Shown one piece after another: positions 1 through 64,000 of a stretch of DNA of 64,000 nt. A model generated the notes under the pieces. The model worked only from the letters and a program-made list of their open reading frames with translations. It was not told the origin of the DNA and made no database searches. Source of the stretch: Clytia hemisphaerica. Taxonomy: Eukaryota; Cnidaria; Hydrozoa; Leptothecata; Clytiidae. The DNA is taken from the NCBI GenBank assembly GCA_902728285.1, contig CACVBU010000349.1, positions 396,384 through 460,383 of the forward strand, read 5' to 3'. Position numbers and translations under genes: made by a program. The first letter of the stretch is position 1; the number at the start of each line of letters is the position of its first letter.

Positions 1-99
1 TTTATTTTATATTTATATATAGTTATATTTCATATTTACAGGACCCGTTGGAAAACAGTATATTTATATAACTGAGGTGTATATCCTGTATAAATATTC

Positions 100-100
<1 letters not shown>

Positions 101-142
<42 letters not shown>
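101..142. repeat. (AAT)n microsatellite
   Basis: About fourteen perfect AAT/TAA units. A similar tract at 35258-35278 marks the upstream end of a Penelope-like ORF. Confidence 0.95.
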
Positions 143-143
<1 letters not shown>

Positions 144-358
144 TGTCAAATAGACTTCCTAAAAACGTAAAGTACTTTCGCGAATTGGCAATTTTTGCCA
201 AAATTTGAAAGTTGTCTTTGGATATATTTCGTTCAAATTGTTCTCAAAAATAGTTAGCAGATAAGATTCTTGGAAATTCTTTTCAAAAATTACACCCATC
301 CACGAGATTTTACCCCGTTAAAGTGACGTTTCATTTTGGAAATTTTTTCTTTTCTTAG

Positions 359-1082
359 ATCGTGAAGAAACCTTAACTGAAGCAGCAATGTTTTGGAATA
401 AAAGAAAGTCCTTGAACTTAGTTGATGACATTATGAAAAAGTATCGTAGGGTAACAAATCTTGTTTAAGAATGTACAGCTAATGCAAAATAAAATGAATT
501 TGAGTTACCTCTTCTTACCACGATCTATACCAATCAAATAATCGCTTTAATGATGAGAAATGTTTATATATCTTTAGGTCGAGAAAGATGTGCTAAAGTA
601 TGAAGAGCTGAAGACAAATCAGCTGAGAGAAATGGATTTAACAGATATTGACGTTGATTACGATTCTATTCATAACACAATGAAGGACCTAGCTACTGGA
701 GGTAAGACATCAATGTAATATTAAAGAAATACTAGGTGGTTCTCAATTTAAATGGTTCAAGAAGAATCCTTTCGCTGTTCAACGCATATAGACCCCCCCC
801 CCCTGAAAAAAGATGATAAAGGGACCACACTAGATTATTAGGATGAAAATGTTGAAGCAGAGAATGAAAATGTTGAACTATTACCCCTTGGAAGATCAAA
901 ATTTGGTCAAATTAGTCCCAATAAGGTACATTTTTTTTCAAATCTTTGGCCTATTTTTAGTATAGTACTTTGGCCCGTAATTTAGTTAAAATTTAGCAAT
1001 GATTATTAATAGTTATTGATGTACGTACCATAAAAATGATCTTTATTTCTTTTTTATTTCAGTTAAAAGTATAGAAATGTAA
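359..1082 (+). CDS. 3' end of an unrecognised multi-exon gene
   Basis: Three exons can be read: 359-450, 578-701 and 1063-1082. The first begins after a pyrimidine-rich tract and TTAG and reads EETLTEAAMFWNKRKSLNL and onward, ending at a GTAACA donor in phase 0. The second opens in phase 0 after CTTTAG, is rich in charged residues (VEKDVLKYEELK...) and ends in phase 1 at a GTAAGA donor. The third continues in phase after ATTTCAG with six codons and a TAA stop. The chain looks like a charged helical C-terminus. I do not recognise the family. Upstream exons would lie outside the window. Phase agreement over two junctions is the main support; the very short last exon is the weakest part. Confidence 0.45.
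870..944. repeat. copy 1 of a ~70-bp dispersed repeat
   Basis: Nearly identical to 2879-2952; both run from TGAACTATT through TTGGTCAAATTAGTCCC to a T-run and CAAATC. The second copy lies inside the inverted-repeat element at 2765-3034, so this one may be a fragment of the same family. Confidence 0.85.
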
Positions 1083-1094
1083 AAACAAGAGTGA

Positions 1095-1636
1095 AATTTA
1101 ATGGCTGATCAATTTTCCCTTCCTTTTCCGGAGCTATCCGATGATTTTTTCTACAATAGAGGAAGACTTGCTACAACAAACAAGAAAAGGGATGATGTGC
1201 GCCTCACGAGAGAAACAGTCACAGAAAACAATTGTCAGATTGCACAATTTCCAAATGATGAACATTTAGATAAATCTTCTTCCTTTGAAAACGCCCTTAC
1301 CCACTTAAAAGACAAACTCAGATCTGTAACACAGGACACTAAAAAAGCCACCATTAAAGGGTGTATTACAGTCTTGGAACATATGCAGGAAACAGTCCTG
1401 TTTTAGCTTTTGGAGAGTTAACAAAAGTCTATCAGGATACTGTTGGAAATTGTTTAAAAAAAGAGGTGAGCCAAACGAGAATGGCCCCAATCGAGCTCCA
1501 AGAACGTTTTAACGATAACCAAATCTGTTTGACATTGTTCTATATGTATGGAAAAGCTTTCGCAGTCTTTCCAAAATCAAAATCTGTCAGTGGTATTATC
1601 CAACAAGTCGAGCAAATGCTATCAGCTATCAGCTAA
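1095..1636 (+). pseudogene. unrecognised ORF pair split by a frameshift
   Basis: An open frame from ATG 1101 to the stop at 1404-1406 (101 codons) is followed in another frame, from about 1390 to 1636, by a segment of similar composition (LAFGELTKVYQDTVG and onward, ending MLSAIS then TAA). The two overlap at a short spot near 1390-1410, as expected from a single small indel, although an undetected small intron is possible. It lies 18 bases after the stop of the preceding gene and could be its 3' UTR or an unrelated repeat gene. No family recognised. Confidence 0.3.
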
Positions 1637-1639
1637 AGT

Positions 1640-2760
1640 TTACTCAGTACTAAAGTTTTTTGTTAGTAATTTTTGTTAGAAATTTAACTCTTTCCAGGGC
1701 TTGAAATAACGGTCAGACACCGGACATTGTCCAACCCAAATTGCTCCTTGTCCGACCTAAAAATCATATTTAAACTACAACAGTAAAAATCAAGGAAGCT
1801 AAAGATTTGTGCAGCATTAAAACTATCTTTGTAATTACATTATTAAAAACACATTATCTTTGCAAATTGTTAATCTTCATTTACTTTTAAGTACTTTTTT
1901 TCTTTTTTTGCAAATTCAGCTTTATTCTGCATTAAAGCAATCCAGCCTTTCAAATTCTTTTTTTTGCTGGCAAAATAATGCAGTTGAATAAAAGTAATTT
2001 AGCAACAAAAAGTGTAATTTGTGTTGGTATTTACTACAAAATTCATGTCACTTATATCAAATCCCTGAAAGTAAGAATTTTTTTAAAAGCTGTACTAATT
2101 AGAATAATTTTAAACAAGAATACTCGTTTTGTTTTAGAAACAATCTGTTGAGATTATCAAAGCCTTTGATTTTATCAATCTTTTAATTGAATAAACTTTC
2201 GCGGGCATTAGGTTTGTTTGTCCTATAATGGGATAGGGTTAAGACCCCCCCTGAACTTGTAGTATTATTTTTGTTTGATAATCACAAAAATATTTAATGG
2301 TTATGAAATAGCTTAACAATTTTTTGTCATAAATCTTTAGATAAACGAATTCAGCCGAAACCCACCGCACTTCAATCTCAATTCAATCCCTTCTGCTTCT
2401 TCGGCATGACCTTAGCATAGCGGAACCGGATTTCCTGAGTGATGATACAAGAAAAATCTTAAAGTCAGTTTCCCTACCAAATCTTGAAAATCAAATGCAA
2501 ATTTTTTAATCAAGTCATTATGATTAAAAAATTTAGTTAAAAAAGGTTTTTTTGCAGCTAATTTATAAATTTCCTAGTTGCCTATTATACTGGCCTTTCT
2601 CTTTTTTCAGTCACCTTTTCTCTACCATTCTCCCCTTTTCATTCATTGTCGAAAAATGTACAGAAAAATTTATGTCGGTACCTTTGATATACAGAGAGAG
2701 ATATAATAAAGTCATATGCACTGAAGAAAATACAAACTAGCAGCTAACCATAACAATCTG
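1640..2760. other. intergenic, no gene seen
   Basis: AT-rich sequence with no supported exon or RNA gene. The only ORF (about 60 codons near 2552) is low complexity. Confidence 0.5.
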
Positions 2761-2764
2761 TAAC

Positions 2765-3034
2765 TACACGTTTTTTTTATAAGGAACCTTAACTTTGCTC
2801 TGAGTCTGGAGTTCCTTATTTTTACAGAGAATTTCAGCCTCAAAGATCCTTATCGAGTTCCTTATTTACATAGGAAATTTTGAACTATTGCCCCTTGGAA
2901 GATCAAAATTTGGTCAAATTAGTCCCAATAAGGTACATTTTTTTTCAAATCCACTTATTCTCAGCCTGAGCAGTTCCTTAACAATTCCTTATTTTTTGGA
3001 CCATTTTCAGCCTCGAGTTCCTTATAAACGTGTT
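2765..3034. mobile_element. MITE-like inverted-repeat element (ACACG-T8-ATAAG ends)
   Basis: The left end reads ACACGTTTTTTTTATAAGG and the right end, on the opposite strand, reads ACACGTTTATAAGGAAC. The motif TTCCTTAT recurs internally. No coding potential. Similar ends occur at 19241-19875, 57944-58225 and, in variant form, at 59162-59434. Confidence 0.6.
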
Positions 3035-3355
3035 TCTTGTAAAAAGAAAAACGTGTAAAAGTCCAAGTACATCATGGAAGAAAAACAAAAAATAAAAACT
3101 AACAATAACAATAGAACAGAATAAATTACAAAAGGAATGCACAAGACACAAAAGGAAGTAATAAGTCTGAGATCAGGTGCGGTACCTCGAGTAAGCATCT
3201 CCTGCCACTCTAGAGTCACCCGTCAGCTTATCAGGAAGAAAGAAAATAAGACATAGGCACAAAGTCTGACCATACAGTTAAGTACAGCAGAAAAGAAAAG
3301 TTTGAAAAGTCGGCCTAGAACCCGGTTCGGCGTCCCGTACCCGAGCGGCCACCTC
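3022..3355 (-). mobile_element. Penelope-associated GC-rich cassette, copy A
   Basis: On the minus strand it begins near 3355 with a GC-rich head containing CGCCGAACCGGGTT-like sequence, then a spacer, then a conserved block around 3190-3225 (ACTCTAGAGT palindrome, then GCAGG and GCTTACTC). The same head occurs at 9215-9255, 31080-31115 and 32935-32965, three of which lie just 3' of a Penelope-like reverse transcriptase ORF. The head contains a GGTTC box like a tRNA B box. It is either a conserved part of the Penelope 3' region or a SINE-like unit; I cannot tell which. Confidence 0.5.
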
Positions 3356-3559
3356 AAGAGAAGAGGGAGAAGAAATGACATAAAAAATTCAATCTGGGTA
3401 GTGATTAGCAGTAGTTATCCAAAGTCAAAGTAAACAAATTTTTGCCAATTCACGTATTCACGCGCGAAAAAAACCATTTTTGCTTTTACATCTTTGGTTA
3501 AACGATTGTGACCTTATTGGGCTAAATTTAACCTTTTTATGGTCTCTTTTAAACAGATT

Positions 3560-3742
3560 GACCTATTCTTATGGGATGGGCTGGAGTTTTTACAAGAGAC
3601 TTCACTAATTGGTTATTTGAAGTAATAGAGATGACGCGTTCTTTAGAAAAAGTAACAAAATTGTTTTATTACAGGTTAACGACCAACCAAATCAAACGAG
3701 AGCTTGTAAAACCTCCAGCTTGTCCCATTCTTATATACCAAA
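3560..3742. mobile_element. MITE with ~28-bp inverted ends
   Basis: The left end TTATGGGATGGGCTGGAG (then TTTTTACAAG) is mirrored by CTTGTAAAACCTCCAGC (then TTGTCCCATTCTTAT) at 3705-3740. A related copy with only the left end lies at 35620-35745. Confidence 0.7.
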
Positions 3743-3744
3743 CA

Positions 3745-4582
3745 TTTTCGCCAATAAAGTTTTTTGCTAGTTTTGTGACCTAATTCTCGATATCGTCCAC
3801 TTTTTAAGGCCTCTTTTACAGCTATTTGAGCTTTCATAAAGCAATATTTTAGGTCTGCCGCGCCAAAGTTACTTGCTTGTTACGGGAGGCAAATGCAAAA
3901 ATAAGCCTTTCCCTCAATAATTTCTTCTTCGCAGACCCATAAGATATCTTTTATATTGAGAATTAATTCAAAATCGAGGTTTGGGCCAATCATGGTCTGA
4001 GAAGCCGTAGACTTCAACACAGGCTTCATAGAGGTGGTGCTGTGGTGGGACTAGAGGACACGAATTCTAAAGTTTATCCCCCCCTATCGGAGGAAAGAAA
4101 AAAACTATAAAAAGAACGCGAGCGAAGCGAGTGCGAAAATTTTTCGAGAATTTTCGCTCTCCTTTGTTATTGAAAAACGGCCTTAATACGCTATTGTTAG
4201 CCAAGTATGCCTTGTTTGGTCATACAATTTTTGATTTTATTTAACACTGACCATTTGTTGGCAAAAATATGGTACGGCGAGCGACGTACCTGTCGTACCC
4301 GGTGCGGCGTTCCAAGAGTTTCGCCCAAGAAAAAATTTAAAATTTAGAATGCCTAGATTGCCTGGAAACGCATCATGTGCATCATGATGTGAATTATTTT
4401 TTAATAGTTCGATGCTGCACAAGATGCTTTTAGAACTACTGGATGCAGTATTTGCATCACAAAAGTTGTCATTAAAAAAATGCGCCCGCAGAAAAATAAC
4501 AAAAATTGTTTAGTTATCGTAAAGTTTTGCTGGATCAGGTTGACATTACAGGGCCCATGGGCACCAAGCCTATCAGTGAGAG
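3745..4582. other. intergenic, no gene seen
   Basis: No supported exon. It contains the palindrome GCGAGCGAAGCGAG at 4118-4131, also found at 11252-11266 and 49867-49881, and a C-run near 4078. Confidence 0.5.
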
Positions 4583-6674
4583 TGACTGATACGCTTGGCG
4601 CCCAAAGGTAAATTTACTGACCGAAACTAGACCCCGCCTAATTCTCCACCCAGTTTCACTGATACGCTTCGCACCCAAAACATCTTAGAACCACACCCTT
4701 CCACTGAAACGCTTCGCACCCAAAACGCGTTAGAACCTAGACCCTTCCACTGATACGCTTCGCACCCAAAACGCGTTAAAACCTAGACCCTTCCACTGAT
4801 ACGCTTCGCACCCAAAACGCGTTAGAACCTAGACCCTTCCACTGATACGCTTCGCACCCAAAACGCGTTAAAACCTAGACCCTTCCACTGATACGCTTCG
4901 CACCCAAAACGCGTTAGAACCTAGACCCTTCCACTGATACGCTTCGCACCCAAAACGCGTTAAAACCTAGACCCTTCCACTGATACGCTTCGCACCCAAA
5001 ACGCGTTAGAACCTAGACCCTTCCACTGATACGCTTCGCACCCAAAACGCGTTAAAACCTAGACCCTTCCACTGATACGCTTCGCACCCAAAACGCGTTA
5101 GAACCTAGACCCTTCACTGATACGCTTCGCACCCAAAACATCTTAGAACCACACCCTTCCACTGATACGCTTCGCACCCAAAACGCGTTAGAACCTAGAC
5201 CCTTCACTGATACGCTTCGCACCCAAAACGCGTTAGAACCTAGACCCTTCCACTGATACGCTTCGCACCCAAAACGCGTTAGAACCTAGTCCCTTCACTG
5301 ATACCCTTCGCACCCAAAACATCTTAGAACCACACCCTTCCACTGATACGCTTCGCACCCAAAACGCGTTAGAACCTAGTCCCTTCCACTGATACGCTTC
5401 GCACCCAAAACATCTTAGAACCACACCCTTCCACTGATACGCTCCGCACCCAAAATATTTTAGGACCACACCCTTCCACTGATACGCTTCGCACCCAAAA
5501 CATCTTAGAACCACACCCTTCCACTGATACGCTTCGCACCCAAAACGCGTTAGAACCTAGACCCTTCCACTGATACGCTTCGCACCCAAAACGCGTTAGA
5601 ACCTAGTCCCTTCACTGATACCCTTCGCACCCAAAACATCTTAGAACCACACCCTTCCACTGATACGCTTCGCACCCAAAACGCGTTAGAACCTAGTCCC
5701 TTCCACTGATACGCTTCGCACCCAAAACATCTTAGAACCACACCCTTCCACTGATACGCTTCGCACCCAAAATATTTTAGAACCACACCCTTCCACTGAT
5801 ACGCTTCGCACCCAAAACATCTTAGAACCACACCCTTCCCCTGATACGCTTCGCACCCAAAACATCTTAGAACCACACCCTTCCACTGATACGCTTCGCA
5901 CCCAAAACGCGTTAGAACCTAGACCCTTCCACTGATACGCTTCGCACCCAAAACGCGTTAGAACGTAGACCCTTCCACTGATACGCTTCGCACCCAAAAC
6001 GCGTTAGAACCACACCCTTCCACTGATATGCTTCGCACCCAAACGCGTTAGAACCTAGACCCTTCACTGATACGCTTCGCACCCAAAACGCGTTAGAACC
6101 TAGACCCTTCACTGATACGCTTCGCACCCAAAACATCTTAGAACCACACCCTTCCACTGATACGCTTCGCACCCAAAACGCGTTAGAACCTAGACCCTTC
6201 CACTGATACGCTTTGCACCCAAAACGCGTTAGAACCTAGACCCTTCCACTGATACGCTTCGCACCCAAAACGCGTTAGAACCTAGACCCTTCCACTGATA
6301 CGCTTCGCACCCAAAACGCGTTAGAACCTAGTCCCTTCACTGATACGCTTCGCACCCAAAACATTTTAGAACCACACCCTTCCACTGATACGCTTCGCAC
6401 CCAAAACGCGTTAGAACCTAGACCCTTCACTGATACGCTTCGCACCCAAAACATCTTAGAACCACACCCTTCCACTGATACGCTTCGCACCCAAAACGCG
6501 TTAGAACGTAGACCCTTCACTGATACGCTTCGCACCCCAAAACGCGTTAGAACCACACCCTTCCATTGATATGCTTCGTACCCAAACGCGTTAGAACCTA
6601 GACCCTTCACTGATACGCTTCGCACCCCAAAACGCGTTAGAACCACACCCTTCCACTGATATGCTTCACACTTA
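4583..6674. repeat. 46-bp satellite, about 45 units
   Basis: The unit contains ACTGATACGCTTCGCACCC, then either AAAACGCGTTAGAACCTAG or AAAACATCTTAGAACCACA, then ACCCTTCC. Most units are 46 bp; 45-bp units lack one base in CTTCCACTG. Units alternate GTTAGAACC and GTTAAAACC between about 4725 and 5100, giving a 92-bp dimer period. A rare variant (ATACCCTTCGC) near 5301 and 5620, and AATATTTTAG near 5454 and 5771, repeat at a ~317-bp offset, showing a seven-unit duplication. The leftmost unit is diverged. Minus-strand ORFs of period 15 residues are by-products of the 45-bp phase. Confidence 0.97.
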
Positions 6675-6774
6675 AAAGAAGTGATAAATCCTCTCAAGAA
6701 TTAAAATAATTCTTTTATCATGAAAAAAAGCCTAAGGCTATATTCAATGTACATCTTTTTTAAATGATGGAAAA

Positions 6775-8698
6775 TTATGGATAGTCAATGTTGATGCAGT
6801 TGATGATGTTTTCTAGTGGCTCTTCTAATCCTCTCCAATCTCTGTTAAAATAAGCATATTTAAAAATATAATATATTGAACCTTTCATTTCGACTTTTTA
6901 AAGCTTACACATTGTTTTTTATAAGCGACTCCAATTTTCGGCTCAGGGCCGGAGTTGCTAAGGATTTTCATGATTTCAAGCCAAAAGTTGCTTATGGATT
7001 CTGAGCCAAAATAGCTTCGCAACTTTTTTGAAAATTTTAACTTTTTACCTCATTTTACGCCCTGAAATTAGGTTATCAAATACCTATGTTAAAATGCTAA
7101 TTCTTATAACATATTTTCTCACCTCCACATGAACTCATCCATGTAACTTTGTAGATATTGTAGTTCTATGCCCTTCATTGCTTTGATGACCAGTTTAAAT
7201 TTGTTCCAATAGGATTCGATATTCTGAAAAGATTTTATAGAGGGCCGATTTGCTTTATTCTATAGGTGAAAAATCATCAAAAAGCGCTTCATTTTGAATA
7301 ATTAGGTAATTACGATTTCAGAAGATAAATTTCGCTCTTTGTTTAGTAACTGTGAAAAAGATGAAGTCAGTCAAGATGAAGTTTTCAGCTTCTCACTTAT
7401 GAATACCCTTTCATTGAGCACAAAATTTTATTCAAATCATATAAAAAAGATGCAGCCGATTTTGTTTTGGGAGATACTTTAAGACAGCCTTTAGAACACA
7501 AAAAAATCAATCTGTTATTTGTCATCTTTTGTAAATAATAAAAAGTAAATAGTAAAAAATACATTCAAATCTGCGACCTACTTGTGTGTGGGCACCATTT
7601 GCTGGATTGACAAAATTGTACGTATGATTGACAGAATCATGCCTGATGCAATTTTGAACAAATTGTGGCAACCTCAGATAGCCACGCCATTCGTCACTAG
7701 TAATGACTGTGTTTGGCAAAAGCACTCTATTGATGGCTCCTGTTAGAGTAGCACGGTCACGGCGTGGTACTACTTCCATGTAACCCTTGGCAGGTTGAAA
7801 CTGTGTATCTGCGAGTCCAAATACCCATACGGGATTTGCGCGTCTTCCCCTGCCACCCTAGTTATACAAAGTAATAATTAGTGGTAATCTGTTTCAATGA
7901 AATTGGCAGTCCGCACATTTAGATGTAAAAAAAGTAATAAAAGTAATATCTTGAAATTGAAAGTGAAGAAGAAAAATGATGAAAATGACGGACGGGAAAT
8001 TACAGCTGGCTTACTAAATCTAAAGTGGGTCTATTCTTTACCTATGCTATACCCGTTTTGGGGTATTTTGAACGATTTAGCAGAGTTTTAACTTATTAAC
8101 TAAGATAGATAAGAAAATCAGGTAAGTTTACTTTTAGTTTCCTTACTTGGGGTAATTGACAATTTATAATTGAAAATGGTCTAAAAATGGCATTCTTAGC
8201 TTGAGTAGCAAAATTCCATCATGGTGATATTCTTAGCATTATTCTTAATTTTTTGGCCATTTTCATCATGGACATTCTTATAAAGTGTATTCTTATAAAA
8301 AAAAGAGTGTACAGCACTTTTCTTTAAAGAGCAGTCTTAAAATATATGCAAACTGCCAATTTGCAATTTTTTCCGCATCTTAAAAAGACTGGTACTGCTA
8401 GAAAGGTCAGGGCAAGAAGGTTAAGAAAAGTAAAGAAGATGGTATGCTGGTATTCTGAAGATAAATCATTTACTAAAAAATGATACTTACTCTTTGACCA
8501 TGACGAATCATTGATTCATCCACTTGAACTACAAAGTTTTGACCTCCACCACCAACCCTGATCGGATTTCGCTGCAAATCGTTTCTGCAAACCTGTCTCA
8601 ATTTTTGATACATCTTGATAATTGTGTTTTTAGAGTAGAATCTACCACACTGGAGTTCTTTTGTGTATATCTCAGAGATATCTGAAACTTTCTGACTT
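6775..8698 (-). CDS. Merlin/IS1016-type (ISXO2-like) DDE transposase, 4 exons, N-terminus not found
   Basis: A cut-and-paste DNA transposase of the Merlin superfamily, related to bacterial IS1016/IS1595. Exons in transcript order: 8491-8698 (ends QVDESMIRHGQR, first catalytic Asp), 7582-7857 (GRGRRANPVWVFGLAD, then TSDEWRGY with the second Asp, then VNHTYNFVNPANGAHTQ), 7123-7223 (NIESYWNKFK to SYMDEFMWR) and 6775-6841 (DWRGLEEPLENIINCINIDY, then TAA). All three junctions have GT donors and AG acceptors and keep phase (0, 0, 2). NIESYW/YMDEFMWR is the family's usual C-terminal signature and holds the acidic third catalytic position. The 5' boundary at 8698 follows a weak acceptor; upstream helix-turn-helix exons were not located, so the copy may be truncated. 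Three introns are unusual for a young transposon, so this may be an old or domesticated copy. Confidence 0.85.
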
Positions 8699-8799
8699 TT
8701 AACAAAATCTTATGCAGTACTTGTGCAAAATGTTAGGGTTATTATCTGAAAAAGCTAATCAAAATTCAGAAAGCGCGTGTCAAACTAAAAATCAAAAAC

Positions 8800-9260
8800 A
8801 TTCAAACTGAGCGAGAAATATTTTCACAACTTAACGCGACAAGGACAAAAGTTGAAAACCAACAAAACAAAACAGCAACAAACCTTAAAACCAACAACAA
8901 CAACAAAATAAAACCAAAGAACCAAAAAGTAACAACCCACAAATAAACAATCTTACAATAGACAAACAATAAATATAAATGTACAAATTTAGCATAGAGA
9001 AAACCGGTAAGTGAATTTAAAGAAAGTTGAGAAATAAATGGAGTGCGGATAGATAAAGACCAAAGTCTGGCATCAAGTGTGGCCATGAGTAAGCTTGCCC
9101 TGCTACTCTAGAGTCGCCCGTCATCTAACCAAAGGTAAGAAAGTGTTGATCAAGCACAATCTAGAAAAGAAAAGATTTAGAAAGAAAGACGCATAATCGA
9201 AGTTTGAAAAGTTGGCCCAGAGCCCGGTTCGGCGTGCCGTATCCGAGCGGCCGTACGTTA
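8800..9260 (-). mobile_element. Penelope-associated GC-rich cassette, copy B
   Basis: Minus-strand head at 9215-9255 (CACGCCGAACCGGG) followed by the conserved block at about 9070-9125 (GATGACGGGCGACTCTAG, GCAGGG, GCTTACTC). It lies about 250 bp downstream of the Penelope-like ORF fragment at 9513-9719, matching the relative placement seen at 31.1 and 33.0 kb. Confidence 0.55.
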
Positions 9261-9512
9261 GAAAAAGAAAAAGGAAATGAGGACTTCAAACAAAAAAACA
9301 CTCAAATTTATATCAATACGTGTGAACTTCTTTAACCAAAATTTTTTACTAATGTGAGTCGCTAATTCACATATCCTGCAAACAAGTGGAGCGCTACCAA
9401 CCACTAGACTTTCTAATAAGTTCAAACGAGACATTCACAATTTTCAAACTAAAAATGTTAAAATAAAACGACAAATCCGATAAATGTTTTAGATGATGAT
9501 GATTAAATAAAA

Positions 9513-9719
9513 CTAGAGAAGACTTTCTAAGAATAGTGTTATATTGCTAGCAAGGGAATGGAATACCTGCTGGCGTCCATATATTTTTTTCAATGTCTTT
9601 TGTAAACGAAGTTTCAAAGCGCGGTCCATTAAAACTCTACCCGCCAAGCTAAAATTTTCCAAAGATGAACTAACCCGTGCTATCCGGATGATTTCAGCAC
9701 CAAAACAAGAATAAAACAT
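9513..9719 (-). pseudogene. Penelope-like reverse transcriptase, C-terminal fragment
   Basis: The 68-codon frame (MFYSCFGAEIIRIARVSSSL and onward) aligns by eye with the C-terminal part of the two larger elements in this window (SIFYSSFVGELLRIARSTL and CIFYGSVFSEILRIARSTL). The catalytic palm region is missing, so this is a 5'-truncated dead copy, typical of incomplete retrotransposition. Confidence 0.7.
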
Positions 9720-9720
9720 A

Positions 9721-10558
9721 GTTGAAGGTAAATTACTAGTGCAAAAAGGAAGACGTACAATCTCAGCCAGATCAGGTTTTATGACTTTATTGTGAAAAAT
9801 GACATAAAACCTAGTCTGGAGACCATACTCTGTTACAAAAATATTTCTATCCTGTTAAAATCCCAACAACTTCACTGAAATACAGAGTATGGAATTATTG
9901 ACTCGATTCAAATCACTTCAAATCACAAAAGAAAAAACCGTTATTTTTTCAAAACAATTCAAAAGCTCGCTACTTCTTGAAACAATAGAGCTGTTTGACG
10001 TCATACTTTTGTTTATCAAATCATAACAATAAGATATTAGCCAATCAAATTCTGCGATTAATTCTTGCATCTTGTATACTACTGTCTATACTTTGATATT
10101 TTTTTGAAACCACATAGACAGAGAAGTCGGGTCTCCCAGCTACATAAAACCCAGCTAAAATCGCTTACAGCTCGAAATTTTAGAATTCTGAACTATTTCA
10201 ATTCAATCATTTTCGAATTTTGACACGTGATAGCCACTAACGGTATAAACGGTCATCAAATTTTGAAAATTTCACTCATCTTCAGAACAGATTTTAAGAA
10301 AAAGTCTTCATGGAAAATGCAAAACCGGCAGTTATGTTAAAGGGCAGCCTTTTATCTTTCAGAATCTTCAAACAAAATCTAGATACCCTTATTAGTTCGC
10401 CTGTAATATACAATTTTGTAAACCATATATTTGGGCCTTTTTCCGACAGGTGGAAATTTTGGGATGACGTCATCGGTTTTTGAATGACATCATCAAATTT
10501 TTTGTTCTTCTTGGAAATTTTTGTCATGATGGAGAACATCTGTACCAAATTTCATGGC
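9721..10558. other. intergenic, no gene seen
   Basis: AT-rich; no exon with convincing splice signals or domain similarity. Confidence 0.5.
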
Positions 10559-10565
10559 CATAGCT

Positions 10566-12081
10566 GGGGCCCCCCCAGCGGTTTGCGTGAATGCGTGAAT
10601 GGGCTTTTTTGGTTGCGTGAATGCGTGAAAATTGAAAAAGAATTGCGTGAATGCGTGAATTAAAAAAACTTGCGTGAACGTGAAAATCCATTTTCTATTG
10701 CGTGAATGCGTGAATCTGCCCTGTTTTTTACGTGAACTCGGGGAATTTCCCTTTTCACCCAGTTTGCAGAACGTGGCACGTTTGTTCGAGATTTTGAGTG
10801 CAGCACTCGCCAAAAGTCGAGTGCAAGTACATATTTTTTCTTTTATAAGCATAACGTTTATAAGCATATGCAGGCTCAGTTTTTGGTCACTAAACAATGG
10901 CTCTATTGTTTGAGAACAATAGAATGCTAAGCATAATGCGAGCCTGATGTAGGGGCAGACACTTGCTTATAAAAAAAAAACATGAATAGTTTAGTCAGGC
11001 CTCACCACAAATTTTTAATTCAAAGAAATATTTAATACCCATGATGCAGACTTTTGAGAACCTCATTTCTTGGCAAAATCAGTCTGAAATGGAGTCGTAT
11101 TTAAGCACATCAGAGTGTGAAAATAGAAATTTTCCCCTGTCGGGGCAAACCATGGTTGCGCCTCCCTTAGTCACTATGTTTTCGGCCACTCCACGTTAGG
11201 AAATCAAGACGCGAGCCCTGATTAAAACTATTCTTTTTAAAATTTTTGTTTGCTCGCTTCGCTCGCAACAAATGTTCATCCTTTTACCTCATTTTGCAAA
11301 CTATCAAGCGATCGTACCTCGCCTCTTAACGAATTTAGACTACATTCTTTTTCAATGGTGTTAAAGATAGCATTTTTAGCAAAACGCGAGGTGACAGAAA
11401 TGCAAAAAATTTCCTCTCTGCGCAAACCATGGTTGCGCCTCCTTACCCCTTAGCTAAGCATTATGGTGTCACCCTGGAGTTTGTTTGACCTATTTTTGAT
11501 AATGATTAAGATATTTTTTGTACAATATCTTTTCACTTACTATCGCGTTACCTTAACTGGAGAAGTTTCACCTTTTCTAAACGACATTGACAAGTTAGAA
11601 GAATAAAATATTTTGCGTGATGGCATGTGATTAAAGTTAAAAACTTACGTAGCGCTTTAAGCTAATGTGCTTATAGTCAGGTGTACAGGAAAAAATCACT
11701 ACTGAGTTAAGTTTTTCTCAAGTGCATGACCAGATCCGGTCGAAAAATCTCGAGTGTAGCAGCCTTGCCATTTTGGTTCCGCTGGGGCGCCTCGTATACG
11801 AGGGCATTCTACCATTTATAGTAGATTGCAATGTCTAACGTCTGCCCCACTCTCGACTACTTAACAAAAACAAACGACTTCTCTGATAATTCAGACTCTG
11901 CAAACTGGCTTTTCACCCAAATGTGTAGAAATGTTTGACAATTTCCCCGATTTTTCCGAAAATTTCCCCGATTTCCCAAAAAATCGGGTTTGCGTGAATT
12001 TCGAGAAAAACTTGCGTGAATGCGTGAATTGCGAAAATTTTTTGCGTGAATGCGTGAATTTAGGGTCCGCTGGGGGGGCCT
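10566..12081. mobile_element. 1.5-kb non-autonomous DNA element with GGGGCCCCCCCAGCGG ends
   Basis: The left end GGGGCCCCCCCAGCGG (10566-10581) is mirrored by CCGCTGGGGGGGCCT (12067-12081). The heptamer CATAGCT flanks it on both sides (10559-10565 and 12082-12088), as expected of a target-site duplication. Inside each end, in the same orientation, are repeats of TTGCGTGAATGCGTGAA (10582-10720 and 11988-12060). A variant of the right end, CCGCTGGGGCGCCTC, occurs at about 11782. No transposase is seen; ORFs across the repeat region are low complexity. A seven-base duplication would suit a P-, hAT- or Mutator-like mover, but the superfamily is unknown. Confidence 0.7.
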
Positions 12082-12255
12082 CATAGCTCTTCTAGATAAA
12101 AAATAATCGAGGGTGGTAGATTCTACCCCCCCCCCCCAAAAAAAAATAAAAAAGCTCTTGGGGCTAATAGGGTTAATAATACTTTGTTTGAATAACCAGG
12201 CCCATGCGATAATCAATATACACTAAAAGAGACAGAATTTGACTGACGTGGTGGT

Positions 12256-12747
12256 TTTGAGCTTGTCCTAAAGATAATAAGGAGTGGAAGATCGCAAAAT
12301 AGAAAAATAATCAAAAACATTTGGAAAATGAAGAAGAAAAGTGAAAATGAAAAATCTAAAGTTTCTTTAGAATCGTCTTATGCTCTTCATTTTAATATTA
12401 GGAACTTAAAAGCGATGTCGCTGTGAAAAAGTTTGAAAGAAACATTTATTTAGTCAACGATATTTCTGTCTGGTTGACTTTAAAACGGGGTCTTTTTAGT
12501 TTGTTTCTGGTCAACACTTAAAGTCGGTCAATGATAAACTGTGCGCTATAATACTTGTCAGCAGAATAGTTTTTTACCAGTGATGATATTCTAAGATCAA
12601 AGAATCACTGTTGGGAAAATGGCAGTTACGAATTAATTCACGAAATCAATATTTTTCATTTTTCATCTTCTTCATTTTTCAATCTGTTTAATTTTTTTCT
12701 ATTTTGCAATCTTCCACTACTTATTATCTTTGCAACGAGCCTGAAAC
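12256..12747. mobile_element. foldback element with ~85-bp inverted ends
   Basis: 12259-12350 (AAAGATAATAAGGAGTGG, AAAATAGAAAAA, ATGAAGAAGA...) is the reverse complement, with few mismatches, of 12645-12743. The centre is non-coding. It would form a long hairpin. Confidence 0.75.
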
Positions 12748-12951
12748 TGCTATTGAATCCAATACTATGAAAGTTGCAGCCCTTTTCATCCCTAGTGCAA
12801 AGTATATTGAGACAAACTTTACTTTTGGTATATTAAGAATTGTCAAAGTCATATACGCGTCTCTAAAACCACTCTGAAATTTCCTTCGTTTTTGGTAAAG
12901 ACTTTTTCAGGATTGTTTTGGCTGTTTCAATCTCGTTCTATCAAAACAGAA

Positions 12952-13056
12952 TACCGTATTACCACAGGCGTCTTTTTAATTTTTCGGATTTTAGGAAGGG
13001 CGTTTATTCGAGGGGGCGTTTAAAAGAAGGGGGTGTTTATTCAAAGTAATACGGTA
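12952..13056. mobile_element. short MITE with TACCGTATTAC ends
   Basis: TACCGTATTAC at 12952 is mirrored by GTAATACGGTA ending at 13056. The interior has GGGCGTTTATTC-type repeats. The TACCGTATT terminus is shared with the larger element at 19048-20082. Confidence 0.65.
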
Positions 13057-13159
13057 CCCTTAAAGGAAGTAATTTCGACGGGAATTTAATTTTCCTATTT
13101 CTATTTCATTTATTAGTATCTCGTGAAAATTAATCCGTATAATAACTAACTTAACAGTT

Positions 13160-14200
13160 TAATATTGTGGGGCAAGTGAAGGCTCAAATACATGTGAGGA
13201 GCAACTTCTTAAGGTTTATGGGCCAAATCTAAATGCTCAACAGAGGAAGCAATTTAAAGAACGAAATGTGATAACAGAACAAACAACAAACATTTGCAAG
13301 CGTTGCTGTGAGGCTGGGCTAAGTGACATTTTTGTCAGGGAGGAACGCGTGGACATAGATGATACACCGACGGTTGTAACACTGGATTCTTACTTGAAGA
13401 CATCAAAAGGGACCTACCACGTGCACGGGAGGAAAGTCTTGACTTCGAGCATCTCCATCACTATCAGGCTGAAGAATGGCTACAGAGGCGACCGAAGTTA
13501 CTTGTCAATATGATGAGACAGTTATGCAACATAACCGATGCTTCGAGCGGCAATGGCTTTGTCAAGCAGACCCTGGTAATCGAGCTAATTTATGGGTGCT
13601 GGAGTCCCAATATGGTGCTTCCGATATCGTTCTTGAAAAATCTGATGCTCCATCGTGTTACACGGTCCAAACAGTCCGTCGAAGTGGCCTACAAACTTTC
13701 CCCAACAGGCTCATACCCAACCATCACAGAATGGGTTATGCGTGAGGCCGCATTCCCTAAAAATATCCCAAATGTTGACCTCAAAGCAGTTTTCGATAAT
13801 GGTCAGGTTATTGGCAAGAATTGGAAATTGTCTCCCCTATCCACAATGCCTTCGAGTGTAATTACAGTACACGCCCAAATTGCAGTAGGACAGGATATGT
13901 TACAGTGGGAGAAAGAATGTAAGCAGAAACATTTTTAGTTTTCAAAGGATGTACCGGTCATGATTGAAGAAACTGCAGACGCGAAAATTTTAACACAGTT
14001 CCGTAACGAGTTTATTCAACAGCGGATTACTGTGCTAAAATCTAAAGATGACAAGAGGTTACCACAATGTTCGAGGAGAGGAAGCTATTCGAGGAGAAAA
14101 AGATTTGCGACCAATGCAACCGTGAATCAACGAGAAACCTGATCGTGTGCAAAAATTGTGTTGGTCATCTCTCTTGCAAAGAAATACTCACTCCCAGAAC
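13160..14200 (+). pseudogene. broken copy of an unrecognised repeat-type gene
   Basis: Frame A (about 13190-13513) reads CEEQLLKVYGPN, RCCEAGLSDIFVREERVD, YLKTSKGTYHVHGRKV; frame B (about 13440-13938) continues with MMRQLCNITDASSGNGFV, YPTITEWVMREAAFP and NGQVIGKNWKLSPLS, then a TAG. The same frame continues after the TAG (VMIEETADAKILTQFRNEF), and a third frame around 14100-14180 gives CDQCN, VCKNC and HLSCK, a possible zinc ribbon. Two frame shifts and one in-frame stop show decay. The composition is protein-like, but I cannot name the family or function. Confidence 0.5.
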
Positions 14201-14249
14201 CGGGTGCTAAGGATAGAACAAAATCTTTGTATGAGCACGTAGAATAGAA

Positions 14250-15056
14250 TGTCAATTGCGTTAATCAATTCATTTGAAGCTATCAAATGTTTTGTGTAAG
14301 TCCAGAAATAAAATAACCGTGGGAAGTATGTTTCGTCTTGACGTCTTCATTCAGCCTTCTCAAGAAAATGATTTCTGACTGGGTTGAAAGGCCCATGCAG
14401 AAAGTATTTTGATTAGACCGGGGATTCTTGTCGATTCTGGGTTTCATTATAGGTCTTTAACTCAAATGTCCATCATTTTCAAGTGTAAACATATAATTGG
14501 TATTTTCTTTATTTTTACATGCCTATCGGGCTCTTCCATAAAATGTTCGTACATGGGCGTGGAGGATATATTGTCCGGATGGTAGTGAAAGATCATCAAA
14601 ATTTTTTCTTGTCTGGGGGTAAATGTGCTCTGTACGGGGTTAAATGTGTGTATCTGAAGGATAAAACTTGTTGTCCAGGGGATCAAAAGTCACTTTGTCC
14701 AAGGGAAACTTGCAAAAATTGTTGTATCCTCCACCCCTCTAAGAAATACAACTTTTAACTGGGGAAAGTTCTTTAATGGATTCTCCACCTCAGAGCCTGT
14801 TCCCTCTTGGAAGATATTGACCTCGGCTTACACGTTTTGCTGAAATAGCGTGGAGTACTTTAGGGAAACGAACTTTTCGCGATTTTCGTGAATTTTAGGT
14901 AGATTCGATAAAGTTGTTTCCGCTAAAAAAATGAAAAGCTGATTCGCCTTCGCGAAAAAAATCAATCATATCTCAAATTCTACTTTAGGTACCTTAAACT
15001 AAAATGGAACTCATTTTCGCGCGGTCGAAAAAAAAAATCGGAAAAATTGCATATCA
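14250..15056. other. intergenic, no gene seen
   Basis: Includes a Cys-rich 79-codon frame at 14519-14758, which I do not consider supported as a gene. Confidence 0.4.
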
Positions 15057-15383
15057 CGGGAATTAATTTTCGCAGTAAGCTCGATTCTGAATTTTAAGTT
15101 CGAATTAATTCTCAGGGTTTTTTCAAAATAAATCAGATTTTCTTTTTTATTCTTCTGTTATTTCATAAATGCTTAAATCGGAAATACTAACTATGTGAAA
15201 TTTATAAAATAACTGATATTTAAAAAAGATCAGACTTATTTTCTTGAATTTGTCCTTTGTCAGTCGTTGTCATAGTTTTTCGCGTGAATTAATTTTCGTG
15301 GTTTTCAACTCTTAACTTTTTTGCGGGTTCAAATTTTCGCGGTTTTGTCGAAAAACCGCGAAAAAAGCGAAAATTAATTCCCG
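15057..15383. mobile_element. MITE with CGGGAATTAATTTTCGC ends
   Basis: CGGGAATTAATTTTCGC at 15057 is mirrored exactly by GCGAAAATTAATTCCCG ending at 15383. Internal TTTTCGCGG motifs recur in both orientations. The termini resemble those at 19467-19718 and 59119-59600. Confidence 0.7.
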
Positions 15384-15587
15384 CGCAGACTTGGAAATGA
15401 GGTGGGGTATAAAACTTATACAAGAGACATCTGACAGAGAACGAAAAAGTAAAATATCTTTTGACCTATTGTAGTTGACGAAATGTCATTAAAAAAACTA
15501 GACTAATTCACCTAACGAAAAGAAAATTTGCGTAAAACTATAAATAAAGGTTAAGGGAGGTTAGATACTGCAACGAAATAAAAAACA

Positions 15588-15890
15588 CTACTTTATTGTC
15601 TGTCTGTATCGAGATAGGAGATTAGCCACTACTGGATTTACGTTTTCCACAGGGCGTTCCCTTTGTTGTCTTGCCTCCTCCAAGATTTCTTTGATAGTCC
15701 TGTTCAAATTTTCCTTTTTAAGCTTCTGTTGGTTTAAAATTGTAACTGTTTTACCAAAATCTTTTTCATTTTCCATCAGAACTTTCTCAATATAACTTTC
15801 TTCGAAGTCAGCGTAGGTTGACTTCAACAACTCATAAGATTCCTCAAATGATAGCTTTTCTACTTCTGATAGAATTGGTCTGAAATCCAT
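15588..15890 (-). CDS. small hypothetical protein with CUE-like region
   Basis: A 100-codon frame from ATG at 15890. Residues about 23-53 (STYADFEESYIEKVLMEN, DFGKTVTIL) have the spacing of a CUE/UBA three-helix ubiquitin-binding fold, in which an acidic turn follows a short helix and the last helix ends in aliphatic residues. The rest is a charged coiled-coil-like helix (LKKENLNRTIKEILEEARQQ) and a tail, NPVVANLLSRYRQ. It may be a single-exon gene or one exon of a larger gene. If expressed it would likely be a cytosolic ubiquitin-binding adaptor; this rests on weak pattern similarity. Confidence 0.45.
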   Translation of the reverse strand: MDFRPILSEVEKLSFEESYELLKSTYADFEESYIEKVLMENEKDFGKTVTILNQQKLKKENLNRTIKEILEEARQQRERPVENVNPVVANLLSRYRQTIK

Positions 15891-15899
15891 TGTATTATA

Positions 15900-17430
15900 T
15901 TGTTAGTCTTTCACTATTTACTAAAAATATAGAATATAACATAAGTACTACGAAACTTCGTCCTTAGGAGAAGCCCTTAGAAGTTAAAAAACTTTCTAAA
16001 AAAGTGAAAGATCTTAATTCTTGATATTCGACCACTCCTAAATTAAATGAGCTTAACCTCTTACTCTAAGGTGCCGAACAAACGAGGGTCCAAAATAAAC
16101 GGGGGGGGGTGGAAAAAGTTTCAAAGTTGGAAAATGGACCTCTAAAAACCCTAAAAAGGGTGAAAAGAGAGTAAATTTAGCTTTTTAAAGTAAAACGAGC
16201 TTTGGTAACTGGGAATCTTTTCAAAAATTAATAAACGGGGAGGTCCTAATAAGGTCCGCAAAACTTGCTTTCTTCAAGATCACGAAAATCGACAAAATTT
16301 GTTATCACGCATTTTTCAATTAAAAATAGTCTAAATCTTATCTGACGCCAGATGTAGAAATTTTCGCCTGACACACTAAAGAAGGTTTGGATTACTTCAT
16401 TTCACCAGAACGCGTAAGTGTTTTTACCCATTTCACCAAATCAAGCATCGTGCTTAGACTCTTGGTCATGCTATAACGCCAAAAATTATTCTAATTCGTG
16501 TTATCATGCCAAAAAGTAACCTCGTCAATCACACCATCGCGCCAACTGCTGGGGGCCTCTCTATAGATGCACAAGATTTCTATTAGAGCTATCGATTAGA
16601 TAAGTTTTGGACCCTTTTTGGGCCAATTTCTCATGACGTCATTTTTTCAGTGACCCCTAGAATAGGATTTTCAAAAAGTGTTACATACATAATAAAATTT
16701 GGTTTACTGGTGCCACAGAAATTATCCCCAAACTCCAAAAATATCTGTCATAATTTAGGTATTAAAGATCGCAGTTGTCCCTTTAATAAGATGACACTAA
16801 CGGGAGAGACAACTGTTTCAAGAGATTAAAAGTGATTGTAACGATAATTTTTTGCATATTGCGATACTGTAATTCAAATTAAAAAATAACTAACTAAATC
16901 TTTGACCTTGGAGGGCGGATGTTCATCTTGGACACCTTTGTCGCTTCTTTTTTCGACCTAAAAGGAAAAGACTTTTTCCACTTAGTACGTAAAAATTAGC
17001 TCAAGAAAGGCCCTAACTTTGAAGAAATAGTATATGGCTGAAATTTTGCACAGTGGTCGTTTAGGGGTCAAAAATGCACTAGTCTCGATTTCCAGACCAT
17101 TATTCTTTTATTTCGCATAAGGGTAATACTGCCACAAAGATAAAGCCGAAAAGGGAGTAAGTCTGTCATAACAACACCCGTGAGAGAGAGTTTGAACAAT
17201 GTATCATTATTAAATTAGTAGTTTAGATCTAGACTAAAAATGCACCAGAAAAGAGTGCCATTGAGTGGACAAGTTTTGAACCCTTTTTGGTGGAATTTCC
17301 TATAACGTCATTTTTCAGTACAAAACCCCTAGAACATCATTTTAAAAAAGTCTTCAAAAATGATTTTAAAATGGTTGGTTGAAAATATTTGAAAGAGTAG
17401 ATGACGAAATGGGCTAATGAAATGAAAGTT
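15900..17430. other. intergenic with a G-run inverted element
   Basis: 16065-16256 contains AATAAACGGGGGGGGG and AATAAACGGGGAGG motifs related to the element at 27611-27922. Otherwise no gene or RNA seen. Confidence 0.45.
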
Positions 17431-17821
17431 GCAGTCGACGCTCGTTATTTCGAACTCCCAAGGGACCGAAAGAAAAGTTTGAGATCGTTTCAGGTCGTTG
17501 AAAACGAAAACAGTTGATAAATTTAACGGAAATTAGCTGAATATAACTATCTTCTGTTTGCGTTGTAATTTGAATTGAAAATCTACCTAAGCTTTGGAAT
17601 ATTTTTTATCAACCTGGAAAACTATTTGAAAAGTTGGAGATAACGAGCGGAATTTAGCTTAGAATGTGCCTCAAGGGACCGAGAAAAAAGTTCGACATTT
17701 TGAAAGTTCAAGTTAACGAGTGTTCGAGATAGCGGGCGTTTTTTAGCCTACCAGAATTCAAGGAACCGAAGAAAAAGTTCAACATAGTGAGAAAGTTCGA
17801 GATAAAAAGGGTCGACTGTAT
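17431..17821. mobile_element. pogo/Tigger-like non-autonomous element
   Basis: The left end CAGTCGACGCTCGTTAT (then TTCGAAC) is mirrored by GTTCGAGATAAAAAGG (then GTCGACTG) at 17795-17819. CAGTCGAC termini are typical of pogo/Tigger families. Internal copies of AAGGGACCG and GTTCGAGATA alternate. No transposase. Confidence 0.6.
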
Positions 17822-17910
17822 TTATTTTGTCTTTTTAAAACAAAATATTCAATGAAACCGACGTTAGAAGGCAAAAGAATTGTATTTAGCGGGCATAAAT
17901 TAACATTATA

Positions 17911-18065
17911 CAGGGTGTCCGAAAAAAAGGAGAAAATTAAAACAGCTTCAATAAAGTAGAAGTTTTGTGTTTCTGTCTTTTTCTTTTATTAATACGCTAT
18001 AATACAAAGAATATCTCTACTTAACGACATGTTTTGATATTCTTCTTTTTTTTTCCGGACACCCT
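17911..18065. mobile_element. Tc1/mariner-type MITE (CAGGGTGTCCG ends)
   Basis: CAGGGTGTCCGAAAAAAAGG at 17911 is mirrored by TTCTTTTTTTTTCCGGACACC ending in CTG at 18065. About 155 bp, non-coding. The left flank is TA, the usual mariner target; the right flank is AA. Confidence 0.75.
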
Positions 18066-18960
18066 GAATTATATTCCGTTCAATATCATCTGGGAGGGGA
18101 AGAAAGGACCTTATTCGCAGCAATCTAAAATCTTACTAAAACGAAGTTTTTCAATTTTGTCAGTGGGTCCAATTGACTCTAAAGTGACTCTAAATGGGTC
18201 CAGGGCACTCAGTTGTGACTCTCGAGTCCAGCCCTGACCCTAACTGGTAGTGTAGTGACCCAATAAGCGACAAATACGTCATTAATGAACGTCACAATAC
18301 GTCACTAAAAAACGTCACATTTTCGTCTAATCAAAAAAATGGTTTAGGCCCTCCACAACCCCTACCGATAAAGTGAGTCTACCCCTCCCGGATTATTTGA
18401 CTTGGTTCTAGCCATTAAATATCCACTACCGGTTGAAAATTACGCATGCGCAGTATTATGAAATAAAATTGCGAGAAAGGTCCTTACTCCCTGTGCTGGG
18501 TAACCGATAATGACTTGGATCGAGTTTGTGAAAGCTATAAAACAGAACGGCTATCAAAACCTGACGAATGCTTTTTAATTTCTAATCCAAATAAAAGACG
18601 ATATAATCTTTTTAAGTCTTTTTTTAAAGTCATTGCCCAAATGAAACTGAATGGACAAATTAAATTTTGGCCAAAATTGGCGATGACTATTATGGATTAT
18701 GACGTTATAACTTATGATCAACTTTATACCAATCTCATTATGGTCATGACCTAATTACCCTATACTATCTCTCACGAGTTAATTAACTCAACGGGTTAAG
18801 TTTTTCATGGGACGAGGAACACCTATTCCCTGCTGATGACTTCATATATTACGTAACTAGTGTTTTCTGACCCTCAAATGTTTCAAGTTGAAATCCAAAA
18901 AAATAACTCGAAAAGGAAGGAAAAAACCGTTGTTGAAGACTATTTTTGGGTGTCGGATGT

Positions 18961-19080
18961 TATTTTCATTTTTGGCCGAAAATTAATTACCGTATTTCCT
19001 CAAATGTTCGTGTCGGATGTTATTTTCATTTTTGGCCGAAAATTAATTACCGTATTTCCTCAAATGTTCGTGTTTTTAGA
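18961..19080. repeat. perfect 60-bp tandem duplication
   Basis: 18961-19020 and 19021-19080 agree over essentially the full 60 bp (TATTTTCATTTTTGGCC... through GTGTCGGATGT). The unit includes the TACCGTATTTCCTC terminus of the following element. Confidence 0.9.
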
Positions 19081-19240
19081 GGCGGTGCTTAGAGGGCGGC
19101 GCCTATTTCGAAATTTGAGATTTCAGATTTCTAAAATTATGTCTACTCTATAGATTTGATTGATTCTTCGGTTTGATATCTATAGAGAAATGGCTCTTTA
19201 GGAGTTATTTGGTAGTAGGGATGAAGAATGATTATATTGT

Positions 19241-19875
19241 ACACGCTTTTTTTATATAAGAATAGCGTCTATAATAATAATACCAGGGTGAAAATCGACT
19301 GAATCGTAAGAATATCTTAAGAATATCTCCAGGGTGAGATTTCTCAAATTGGTAAGAATAAAGGGTGGGAAAATCAAAAGTAAGCATAATTTTTAAAAGA
19401 TACGTTCATAAATGGACGTTTTTTAGCTCTGGAGGCAGAAAGATATGCTGCAAATTGGGTTAAAATACCTTAAGGGAACTATTTTTCGCGGGAACTAATT
19501 TTTGCGGTTCGCAGTTCAAGATTTAATATTTAATACTTGCGGGAACTTAATTTTGCGGATTTCTCACTTGAAAGAAAATTAGAGCCGTAATGTGAATTAT
19601 TCGACCTTTGTTTTTCGCATTTGAAAAATTTTGCGGGAACTTAATTTTACGGTTTGGGCCTAATAAATCCGCAAAAACCGCAAAATTTAGTTCCCGCAAA
19701 AATCAGTTCCCTTAAGGTACATACTATAAAAATGGAACACTGGAAAAATAATAAGAAGAAATATCATATGAAAAATAAGAATGTGCTAAGAATATTTCAC
19801 CCTAAGTTTGGGAAGATTTCTAAGAATACTTCACCCTCAGCCAAAAAAACACTATTCTTATAAAAAAAAGCGTGT
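19241..19875. mobile_element. middle element of the nest (ACACGCTTTTTTTAT ends)
   Basis: ACACGCTTTTTTTATATAAG at 19241 is mirrored by CTTATAAAAAAAAGCGTGT ending at 19875; AGAATAGYG follows inside each end. Internal AAGAATATCT and CAGGGTGA/TTCACCCT motifs are also inverted. Confidence 0.7.
19467..19718. mobile_element. innermost element of the nest (ACCTTAAGGGAACT ends)
   Basis: ACCTTAAGGGAACT at 19467 is mirrored by AGTTCCCTTAAGGT ending at 19718. Subterminal TTTTTGCGG and GCGGGAACT motifs are mirrored as well. Non-coding. Confidence 0.75.
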
Positions 19876-20082
19876 GATGTTTTTATCTTCCTTGTCTCAC
19901 TAGTAATGAAAAGGAACTTAATAATACTATATCCCAGTCAATAAGTTTTTCTAATAAGCGCCGCATATTAGAAGGTGCGGTGCTTATTGGCGGCGCTTAT
20001 TCAGAAATTCAAAATTTAGGTGCGCCGCTTATTACAGGGCGGTGCTTATAAGAGGGCGGTGCTAAATGGAGGAAATACGGTA

Positions 20083-23000
20083 CGCGCGAAAACTATTAAA
20101 CATTTTAAGTCCCGCCCCCTGATTGTAATGATTTCACCTGTTTTAATCCTTCAATCCGAGGAACGTTGTATTCTGACTCGATGAAATTTTAGTTATAGCT
20201 AACTGAATCTTTTAAAAATGAAATTTTAGGCTAATAAAATATAGGCCGCTTTACTTTATAGGTAAGGAATTAATTTTTAACGTATTTTACGAGCTGTAAA
20301 AGTCCCACAAACTCCTGACTCTGACTTCTGAGTTCAGATGTAAAAAAACACAAACTTACAAATATATGTAAGTCGTATGAGAAGACTCGGCTCTGGCATA
20401 AAAATTTGCCACAAATTCAGTGCACAATTCTGAGCAGTAGCTTTCTTCTTTTTGTTGCCTCTTTCCTCTTTTTATTTTAAATTTTTCCATAAAAATTACA
20501 AAAACATTGCAGCGAGCCATATTGGTCCACATGTCATTTGTCAGAAGATAATTCATATTCTGAAAATCGAAGTTGATGGTTTACTAGTTCCATACCCCTT
20601 AACTTATGGCTTAAAGTTCCTCGCATTGTATGATATTCCCAAGTTCATCGTGTTTCGTCCTTCGCGAACTGGCTCAGATTAACTGCTTTTGCCTTACGAA
20701 AACGCCCCCGCCTCACACGCCACATGTTATTCGCGCACTTCGCGCCATAATGGCGGTAAGAAAGATGGTTGACATGGCATGGAATGCATGCAATATGTTG
20801 AATGTGCAAGTGGTTGATTATTGTTGGTACCAAAAAATACCTAATACCCTTTTGAAATGTACATGGTATACCAAAAATATGTATGCAGGATTATCATTAA
20901 TATTATCATTGTGGTTTAGATTCTCAATGACAAACTGGAAGTGGATGAATGGAAGATATAGCCTGAAAATTGAATTCTTCCTCTAGTAGGTTTTTTGATG
21001 CTTCACATAAAATAAAATTGAGGTAATTTTCTTGTTCAAATTTTTTTTTTTTTTCATTCAATCATCTCTTCTATATTTTTGAGAAGATGATAAAGGGGAA
21101 ATGAGGAGAGTCTCTTTTAGGCCTGGGTCACATATAAGTTGTGTTCGCGTCATTTCCAGCCCCTAAATGTGAGTCGGTCGGTCGGTCAACACATGAAATC
21201 ATCGGAAAAATGCGCTCTGAACATATAGGCAGTCGGTCCGTGCTGAGCTTTTATGTTTGCCGCAAGAAAGGAGAAACATTTAATTTGACCCCCGTTTTTT
21301 TCTCTCTTTTTCTAGCTAATTCCCGCCGCGTGTTTGTGTAGACACAACTTTAATCCGGGGAAATGAAGCGTTTTCATTGCATTGGTCTTAAATCACGGAT
21401 GGTCACGTGACCAGAATTTTTATCCAGTTTTATGCATGTAATGATAAACAAAGTCAAAATGCTGCAAAAAAGTGGCAATTATAAAATTTTTGAGTACGAA
21501 GGAAAGGTCATTGACAGAAAAAGTCCGACAAATTTACCGACTCCCCGCCTCAATTCTGCTCAATTTTCGAGAGTCGGTTGGGCGACGTGAAACGAAGATA
21601 TTTGTGATTACCGCCTAATTAAAACTTGAAAGTTTGAGACAAAATAAAACGTGCAGCAGCCAAATTGCAAATATCAACCAACCAAAATTTGTCATTCAAT
21701 TCCCAAGACAGCGCTTCGACAAGGCCTTGTTTATACGCTAAAGTAAAAATAATTCCGCACATGTAAATGGGTCATTGTTTGAGGTCCGGCAAAATTTCCG
21801 GGAAATAGCCTATCCAGCTGTGCGGATCTAGGTGGGTTCCGCCTCCCCCGTAGATCTTTTTCTTGTGAAGTTGATCTTCAAATTAGTTTTCAAGGTTGGC
21901 TTGGCTCAAATTTTTTCATCTATGGCTCAAATTTTAGGCAATTTCTCAAAGTTTTTGAAAATGTTAATTTCATTAAAAAGCGCCGGGTTATTTTTTCATG
22001 AATCTCTTTAGAAGTTTTTTTTGCTTGAGAGTCAAGTAAATGATATAGCGCTTTTGCAGCATTAATCTTTGATACGCATTTTGGCGGGACGCTAGTGTGA
22101 CTAACTGCAAAAAGCAGTTGCATATATAGCGCTTTTTAACGCAAAAAATCTTTGAAAAATTGCGGATAGAAGTCTTAAAAACACTCGATGATCAAAACGC
22201 TGGCTACTGTACGCTGAATCTACAAAATTCTTTGAATAATATCGTTAAAAAATGCGACAGATTTTCCCACTTTCCGACTAGAAAAGGGTCGGATTTTTAA
22301 CATAGAAAGTGAATCGGTTGGGCGACACACACTCAACTTAGTTGTGATCTTGGCCTTATAAAAACAGTTAAGAACAACACACCAGGTGATGTTAATAATA
22401 TCGAAGGTATTCGAACGTCGATTGTTAATCAAATCAATCAAATTTAATCGAAGTCTATCGAACGCTTATTAAAATTCGATTATATAGTCTAATTAATCGA
22501 ATATTAATCGAATATTAATCGAATCCATAAGGAAATGTAAAAAATCAATTAATTTCGATATTACCATTCAATTTTAATTTTATGGTTCTGGCTGGTTTGA
22601 TCAACTTCGATTAAAATACACCTTTCCCGTAATTCAAAAATTGGGCACGCATATTTTTTGCTCTCCACCGTTTTTAGATTTGGAGGTAAGCAAACCAATT
22701 TTTGCCTGCTTTTGCTTGGAGAAAGGTGGTTTTCTGGACTTTTCTCAACTTCCATCGAATAGATTTTTTTCAAATTTAAGTATGTTTCTACTACCCATAA
22801 TACAATATATTACCCTCCAATTTTTGTTTCAAATAAAACTGGACATCAAAAGATATAAGACAAAAACTCACTTTCCCTAAGGAGACGCAGGCAAAAACGG
22901 GTTTGTTTACCTCCCAAAACTTTTTGACACAGTGGTGGAGTGCATGAATTACGTAATGTTTCGCTATATACGGGAAAGGTGTATTCCATTATTCATTTAT

Positions 23001-23502
23001 TGATGGTGATGGTCTTTTTCGGTTTTTTGAATGTTTATTTATTGCCAGACTTTCTCTAACTCTGAGTCAGGTGAAAAGTTTTCTCTTGTTAATCTTTTCT
23101 CACTGAAGTACTTTTTTCTTTTGCAATAATAACCTTATCAGAAAGTCCGAAATCAGGAGGTATAAACAAACACTGAGGTCTAGAAAAAGTGGCTAGATAG
23201 ATCCTAGCCAGTCACCAAAAGCTCATTCTAAAATATTATCAGAGATCAATGGCTTTTTTACCTCCCAAAAATCAAAGTGGTGAACTGTCCAATAAGATGT
23301 ATTGTGTAGAACGCATGATGCACTAAATTTCACTTGCACTGAATTCCAACTCGCACAAGAAGTGTTTTACAAGGAAGGATTTTTAAAAACGCCCACTGAC
23401 ACCCCTCCACCCGCCTCGTAAAAAAAACAATAGCGGACATACATGATTGGAGCCAATATTTTCTTGTTGGAAAGGGCACGGAAAACGTAGCGCGAAGGTT
23501 TG
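20083..23502. other. gene-poor intergenic stretch
   Basis: No ORF with recognisable domains. Around 22490-22525 there are three tandem TTAATCGAATA units, and GTCGGTCGGTCGGTC at about 21175. Confidence 0.45.
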
Positions 23503-23721
23503 TTTTTGAACAATGTCAATTGAATTAAGAACCTGGTCAGGAAGTCCAAGCTAAAAGGTTAAATTTTGATCACGTGATCGAAACGATGGTCAATCACAAG
23601 CGATTGACCAATCTCTATCCTCTATTTTGGTCATGTGATCAAAACGACTGGGATTAAAAAAAATTCAACCTCAAAAATTTCTTCCAGACCAGGTTCTTTA
23701 TTCAATTGACATTGTTTTGAA
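23503..23721. mobile_element. MITE with ~36-bp inverted ends
   Basis: AACAATGTCAATTGAATTAA (then GAACCTGGTC) on the left is mirrored by GACCAGGTTCTTTATTCAAT (then TGACATTGTT) on the right. The centre contains two TCACGTGATC/TCATGTGATC palindromes. Confidence 0.8.
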
Positions 23722-24035
23722 ATAAACAACAATCAAAGGCAATCGAATATGATCGAAGTGCTAAGTTATGGAATTTAATCGAATTAATGAAGAAGTAACC
23801 TGGTAACAGATGTTCATAATTTTCTAACGCGCACGGTAAACCTCTAAAGACGCTTGAAAATTATACATCTGAGGAAAATAGTCCTCCCGCAGAAAATTCT
23901 ACAACCTGGAAAAACGGAAAAATAATACGCAAATATCCATTATTGAAGAGAGCGTGAAAATTAAAGACGCGACAATAAAAGGTGCACAAAAATTAAAGGG
24001 ATTAAGGTATTTAAAAAATGTTGGTTTATTCATAT

Positions 24036-24852
24036 ATAGGGTGACCATAAAAATAGTCAAAAAACAAAATATTTCTAATTCACAGAGCAATTCTTGGTAT
24101 AGAAATTCTGTATCTTAATGGCGTATATTAATGTACCATGAGACTTTTTACCAATTTTCTGACAATGCATTCCTCTAGTAAATTTCTTTGTCATTTAATA
24201 ACCAAACCATTATTCTTGGTTCTGTTTTGACACGCTAGCAAGTTAAAAATGTTTCTCTTCCGGTGGTCGAAATAAGGTTTTTTCTTCTGGTCGGTTATTT
24301 TAGTGAATCAGTCATGTTCAGTGTCACCCAAAGGCCGAGCATTGTTTGGCCTGAGGAGCAGAAAATTTTGAAAATTTTTCCCTTCTAGATGGCTTTAAAA
24401 CCCTTTTCTTCATGTCAATTAGTTGCTTAAATTAACTTGAAACAAAGAATGGTAAAGTGCTTTTCAAAGCTTTTAAAACTATCAATAACTAGTAATAAAG
24501 TAGATAGTCCATAAATAACCGAACAGCAAGATTAGTTTAAGTCACTCAAATATTGGTCGGTTATTCTCACAAATTCCGAAAATTTTTGGGTCAGTGATTT
24601 TTTCCTGGTTGGTTTTTCTGCTATTTCAATCACTGCTCTTCTCAAAAAAATGTTTCTAAAAATGTCTCAAACAATGAGATTTTTACGTCATACCAATTTT
24701 TGTGGAATGCAAATTTCTCCTTACCTCACTTGGGACATCATGAAATGACGCGAAGAGACAAAGAGAATCTCTCCATCTTTTTTAATTTCTATAGAACTAA
24801 TTGCTTTGCGAATTAGAAATATTTTGTTGACTTTTTTAATGGTCACCCTGTA
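24036..24852. mobile_element. Tc1/mariner-type non-autonomous element, ~75-bp inverted ends
   Basis: The left end TAGGGTGACCATAAAAATAG, continuing with AAAATATTTCTAATTC and AGCAATT, is mirrored at 24790-24852 (GAATTAGAAATATTTTG, ATGGTCACCCTGTA). About 0.8 kb, no transposase frame. Confidence 0.8.
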
Positions 24853-25470
24853 TAGGGAGGTCGAATGCTATTTTTGCACACACAAAAACTGCAAAAAGAG
24901 AAAGAGGATTTTTGCTGTCTTGCTCACCTAATAACTTTAAAATTATTCACCCAAACTAGTTCATTCTACTTTTTTAAATCAGTAGAAAATTTTATCAAAG
25001 CAACAAGTTATCACATTCTTTTTGGTCCGGGGTAAAATTTGTAAATAAAAAAGCTGATGGCAGCAAAAAAATTAATAATAATTTAATGTGAGGGTAATTT
25101 CTCCTCAAGATTGTAAAAATTTATTTTAATAAATTACTTTATATTAAATTATGGACAAAAACCAAACTTTTACATGCTTTAAAATTTTGTTCCACATCTT
25201 CAAATAAAAAATATTGAAGAAAATAAAATCTTCCATCTCTTACAGACTTTCCACATGTAGCATCTTTAAATTAGCTCAGATGAAAGAATCACAGATTAGA
25301 TAATTAGAATAAGAGATGGTAAAAAAAGCCAATGTAGGTTTTTCTACGAGGATAGGTTTACCAGGGAATTATTAATTCAACTTATTAATTCCAATCAACC
25401 TAATCGAATGATTAGAGTTTGATTACTGAACTGAATCGAAACCTAATGGAACTCTAACAATATCTGTTTG
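24853..25470. other. region upstream of the kinase-SET-recombinase gene
   Basis: Presumed promoter/5' UTR region. No TATA box or 5' exon can be assigned with confidence. A polypyrimidine tract with TTTAG at 25660-25672 may be the acceptor for the first coding exon. Confidence 0.3.
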
Positions 25471-25685
25471 TAGTGGAGTTCGATTATATTAAAGTTGATT
25501 TCCATCCATCAATCGGTTATCCAGGGTTATCTGTTAGTAATAACAAAAAGATATCCATCAAATGGAGTACTGACTGCTGGATTAAAGTGATTGAATACTC
25601 GCTTGACTCCAACTTTTTGCCCCAAATTGTTGTGCTTCCCCTATACAGTGCTTACTTTTTGTTTTGCTTTAGATCTTCAAAAAAT

Positions 25686-26507
25686 ATGGAAATAGATAGT
25701 TTGCCAATAAATTTCAAAACCAAGTTTGATGAAGGTGGTACATCAACCATCCACAAAATAACTTTAAAACGAAAAGCAACAGCTGTTAAGCTGTTCAAAA
25801 ACCAAGTTATTAAAAGAAAAATATCGCAAATTGCGAAAAAATTAAGGCAGTTGGAACACCCAAATTTGGTAAGATTCATTGGATTTTCTTCCAAACCTTC
25901 TGCACTGGTGTTTGAGTTTTGTCAGGTATCTATTGATGGAAACGAGTTCAACAATTTGGCACAACTCGTCAACTACAAAAATGAAATTCAAGCATTTTGT
26001 CTCAATGAAAGACTTGACTTTATGAGACAAATCTCAGAGGGAATCTCCTATCTGCACAACAAACAGATCATTCATCGTGACATCAAACCAAACAATTTTT
26101 TAGTCCAACAAAGTGATACTGGAGTTGTGGTCAAAGTGTCTGATTTTGACGATGTAGTTGTCTTAAAGACTGCTATAACCTGCAGTACCACCAACTGGCA
26201 AGCTGGAATGACGCTTGCATACACTGCTCCAGAAATATGCTCTGGAGCATCTGCCCACACGTCTTTCGAGACTGACATATACTCATTGGCCGTGTGTTGT
26301 TTTCAAATCTTGTTTAACAAGCCATTTATATGGGAAGGTGTGTTACCCTTCATGAACGACTCACTACTGATCAACGCTCTAGCAGAAAACAAACGACCCG
26401 ATTTTGGCATGATTGAACAGCTATACGTAGCAGACATGAAGAAAATTAAGGAGTTGATTGTAGGATGTTGGTCAACTGACCCCTCGGTTAGACCCAAGAT
26501 TTCAGAG
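25686..26507 (+). CDS. exon 1: protein kinase domain
   Basis: A Ser/Thr- or TKL-like kinase fold of about 280 residues. Residues counted from the 25686 ATG: degenerate Gly-rich loop FDEGGTSTIHK (14-24), beta-3 Lys in TAVKLF (K35), HPNLVRFIG (58-66), catalytic loop HRDIKPNNFLV (130-140), metal-binding DFD (153-155) in place of DFG, APE (181-183), and DIYSLAVCCFQIL in the F helix. The usual C-helix Glu is not obvious (a Gln lies near its place). The HRD Asp and Lys are present, so catalysis is possible. An in-frame upstream ATG at 25473 would add 71 residues of non-kinase sequence that runs through the pyrimidine-rich acceptor; I consider that less likely. Confidence 0.88.
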
Positions 26508-29500
26508 GTTTGTTTTTTTTAATTGGTTTGATTCCATCCACAACATAGTGTCCTAATAGATGGTCCCTCCCCTTGAAAACTGAAAAAATCTCTTTGCCCC
26601 CCCCCCCTCTTTTAGTCTCAGGTTTATAAAAAAAAGCATTATTTTTGCATTTTTGCTTTGGGATTTTTATTCTCGTCATATCTAAAATAAAAGATAAAAT
26701 CCTAAATTCTCCTAAATTTTGAAAAGTCTCCTAAAATCTCCTAAATAATATTTCAAAAATTCAATTTACTCTGATTATTCAATTTTCAAAAAGTAATAAA
26801 TGAAGCACTGGTAGTATGATGTTGAGATACATACATTGCCTTGATCGGTTGTACATCATTTAATGCTATTACAAAATATATCTTTGGAAGTTATGAAAAA
26901 AATATATCTTTGAAAGTTATGAAAATTTTGTAGAATTTTCTCTTCAAAAATCCTGAAATTCATTGAAAAAGTGTGAAAATCTCCTCAAAACTCCTAAATT
27001 TTTTAACCAAAAAATTCAGTTTCTCCAAAAAAAAATAGTTGAAAATTACCTAAAATCTACTAGATTCTCCTAAATTTTCATCGAAACAAAATCGTGGTAA
27101 CCCTGTAATAATATCAATACACTAAAGCTCTTAACAAAGTCTTGTAATAGTCTTAGAGTCTTAAAGTCTTAGGGGAAGAAATTTTGCAGCATTTAATCTC
27201 GCAAAATTGGGTCTGATTATCGAAATTGAATGCTGCAAAATTTCTTCCCTGAAGGAAACTGTGTTTTAACCTTTTTTCTGTTTTGAACTCACATTTTTTA
27301 TTACGGATGGTCAGACTATGTTATAAAAATAACAGAAAACTGGACTTTTTTTCTGATTTTTTCTCCCCCTTTTGATTTCCCCCTAGAATCTTGATAATTA
27401 TTTTCCCCACCCCTTGGCCAATTTGGGGAAAAAATCCCCCCCCCCCCACCTCTGTTTAAAAGGAGGACAAACAACCTCAAAGCAAGTTTTGTTATAAGGG
27501 CTGCTAATCGTTGAAATTATTCTTGCCCATGGGTTACACTGTTTTTCATGAAAAAATTTTGCATTGATGTTTAAATTTTCATCCATTGAAAAAAAAATAA
27601 TGAAGTCATTACTCTTAGGTTCCAAATAAACGGGCCCCCCCGCTTGTTAATTTTTCGAAAATTTTCCAACCCCCCCGGACCTTATTAGGACCCCCCCCCC
27701 CCGTTTATTAATCTCGAAGAATATTTTCAGCTTTCAAAGAGAAGGTCCCTTATTTTGCTTTAAATAGCGTAGTTTTAGCCTATTTTTACCTTATTTTTGG
27801 GTTTCAGAAGTACAATTTCCAACCCCCCGGCAATTAGGTCCCCCCCGTTTATTAAAATCTAGAAAATTTTCCAACCCCCCCGTTTATTCGAACCCCCCCC
27901 CGTTTATTTGGAACCTAAGAGTATATGTTGCAAAAAAGAAAAATACAAAGAAAGAGGTTGGTTGGGATAAACAAACTGGGCTCTATCTTTTATTTTAGGT
28001 AGTTGATGCATTGGGAAGTATTTTTGGAACAGGATCTCGTGTTAAAAAGGTAACTTTGTTCGAAGAGCCAACTCATGTACGTATTTGTATTTGTTTTTAA
28101 AGACCATGAGAAAATAGTCACAGAGTGCTCAAGAAAAATATCGAACAAGTATAGAACTAATCTTATAATGCTACATGATGTTTCATGCTATGCAATTGTC
28201 AGGCAATGTGAAAAATTTCAAGATTTCTGTTTGTTAAAGATTGTTGAGAATAAAAATAAACTAGCTGGGTATGCTATAAAAGTACTTGGATATATTTCTT
28301 TACATATTTCAATAAAAATTTCATCAATTAGGTGTTGCCCAAAAGAATCAAAGTTGACAATAACGCGGTTGCTTTGGAATGGTTGGCATTAAAGAAAGAT
28401 CCCGAGTACATTGAAAAACTTTTTATACATGATTTAATTGGTATGTTTTGTTTAAAAGTGACGTACCAAAGTTTGAGTTTGAAATGTTATGTAACTTTTC
28501 AATATTGGTTAAAGAGACTCTCGGTTGTAAAAATAAATAAAGGGAAAAGCTTGATGATGTGAAACATAAGTAACAAGTAATGAGGAGACTGTTAAAAAGT
28601 TATAGGACTTTGCTAGAATGGATTCAGACCTTTCTTGAGATGTTTTTGTAGAATAGCTGTCATTTAATGAAATTATATTTTTCCTTTTCAACTTCTTGTT
28701 TACCTTTTTTTAGGTTATGGTGTCTTTGCTAAGCGACTGATTACAAAAGGTGAATTCATTGCATCTTACGAAGGAGAAAGGATAACTTGCAAAGAAGGTG
28801 AAAATAGATTGAGCAAGCAAGACGACAACGACAAAAGCTACTTGTACTTTGTATCTCATCGAAAAACTAACTTTTGGTAACTACAATCTCATTTGATATG
28901 TTTTCTCCCAAAAAATGTTGTTTAAAAGGATAGTGTGCTATTCTACTCAACATTATTTTGGAGGGGAGGTCAAGCACTTTCTAACATAGAAAAGTAACTC
29001 TGGAAGGTGAATATTAAGCAAAAGATTGTCTTTAATTTTTTCATTACACTACAACTATCATATTGGGTCAGTGGACTCTGAATAGCAAATTTCTTTGTAA
29101 CATTTTGATTTTCAGACAAGGATAGAAACGGTTACCTTATACTCAACATTATTTTGGGGGAGGGGAAAATTCATTCAAATATAGAAAAGATTCTAGTTTT
29201 TTTTTTTTTCTTGTCCTTTCATTATATTTGGCTGCAAAAATTGTTCGTACTTTCTTTTGTGGCACTACTCTCTTCGATTTTACAAAATGAAATTTGAAAG
29301 TTTACTTTTAGGTTTTATGAAGAAAAAGAAGAATTATTTAGTTTTATTTACATATTTCACAGTATTGATGCGTCAAAAATAGATAGACTTGGCCGGTACA
29401 TAAACGACTCGAAGACACCCAATTGTGCAGTGAAGATAGTTGAAAATAGTCAAAACATCCCATGTGTATCAATTTTCGCCATAAAAGATATACAAGAAGG

Positions 29501-32500
29501 AATGGAAGTTCGTTATAATTATAATGATCGAAATCTCTTCTGGAGAAAGCAGGTATTTGAAATAGATTAACTTGATTTTAGTCTGTCTCTAGGTGATCTC
29601 TACAATCATTGACATTTATATGAGGCGAAGAAATTCCCAACAAAATTTTAAAACCAAAAATGATTTTAAAGTGCTGTAACTTTGGGTGAGTTTTAACTGA
29701 GTTTTAACATTAGAATTAAGACTTAGGAGCTTAGGATATCCGGATCTAAAAACTCGAAAATGGTCCAATAATTGGGTAATTTGGGAAGAATGGTGGGAAC
29801 TTTTTTTTCCCCACAGAAATAACACCAAACCTTATCCCATCTCCTCAAGTTTTGCATGTATAAAAACACTTTGCCTTTGCAGTGGTTGCTTTTACTTTTT
29901 CGTTTTTTAGCCTGCAGGTCCACATCAGTCTTTACTGCCAATGTATATGGAATTGTATATAATATATATATATAGTGAAGATATGTAATATCTGTCATTT
30001 TAGAAAAAGAAAAGTATTGATATATAAATAACTCAAACTGATAAAAACGAAAAAAGTTAAGAATATTTTTGTTAATTGTGTGTATTTACGATTTTTTTTG
30101 GTATTTTTTATTTTTTAATCATTCCGAAACAGAGGGTAATTTAGCAAAAAGTTAAAGGGAATTTAAATAGTGGTATGTGAAAGAAAAACCTAATCCAAAT
30201 GAAGATAGAAGAAAAGTAATAGTGGAGAAACAATGAATTGCAAAAAACTTTTTTGATAATCACACTTCCGTAAGTTCATCAAAATACATACAAAATGGGG
30301 ACAAATACAAAAGCAAACACATCAAATAAATAAAAAAAAAAAAAAAAAAAAAAAATATATATATAGTATATATAGTCTAGAAGTATAAAACCTTCAACTA
30401 CTCACAATGGAAACAATAAATACAAAAACCCACAAAACAAAAAGACAATACAAATACAACAAAAATCTAGAATGAACATTCACAGAAAATCAATCAGGTT
30501 GGAGTAGAATAGGAAAATATGATGACATAGAAATCCGTCAATGTAAAACTAGTGATCTAAAATGACTTTAAGGAAGAAAGTAACTCAATATGAGTTAAGA
30601 TGGAAAGAAGTAACTCAATATGAGTCAAAAAATATTTCAAGAAAACACATTATCTGTTCCTCAGTTTTCGACCTACACAGGATTTCGGCCATTTGTGAAA
30701 ATATCCTCCTATATGATGGAAATAGGGTTGTGTAGGTAGGCCAAGCAGTGTTAATTAGACACCACCACAGATAAAAGATAGTAAAAAGATGTGTTTATTG
30801 AAAGTATAAAACGCGCGCAATAATATAAAATAAACTAAAACGTAACACGGAACCAGCCGAAGAAACTAAAATTACAATGAGAAAAGAAGTATACTTTCTA
30901 CTAGACAAAGTTGCCACACCTTTGACACGTTTCTGCCACAACGTTGAAGAAAGTATACTAGAAGAGAAGGAACTGGGATTGGATTGCCACTATCCAACCC
31001 TGTGGCTCTCACACACATTTTACAGTTCAAAGAATAAGATGGAAAGAGTGGGGAAAGAATGAGAATTTAAAAAATCGGACTATAACCCGGTTCGAAGCCC
31101 CGTACACCGTGACCGCTCACCGCAAGAGCTGGCGAACGAGTGAATCTTGAGAGAGTTGAAATCTTGAAAATTCTGAAAAATGACGAACTATAACCCGTCG
31201 AAGACTGCAATCTAACTTTGCGTTTTCAGCACCTTGACATCGCATTCTTTGTATAAAAACTTTGGCTTTAACTTTCAAGTCCTCGAAAAGTAACGTAGAA
31301 CGAGCAATCCTGAGAAGTTCACCAACAAAAGAAGAATAAAAAATCGATTCTGGCAAGTTGCTATCTTTATGTGGCATTCGGACTATGGAAAAAGGAAATG
31401 CATCCCGTTTATCAAACAACTTATAAATAAATATCCCGTCTTTGATGGTAATATCCAGGTTTAAAAAAGAAGCATGATTACCAGAGTGCTCAATTTTGAG
31501 TTCAAGCTCATCTGGATAGATATCTCTATACACAGACTGAAACAAGTTACCGTCATTGATCGCACACAAATCATCAATGAATCTTTTAGTCGAATGAAAA
31601 TGGCGAGCCTTAACCTTATTTTCCTCAATGATCCTTCTCATATACCTTTGTTCGTATTGGTAGAGGAAAAGATTAGCCCAAAATGGCGCCGGATCGATTC
31701 CCATGGGAATCCCGATCACTTGACACATAACAATATCACCTGCATTGAAAAAACAATTTTTTATCAGATGTTTCATAGCAGTTTTCAAAGAATTCTGTGT
31801 AAAAGACACAGAAGATTTGGGTTTTGTTTTTGACCAATACGCTTTATCATTTTTAGAAATAGCGATAAACTTGCAGTTACCTGCATCAAATACAAAATCA
31901 ATGACCTCTGATAGTTCTTTAATCAGTTTGTCATGAGGAATCTTTGTGTACAATGTACTAAAGTCAAAGGTGGAAATAGATTTGGCGTTTTTCTTTTTAT
32001 TGATTCGGTTGAGTGAATCTAGTACTGGATCACAATTTTGAAGTACCCAAAATTTATTATAATTGCTCAAAAACTTTGCTTTGGTATGGAAATTTTCAAC
32101 TTGTCTGTAAACAAGCTTAAAAACTAGACTGACAGATCTAGAAATCAGTTTGGTGGAACAATGTTTTGAAGCGATAATGAAACGTTTACCAGTAGGAGTC
32201 TTGTGTTTCTTTGGAGTCCAATAGATACATGGAAGATCCAAGTCCTTCTCAGAAACAGCAAGACCAAAACGTTTAGAAAAACGAACATTTTCATTCACCA
32301 TTTCTGCTTTATATATATATAGTGAAGATATGTAATATCTGTCATTTTAGAAAAAGAAAAGTATTGATATATAAATAACTCAAACTGATAAAAACGAAAA
32401 AAGTTAAGAATATTTTTGTTAATTGTGTGTATTTACGATTTTTTTGGTATTTTTTATTTTTTAATCATTCCGAAACAGAGGGTAATTTAGCAAAAAGTTA

Positions 32501-35500
32501 AAGGGAATTTAAATAGTGGTATGTGAAAGAAAAACCTAATCCAAATGAAGATAGAAGAAAAGTAATAGTGGAGAAACAATGAATTGCAAAAAACTTTTTT
32601 GATAAACACACTTCCGTAAGTTCATCAAAATACATACAAAATGGGGACAAATACAAAAGCAAACACATCAAATAAATTTAAAAAAAAAAAAAAAAAAAAA
32701 AAGGATACATAAACAAAACAAAACCCGAAGTCCCAGACTTGTGACTGGCATAGTGACTTTCCACGTGTTTAAGGGCCCACACTCAGTCGCCTTCGGAAAA
32801 CATACTAAAAAAAGGAACTGACCAGCAGCTTCCAAATAAATAACAGACAACAAACAGATACTACAACAAACACAATCTTACATAAAAATAGAAAAAATCA
32901 CACAAAAACTGAAAAGAATAGAATCGTAAGTTGGCCGAGAACCCGGTTCGGCGTGCCGCGACGGGAGAACCGCACAGGGCAAAGAAAAGCAGGAAATGAA
33001 TACCTCCGATGCTAATGCTAATTCTTTAGACAAAAAAAACAAAAAAAAACACAATCACACATACAATACACAAGAAACAATTTCACAATTTGAAAATATG
33101 TAAAAATTCTTCGACGGTTTTCCCATACTTCATAAAACAGTCAGGAAACCTGGAAAAACATTTGACAACTTGCTTCTTCAAGAAAGCGTTTGAAGCACCC
33201 TGGTTTCGCATTCGAATGAAAAGCTCAGTGACTCTAGGAGTCAGATCTTCAAACATGAGTGTGCTACGTGCTATCCGTAAAATTTCTGAAAAGACGGATC
33301 CATAAAAAATGCACGATGGGATGTTACTGTCGGCATGTGGCATCCTTACAATGAAGAAGGGAAAGGCATCTCTCTTATCAAAAAGTTTATATCTAAAAAT
33401 ATTGTTTTCAACGGTGATATCTAAATCTAAAAACGATGCATGGTTTCCATGGTGCTCAACTTTGAGATCTAGTTCTTTAGGGTAAATCTGTTTGTAGCAA
33501 TTATGAAACTCATCTCTGTCATTTAAGGCACACAAATCATCAATAAATCTACCTACAGAGTGGAAGTTATAGGCACTAGGCGAACTAGCAGAAATGAGAC
33601 CTTTGACATACTCAGATTCAAAATGGTACAAAAACAAATTTGCCCAAAAAGGAGCAGGATCTATTCCCATGGGAATTCCAATGCACTGTTTAAGAATAGA
33701 ATTGCCAACTTTGAAAAAGCAATTTTTTATCAGAAAGGACACACACTCAGACAGTGAAGTACTAGTAAAGAACCTATCATCCTTCCCTTTTGTAGTCCAG
33801 TATGCTGAAGTATTTGAAAAACCAAGTTTATTTCTACAACCTAAATCAAACACAAAGTTAATAATTTTGGTTAAAATTTCAATGAGAAGATCGTGTGGAA
33901 GGGTTGTGTACAGTGTTGCAAAATCGAATGTCGAAATTCGTTTTGCTTTTTTCTTAGCATTGATTCTGTTAAGATGTCCAATAACAGGCAAAGAATTTTG
34001 TACAACCCAGAACTTATTGAAACTAGAAAAGAAACGAGATTTATGATGGAATTGCTCAACATGTTTGTATAGAACTTTGAAGACCATGGATACAGCACGA
34101 GACAGCGGTTTGGTACTACATGATTTGGAAGCAATGATGAAGCGGCAACCAATAGGATTCTTATGCATTTTAGGAATCCAATACATAATGGGGAGAGTTT
34201 TCATTTTGTCAGATAATGATAATCCAAATGTTTTACACAAGTTTTCGCTATTTTCTAAAATGGAGTTCAAATCAAGATTAGAAGGCTGATAGGTGTTATT
34301 TCCAGAGATTTCTCTCAGTAATCTAGAAACATAAAACTTTTTACAAATCAAAGCAAAGTTCTTAGATGCTTTGTCGATTGTGACAATGACAAATCTTTTC
34401 TGTAAGGTTTCCAGATATGCCAGCACTTCTGGATTCTTTAGAATAGGTTTAGTGTCATGTATTTTCGTTTTCTTTTTGAGTTTTCTAATCTTAATTTCAA
34501 CTTTCGAAATAATTGTGTCCCTCCAAAATTTAAATGCCCTAGCTTTGAATTTAGTTTTTTGCTCTAAAGTATCAATGCATTCATCTAAACTAGTAATGAT
34601 ATTTTCTAAAGCTGTTTTAAAATTTACACGTTTTGGTTCACGGTAGTTGGGGCCTTTAGTTAAAAGTTTACGTAATTTAGAATTTTCTACAATTCTCAAA
34701 TCACCAGTTATAATGTGTTGGTGGAAAGGATCACAAAATTCTGAATTAACACATTCACAACGATCAGAGTCAAGTGTAAATGAGACCTCATCATCGATAA
34801 AAATAGAATTTACAGCGTCTTGATAATTGAGAATTTTATTTCGTATAGTTTTATGTAGAGAATAAGTGACAACTGGTCTATTTTCTTTGGTCGTCAAAGG
34901 TTCAGGAAGAAGTTCTAAAATGTCAGGTTGGTTTAAAATAGAAGGAAGATGAATGAGTTCTATGGCTTTGTTGTCAAAAAATACATTGCAAATATGTTTT
35001 GGTGCTACTTTCTTTGCTTTACTAGGGAGTGGAATATAAATAAGAGTTTCGATGATATCCAAAATGTAAAGATAGTGTTGCTCAGAGAAAGAGTCAAGAG
35101 AAACCAAAGGACCACGTGAGATAATTTCGGAAGCAATTTTCTTCAAAGTCGATTTCTTTAGCCTGTTAAGTGCAACTCTGATAGAATCAATGATGTCATT
35201 CTGAAGATGATATAATTTTGTATATAGAACCTGACCTGCATTAACAAATAAATTAATAATAATAATAATAATAACTAATTTTGACAAATTTTTTCTCGAT
35301 TCGCCAAATTTGCTAAAATAAATTCCCTTAATAAGGTACCTAAAATTGCCAACAAAATTATGCTGGTGATGTAGTAGGTAGATTGTATATTGTAGGCTTT
35401 AAAATGCTATCTGTATCCATGCACAGCTATGTTTGTGGGTAATTTGCATCTTTAATGTATTTGACTTTAAAAGCTAGGTTTCTTAGACACTATAAATGAT

Positions 35501-38500
35501 CCTTTTTAGGAAGAATTTCAAACATTCAGAAATCCGATGAAGAAAGAGGATTTACCAGTTAATGGCAAGCAGTTGTTTACGGTTAGTTTGCTTTATATCA
35601 ATAAGTTGTGTCTGCTTTGGGATGAGCTGGAGTTTTTACAAGATGTTTAACTCATTGGTTACTTGAAATAAAAGAAATGACATGTTCTTTAGAAAAAGTG
35701 ATAATAGCAATAAAATCATTTTCTCCATAATTAACGACCTATATGACTAAGTTGAATTCTGTGAAAATTCATTTCCTTAAGATATCACTTTTGCCTTCAC
35801 CCCAAATTCTTTAATTATTTCATTACCCTAAGAAAATTTCTTCTGCTCTCTGTCAAAACCGGTGAAACCATCAAAATTTCTCTTGCTTATTTTTATTTCA
35901 AAGTTTCAGACAGATTTTGTTTGCTAATTTGTTATCTATATGTGATTTTTTTTTAATTTTTAGACTGAGCGTTGTTCATCGAAAGACATAAAAGGTTTAG
36001 ATTCAGTTATTGTAAAGCACTAGCATCAAAATTAGGAAACTTTCAGACAGTAGATATTTTAGATTGTAATTTTCTCTCAGATTTAGCCCAGCTAATTTGG
36101 CTCGAAATAAGAACTTAAGGTGCATTTGTTACCTGTTATATTTTAATCTTTTGAATGAACATTTTTTATAAGCGACTGAGTTGTTAAAGATTTGTGCCCT
36201 TGAAATAACCCAAAAGTTGTTATAAAAATATGTAGAAAGTTGTTCAAAGACTGATCAGTAATTAGTTATTCTTAAAAACTCTTAAAAAGCAGAAACCAGT
36301 TGAGGATTTGTAGAATATTTCAGCCTCGCTGATTTCAAATCTGTATTCAGATTTTTCATAATGTTACTTAGGTCAAAAGATACAGTCCTTTAAAGAAGGG
36401 ATAAAATTGCCTGTTAAAGTGGTCTCAACCTGTACCAAAAACGTTATACTTATTATTTTAAGTTGAATTGATCATATTCCATTTTATTTAGATTTTGATG
36501 TATCTGATGAATCAGTGGAATATGTAAGTAATATGTTTGGAATTGTTAAAATAAATCTTAAAGAATACGATAAACTATTGACGACTTCTGCAAACCATTA
36601 ACCTTTTTTCGATATATTTTGTAACTTGCTCTGAATCTAAATCTTTTGAAAATATCCCTGAAATAAACGACCCAAGTAGTAGACCAAGTAGTTATGGGAA
36701 AGTTTTGAATAAAGAAACGCGTTGATTCGAAATGAAAATATTCTTCCCAGCTGTTCCAAAATGTCTGTTTCTATTTTCTTTCTTTCTTTTTTTTCCTAAG
36801 GTGGAACAAGTAAAACATCCAAAAAAGAAAAGGAAAGACATACATTTTCAAAAATTTATACAGTCGAAGAAAGCCAAATTTCAGAATGACGAGGTAATAT
36901 AATCATCAGCCTTGTATAGTGTCTCCTTTCTTTTTGAATTACTTTGTCTTTCGCTATTCTATATTCAAGTGTTTGTGTAATCAAAGCATGGTATAATTTG
37001 AGCATTTTGAATTTTGTGTTATGTACTATTTTTACAATGAATTATTTCTTTTAGTTTGCTTCAAATACAAGCGACATTGTAAATGAAACAAGTACGCCTG
37101 AGGTAAACTTTCAATGACTTAACTCGTACTGGTTTTGCGCTGTTTCTAACATGTCTATAAAGTGTCGAGGGAGATAAAGAGATACTACGTGAACTTCTAT
37201 GAAAATTAAGTTTGGTTGTTCTGTTGAAATTCCATACAACACTACTCAATTTAAACTTGATCCAATTTGGAATTTTATTACCTGTAATTTTATATTTTAA
37301 CATTCTCTGTAACAGTTTGTTTTCTGGATAAAGGAGATTCTTCCATTTGCATTTTGTTTTTTAAATTTCCAGAGAAAACATTCATCAAGCAGAAAGGCTT
37401 CAAACAGAAACGCTGCAACTAGTAACCAACAGGTTAATATTTGCTCGTCTATTTTTATAGATTATTTTAGTAGGTAATTGTTTTGACATTCAAAAATGGA
37501 ATTGAGCATTATTTATCGTTAAGAGATCATAGTAAAAATGGGAGAAACTCGTGTTGATATTATATTATATTTATTTTTTCAAGCACTCATTTATTCCATA
37601 TTACATATTCGTCTATTTTTCTTTTCGCTCCTAGATACAGCCATCACCATTGGAATCTTTGAATAAAAAGGTAACCGAGTATAAAATGATCTGTATTAAA
37701 GTAACGTAAAGTCTTCTGCGATCGTCAAGCAATAGATTATAGTTTTTAAACTTCGAGACAACATTTACAATATTGTGCAACGCATTTTTCCTGTTTTACT
37801 AGGAGATGTTTGAATATCATGATGATGGAGATGATGATGATGAGAATGATGATGATGATGACGTTAATGATGATGATGACGTTAATGATGATGATGACGT
37901 TCTCCCTTTTTCTAAAAAGGTAAGTTTTGATTTGGTTCTGGATCTCATTTTAGAATAGTAATAATCTTTTGATTTAAAAATCGCGACATCTTCTCCCAAT
38001 AGGAAGGATGCTCTAGAAGCTATGGTGAATGTACTATTTTGTGAGCTCATACATATAAGTATGAAGTTGAAATAAAAGGAGAAAAAGAAATTGAGAATTG
38101 ATTTGACTTGATTTGACTCTTACAACCTCGGTATCATATTCATCTCTGTTTATCTTTAAGCCTTTGGTTAATATCAAGGTGCTGCATAAGCAAGGCTTCT
38201 TTGATCCGGTAATTTTTATTTTTAACTAATTGTGAATACTTGAAAGTTTCAGTGAAAATTAGTTTCTTTTAGGAACATGTTTTAAATGATTTACAAACTT
38301 ACTGCAAAACTCATTTCAATGTTTTTCGATGACTCTTTTTTAGGATACTTTGGGCTTTTTGCTTCACTTTTTACTATATTAATTTTTTAAAGGAAACTTA
38401 TCTTAGGGGATCATCATCGTCATTGAATGTGCGAATTTTATTTTCACAGATACAGCAAAATCATGAAGTATCAGCTACTGAATCCTTTAACGAGGTTTGT

Positions 38501-41500
38501 GATCTTGTCAGAATTTATTTTTAAACTTAATAAAGGAACTTATTTTGGCGAATTTTGCGAGCGAGCTTGAAAGTTGCCACTTCTTTTTAGGGATGGGGGC
38601 ATTCACCAAGTTCTCCTCAATCACACAAAAAAACCCTATTTTCGATGTAAATAGCTGAAAAATGCATATACAAGCCAAGGTTTGCCTGGTCTTTCGTCAA
38701 AATAAAAAGTACCGTCGATCGCCGAAATTAGTTCTCGTCAAAATAAGTTAACGTTGTAATTGCTGTTAAATCTTTTATGGGTTTTATTGCATATGTCCCT
38801 GTAAATTTTAGCTCATTACTTTAAACTTTTTTTTTAGTTTCATATTTTTAAGCGTTACCTCGTTTCCTTGTTTAGAGCATTCCCTGTGATTCAGCACTTG
38901 GAGGAGACTTTCCTTCATTTGAGGTAAGATTGCTCGTACACTATTTAAAGGTTAAGCTTTCACACTTCAAGGGTAGTTGCAAAAAAGGAAAATTTTAGAA
39001 AATATTACTAATCCCCTTCCCTATTGACAGAGAAAATTAGAAAAGAATTCACTGTAAGGATCAGAATTTACTTCTTTTTTTGGCCGAAAATACGGTCGCT
39101 TTTCATATCGAGTGCCCCACGGATATTAAGTCACGAGTTATATCTTGAATGTCAGGTATTTCCATTCTGCATTCGGCTTGAAACTGTTTTGTTGAAGTCA
39201 AACTAGCGTATACAGCAAGCTTTATTTTTCTCAGATGACTGACCAAGAAGAAGAAGAAGAAGAAGAAGATGGTGGTGGTGAAAACAACCAAGTTGACGAT
39301 GATGATGAAAATGACAAGGATTTTGTTCCAGAACATAGTATGATTCTATTTTACTTTGCATTTGCTGTGAAATGCCATAATGTCCTCTAATATGACTGAA
39401 ACAGTCCCTGTCCCACAGAATGCAGGTACCCCACAGAATGCAGGTTTTTGGAAAATTGACCATAATTCAAAATGCACTTTAAAATAAAATCATCTATGGA
39501 TCTCTGAAATCTGGCTTGGTGATTTTGCGAGCAAGGCGAGCGCAGTTCGCCGGACACTGCTATCGTGCTTCCTCTGAGGTTATTTCCTCTCTTTTGTTGT
39601 GGAAACCTGAATTAGTCCCTTAAAAATCTAAGTTTAAAAGTTAACTTTTCCAGATACTATCTGTAGGGACACTGGGCTGAGGTTTAGTGACTTGGACACT
39701 GCCATGTGCGACTGCGACTCCTGGCGCCAGCGAGTTGAATCCATTGTCTCGATTGCGGTCGAACAATGATGACGATGAAGAATATTATGACAAACCGAGC
39801 ATTCTTTCAGTTTGGAGGCGGCACATTTACCTTCACAGAAAAATTTGCTTTTGCACCTGTAAAATAGTTCTTTGTCGTTTTGTTTCTTTTCCATGTGTTT
39901 CTTCTTCTTTATCTCCTTTACCTCTTTTTTCTACTGCCACTTGCCACCGGCCGCTTTGATTATGTCGTAGAGTAGATCCGGGATTTCTTCTAAACAAGGC
40001 ACGGACTTTTCCAATTCTTCGATTCGTTTCAAAAATTGTTCGCACTTGAATTTGAAATACGATGAGCTTCCTTTTCGAACATTTAAAGTGTTAATCTCTA
40101 CCTTATAGATGAATAATACAAAGTGATAAACAATAATATATGATAGCCAGTGGGGCTTTATGTGTAATCTGTAAATGGTAAACGTTCATATTGATTCTTG
40201 TGTTGGTTCAAGTTGGATTGTGTTCATCAAGTCTTCTGTTGGGAAGACTTATTATATTGGTTTATATTGCATCCGGTCAAGCAAGGATCAGCAATCACTA
40301 GGTTGGTAAATACCTATTTAACATTTGGTAGCAGAGGGAACAACGATCCACTATGGCAAACAAGAATGATATCAAAGCCCCGCCGGCATTGAAGGAGGAT
40401 GTTCCTTACGAAAACTGGAAGAAGGAAATAACCATTTGGCAGCTCTTCACTTCGTTGGAGAAGAAGAAGCAGGGCTTGGCAATTTTATTATCTCTTGAAG
40501 GCAAAGCAAGGGAAGCTGCGCTGGAGTTAGAGGTGGACGAGTTAAATAAAGATGATGGTGTGAGCAAGGTGCTTGCACAACTAGATAAACTGTATCTCAA
40601 AGATAAGCTGCAACTCTCGTTTCAAGCATATGACAGTTTTAGGAAGTTTAAACGACCCAATGATATGCCAATTGCAGATTTTGTTGTCGAGTTTGAACGC
40701 CTGTACAACAAAGCCAAAGCTTACGAAATGATTCTTCCTGATGGTATCTTAGCGTACGAGTTCCTCAATAATGCAAACATCTCAGATTCACACGAAAAGT
40801 TAATTAGAGCAACAATGACTGAGCTATCTTACAATTCAATGAAAGACCAACTACGCAAGGTTTTTGGAGATTTGAGCCTCTCGGTATCTTCAAACAAGAG
40901 CAAGGATGTAGGTGCTGTAAACAATCAGGTGAAGTTTGAGTCGCGAGATGAGATGACATTTGAGACAACAAGCAGAGACGAGGAAGCAGAAGAAGTTTAC
41001 TATGGAAATTACCGTGATAGATCAAATCGTGGTGGAAGATCTCGACCTAATCGTGGACGATTCAATTTTAGAGGTAGAGGAGGTCGTGGACAGCATGGTG
41101 GTGCGGAAAGAAGACATCAAGATGGAAAACCAAGACGAAACCCATCTGGACCAGACGGTGCTCCTTCAACTTGTATGGTTTGTGGATCAGTGTTTCATTG
41201 GGCCAGGGATTGTCCTGATTCATATGACAATCTAATGAAGCACAAGAACAAGAGCAAAGAAGATGACGAGATAGCCTTATTTAGTGACACTTTAAAGCAG
41301 TTTGTGGGAGAAACCCTTGGCACAGCAGTGTTGGACTCTGGATGTACAAAGAATGTATGTGGAAAAACGTGGCTTGGATGCTATCTAGAGACACTGGACA
41401 AAAATCAACTATCAACTGTGAAGGAATTCAAAAGCAGCACAAGCTTCAAGTTTGGCAATGGAGATAGTGTGGAATCCTTGAAGAAAGTAAAGGTACCAGC

Positions 41501-44500
41501 ATACATTGGAGGAAAGAATGTATTTATCGAAACTGATGTCATCGATGGAGACTTACCTTTACTTTTGAGCAAAGATGCCATGAAAAAGGCTGAAATGAAT
41601 ATTGATTTCATCCACGACAACGTCACAATTTTTGGACAAACTCAAAAGCTTATGTTCACTTCCTCTGGTCACTATTGCATCCCACTCGGATATTGCACAA
41701 ATGATCTCAACAGCAACAGAAAATCTGAATGCGATAGCTTGGCTTTATTTGGTTCTACAAACTCAGTAGAAGAGAAGAAAGGAATGATGCAAAAACTACA
41801 CAGACAGTTTAGTCATGCGCCCTATCACCGAATCAAAAGTCTTTTGAAAGATGCTGGCGTTGATGATCAAGAAAATATTGACGTTCTGAAAAAGGTGTGC
41901 GAGTCTTGCAAGATATGTCAAGTGTACAAAAAGACACCCCAAAGACCTGTTGTTGGTTTGTCGATGGCACATTACTTAAACGAAACTGTTGCTATGGACT
42001 TGAAGGAGTGGAAAGAAGGATCCTCTAAAACATGGTTTTTGCATCTAGTTGATCATGCAACTCGGTACAGTGCATCATCGGTCATCAAGAGCAAGAAGAA
42101 AGAAGTTATCGTTGGACAGTTATTTGACATCTGGATAAAGATTTTTGGTTACCCAAATAAGTTTCTTGTTGACAATGGGGGTGAGTTCGACAATCAAGAG
42201 TTCCAAGATTTTTGTGAAAATCTCAATATCAAAATCAAGACTACAGCTGCTGAAAGCCCATGGAGCAATGGATTGGTTGAGCGACATAATGGAATCATTG
42301 GAGAGAATGTTACCAAGATTGTGAGGGATGTAGATTGTGAATTACGAATCGCATTATCGTGGGCAGTTAGCGCAAAGAATGCATTACACAATATCCATGG
42401 TTTCAGTCCTAATCAGCTTGTTTTTGGTAGAAATCCGAATTTCCCATCAGTACTTACCGACAAACTACCTGCGCTTGAAGGAAAGACAACAAGTGAAGTC
42501 GTACGTGACAACTTAAACGCCATGCACTCAGCAAGAAAGGCCTTTGTAGCTTCTGAAGCATCAGAGAAGATTCGAAGAGCTCTGCGACACAATGTTGGAA
42601 GTTCTGTGGATGTGAAATATGTCACTCAGGACTCTGTGTATTACAAAAGGAAAAATGATCCAAAATGGAAAGGTCCGGGTACAGTAATTGGGCAAGATGG
42701 TCAACAGGTGTTGGTTAAACATGGAAGTGTGTATGTGCGTGTACACCCTTGCCGACTCATGCCCGAGAAGTCAGAAGTTCAATACAACCCACCAAGAAAT
42801 CAGGAGGATGTACCAAATCCAGATGCACCATCAACTCCTAGACAGCTCCCTCAAGGTGTGGACAGCGATTCCGATGATGATGTCACACAAGAAATAACAC
42901 CGACAAACAATGTTGAGCAACAAACTGAAGAGAATGGTATCGCTAGATCAGTAGCTGGACAAATGCAAGATAGTGTGGTACAGAAAAATGTCACACTACC
43001 GAAACCAAAACAAAAAGTTAAATATCTTCCAAGGGATGATACCAATTGGAAAACTGTAGAAGTCATTTCTCGGGCTGGTAAAGCAAATGGAAAATACAAA
43101 CATTGGCTCAATATTAAAAATGAAGACAATACAGTCGAGTGCATTGATTGGAAGAACAGTGTTCAAGAATGGCATCCAAATGAATCAAGTGATGAGGAGG
43201 CTAATGGCATAAATGGTGCAATAATTGAGGATTCCCAAGAAGCTGAAACCGTCTTTTACTCTGTCAACGGAATGGATGTTGACCCAGTTTTGCTGAACGA
43301 ATCTAAAGAAAAAGAGCTGGCAAATTGGAGAAGAAACAACGTTTACCAAGAAGTTCCCGATGCTGGACAAAAGTGTGTGTCAACAAGATGGGTGTTCACT
43401 GAAAAGTTTATTGATGGAAAGAAATCAATCAAATCTAGATTAGTGGCAAGAGGGTTTGAAGAAGACAGCTCGTTTCAAGTCAATTCACCAACCTGTAGTA
43501 AAGAAGCTTTGAGACTTGCTTCAACCTTGATGATGACAAATGGATGGAAATGTAACAGCATCGATGTTCGTGCAGCCTTTCTCCAAGGCAAACAAATCGA
43601 TAGGGATGTGTTCATTAAGCCCCCACCAGAAGTTGAAAACAAAAACATCTGGAAACTGAATGTTTGTGTGTATGGACTATCAGATGCACCAAGAGCATGG
43701 TACCTTCGTGTCAAAGAGGTTTTGGCCTCACTTGGGGCTCGATGTTGCAAACACGATGCAGGATTATTCTACTCTCACAAAAATGGAAGTCTACAAGGGA
43801 TAATTGTCATTCATGTAGACGATTTCTTCTGGGGTGGCACCATGGATTTTGTGCAGAAAGTTATCCAACCATTCAAACAAACGTTCGAGATTGGAACAGA
43901 AGAAACTGGTTCGTTCAAGTATCTTGGACTCAATATCACACAGACAAAGAATGGAATCCAAATTGAACAAACACGATACTGTCAATCAATAAAGCCTATT
44001 CCTGTCAGCAAAGAGAGAAAAACCCAAAGGAATCTACCACTAGGAAGTGGTGAAACAAAGCAGCTACGTATGCTGGTTGGTCAGATGAATTGGGCTGCTA
44101 CGCAAACCAGACCAGATATTTTGTTTGATTGCTGTGAACTTGCATCAAAGATGAAGAATGCTACTGTAGCCGACATCCTAGATGCTAATAAAGTGTTGAA
44201 GAAATTGCAAAATGATGTCATGATCAAGCTCCCACCATTGAAAGACATCAATCACCTAAAATTTGTTGTGCATTCTGATGCATCCTATGCCAACCTTAAT
44301 GATGGAGGATCACAAGGAGGCTATATCATACTGCTATCAGACGATATCTCAAAGAAACTGTCACCAATTGCTTGGCAGGCAAAGAGGATCAAAAGAGTGG
44401 TAAAGAGCACTCTTGCAGCTGAAATGCTGGCACTTGTAGAAGCAGCTGAATCGTGCTATTGGCTCCAAAGCATTCTCAATGAGGTTTTGGGAACTGAAGG

Positions 44501-47500
44501 TTGTAGAATTGAGTGTTATATAGACAGTCAATCACTGTATAATGCTGCTAATTCAACAACGTCGTTGTCTGATAAAAGACTACGAGTTGACGTTGCAATC
44601 ATTCGTGAAATGTTGCAAAATAATGAGATTTCAAAACTTGTTTGGGTTCCCTCAAAATCTCAATTAGCTGATTGCTTAACGAAGAAGGGTGCTAATACCT
44701 CTTCGGTTGTCAATGTGTTGACAACGAATCAGCTTTAATGTAAAAATTTACCTGTTAATAATGATGTATATACTATTCTCTTCTTTTATGAAAAACAACC
44801 AACAAAAATGAGTAAAAAAAAAAAAAAAGAAAAAAAAAAAGAAGAGATATGAAGAGAAGAAACGAAACGAAATGGTAAATGTTCAAAAATGTATATAATG
44901 TATATATTGAAAACTTTGTCGTTCAACTATCCTGCCAAGACACGGTAGAACCTGCACTTTGCAGGGGGTCACCAGGGATGGGAACGAAATTGATTTTGTT
45001 GGTTGAATAAGACTTTGTCAAAAATACAAAAAGACAAAGAAAGGGGAGATTGTTAATCTCTACCTTATAGATGAATAATACAAAGTGATAAACAATAATA
45101 TATGATAGCCAGTGGGGCTTTATGTGTAATCTGTAAATGGTAAACGTTCATATTGATTCTTGTGTTGGTTCAAGTTGGATTGTGTTCATCAAGTCTTCTG
45201 TTGGGAAGACTTATTATATTGGTTTATATTGCATCCGGTCAAGCAAGGATCAGCAATCACTAGGTTGGTAAATACCTATTTAACATAAAGGAGATCTAAT
45301 TTTGAATGAGTTTGTAACGGTAAGCTTTCTCTTCTCTTTCTCTTCTCCGGAAAGCATTCTTGGTTTCGACAACTTTCAACCATCAGTCAACGGAAGCCTT
45401 CTATTTATTGTTCTTGAAAGAAAGTCCAGACTTCATAGTGTCCTCCCCTCTTTTAAAAGGGGTAATCTTTTTTTGGAAAATGAGAATAGGGAGGGAGTAA
45501 AATCGTTTTCAAAATACTAGGTGGGGAATCTGAGAAAATTTTTTTTTTTCTGCTCTTGTTGTAACCATTGTCTGACCATCTAAAAAATATAAAATGCTCT
45601 AATTGTGTACTCAATCTGAGTTTTGAGAGAAATTTAACTTTTTCTTTGATATTAAATTTTGTCGGATTGTTTCCGATATTTTTCCTCGCCTAAAGGCTCT
45701 GAAAAATATTACGGAAGAATCTCGGAACGAATGCTTCTATTCATGTTATCTCCTATATAGAAAGAAAATTAGAATGAAAAGCTTCCACAATGAAATGAAA
45801 AGTTAATATCGAAGAAAATGTCGTACGATAACTATTACTTAACAACAATTATACCAGCAAATGTCAGAAGCATCTTGGTCTCCCACTATATTCAAAACTT
45901 TCCTTCAATTACCACTTACAGTAGATAGCCCCCAAAATGTACATCAAATTTTAATTTGCTCTAGCATCGGCAAAAATGATATGCCACCATTTTTTTGGGA
46001 TTATTCAAAACTTCAACACCTCTATTTTCCTTTCTTTTTTTTTACTAATTTTAACCACATTTTTAAATCCATTAAAAACAGGCCACATTTTTAGGGGCCC
46101 TCAAAGTTTAGGTTCGGGAATCTGCCAATTTTTCCAAATCTACTTAAGCTTTTGAAATGAAATTTTGACCATAGTTTCAAATTAAATAAAATTGGATATG
46201 GTTTTGTTTGATATTTTTTTTTTTTTTATTTTCCGATTTATTAAACGTTGGTGTTACATAGTTATAATTAAATACTAATTTATACCAACTATAAAATTTA
46301 GTCATTGTGACATGGTTTTTAAAATGCAGGTCTGAGGCCCCCAAAATGTAGGTTTCTGACTGTACATTCCCTCGACCCAACAAGAGAAAATTTTTCTTTC
46401 GAAATTGCTGAAATAGAAAGTTTTTGTTGATGACAAAATTGAGTTGTGGAAAGAAAACTTGCTTTGAAAATAATCCCAATCAGGTACAGGAAGATGAAAA
46501 AATCAAAAAGGTCAACAAGGGTATTGGGTTTATTAATAGACTTCCTAAACATGTACCTAGAAAATCTCTGCTCACTTTATACAAATCTTACATCAGACCG
46601 CTTTAGACTATGGAGATATCATATACGACCATCCTGGAAATTCTACTTCCGTGTATAGGCTCGAGTATATACTATAACAGGCTGTTTTCATGGAACGTCT
46701 CAAGAAAAACTATATTCTTAGCTTGGTCTTGAAAGTCTTGCTGATCGTCGCTATAGCGAAAGTATGATCTTCTTTTACAAAATTTTAAATAATTTAGCTC
46801 CCTCTTATCTACGTAACTACCTCCCAGCTAGACTCGCAGCACCGGGCAATTTAAAAACAAGAACTCCAATTTATCCACTTAATATCCGAACTGAGCATTT
46901 CCGAATAAACTCTTTTCATCCTTACTGCATATCACAGTGAAATAACCTAGATGGTCGTATAAGAGATCTTCCTTCAGTATCCACTTTAAAAAAAGCAATC
47001 TTTGCATTTCTAAGACCCAAGCCTTAGAAATCTGTCAAAAGTATTAGGGAATTTAAAAGACAGAGGAAATCAAAACTAGGTATAAGTAAAGCGGTGTAAA
47101 TGAATGGAGGATAAACAAATTATTCTACTGCTATAATATGTCTATTGTCGTCGATGACTGGTGCCCAAGGAGTTGACACCTTTCTTGATCCATATTGTTT
47201 CTTCCCCGGGGGGGGGGGCACTTAGGCAAAAATGGGTGATGGGTATGTGCGGACGGTAAGGGTCGGTTTTTTCACCTTTCAAAGTCTCTATAAGGGTCGG
47301 AAAAATCAGAAAGTTTTAAATTAGTCTCTCTAAGGGTCGGAAAATTCAGGATTTTTAGGAAATTTTTTGATTTCCAGAGAAAAAATTGTAATAAAGTCTC
47401 TCTAAGGGTATGACTTTTTTCAAAAGTCGAAAAAAAAATTCAAAAAGTCTCTCTAAGGGTCACCTTTTCAGCAAAAATCAGTCTCTCTAAGGGTCGGTTT

Positions 47501-50500
47501 TCGGAGGTCCCGTCCGCACATACCCCTCATTCGCCAACCCTAGTACTCCCCCCCGGGGTTTCTTCTCCTGTCAGTCGACCTGGAGTTTGTTGTCATCTTG
47601 ATATGATGACTAGGGTTAATGACAGCCAGCCTGTCCCAAGCGGGGGAAAAGTCATTGGGCCCTTGTGAAGATTTGCTACCTTTTCGATGTAACATCGTCT
47701 TTCTAAGAGAAAGATAGCTCGGTCATTCTTTCTTGTTTGTAGGTTTGACTGGAGAAAACTTTTTAATTTTTAAAGCTTTTCATTCTTTTGCTGTATGGCC
47801 ATTCTAATTTTACTTTTGACATAAATAATGCACTGCTCAATTTTGTCATTGAATTTCTTCTCGAGTTTGAACGGTTTAGTAGTGTCTTATTTTAGCTTGA
47901 AATTTCCTACTCACATAGCTCTCCTTTTTTTCCTTTTATATTTTTTCTCAAATCTTTGATTTTCCTATAGTCTAGTATCCTTAGCGATATAATTTTCGTG
48001 CCTTGCGGGTGGGGGGATTTTTGTCTTGTTAGTAGTATATGTTATGGTCGTACGTGTAATGTATTTTTTCGAATTATAAAGAAAAAAAATAGAAATTTCA
48101 AAGATTTTTGTCATCACAACCTACCAGTATAAGGTGGTAAAGACCCTCAGCAGGCAACTAAAAGTGAAACTTAGACTGAGAAAATTTTCGGGAGAAGAGA
48201 TTTGAGACGAGATTTGATTTTTCCTGACTCCCTACAAGAAGTTCTTCAGATTTACTTGAAATCAGCTATCCAATGGATTTGAATAGAAATTTATTAACTT
48301 TCAAAAATTTGCTCGCCTGCACAGAATTGACGATTTTTAGGGGCTAAGATTTTGCTTTAGTAGCCTACCTTTGAATCGATGTATCTAGATCTCTTAGAAA
48401 AAAAATACTATTTAAAATAATGTAAAATGGAAAAACTGGACAAAACAGCCGTTCCTGGCCAATGTATCTCTAATCTTAATGTTGAATGTTATATTGCATA
48501 ACCCTATTTCCTTTATCCCTCATTTTTCGCAAAGGTTCAAAGTGTCAAAAATTCCAACAAAGATATTTCAAGATTAGAAAAACATTTCTGGTTTGGTACT
48601 TGTAGTATGTTTAATTTATATATTCAGGTTCCGAAGAAGAAGAAGACGAAGAAGAAGAAGAAGAAAAAGAAAGAGAAGAAAATCCAGAAGTACGTGAAAA
48701 TGAAGAAGAAAAAGAACAAGAACAAGAAGGAGAAAAAGAAAAATCTGAAGTTGAAACAACTGAAAAGATCTACGTGAAGTGCTCTCGCCACAGGAATAAG
48801 AAAAGGGTTTGGGACAAGAAGTATCATTGCCTGTTTTGCCCGAAGAAGGGAGCAAAACTTGTTGGACACTGGCAGAGAAGGCACCGGTCAGAGCCTGACG
48901 TTGCCCAACTGGTTTCCCTAAGCTATAAAAAAAGTGACAGTCTGGAAACACGAAAGTATAAAAAGAAAGCAAGGCGCCGCATTATTGACAAACTGCGACG
49001 AATAGGGAATTACAGGCACAACATGAAGGTTCTCACAGAATTGAGGGGGGAACTGATCGTGAAGAAACGCCCGATCAAAGCGACCAGCTTTAAACAATTC
49101 CTTCCTTCCGAATTTTGCTTGGAGTTTTACTACCGCCGTGATCTCCGTCGACACATGGAAAACTGTCCTTGCCGAAGTGACAGGAGAGTTGAGGGACGTG
49201 TCCAGAGCAAGGCAGTCCTTCTGCTACCAGTGAGAAAGGAAGTTTCAAATGACTTGAACAAGATCATTTCTAAAATGAGGGGAGACGAGGTGGGAAACAA
49301 AGTTAAGATGGATCCAACAATAATTAAATATGGTAACATGCTTTGCCGCAAGCACCTCAACAATGATGATCAAGAATATCATATTAGCAACAAACTACGC
49401 GAACTGGGAAGATTCCTCGTCGCAATGCAAAGAAACCCAGAATTGCGCCAAAATGATCTGCAGGGAATGATTCGACCTCAAAACTTTCCAACCGTTATCG
49501 AAAGCATTCATCAATTGTGTGGCTGGAATGAAGAACAGAGAACGGTTGAAACACCTTCATTAGGTAAGAAAAGTGATTTTCAAATATTATCAAAATGCAT
49601 TTTTTATATTTATCAATTTATTTTCAGTTGGTAAAAAAAGGATGTGACCTAATGTCCTCGATAAATACACATGGTGTCCACTTTGTCAGGAATGTCAGGA
49701 AAGTCAGGAAATGTCAGGAAATTCAAAAAAATGGGGAAATTGTCAGGAAAATGTCAGTAAATAATAGGATTTTCCTGAAATGTCAGGAAAAGTCAGGATT
49801 TTTGATCGATTTCTAGAAAAATGGCTTGTAAAAGTCCACAACAGTGTCAAATTCCAAAAATTTCGTGCTCGCTTCGCTCGCATTATATTTTTCTCAAGTA
49901 CAAGGGACAGTAACAACTTAGAAAAATGTCAGCAAATTTAGCTCAAAATTGTTAGGAAAATGAAAGGAAAAGCATAGTTAAACTTTGAGTGGACACCCTG
50001 ATACAGTAAAGCTTTAACCGTTACTAATAAAATCAAACTTTTACCAAAATAGTCATAAAAATCTACCACAATTTACATATTGGGCAGGTACAAAAATCGT
50101 TTGGCAACACTTTTAACTTTCCCAAAAAAAACCAGGCACTTTTACAGTACAAGAATTTTTTGAAAATATTTAACTTGATATGAAAAGATGCAGATTTAGA
50201 TAAAGCTAATAATTGATATAAATTTTGTTTCTGAATTTCGATATCTATATCTTAATAGCAGTGTTTTGTAAGTCTTTCTGTTTGTCACTTTCGTTTTCGA
50301 TTTCAAACTTTTTGGCAAGAAGTCATTGCAGTGTTAATCTTTCGCAAAAAATTTAACTTAATTTCCTGTGTAGTAGAGGTTTTAATGGTCGAATTGTTTA
50401 AATTGAGAACAGTCGGTCAAACTTTGCAAAAAATGTCCCCCAGCATTAGTAGATTCGATTTAGAGGTGGTGTCAAAAATGTTGTGCCTCTAATGATGCCT

Positions 50501-53500
50501 TAGCAACGGTTTTTGCAGTTTCTAAGCTAAAATTCTAACCTACAAAAAAGTCAAACTCCAAAACCATTTACTCTCGGGTACCTAATAGCCGGGGGGTTTG
50601 GAATAAGCAAGGGGTTGGAAAAAATCTCAAAATTTAATATGCGGGGGGGGGGTTGGAATTAAAATGTCCTGGGTGGAAAATGTTCGAAAAGGAGGCTGAT
50701 ACAGCAGAATTAGGGCAAAAGAGGGAATTTTCAAAAACATTTTTCCCCAAAATCAATAAGCGGGGGGGGGGTTGGAATAAGAATGTCCTGGGTGGAAAAT
50801 TTTCGAAAAATTAATTTGCGGGGCAAAGTTAGCAGCTGATTGACCTCTAAAAAGCATCTTTTTTGCTCTTTTTTGGGGTCAATTAGAAGCAAACTTTGTG
50901 TAATATCTTTTTATCGAATGAATATTTTTGAATTTTTTTTTCTCAGTGAATACACACTAGGATATAAGTTTCAAAATGATAATCATAACTTAATTTTGCA
51001 AGAAGTTTTTTTTTCATGTTAATCATCTTTTTATCACAAATTATTCCACTCATTAATATCTTTCCGACGTTACCAAATTTAAAAGGAATGAAGCAATTCT
51101 TGAAAAAGTTACAGGGAAAACAAAAAAAGAGTGGACACTTATCGTGAACAGACTTTAAACTTCACTACTTTTTTTGGTGTCATAAATCATTGATTTTCTC
51201 AGGTTTGGCAGGGTTTGGTTGTGAAATCAACCATGTCGATCAAAAGTCCTCTATATCATTTTCCGAGAGCATTCGAATGATATAACATGATACAGGGCTC
51301 TTCCTGAGAATTGAGAAAATTGGCAGCTCTGTGACATCAAAATGTTGAGATAAATAAAAGTTGCAACTGCTCCGAATTTCAATCTACTCTAAGCGGTAGA
51401 GTACTCTGTGCAAAAAAATCACTAAGTTTTCACAAAATAACCAATTTTTTTCGTAACATTAAGTAATTTGACGAAAACTAAATTGACAAGCTATGTTTAA
51501 TGATTTTATACCTTCCTATTTCTCTCCTATAGGAATCAAATTGGGGCAACTTCTAAACAAAGTTTGCTACCTCCTCAAAGGCGAGGCTATCATTGAAGGA
51601 AATTCGGCTTTAAAGCAAGACGCGGACGATTTTGCAACTCTCGTTTCAATGAAATGGAATGATGAAATAGCGAAAGTTTCACGTATTGCAAAGAAATGGA
51701 ATAAGCCACAGCTGCTGCCTTTAACCGAGGATTTAAAGAAGCTGAAAAATCACCTCCTCGACATCCGCCAGGAGTCGTTTGATGCGCTGGCCCGCGACAA
51801 CTCGGATACAAAAGCTTGGCGAAACCTGGCCACTGCAACCCTGACAGCTATCATTCTACTTAACAGAAGACGAAGTGGGGAAGCTGCAAAACTTAAAACT
51901 GCCAATTTCGAGGAAGCACTAAAAAATCAAAAAGTAAAAGTTCATCCAGATATAGAAAAATCCCTATCTCCTTTTGAACTCGAGTTGTGCAAGATATTTA
52001 AGCGTCTGGAAATCCGAGGAAAATTTGGTCGAAAGGTTCCAGTCCTCCTAAGCAAAAAGTTAGCCGAATCAATGGATATTTTAGCTAATACTCGAAAATC
52101 AGTTGGAATATTTGAGGATAACAGATACTTTTTTGCTGTACCCCACTCACTACATTATCTCCGTGGCAGCGATTCTATACGCAAGCATGTTAGATTGTGT
52201 GAATTATCTTGCCCCGTGGCGATTACGTCAACAAAGTTGCGAAAGCATGTTGCGACTCTAAGTCAAGTCTTGAATCTTCAAGAAAGCGAGGTCGAAATGC
52301 TTGCGTCATTTCTAGGGCACGACGTCAAAATCCACAAAGAGTACTACCGTCTTCAGGAATCTACCCTACAAGTTGCAAAGTGTGGCAAAATCTTAATGTT
52401 GTTGGAGCAGGGAAAGATGGCGGATTTCGCAGGAAAATCATTGAGTGAAATTGATTTGGATATCAATGGTAGGTGAATTAATGTTTATAAACGTCCAAAA
52501 ATTTAAATTCAAATTTTACGAGGAATCAATGGGCTCTGACCATAGTGAGTTTTCGTAATTTGGCATGCACTAAATGCTAATTTGTGCATATTATATAGAC
52601 CGTTAAAGTATATGATGTTATGCATTTTCTGTTAGACCAATCATTTGTGAATCCAGGTGAATCTAAAAATATAGAAATCGCAAGGAAAAAGTTTCATGAA
52701 AAAGAAATGGAAGACTTTGGCGAAGAATAGTATTTTAAGAAAAATGTTGGCTTAAATGTCTACTAAGGAACTAAAAATAGATTTTCGAAAAATATTTGTT
52801 ATCGCTTCTTTGTTTCAAAATCTTCAGAAGAGTGCTTTTTGAAAAATTTTCAATAGTGCATTTTTCTGTGAAAAAAAATCCAATTAAAAAAGTATGAAGG
52901 GTACGCATTTTTTGTAAAAAGTATATGATTAACTTCGTACCACACTTATATATCAGTTAAACTTAATATTTCTAAAGCAGTTTGTTCCTACACATGTCAA
53001 AAATTTTTCAATTTCACATAAGGTTTTTTATTCAAATTAGAAAATTGATTCTTCACTATGATGATCAGAGCCCTTAAGGAAAAAACTTATTTCGTGTGCA
53101 TCTCATTTGATTTTTTCAATTTTAAATGGCAATTTTTCACAGTATTGTTAGGCTTCGGAAACTGATTCTAAAAATTTATCTCAAAGCTGGTGAAATTTGT
53201 TTAATTGCTGTAACATTTATCTCGATTGATACTACTGTTTGCCATGGTATATCCTTCCGTTGAAAGATTTACCCAAAGAAATTGGTTAATGACTTTTTTT
53301 CTTCTAGAAATTCACTCTGACTTGGAGGATGGTGACGACGACGATGAGGTCGAGAGCGATAGTGAGGACGAGGAGAACGAAGAGGAAGAGGAAGAGGAAG
53401 AGAAAGAGAAAGAGAAAGAAAAAGACGAAAACCTACCAAAATCTATAAAAGGTAACCATTAAGATTTCCATAACATAAAAAAAATAGGCAAAATACGGTT

Positions 53501-56500
53501 CAAGCAGACTTTTGCAAAAAAAATTGTTGTTGGCTCAAAAAACGCATGTTTATCTATAAGAATCACTATTAATAAGCATACATCAATGTTCTTAGTCAAA
53601 TTACTCAATTTTTTTATGAGATAGATGTTTTTTTGCTCAGGAGGGCTTACTTTTAAAGAATATATGTGTTTAGAAATAAGATTATGGTTGCTTGGCTTGT
53701 TTTCATAGAAAAGCTGGCCAAATTCGATATTTTTTTATAAGCACACTATCAATTACTTAGGTATTAGCTTTTCTCGAGATTGGCTATTTTATTCTTTATG
53801 ATTTTTTGCACAAAGATGCATAACTATAAACCCTCGAAAAATTTTGGGGTAAATTTCAGCTAAAAAGAGAGATGTTTTTTTGCTCTCGAAGTCTTGAATA
53901 TGAAAGAATATTTCAAGAGCATGAAATTTTGGTTTCTAAACGTGTTTTTTTATAAGAAGCAAACGACTAATTTTAACAGATCGTTACTATTTGTGTTTTG
54001 AATGATTGTTTAATGGTCACGCTTATGTAGATATCAATTATATATGTGTTAAATGCATAACCAGGTAGGTCCATAAAAGTATCACTTGTTTTAAATTTTT
54101 CTGGAAAATTGTTTTGAAAGTCGAAGTGTTTTCAAAGTGTTTTGTAGTAGTAATAATTAATGAAAGTTTCCATTTCATCCATTTCAGTTGCAAAGAAAAA
54201 GAAGGCTATCTCCAAGAAAAAAGAATCAAAGAAAACACCAGTCAAAGGTAATCCTTTAGACTTTTGAGTGTGACAAAGATATGTAGGTAAAATAAAGCTC
54301 GTCGATTAAATGTCGATTCATTCAAAGCTGTTACAGTATTAAGATTCTAGAGTTCCCATTCAAATATTTGCATGTTTTTTCGTATTTCTTTCAAATTTGG
54401 CATTTTATGCTAGGTTTTTGGAATGTTTAAGCATTTTTTTAGAGAAATATCAGAGAATTTTGGTTATAATTGTTCTTTTGTCTTAATGCGTAGATGTTCA
54501 TTAGAAAAATAGTCTGAAATCGCAGTCACTCGAAGTGGACTCTTCCAGAAAAAATTGTTGTTGAGGGTATAGGATACATTATTTTTCCAAAGTTGGAACT
54601 TTTCGTTTTTTTGCCCCTGGGCAATCATCAAATTACACCAAAATTTATCCCAATATTATAGCAAATTTACATTGTGATTTCTCAGGACTTTTTCGGTACC
54701 CCTGGGCAATTCATCCTCCACCCCCTATGAACGGATTTTTATCTGGAAGAGCTTTTTATTTATCCAGAGTTCAGACAGACCCTAGAAACTATTGAAAAAA
54801 GCAAGTTATCTGAAAAGGAGACTCGTGGTTTTTTCTTTGATTTTTTCTTGCTTACGTGAATAAAGCTCTAGTGTTTGTATACATAAAATAATGTTCATCA
54901 TTTCCTTTTAAAGAAATGTTTCATAGGCTACCTGAATGCCAAACTTTGCCATTTTAGAAGGAATTGAAATTTGTACGGTTTTCCTGATTCTTAGGTTTAC
55001 TATCCAACTTATTTTCTTTTGAATTTTCCTCCAGATGAAGCACCATAGAGCAAGGTGTGAAAGGCTTTTCATTCATGAATCCCGCCTTGAGTGAGCACGT
55101 TTTAATCTAAAAATAATGTTGACAACATTTTTACCTTTAAATTTCAATTTTTATGAAAAATGCTAGCTAAAATTTCTGCTGATTTTTATAATTTTAAGGC
55201 AATTTTGCAAAAGGAGGGTCCCGAGTGGCTTTGGCAAAATCGGGTGCTGAATATGTATGTACGGGTACCTTTTTCAGACCTTGAAAATCGATCCAAGAGT
55301 AAAAAAAAGCCAATAAACTTAAAGGGTCTCAAAATCACAAAAATCAAAATATTTTCACCGAAAGGATCAGAATTATTGAAAATTCCGGAAGAATCTCTTT
55401 ATAGCGTCTCAAAGCGTCAAAAATTCTTATCTCCAAGGGTCGATTTTCAATTTTTGGTTCGAACATACCCAGACACTTCGCAATTTGCTAGCAAGTTCTC
55501 TTATAAAATTCTTTTTGTGTTGACACATTATTGACAATGAAGGTTTTCTGGCTAATTGGGTCTTTTCAGTAATTTCAATAATTTTTTATCTTGATCACGA
55601 AATTTTGTAGAAAGAATCTATCATAAACCTAAATTTGTCTCGCCTTATTCAAGTGGTAGCCAGTTTTTAAATATCTTCCATTTGAAGCTTAAAGTGAGTG
55701 TCTCGAAATTGGCAACATTAGGAGTTCAATTGTTCCAGTGCTGACCAGTTTTTAAATATCCTCGGTTTGAAGGTTGAAGCGAGTGTGTTAAATTGGTCAA
55801 TATTATTAGGAGTTCAATTGTTCCAGTGCTGACCAGTTTTTTAATATCCTCGGTTTAAAGGTTGAAGCGAGTGTGTTAAATTGGTCAATATTATTTATTA
55901 GGAGTTTGATTGTTCATCCAGTGCTGAACAGTTTTTGAATATCCTCGGTTTGAAGGTTGAAGCCAGTGTGTTAAATTGGTCAATATTATTAGGAGTTTGA
56001 TTGTTCATCCAGTGCTGACCAGTTTTTAAATATCCTCGGTTTGAAGGTTAAATTGAGCGTGTTAAATTGGTCAATATTATTTATTAGGAGTTTGATTGTT
56101 CATCCAGTGCTGAACAGTTTTTGAATATCCTCGGTTTGAAGGTTGAAGCGAGTGTGTTAAATTGGTCAATATTATTAGGAGTTCAATTGTTCCAGTGCTG
56201 ACCAGTTTTTGAATATCCTCGGTTTGAAGGTTGAAGCGAGTGTGATAAATTGGTCAATATTATTAGGAGTTCGATTGTTCATCCAGTGCTGGCCAGTTTT
56301 TAAATATCCTCGGTTTGAAGGTTGAAGCGAGTGTGTTAAATTGGTCAATATTATTAGGAGTTCAATACACTCTTCTCGAGATGCATAAGTTTATTGTTGT
56401 CCTCGTTTTCAAACAGATTTCATTGCTATAAAATTACATATTCACAATGATAATTGTGTTGTTTACACCTCATGAGACATTTTGAATTTCAAGTACTTTT

Positions 56501-58794
56501 GTTTTAGAGTTAATGTTTACCTTTTGGGAATTTAAATTGGTTTAAATGTGTAATTTCATAGCAATGGAATCTGTTTGAAAACGAGGACAACAATAAATTT
56601 ATGCATCTCGAGAAAAGTGTATTGTTCCAGTGTTGACCAGTTTTTAAATATCCTCGGTTTGAAGGTTAAAGTGAGTGTGTTAAATTGGTCAATATTATTA
56701 GGAGTTCGATTGTTCATCCAGTGCTGACCAGTTTTTTAATATCCTCGGTTTAAAGGTTGAAGCGAGTGTGTTAAATTGGTCAATATTATTAGGAGTTCAA
56801 TTGTTCCAGTGCTGACCAGTTTTTAAATATCCTCGGTTTGAAGGTTGAAGCGAGTGTGTTAAATTGGTCAATATTATTAGGAGTTCGATTGTTCATCCAG
56901 TGCTGACCAGTTTTTTAATATCCTCGGTTTAAAGGTTGAAGCGAGTGTGTTAAATTGGTCAATATTATTAGGAGTTCAATTGTTCCAGTGCTGACCAGTT
57001 TTTAAATATCCTCGGTTTGAAGGTTGAAGCGAGTGTGTTAAATTGGTCAATATTATTAGGAGTTCAATTGTTCCAGTGCTGACCAGTTTTTTAATATCCT
57101 CGGTTTAAAGGTTGAAGCGAGTGTGTTAAATTGGTCAATATTATTAGGAGTTCAATTGTTCCAGTGCTGACCAGTTTTTAAATATCCTCGGTTTGAAGGT
57201 TGAAGCGAGTGTGTTAAATTGGTCAATATTATTAGGAGTTCGATTGTTCCAGTGCTGTCCAGTTTTTAAATATCCTCGGTTTGAAGGTTGAAGCGAGTGT
57301 GTTAAATTGGTCAATATTATTAGGAGTTCGATTGTTCCATTGCTGTCCAGTTTTTAAATATCCTCGGTTTGAAGGTTGAAGCGAGTGTGTTAAATTGGTC
57401 AATATTATTAGGAGTTCGATTGTTCCAGTGCTGTCCAGTTTTTAAATATCCTCGGTTTGAAGGTTGAAGCGAGTGTGTTAAATTGGTCAATATTATTAGG
57501 AGTTCAATTGTTCCAGTACTGACCAGGTTTTAAATATCCTCGGTTTGAAGGTTGAAGCGAGTGTGTTAAATTGGTCAATATTATTAGGAGTTCAATTGTT
57601 CCAGTACTGACCAGGTTTTAAATATCCTCGGTTGAAGGTTGAAGCGAGTGTGTTAAATTGGTCAATATTATTAGGAGTTCAATTGTTCCAGTACTGACCA
57701 GGTTTTAGATATCCTCGGTTTGAAGGTTGAAGCGAGTGTGTTAAATTGGTCAATATTATTAGGAGTTCAATTTGTTTCAGTGCTGACCAGTTTTTAAATA
57801 TCCTCGGTTTGAAGGTTAAAGCGTGTTAAATTGGTCAATATTATTATTGTTATTATTATTTAATCGCACGGATGCAGTCCCGGCACGCCAAATATTAAAT
57901 ATATACTACACAATTTTTGCACGAAGGCAGTCTCGGCACCCCAAATACACGTTTTTTTTTAAGAAACTAGTTTTACCAAGCAGCCTCAATGTTTCTTAAG
58001 AAATCGGCCTTTTGAGCCTTAAATGTCTCTTACGTGTTTCTAAACTTTTTGACATAATCAGCCATAGTCAGTTTTGATTGGAAGGTTCTTAAAAAAAAAC
58101 GAATTAAAAAATGTTATTTTCTCATTCTCAGCCTCGGCATGTCCCTTAGATGTTTCCTAGTTTTTAGGCATTCTGAGCCTCATGTTTCTTAAAAGTGTGT
58201 TTCTTAAAAAAAAAAAACGTGTATTAGATATGTTAAATAAAATAACTTTTGTCAAAAATCTAGAAGGAACACAAAAGTTCAGAATCACTGGAACTATATG
58301 AGAGCGAAGAAGAAAGACTATCTTTGCTCTATGGAGTTCTGCTGCCGCGGAGGCACAGGAGAACTGAACTCAAGAGGGCAAAGTTAATTTTTCTTCTTAC
58401 CCAAGTTGTCGTGATGGCAAGGGACTCGTTTCGTTTTTCAGGCATGAAACGCCGATTTATGGAATTTTAATTTTAAATAACCTTTGCCTAAAATGATCTT
58501 GAAATTACACTTGTATTTCTATTTTTTATAGCTCGCAGGCAGTGGTCAAAGGAGCAACAAAGTGTGATGAATGAAGATTTTGACTCCTGCTTTAAAGCAC
58601 TCAAACCCCCTGGGAAAAAAGAATGCGACGATGTTATGGAGAAACACTTTCCGTTGTTCGCCTCAAGAGAGTGGCTTGATTTGAAATACTATGTTCATAA
58701 TAAGATTAAGAACCCTGCGAAAAAGGCAAAGACACTGGCACAAAGGGCGGCAAGAAATGTTACAAAAAAGACAAAAAAAAAGGCAGTGAAGTAA
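25686..58794 (+). CDS. kinase - SET - zinc finger - tyrosine recombinase fusion gene (22-exon model)
   Basis: One phase-consistent gene of about 1,477 codons. Exons: 25686-26507 (start ATG chosen after a possible acceptor at 25672), 27999-28076 (or 28049), 28332-28440, 28714-28876, 29363-29552, 35510-35581, 35964-35994, 36492-36523, 36801-36893, 37055-37102, 37373-37432, 37635-37670, 37803-37919, 38161-38208, 38450-38494, 38876-38923, 39235-39337, 48628-49563, 51533-52468, 53308-53451, 54188-54247, 58532-58794. All 21 introns are GT-AG and phase-compatible. The kinase's last helix spans exon 1/2 (RPKISE|VVDAL), the SET domain spans exons 3-5, and the recombinase spans exons 18-19. From memory, unnamed fish and cnidarian proteins share the SET to C-terminus part; the kinase addition is the less expected feature. 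Alternative: two adjacent genes wrongly joined across the 6-kb intron 29553-35509. Confidence 0.7.
26508..27998 (+). other. intron 1 with element 27611-27922
   Basis: Starts GTTTGT, ends TTTTAG. Contains poly-C runs (26599-26608, 27438-27448) and an inverted-repeat element. No additional exon seen. Confidence 0.6.
27611..27922. mobile_element. C/G-run MITE with ACTCTTAGGTTCCAAATAAAC ends
   Basis: The left end ACTCTTAGGTTCCAAATAAA is mirrored by GTTTATTTGGAACCTAAGAGT ending about 27922. The interior repeats CCCCCCCGTTTATTA and TTTTCCAACCCCCC in several copies. Related motifs occur at 16065-16256 and 50580-50825. Confidence 0.7.
27999..28440 (+). CDS. exons 2-3: kinase-to-SET linker
   Basis: Exon 2 (27999-28076; alternative donor at 28050) completes the kinase C-terminal helix (VVDALGSIFGTGSRVKK). 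Exon 3 (28332-28440) reads VLPKRIKVDNNAVALEWLAL and ends in HDLIG, where the SET domain begins; the phase-1 donor GTATGT joins in frame to exon 4 (HDLIG|YGVFAK). Confidence 0.7.
28714..29552 (+). CDS. exons 4-5: KMT5A-like SET methyltransferase domain
   Basis: Exon 4 (28714-28876) carries the GxG SAM-binding turn and first strands (GYGVFAKRLITKGEFIASYE). Exon 5 (29363-29552) joins in phase 2 to give FCIDASKIDRLGRYINDSK, then TPNC, then IFAIKDIQEGMEVRYNYND, ending FWRKQ. The C-[IV]-D-A, GR-IN-SK--NC and Y-Y-D order matches the SETD8/KMT5A histone H4 lysine-20 methyltransferase group rather than the SUV39 or SET2 groups; no pre-SET or post-SET cysteines are seen. The usual NHS is NDS. The likely role is lysine methylation of chromatin or another protein; substrate unknown. 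Confidence 0.88.
29963..30355. repeat. 393-bp direct repeat, copy 1
   Basis: Matches 32310-32702 almost base for base (differences: one T in a T-run near 30090, AT versus AA near 30260, and the start of the A-run). It begins with (TA)n then GTGAAGATATGTAATATC and ends in about 22 A. Copy 1 is flanked by TATATATA on both sides. The two copies bracket the truncated Penelope-like ORF at 31117-32301, so they may be pseudo-LTRs or the shared 3' end of two elements. Confidence 0.9.
30356..31116 (-). mobile_element. 3' region of the truncated Penelope-like element, with GC-rich cassette C
   Basis: Minus-strand head at 31080-31115 (CTTCGAACCGGGTT). A GTATACTTTCTTCAACG/AGTATACTTC inverted pair lies at about 30885-30960. 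No coding capacity. Confidence 0.45.
31117..32301 (-). pseudogene. Penelope-like reverse transcriptase, 5'-truncated
   Basis: A 394-codon frame for a Penelope-like retroelement reverse transcriptase. Recognisable motifs: YWTPKKHKTPTGKRFI, FDFSTLYTKIPHDKL (first catalytic Asp), IGIPMGIDPAPFWANLFLY, RFIDDLCAIND (catalytic DD) and ASFLNLDITI. The frame has no internal stop but starts abruptly beside the 393-bp repeat at 32310 and lacks about 320 N-terminal residues present in its neighbour at 33083-35287. No GIY-YIG endonuclease is visible after the RT. It is a partial copy of a different subfamily from the neighbour. Confidence 0.88.
32310..32702. repeat. 393-bp direct repeat, copy 2
   Basis: Near-identical to 29963-30355, ends in about 22 A at 32681-32702. 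It abuts the truncation point of the ORF at 31117-32301. Confidence 0.9.
32703..33060 (-). mobile_element. 3' region of the longer Penelope-like element, with GC-rich cassette D
   Basis: Minus-strand head at 32935-32968 (CGGCACGCCGAACCGGG), about 115 bp after the ORF stop. Farther 3' are a region near 32770-32800 (GGCGACTGAGTGTGGGCCC) in the place of the ACTCTAGAGT block of copies A and B, and the T-rich junction with the 393-bp repeat. Confidence 0.5.
33083..35287 (-). CDS. Penelope-like reverse transcriptase, 734 codons
   Basis: An intact long frame. N-terminal part (about 1-330) contains CECVNSEFCDPFHQHIITGD, then GPNYREPKRVNF, then FVIVTIDKASKNFALICKKF. RT core: MYWIPKMHKNPIGCRFI (about 370-390), FDFATLYTTLPHDLL (about 452), IGIPMGIDPAPFWANLFLY (about 536), RFIDDLCALND (about 581), ASFLDLDITV (about 616). 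The order and the FLDLDIT motif fit Penelope-like elements, not LINE or LTR enzymes. No GIY-YIG nuclease is seen at either end. The first residues (MSKLVIIIIII) are encoded by an (ATT)n microsatellite, so the true start may be elsewhere or missing. Opposite orientation to the host gene. Confidence 0.9.
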   Translation of the reverse strand: MSKLVIIIIIINLFVNAGQVLYTKLYHLQNDIIDSIRVALNRLKKSTLKKIASEIISRGPLVSLDSFSEQHYLYILDIIETLIYIPLPSKAKKVAPKHICNVFFDNKAIELIHLPSILNQPDILELLPEPLTTKENRPVVTYSLHKTIRNKILNYQDAVNSIFIDDEVSFTLDSDRCECVNSEFCDPFHQHIITGDLRIVENSKLRKLLTKGPNYREPKRVNFKTALENIITSLDECIDTLEQKTKFKARAFKFWRDTIISKVEIKIRKLKKKTKIHDTKPILKNPEVLAYLETLQKRFVIVTIDKASKNFALICKKFYVSRLLREISGNNTYQPSNLDLNSILENSENLCKTFGLSLSDKMKTLPIMYWIPKMHKNPIGCRFIIASKSCSTKPLSRAVSMVFKVLYKHVEQFHHKSRFFSSFNKFWVVQNSLPVIGHLNRINAKKKAKRISTFDFATLYTTLPHDLLIEILTKIINFVFDLGCRNKLGFSNTSAYWTTKGKDDRFFTSTSLSECVSFLIKNCFFKVGNSILKQCIGIPMGIDPAPFWANLFLYHFESEYVKGLISASSPSAYNFHSVGRFIDDLCALNDRDEFHNCYKQIYPKELDLKVEHHGNHASFLDLDITVENNIFRYKLFDKRDAFPFFIVRMPHADSNIPSCIFYGSVFSEILRIARSTLMFEDLTPRVTELFIRMRNQGASNAFLKKQVVKCFSRFPDCFMKYGKTVEEFLHIFKL
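35258..35278. repeat. (AAT)n microsatellite at the Penelope-like 5' end
   Basis: About seven AAT units; on the minus strand they encode the Ile run near the start of the 734-codon frame. Confidence 0.85.
35510..36523 (+). CDS. exons 6-8: post-SET linker
   Basis: 35510-35581 (EEFQTFRNPMKKEDLPVNGK, 24 codons, phase 0/0), 35964-35994 (TERCSSKDIK, ends phase 1) and 36492-36523 (DFDVSDESVEY). Joining exons 7 and 8 makes a new Asp codon (G|AT). The intron after exon 6 holds a partial copy (35620-35745) of the inverted-repeat element at 3560-3742. Confidence 0.6.
36801..37919 (+). CDS. exons 9-13: basic NLS and acidic linker
   Basis: Five phase-0 exons: 36801-36893 (KHPKKKRKD, a classical monopartite NLS), 37055-37102, 37373-37432 (RKHSSSRKASNRNAATSNQQ), 37635-37670 and 37803-37919 (39 codons, Asp/Asn-rich, made of GATGATGAT and GACGTTAAT repeats). 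The region is predicted disordered and would target the protein to the nucleus. Confidence 0.65.
38161..39337 (+). CDS. exons 14-17: linker with second acidic tract
   Basis: 38161-38208 (PLVNIKVLHKQGFFDP), 38450-38494, 38876-38923 (SIPCDSALGGDFPSFE) and 39235-39337 (MTDQEEEEEEEDGGGENNQV, then VDDDDENDKDFVPEH). The last ends in phase 1 at CATA|GTATGA and joins exon 18 (GTTCCG) to make two Ser codons, bridging the 9.3-kb intron that carries the Copia element. Confidence 0.62.
39634..40088 (-). pseudogene. Cys-rich ORF fragment interrupted by Copia
   Basis: The minus frame contains YRCKSKFFCEGKC, ECSVCHNILHRHHC, a zinc-ribbon-like arrangement, preceded (across a TAG near 39930) by KCEQFLKRIEELEKSVPCLE. 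Skipping the Copia insertion and one copy of its target duplication, the frame continues upstream to 45286-45352 without a stop. It looks like a repeat-type gene fragment, not part of the host gene. Family not recognised. Confidence 0.4.
40084..40088. other. Copia target-site duplication, left copy
   Basis: TAAAG here and again at 45286-45290. Confidence 0.9.
40089..40323 (+). repeat. Copia 5' LTR
   Basis: 235 bp, TGTTAATC...TTTAACA, standard TG...CA ends. No difference from the 3' LTR found by eye. Confidence 0.96.
40326..40337 (+). other. primer-binding site (initiator Met tRNA 3' end)
   Basis: TGGTAGCAGAGG, two bases after the 5' LTR, is complementary to the CCA-tailed 3' end of animal initiator-methionine tRNA over 12 bases. 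Confidence 0.8.
40353..44738 (+). CDS. Copia Gag-Pol polyprotein, 1461 aa
   Basis: All retrotransposition activities in one frame. Gag occupies about the first 270 residues, with an RGG-rich stretch before a CCHC zinc knuckle (CMVCGSVFHWARDC, 274-287). Protease: VLDSGCT (catalytic Asp 328). Integrase: zinc-binding HRQFSH (from 483) to CESCKIC, then D549 (MDLKEW), D607 (LVDNGGEFD) and E643 (NGLVERH), giving D-D-35-E. Reverse transcriptase: D1071 (SIDVRAAFLQG) and the HVDDFFWGG box (1155-1157). RNase H: HSDASYAN (about 1309), AAEMLA and YIDSQS. PR-IN-RT-RH order defines Ty1/Copia. No frameshift between gag and pol. Confidence 0.97.
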   Translation: MANKNDIKAPPALKEDVPYENWKKEITIWQLFTSLEKKKQGLAILLSLEGKAREAALELEVDELNKDDGVSKVLAQLDKLYLKDKLQLSFQAYDSFRKFKRPNDMPIADFVVEFERLYNKAKAYEMILPDGILAYEFLNNANISDSHEKLIRATMTELSYNSMKDQLRKVFGDLSLSVSSNKSKDVGAVNNQVKFESRDEMTFETTSRDEEAEEVYYGNYRDRSNRGGRSRPNRGRFNFRGRGGRGQHGGAERRHQDGKPRRNPSGPDGAPSTCMVCGSVFHWARDCPDSYDNLMKHKNKSKEDDEIALFSDTLKQFVGETLGTAVLDSGCTKNVCGKTWLGCYLETLDKNQLSTVKEFKSSTSFKFGNGDSVESLKKVKVPAYIGGKNVFIETDVIDGDLPLLLSKDAMKKAEMNIDFIHDNVTIFGQTQKLMFTSSGHYCIPLGYCTNDLNSNRKSECDSLALFGSTNSVEEKKGMMQKLHRQFSHAPYHRIKSLLKDAGVDDQENIDVLKKVCESCKICQVYKKTPQRPVVGLSMAHYLNETVAMDLKEWKEGSSKTWFLHLVDHATRYSASSVIKSKKKEVIVGQLFDIWIKIFGYPNKFLVDNGGEFDNQEFQDFCENLNIKIKTTAAESPWSNGLVERHNGIIGENVTKIVRDVDCELRIALSWAVSAKNALHNIHGFSPNQLVFGRNPNFPSVLTDKLPALEGKTTSEVVRDNLNAMHSARKAFVASEASEKIRRALRHNVGSSVDVKYVTQDSVYYKRKNDPKWKGPGTVIGQDGQQVLVKHGSVYVRVHPCRLMPEKSEVQYNPPRNQEDVPNPDAPSTPRQLPQGVDSDSDDDVTQEITPTNNVEQQTEENGIARSVAGQMQDSVVQKNVTLPKPKQKVKYLPRDDTNWKTVEVISRAGKANGKYKHWLNIKNEDNTVECIDWKNSVQEWHPNESSDEEANGINGAIIEDSQEAETVFYSVNGMDVDPVLLNESKEKELANWRRNNVYQEVPDAGQKCVSTRWVFTEKFIDGKKSIKSRLVARGFEEDSSFQVNSPTCSKEALRLASTLMMTNGWKCNSIDVRAAFLQGKQIDRDVFIKPPPEVENKNIWKLNVCVYGLSDAPRAWYLRVKEVLASLGARCCKHDAGLFYSHKNGSLQGIIVIHVDDFFWGGTMDFVQKVIQPFKQTFEIGTEETGSFKYLGLNITQTKNGIQIEQTRYCQSIKPIPVSKERKTQRNLPLGSGETKQLRMLVGQMNWAATQTRPDILFDCCELASKMKNATVADILDANKVLKKLQNDVMIKLPPLKDINHLKFVVHSDASYANLNDGGSQGGYIILLSDDISKKLSPIAWQAKRIKRVVKSTLAAEMLALVEAAESCYWLQSILNEVLGTEGCRIECYIDSQSLYNAANSTTSLSDKRLRVDVAIIREMLQNNEISKLVWVPSKSQLADCLTKKGANTSSVVNVLTTNQL
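45037..45049 (+). other. Copia polypurine tract
   Basis: AAAGAAAGGGGAG-type purine run directly before the 3' LTR; primes plus-strand DNA synthesis. Confidence 0.8.
45051..45285 (+). repeat. Copia 3' LTR
   Basis: 235 bp, reads identical to 40089-40323. Confidence 0.96.
45286..46470. other. intronic, no gene seen
   Basis: The right target duplication (45286-45290) and 67 bp of the disrupted Cys-rich frame, then AT-rich sequence with poly-T runs. Confidence 0.5.
46478..47090 (+). pseudogene. decayed non-LTR retrotransposon RT, C-terminal region
   Basis: Frame 1 gives KVNKGIGFINRLPKHVPRKS, LLTLYKSYIRP; a one-base loss then shifts to LDYGDIIYDHPGNSTSVYRL. Farther on, scattered frames give ITVK/SEIT-type remnants and LRNYLPARLAAPGNL-like sequence. 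This is the well-known segment after the RT palm in jockey/CR1/L2-type elements. Multiple stops and shifts show it is dead. Confidence 0.75.
47091..48627. other. intronic with one GC-ended MITE
   Basis: Apart from 47204-47558 there is no coding signal before the exon acceptor at 48627. Confidence 0.5.
47204..47558. mobile_element. MITE with CCCCGGGGGGGG ends
   Basis: The left part (CCCCGGGGGGGGGGCA, GATGGGTATGTGCGGACGG) is mirrored by CCGTCCGCACATACCCCTCA and CCCCCCCGGGG. The interior has at least four copies of GTCTCTCTAAGGGTCGG-like repeats. Confidence 0.75.
48628..49563 (+). CDS. exon 18: acidic tract, zinc finger, recombinase N-terminal region
   Basis: 312 codons. Begins with a Glu-rich tract (SEEEEDEEEEEEKEREENPE), then a C2H2-like finger YHCLFCPKKGAKLVGHWQRR followed by H (C-x2-C-x9-H-x4-H), then SEPDVAQLVSL. 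A second, degenerate zinc site is FCLEFYYRRDLRRHMENC. The rest is helical (ISKMRGDEVGNKVKMDPTII, LRELGRFLVAMQR) and resembles the core-binding half of a tyrosine recombinase. Ends in phase 1 (PSLG|). Zinc finger plus core-binding domain would be the DNA-binding half. Confidence 0.8.
49564..51532 (+). other. intron 18 with a MITE and G-run elements
   Basis: GTAAGA donor, CCTATAG acceptor at 51532. 49672-50000 is a MITE; 50580-50825 has repeated GCGGGGGGGGGTTGGAATAAG segments. Confidence 0.6.
49672..50000. mobile_element. MITE with GGTGTCCACTTTGT ends
   Basis: ATGGTGTCCACTTTGTCAGG is mirrored by AACTTTGAGTGGACACCCTG. Internal AAATGTCAGGAAA repeats. Confidence 0.6.
51533..52468 (+). CDS. exon 19: tyrosine recombinase/integrase-like catalytic domain
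   Basis: 312 codons that complete the domain begun in exon 18. Active-site landmarks: first Arg in LNRRRSGEAAKLK (about 51864-51880), second Arg in STKLRKHVAT (about 52228-52256), HGR-type His in FLGHDVKIHKEYYRL (LGH near 52313) and the Tyr nucleophile within YY (about 52342-52347). This is the R...xxLR.H...LGH...Y order of phage integrase, XerD and Crypton enzymes. The His that usually precedes the second Arg by three residues is Thr here. It would cut and rejoin DNA through a 3' phosphotyrosine if active. The C-terminal part is LQVAKCGKILMLLEQGKMAD, then GKSLSEIDLDIN. Confidence 0.85.
52657..52730 (+). CDS. possible alternative terminal exon
   Basis: After AATCCAG, GTGAATCT... continues exon 19 in phase for 24 codons (GESKNIEIARKKFHEKEMED, FGEE) to a TAG at 52728-52730. 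If used, it would end the protein right after the recombinase domain and omit the acidic tail and C-terminal domain. Confidence 0.4.
53308..54247 (+). CDS. exons 20-21: acidic and lysine-rich tail
   Basis: 53308-53451 encodes EIHSDLEDGDDDDEVESDSE followed by a Glu/Lys run; 54188-54247 encodes VAKKKKAISKKKESKKTPVK. Both are phase 1/1 and fit between exons 19 and 22. Alternating acidic and basic blocks resemble those of nuclear chromatin proteins. Confidence 0.7.
55652..57845. repeat. 88-bp satellite, about 22 units
   Basis: The unit contains GTTGAAGCGAGTGTGTTAAA, TTGGTCAATATTATTAGGAG, TTCAATTGTTCCAGTGCTGA, CCAGTTTTTAAATATCCTCG, GTTTGAAG. Variants: TTCGATTGTTCATCCAG (longer) and GGTTTAAAG. Some adjacent units alternate long and short forms. 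A MITE splits it at 56367-56620. Confidence 0.95.
56367..56620. mobile_element. MITE with ~70-bp inverted ends inside the satellite
   Basis: ACACTCTTCTCGAGATGCAT (then AAGTTTATTGTTGTCCTCG and onward) is mirrored by ATGCATCTCGAGAAAAGTGT. The satellite motif TTCAATTGTTCC is split as TTCAAT and ATTGTTCC, suggesting a two-base AT duplication. Confidence 0.88.
57944..58225. mobile_element. MITE with AATACACG-T9-AAGAAAC ends
   Basis: AATACACGTTTTTTTTTTAAG at 57944 is mirrored by TTAAAAAAAAAAAACGTGTATT at about 58205-58225. The interior repeats TTTCTTAA and CCTCA(G/T) words. Confidence 0.75.
58532..58794 (+). CDS. exon 22: C-terminal basic domain and stop
   Basis: 87 codons and TAA. ARRQWSKEQQSVMNEDF, ALKPPGKKECDDVMEKHFPL, ASREWLDLKYYVHNKIKNPA, then a Lys-rich tail. 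Spaced Trp residues and PGK-EC resemble a SANT/Myb-like fold; from memory, a similar tail closes related recombinase proteins in other animals. Confidence 0.75.
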
Positions 58795-59118
58795 TTGAAT
58801 AGTTTTATTTTTTTTCAGATAAAATTGATACAAGTATCATAATACGATTCCTTTTCCAGTGCTGCTTCTCGTATTTTGAGCCCACTTGGTTATAATCAAG
58901 TTTTTTAAGAATTTCCATTCCTTATATATTTTTTGACACCCTATCGGGTGACTAATGAAAAGATCGGACGATTTTCGGCTTCTTGAGGCTGAAATATAAA
59001 TGATATAAACTCAATCCTTTTTTAAAAGATGGAGAATGCTGTAATTTAAAATTTGAGTCATTACTTTTTAAAATGGGTTTCTTTGGTTCTTCATTTATGA
59101 GCTTTTTACTACCTTGAT
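58795..59118. other. 3' flank of the fusion gene
   Basis: No canonical AATAAA is seen near the stop; ATAAAA occurs at about 58819. Confidence 0.4.
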
Positions 59119-59600
59119 AATCGTACTAATTTTCGCGGTTTTTTAAAAAATCGAAAAATTCGCATTTTTTTTTATAAGCATACGAAAATCCGAAAACAGG
59201 CTCAGAGATGCTTAAGTCAAAAGCTTAATAAGGCTGAAAAATGCTTGAGAGGATGCTTAAATCTAAAGCATAAATTTAGGGAAATACTGAAAATCCATAA
59301 AATTCCAGCCAAAAAAAGCCAAAATCAGGAAAAAAACATTTTTCGTAGGCTCAAGTAATGCTTGCCATATGCTTAATTTTTCCCCATATCTGAGCCTAGA
59401 TATGCTTATAAGTGCAATGCTTATAAAAAAACATGTAATTTTCGTGGTTTTGGTCATTTTTAGACGAACTTCTTTCATTTTCCTAGGGCTTTTTGAAGAA
59501 TCTTCAAAGAATCATATTTCGCGGGTTTCATGATTTTCGCGAACTAGCCAAAAACCGCGAAAAGCGCGAAAATTAGTACCCTGCGAAAATTAGTACGATT
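59119..59600. mobile_element. MITE with AATCGTACTAATTTTCGCGG ends
   Basis: AATCGTACTAATTTTCGCGG is mirrored by GCGAAAATTAGTACGATT ending at 59600. Another element (59162-59434) is nested inside. Confidence 0.8.
59162..59434. mobile_element. nested MITE with CAT-T8-ATAAGCAT ends
   Basis: GCATTTTTTTTTATAAGCAT is mirrored by ATGCTTATAAAAAAACATG. GCTTAA/AGGCTCAG words repeat inside. Confidence 0.65.
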
Positions 59601-60490
59601 AAGGCAGTCAAAACTCGATTATCGGAAAGTGCAAAAATATATAATCCGTTCAAAGTCAATTGGGATGAATATCCTTTCTTTCAGATAGACAGGCTTTGTT
59701 ACAAAGTAGTACTTCTCTGTATTCACATTTTTTTTTTAATATTTCATCTCGGCTGTCCTTTTTTATTTCTTTGACCCAGATATGTAGATCAAATAGCCTG
59801 AACTCGTAGTTTTACATTTTTATAAATATGTAGTAACCAAACCTTTGAAAGATAAATTTTTATTTGTCAACTATCAAACTCTGTCTCATTTATCGTCTAT
59901 AAAGCCTGGCCCTATATTTCGAATTCTCAGAATAAGCATCATTTTTAAGGTTGGCCTTTTTCCCATGCTTAAAATTTTTAATTCGGAAAATGACCAGTTC
60001 CCCACGGCCCGAAACATTCAAAACCCAAGACCGATTTCGGTGTCTCTTGTTTTGTACTCCCCGTAGTATGTCTGTACTGCATCCATTGTTTGATGCTAAT
60101 CTACTCTTAAAACCCCTCACTGAAAACTGTACAGTTTTTATGGCTTCAAACGTCGAACAACGGCGGCTAGATTCCACTCCCGGGATCACGATAAAAAAAG
60201 CTCTTCTAATTCCTCGAATTGTCAAATTATAAAAGTGACAGTTAAGATTACGGTGAGTCCTCGTGTTACCCTTTTCTGCCAAACGAAAAGTTCGACACAG
60301 GTCCTCGGATTTGCGGTTTTTTAAATTAGAGCTTTATGTTGTGTTTTAACTGGAATTTTCAAGGAGCAGCTTTGTTTAATTTATAGCCAAAATGTTGCTG
60401 CTAACGTTGCTCTAAAACATGAGAAACCTAGATTTTTAACGGTTCCTCGGATTGTCGTAACAAAAATCAAGTCCTCGGATTGTTATATTC
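59601..60490. other. intergenic, no gene seen
   Basis: Overlapping ORFs near 59890-60280 on both strands lack domain similarity and splice context. Confidence 0.4.
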
Positions 60491-60492
60491 GT

Positions 60493-60536
60493 GTGTGTGT
60501 CTGTGTGTCTGTGTGTCTGTGTGTCTGTGTGTCTGT

Positions 60537-60619
<83 letters not shown>
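60493..60619. repeat. (GT)n microsatellite with GTCT interruptions
   Basis: About 60 GT units; the first part is (GTGTGTCT)n, the rest pure GT. Confidence 0.97.
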
Positions 60620-60622
<3 letters not shown>

Positions 60623-60637
60623 GCCCGACCTACACTG

Positions 60638-60885
60638 TGGGGACACACGCAAGTATTTCCCCTACATTGTGGGGACATTTTGCACAAAATGTCCCCATAG
60701 TGCAAATAACGTTAAAGAGCCTTTAAACCCCTCTGCGAGCCTCGTTTTGGTACTAAGAAAAAAATGTCCCCACAATGTTGTGTATCGTATTTTTGACATG
60801 AACTATACACAATCCAGATTTAAAAATTTTGCACTATGGGGACATGCTAGATGGAGTGTGTGTGCACTGTGGGGACAAAATCCTG
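60638..60885. repeat. cluster of TGTGGGGACA motifs in both orientations
   Basis: About six copies at roughly 60638, 60666, 60690 (inverted), 60764 (inverted), 60833 and 60868; one forms the palindrome GGGGACATTTTGCACAAAAT followed by GTCCCC. Confidence 0.8.
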
Positions 60886-60949
60886 ATTTTCTGGAAATCT
60901 GATTTTTTGGCTTTTAGACATTATTCTATTATTCTATTATTTTATTATT

Positions 60950-63900
60950 CTTGAAATCGATTCCAAACACTATACAAAAGCTTAAAAAATGATTTTGTTC
61001 AGTAGAAAACCCTTGAAATCGATTCAAAAGCCATCCGAAAGAGTGAAAAATGATTTTTTTTTCAATAGAAAACGCTTTAAATCGATTCAAAACACCGTCC
61101 CAAACCTTGAAAGTGATTTCACTTAGCAGAAAACGCTTGAAATCGATTCCAAACACCATTCAAAGGCTTCAAAAGTGATGGTGTTGATTAGAAAACGCTT
61201 GAAATCGATTCCAAACACTATAGTAAAGTTTGAAAAATGATTTTGTTCAGTAGAAAACGCTTGAAATCGATTTCAAACACCATTCAAAGGCTTCAAAAGT
61301 GATGGTGTTGATTAGAAAACGCTTGAAATCGATTCCAAACACTATAGTAAAGCTTGAAAAATGCTTTTGTTCAGTAGAAAACGCTTGAAATCGATTAAAA
61401 ACACCATCCGAAAGCTTGAAAAATGATTTTGTTCAGTAGAAAATGCTTGAAAACGATTCTAAACACCACCAGAAAGCTTGAAAAATGATTTTGTTCAGTA
61501 GAAAACCCTTGAAATCGATTCAAAACGCCATCCAAAAGCGTGAAAAATGATTTTTTTTCAATAGAAAACGCTTTAAATCGATTCAAAACACCATCCGAAA
61601 CCTTGAAAGTGATTTCAGTTAGCAGAAAACGCTTGAAATCGATTCTTAACACCATTCAAAGGCTTCAAAAGTGATTGTGTTGCGTAGAAAACGCATGAAA
61701 TCGATTTCAAACGCCATCCAAAAGCGTGAAGAATTATTTCACTTATTAGAAAACGCTTGAAATTAAATCAAAACACCATGCGAAAGTTTGAAAATGATTT
61801 TGTTCAGTAGAAAACTCATGAAATGGATTCCAAACACCATCCGAAAGCGTGTAAAATGAGTTTGTTCAGTAAAAAACGCTTGAAATTGATTCCAAACACC
61901 ATTCAAAGGCTTAAAAAGTGATGGTGTTGATTACAAAACGCTTGAAATCGATTCCAAACACCATAGTAAAGCTTGAAAAATGATTTTGTTCAGCAGAAAA
62001 CGCTTGAATCCGATTCCAAAGACCATTCAAAGTTTTCAAAAGTGATTGTGTTGAGTGGAAAACGCTTGAAATCGTTTTCAAACACCATCCATACTTTCAA
62101 ACACCATCCGAAAGCTTGAAAAATGATTTTGTTCAGTAGAAAATGTTTGAAAACGATTCTAAACACCACAAGAAAGCTTTAAAAGCGATTTTGCTCAGTA
62201 GAAAATGCTTGAAATCGAATCCAAACACCATCCGAAAGCGTGAAAAATAAGTTTGTTTATAGTAAAAAACGCTTGAAATCAATTCCAAACACCATTCAAA
62301 GGCTTAAAAAGTGATTGTGTTGAGTAGAAAACGCCTAAAATCGATTCCAAACACCATAGGAAAGCGTGAAAAATGATTTTTTTTCCATAGAAAACGCTTT
62401 AAATCGATTCAAAACACCATCCGAAACCTTGAAAGTGCAGAAAACGCTTGAAATCGATTCCAAACACCATTCAAAGGCTCCAAAAGTGATTGTGTTCCGT
62501 AGAAAACGCATGAAATCGATTTCAAACGCCATCGGGGAGCGTGAAGAATGATTTCACGTATTAGAAAACGCTTGAAATTAAATCAAAACACCATCCGAAA
62601 GTTTGAAAAATGATTTTGTTCAGTAGAAAATGCTTGAAAACGATTCTAAACACCACGAGAAAAATTGAAAAGCGATTTTGTTCAGTAGAAAATGCTTGAA
62701 ATCGCTTCAAAACACCATCCGAACGCGTGAAAAATGAGTTTGTTCTGTAGTAAACGCTTGAAATCGATTTTAAACACCATTCAAAGGCTTAAAAGTGATC
62801 GTGTTGAGTAGAAAATGCCGAAAATCGATTCCAAACACCATAGGAAAGCTTGAAAAATGATTTTGTTTAGTTTAAAACGCTTGAAATCGATTCAAAACGC
62901 CATCCGAAAACTTGAAAAATGATTTGACTCAGTAGAAAACGGTAGAAATCAATTCCAAACACAATCTGAAAGCTTGGAAAATGATTTTGTTCAGTAGAAA
63001 ATGCTTGAAAACGATTCTAAACACCACCAGAAAGCTTGAAAAGCGATTTTGTTGAGTAGAAAATGCTTGAAATCAATTTAAAACACCATCCGAAAGCGTG
63101 AAAAATGAGTTTGTTCAGTAGAAAACGTTTGAAAACGATTCTAAACACCACCAGGAAGCTTGAAAAGCGATTTTGTTCAGTAGAAAATGCTTGAAATCGA
63201 TTCAAACCACCATCCGAAAGCGTGAAAAATGAGTTTGTTCAGTAGAAAACGCTTGAAATCAATTTAAAACACCATTCAAAGGCTTAAAAGTGATCGTGTT
63301 GAGTAGAAAATGCCGAAAATCGATTCCAAACACCATCCGAAAGCGTGAAAAGTGAGTTTGTTCAGTAGAAAACGCTTGAAATCAATTTAAAACACCATTC
63401 AAAGGCTTAAAAAGTGATCGTGTTGAGTAGAAAATGCTGAAAATCGATTCCAAACACCATAGGAAAGCTTGAAAAATGATTTTGTTTAGTTTAAAAAGCT
63501 TGAAATCGATTTAAAACGCCATCCGAAAACTTGAAAAATGATTTGACTCAGTAGAAAACAGTAGAAATCAATTCCAAACACAATCTGAAAGCTTGGAAAA
63601 TGATTTTGTTCAGTAGAAAACCCTTGAAATCGATTCAAAACGCCATCCGAAAGCGTGAAAAATGATTTATTTTCAATAGAAAACCCTTGAAATTGATTCA
63701 AAATGCCATCCGAAAGCGTGAAAAATGATTTTTTTTCAATAGAAAACGCTTTAAATCGATTCAAAACACCATCCGAAAACTTGAAAAATGATTTGACTCA
63801 GTACAAAACAGTAGAAATCAATTCCAAACACTATACGAAAGCTTGAGAAATGATTTTGCTCAGTAGAAAACCCTTGAAATCGATTGAAAACGCCATCCGA

Positions 63901-64000
63901 AAGAGTGAAAAATAATTTTTCTCAATAGAAAATGCTTGAAAACGATTCTAAACACCATCCAAAACCTTGAAAGTGATTTCACTTAGCAGAAATCGCTTGA
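60950..64000. repeat. ~62-bp satellite, about 49 units, continues past the window
   Basis: The unit contains GAAAACGCTTGAAATCGATT, CCAAACACCATCCGAAAGC, TTGAAAAATGATTTTGTTCA, GTA. Several unit types occur (GTTCAGTA, GTTGAGTA or ATTTCACTTAGCA). The order of types repeats in blocks (for example 62880-63010 and 63490-63620), indicating higher-order duplication. Minus-strand ORFs rich in FKAFSIEKK/VLNRF are by-products. Confidence 0.95.

What the first reader, a model, noticed from the sequence alone, without database searches (positions are those of the whole stretch)
25686..58794. A single gene may join a protein kinase, a KMT5A-like SET methyltransferase and a tyrosine recombinase
Seen: 22 exons with GT-AG borders whose phases agree at all 21 junctions. 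The kinase's final helix and the SET domain are both completed only by splicing (RPKISE|VVDAL; HDLIG|YGVFAK; NF|CIDA), and the recombinase by PSL|GIKLG. Known: tyrosine recombinases cut and join DNA, and KMT5A methylates histone H4 Lys20. From memory, SET plus recombinase proteins of this sort exist as unnamed multicopy genes in fish and cnidarians. Inferred: the kinase addition makes a three-enzyme nuclear protein, possibly a domesticated recombinase or the core of a large mobile system coupling chromatin marking to DNA rearrangement.
Basis: partly seen in the sequence, partly recalled or inferred. Interest (0 to 1): 0.93.

Follow-up and report, generated by a model that had tools for sequence, protein, structure and literature searches.

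The report
Jellyfish kinase-methyltransferase-recombinase fusion gene
In a jellyfish genome one split gene appears to encode a single protein that joins a protein kinase, a histone-type methyltransferase and a DNA-cutting tyrosine recombinase, and two distant copies in the same genome show the same three parts in the same order.

The parts
25686..26507 (+). Exon 1: start codon and protein kinase domain (K35, HRD 130-132, DFD 153-155)
   Evidence: paralogous kinase exons at C281, C99, C628b, C860
27999..28049 (+). Exon 2: VVDALGSIFGTGSRVKK, end of last kinase helix
   Evidence: matching small exons VVSSLEEIIRK in C99 and IVGRLDTLLRK in C628b, read by eye
28332..28440 (+). Exon 3: pre-SET extension shared with several fish and echinoderm SET-recombinase proteins
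   Evidence: C99 22235-22345 51%
28714..28876 (+). Exon 4: first half of SET domain
29363..29552 (+). Exon 5: second half of SET domain (RYINDS, YNYND, FWR)
35510..39337 (+). Exons 6-17: twelve short exons of an acidic linker (32% Asp/Glu over residues 445-728); part of exons 16-17 matched in paralog P0121
   Evidence: exons 6-15 rest on splice logic alone
48628..49563 (+). Exon 18: acidic run, two zinc-finger-like motifs (second lacks one Cys), start of recombinase core-binding part
   Evidence: counterparts at C99 35245-36030 and C628b 1721821-1722306
51533..52468 (+). Exon 19: tyrosine recombinase catalytic domain (R1115, K1165, T1235, R1238, H1264, Y1273; numbering counted from motif positions)
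53308..53451 (+). Exon 20: acidic tail segment
54188..54247 (+). Exon 21: lysine-rich segment, possible nuclear localisation signal (inference)
58532..58794 (+). Exon 22: C-terminal segment (RRQWSKEQ...) and stop; similar ends in fish P0125 and P0141 by eye
40089..45285 (+). Copia-type LTR retrotransposon inside intron 17, not part of the gene
   Evidence: LTRs identical 235/235, duplication TAAAG
31117..35398 (-). Two reverse-transcriptase reading frames inside intron 5, opposite strand, not part of the gene

Best explanation
The locus is one chromosomal gene of Clytia hemisphaerica (species by inference) encoding a protein of about 1468 aa: kinase, KMT5A-type SET, long acidic linker, zinc-finger-like motifs, tyrosine recombinase, C-terminal segment. 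It belongs to an animal family of recombinases with nearly invariant catalytic residues whose N-terminus carries exchangeable modules: SET in fish, echinoderms and Clytia, an unrelated kinase in a fish, BRCT in a scallop, and kinase plus SET in one Clytia subtype. Most likely mechanism (inferred): the recombinase binds and rejoins DNA through a covalent tyrosine-DNA intermediate, while the attached SET enzyme modifies a lysine on nearby chromatin or on a partner, and the kinase acts on the same neighbourhood or on the protein itself to license or time the reaction. Shown here: gene architecture by splice logic, shared architecture of paralogs, fold, conserved active-site residues. Inferred: activity, substrates, nuclear site of action, coupling. 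I take it as a gene descended from a mobile recombinase and now held as a dispersed, duplicating gene family, rather than a compact transposon.
Against: No transcript. Exons 6-15 unsupported by homology. C99 looks decayed: its kinase frame meets a stop after 21212 and the last part continues in another frame, and its recombinase has a frame break. C628b's recombinase is very divergent (26-33%) and may be another recombinase lineage. Kinase-only copies C281 and C70 compare at dN/dS 0.684 over 152 codons, so those copies may be under weak constraint. Window changes: second zinc finger C317 to S, R236 to G. Box II His is Thr family-wide. Kinase: poor glycine loop in the window copy, DFD for DFG, helix-C Glu not conserved. 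SET Asn-His is Asn-Asp. The region with the catalytic His and Tyr is modelled at low confidence in both models. Partial copies without the other domains exist (C281, C70, C860, C125, C628a).
Confidence: 0.7

Rival explanations
1. Two neighbouring genes: a stand-alone kinase upstream and a SET-recombinase gene with its own unseen first exon.
For: Kinase exon occurs without SET or recombinase at C281 (28.6 kb downstream examined) and C70 (11.5 kb to the contig end); fish and echinoderm SET-recombinases start at the SET; reading through exon 2's donor gives a short stop (sequence).
Against: Exons 2 and 3 have a stop directly upstream and no start; same kinase-SET exon pattern at C99 and C628b; the kinase profile reaches into exon 2.
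Confidence: 0.1
2. Still-mobile large element: a Crypton- or Starship-like transposon whose recombinase gene captured SET and kinase, moving as 33 kb or more. (Not exclusive of the single-gene architecture.)
For: Catalytic residues intact; 67 exon-level recombinase matches in the genome; broken and partial copies.
Against: The nearest long recombinase match is 63% identical over 253 residues, and a 79% match covers only 73 residues; DNA shared by C443, C125 and C628a is partial and includes introns; 22 exons and introns holding other elements; no ends or empty site found.
Confidence: 0.2
3. Decaying copy: a recently dead member of the family whose frame has not yet broken.
For: Among the six proteins compared, R236G and C317S are changes seen only in the window; poor glycine loop; the paralog C99 is itself decayed; recent Copia insertion in intron 17.
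Against: Open over 4407 nt with 21 usable junctions; dN/dS 0.247 for the kinase exon; catalytic recombinase residues kept.
Confidence: 0.15
4. Domesticated non-cutting regulator: the recombinase domain only binds DNA and tethers SET and kinase, as in DUF3504 proteins.
For: Known fate of Crypton recombinases (PMC3212892, abstract and passages); among the 43, P0125 (first Arg to His) and P0163 (His to Arg, Tyr to Ala) lack catalytic residues, and P0161 and P0162 show gaps there.
Against: DUF3504 proteins lack most of the catalytic tetrad (same paper, abstract); here at least 40 of 43 keep each position.
Confidence: 0.15

Closest known systems
SETMAR (Metnase), primate SET methyltransferase fused to a mariner transposase (starts of abstracts in the listing)
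   Same: SET methyltransferase joined to a DNA-rearranging enzyme in one gene
   Different: Here a tyrosine recombinase with intact active-site residues instead of an inactive transposase; SET closest to KMT5A; extra kinase; relatives in several phyla
Cryptons and DUF3504 genes (KCTD1, ZMYM2-4, QRICH1; PMC3212892, abstract and passages)
   Same: Tyrosine recombinases in animal genomes, a source of host genes
   Different: Animal Cryptons have no C-terminal domain (passage) and are described as a single recombinase frame (PMC9406493 passage); the terms 'SET domain' and 'kinase' do not occur in the main text of PMC3212892; no DUF3504 match in our Pfam scans
KMT5A/SETD8 (PDB 5teg and others)
   Same: Closest solved SET, 4.5e-18
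   Different: Asn-Asp in place of Asn-His; own pre-SET extension; fused to a recombinase
TAK1/RAF-like kinases
   Same: Closest solved kinases, best 2.8e-18
   Different: DFD for DFG, helix-C Glu not conserved
Starship transposons of fungi (listing and starts of abstracts)
   Same: Large units built around a tyrosine recombinase
   Different: No cargo element or ends shown here; that fungal captains carry DUF3435 is recalled
Retrotransposons with captured cytosine methyltransferases (PMC5890265, start of abstract)
   Same: Mobile-element proteins joined to a chromatin-modifying enzyme
   Different: DNA methyltransferase in retroelements; nothing about kinase or tyrosine recombinase in the part seen

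Membership tests
Tyrosine recombinase superfamily | Fold of the catalytic domain | tested here: met
Tyrosine recombinase superfamily | R-K-(H)xxR-H-Y catalytic set (motif recalled) | tested here: met
   R1115, K1165, R1238, H1264, Y1273 present; box II first position is Thr, as in 41 of 43 relatives
Tyrosine recombinase superfamily | DNA cleavage and rejoining | not testable with these tools
   needs protein
Crypton transposon | Simple element with a single recombinase frame | tested here: not met
   22 exons over 33 kb; definition from a PMC9406493 passage
Crypton-derived DUF3504 gene | DUF3504 profile match | tested here: inconclusive
   not among Pfam matches of the window protein (E to 0.01), 43 relatives (0.001) or 8 relatives (1)
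Crypton-derived DUF3504 gene | loss of most catalytic residues | tested here: not met
KMT5A methyltransferase | SET domain closest to KMT5A among solved structures | tested here: met
KMT5A methyltransferase | Asn-His-Ser of the cofactor site (role recalled) | tested here: not met
   Ile-Asn-Asp at 395-397; so called KMT5A-like, not filed as KMT5A
KMT5A methyltransferase | H4K20 monomethylation | not testable with these tools
   needs protein
Eukaryotic protein kinase | Kinase profile over its length | tested here: met
   PF00069 positions 8-259 of 263
Eukaryotic protein kinase | VAIK Lys, HRD Asp, DFG Asp, helix-C Glu, glycine loop (motifs recalled) | tested here: inconclusive
   K35, D132, D153 kept; DFD; helix-C Glu not found; glycine loop poor in the window, better in C99 and C628b
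Starship-like giant transposon | element ends and empty site | not tested
   no near-identical full copy to compare

The most novel reading that the evidence does not exclude
A three-enzyme, catalytically active DNA recombinase in an animal: kinase, lysine methyltransferase and tyrosine recombinase in one polypeptide that marks chromatin and rearranges DNA under phosphorylation control, part of an animal-wide family whose N-terminal enzyme is swapped between lineages.
Probability: 0.27. Interest if true: 0.92.

Novelty: new variant of a known kind. Interest (0 to 1): 0.74.

Why it matters
As far as I know, tyrosine recombinases in animals are known mainly from transposons and from domesticated domains that lost the active site. 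A widespread animal family that keeps the active site and carries histone-type methyltransferases or kinases would be a natural link between chromatin marking and DNA rearrangement, in an experimentally tractable jellyfish and in zebrafish. It makes testable whether some animals carry active, chromatin-guided recombinases.

Tried and rejected
Chance splice chain: rejected for the domain exons because paralogs repeat the order; left open for exons 6-15. Kinase and recombinase as accidental neighbours: rejected by C99 and C628b. One shared kinase capture for Clytia and fish: not supported, P0125's kinase falls outside the Clytia clade. Window as a virus piece: one IMG/VR scan with P0001 found no pattern match; other queries were not tried. 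Single origin of the SET in all SET-recombinases: unresolved; KMT5A falls among them with weak support (0.673), and P0127 is closer to KMT5A (45-46%) than to the window (30-33%). Kinase tree against SET tree: kinase pairs C99 with C628b (0.994), SET pairs the window with C99 (0.741); too weak to claim module exchange. Element ends: not found; C443, C125 and C628a share partial DNA with introns.

Named three-domain protein: (region 1-445, 1092 hits, 120 listed) showed kinases, and I saw no SET label in those 120; but SET-recombinases known were not in those 120 either, so this is a weak negative. together leave proteins of about 552-807 aa unseen, and one search scored only the 7989 candidates sharing most words, so an annotated shorter product of this very locus is not excluded.

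Literature: in the listings (titles and starts of abstracts; one search listed 15 of 127 papers, 10 of 15, 8 of 123) I saw no paper on SET-tyrosine recombinase or kinase-SET-recombinase proteins; 'tyrosine recombinase' with 'KMT5A' gave 0 papers. Three papers were opened, for abstract or passages only (PMC3212892, PMC10680173, PMC9406493). Subscription papers and preprints are mostly not held.

Full report
What is there. The window is G000:C248:396384-460383, in a genome of 417 Mb in 951 contigs. P0121, named Clytia hemisphaerica by its source, is listed on a contig of 377,467 bases; C443 of this genome has exactly that length and encodes stretches of P0121 at 100% (252, 64 and 23 residues) and 99.4% (337 residues). 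So the genome is very probably C. hemisphaerica, a hydrozoan jellyfish.

Gene model. The spliced protein has 1468 residues. Pfam finds a kinase (15-277) and SET (328-436). Exons 2 and 3 meet a stop directly before them and offer no start; so the SET cannot begin translation there and is fed by an upstream exon, for which the kinase exon is the visible candidate. Linker exons 6-17 have strong splice sites, but I picked them by eye. P0121 carries a counterpart of part of exons 16-17 joined to the recombinase.

Recombinase family. A search with exon 19 gave 304 proteins; the named ones among the 120 listed are mostly fish, with molluscs, echinoderms, an aphid, a frog and one bacterial metagenome record. 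A full-length query scored on residues 735-1312 gave 43 proteins of 822-1927 aa. Of these 43, 9 match SET, 1 a kinase and 1 BRCT in Pfam; 8 match the window's own SET by phmmer, among 163 proteins compared. P0122 of Nothobranchius furzeri begins with what looks, by eye, like the second half of P0125's kinase, so the fish kinase form may occur in two genera. Catalytic residues in the 43: Arg 42, beta-Lys 40, Thr in place of box-II His 41, Arg 42, His 41, Tyr 40. P0125 itself has His for the first Arg, so its recombinase may be dead.

SET. Closest solved structure KMT5A, 4.5e-18. Of the 8 SET relatives aligned, P0126, P0140, P0127, P0143 and P0142 clearly show the extension before SET that exon 3 encodes; P0137, P0151 and the fragment P0134 do not or only in part; 6 of 8 have Asn-Asp where KMT5A has Asn-His, and P0137 and P0151 have Asn-His. 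Window to KMT5A 32%, to P0126 35-39%; P0127 is closer to KMT5A (45-46%).

Kinase. Closest solved: TAK1 2.8e-18, then RAF kinases. In the own genome 79 matches (counts there are lower bounds). A search with the C99 kinase shows C99, C860, C628b, C281 and C248 at 41% or more, with pieces at C70 and C527, then C513 at 31%. Tree support for the window, C281, C99 and C628b together is 0.966 among ten sequences.

The test that matters. Local tblastn of the window's exons on 194,638 bases of fetched own-genome DNA: C99 has kinase 40%, exon 3 51%, exon 4 67%, exon 5 71%, exon 18 38%, exon 19 47-57%, on the plus strand and in order over 16.4 kb. C628b has kinase 37%, SET about 50%, recombinase 26-28%, on the plus strand and in order over 20 kb, and the zinc-finger part was found with fish and thrips queries (24-29%). 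The end of the kinase exon, the short exon 2, exon 3 and exon 4 are visible in both; C99 has what looks like one more small exon between 2 and 3. Against: C99 is not intact. Its kinase frame stops after residue PW at 21214 and the rest continues in another frame, and the recombinase has a frame break near 36505. C860 is a near copy of C99's kinase and SET (92-94% DNA) with part of the kinase missing and no recombinase match. C281 holds only the kinase exon with flanks (window 25536-26899, 86.7%) and C70 only part of it. C875 and C663:141476 hold SET exons without a kinase match beside them. C443 has SET exons upstream of the annotated P0121 start (301069, 43% to P0126; about 301626 read by eye, perhaps degenerate) and no kinase of the clade on that contig, only a general kinase match 160 kb away. 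So the genome holds forms with and without the kinase.

Selection. Window to C281 kinase: dN 0.045, dS 0.18, ratio 0.247, 274 codons; window to C70 0.29 and 0.33 (83 and 152 codons); C281 to C70 0.684 (152 codons), so the kinase-only copies may be relaxed. Between the triple loci, for the pieces tested (kinase of the three loci; exons 5, 18, 19 of window and C99), pS is 0.74-0.87 and pN 0.18-0.45. The exon 4 comparison used only 6 codons because of a frame slip of mine and is not counted; SET and recombinase of C628b were not tested this way.

Mechanism. Tyrosine recombinases cut and join DNA through a tyrosine-DNA bond (recalled). With the residues intact in nearly all relatives, selection for catalysis is the simplest reading. 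SET at the N-terminus, an acidic linker and zinc-finger-like motifs suggest work on chromatin (inference). The kinase, seen here only in one Clytia subtype and separately in fish, is most simply a regulator; whether it is active is open. Host gene or mobile element is not settled: many dispersed and partial copies exist, but no recent full copy, no ends and no empty site were found.

Known or new. SETMAR is the nearest analogue in plan (starts of abstracts). Cryptons are the nearest recombinase setting (PMC3212892, abstract and passages). My searches listed no paper on SET-recombinase or kinase-SET-recombinase proteins. I rate it a new variant of a known kind. The confidences of the rivals overlap with the best explanation, since decay, mobility or loss of cutting would each leave the three-domain architecture standing.

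Noticed in passing
window 40089-45285: Copia-type LTR retrotransposon with a 1468-residue stop-to-stop frame (40332-44738), identical LTRs (235 of 235) and duplication TAAAG, inserted recently in intron 17.
   Followed up: partly
window 31117-32346 and 33083-35398, minus: Two reverse-transcriptase frames, resembling Penelope-like elements (label recalled); RVT_1 matched just below its cut-off.
   Followed up: partly
window 56363-56623: A stretch of about 260 bp with inverted ends inside the 88-91 bp tandem array 55660-57846; a similar copy at C443:303893-304133 matches it in both directions.
   Followed up: no
window 4657-6671 and 60950-64000: Large tandem arrays, 45-bp and 62-bp units.
   Followed up: no
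window 7525-7857, minus: ISXO2-like transposase fragment, PF12762 1.4e-7.
   Followed up: no
G000 C443:301069-301221 and about 301626: SET exons upstream of annotated P0121, which lacks them: the public Clytia protein is probably incomplete at its start.
   Followed up: partly
C99:35047-36507 against window exons 18-19: Counterparts of exons 18 and 19 lie in one frame without an intron in C99; C443, C125 and C628a break at about residue 252 of exon 19, where the window has none: intron gain or loss in the family.
   Followed up: partly
P0122 and P0125: Fish recombinases with an N-terminal kinase in place of SET (P0122 by eye), while P0125's recombinase is 76% identical to that of zebrafish P0126, which has SET; P0125 has His for the first catalytic Arg.
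   Followed up: partly
P0128 (Pecten maximus): Recombinase relative with a BRCT domain.
   Followed up: no
C628b:1721821-1723865: Recombinase of this triple locus is far from all others compared (26-33%) though its kinase and SET are close to C99 (56 and 59%): a possible swap of the recombinase module, or fast change.
   Followed up: partly
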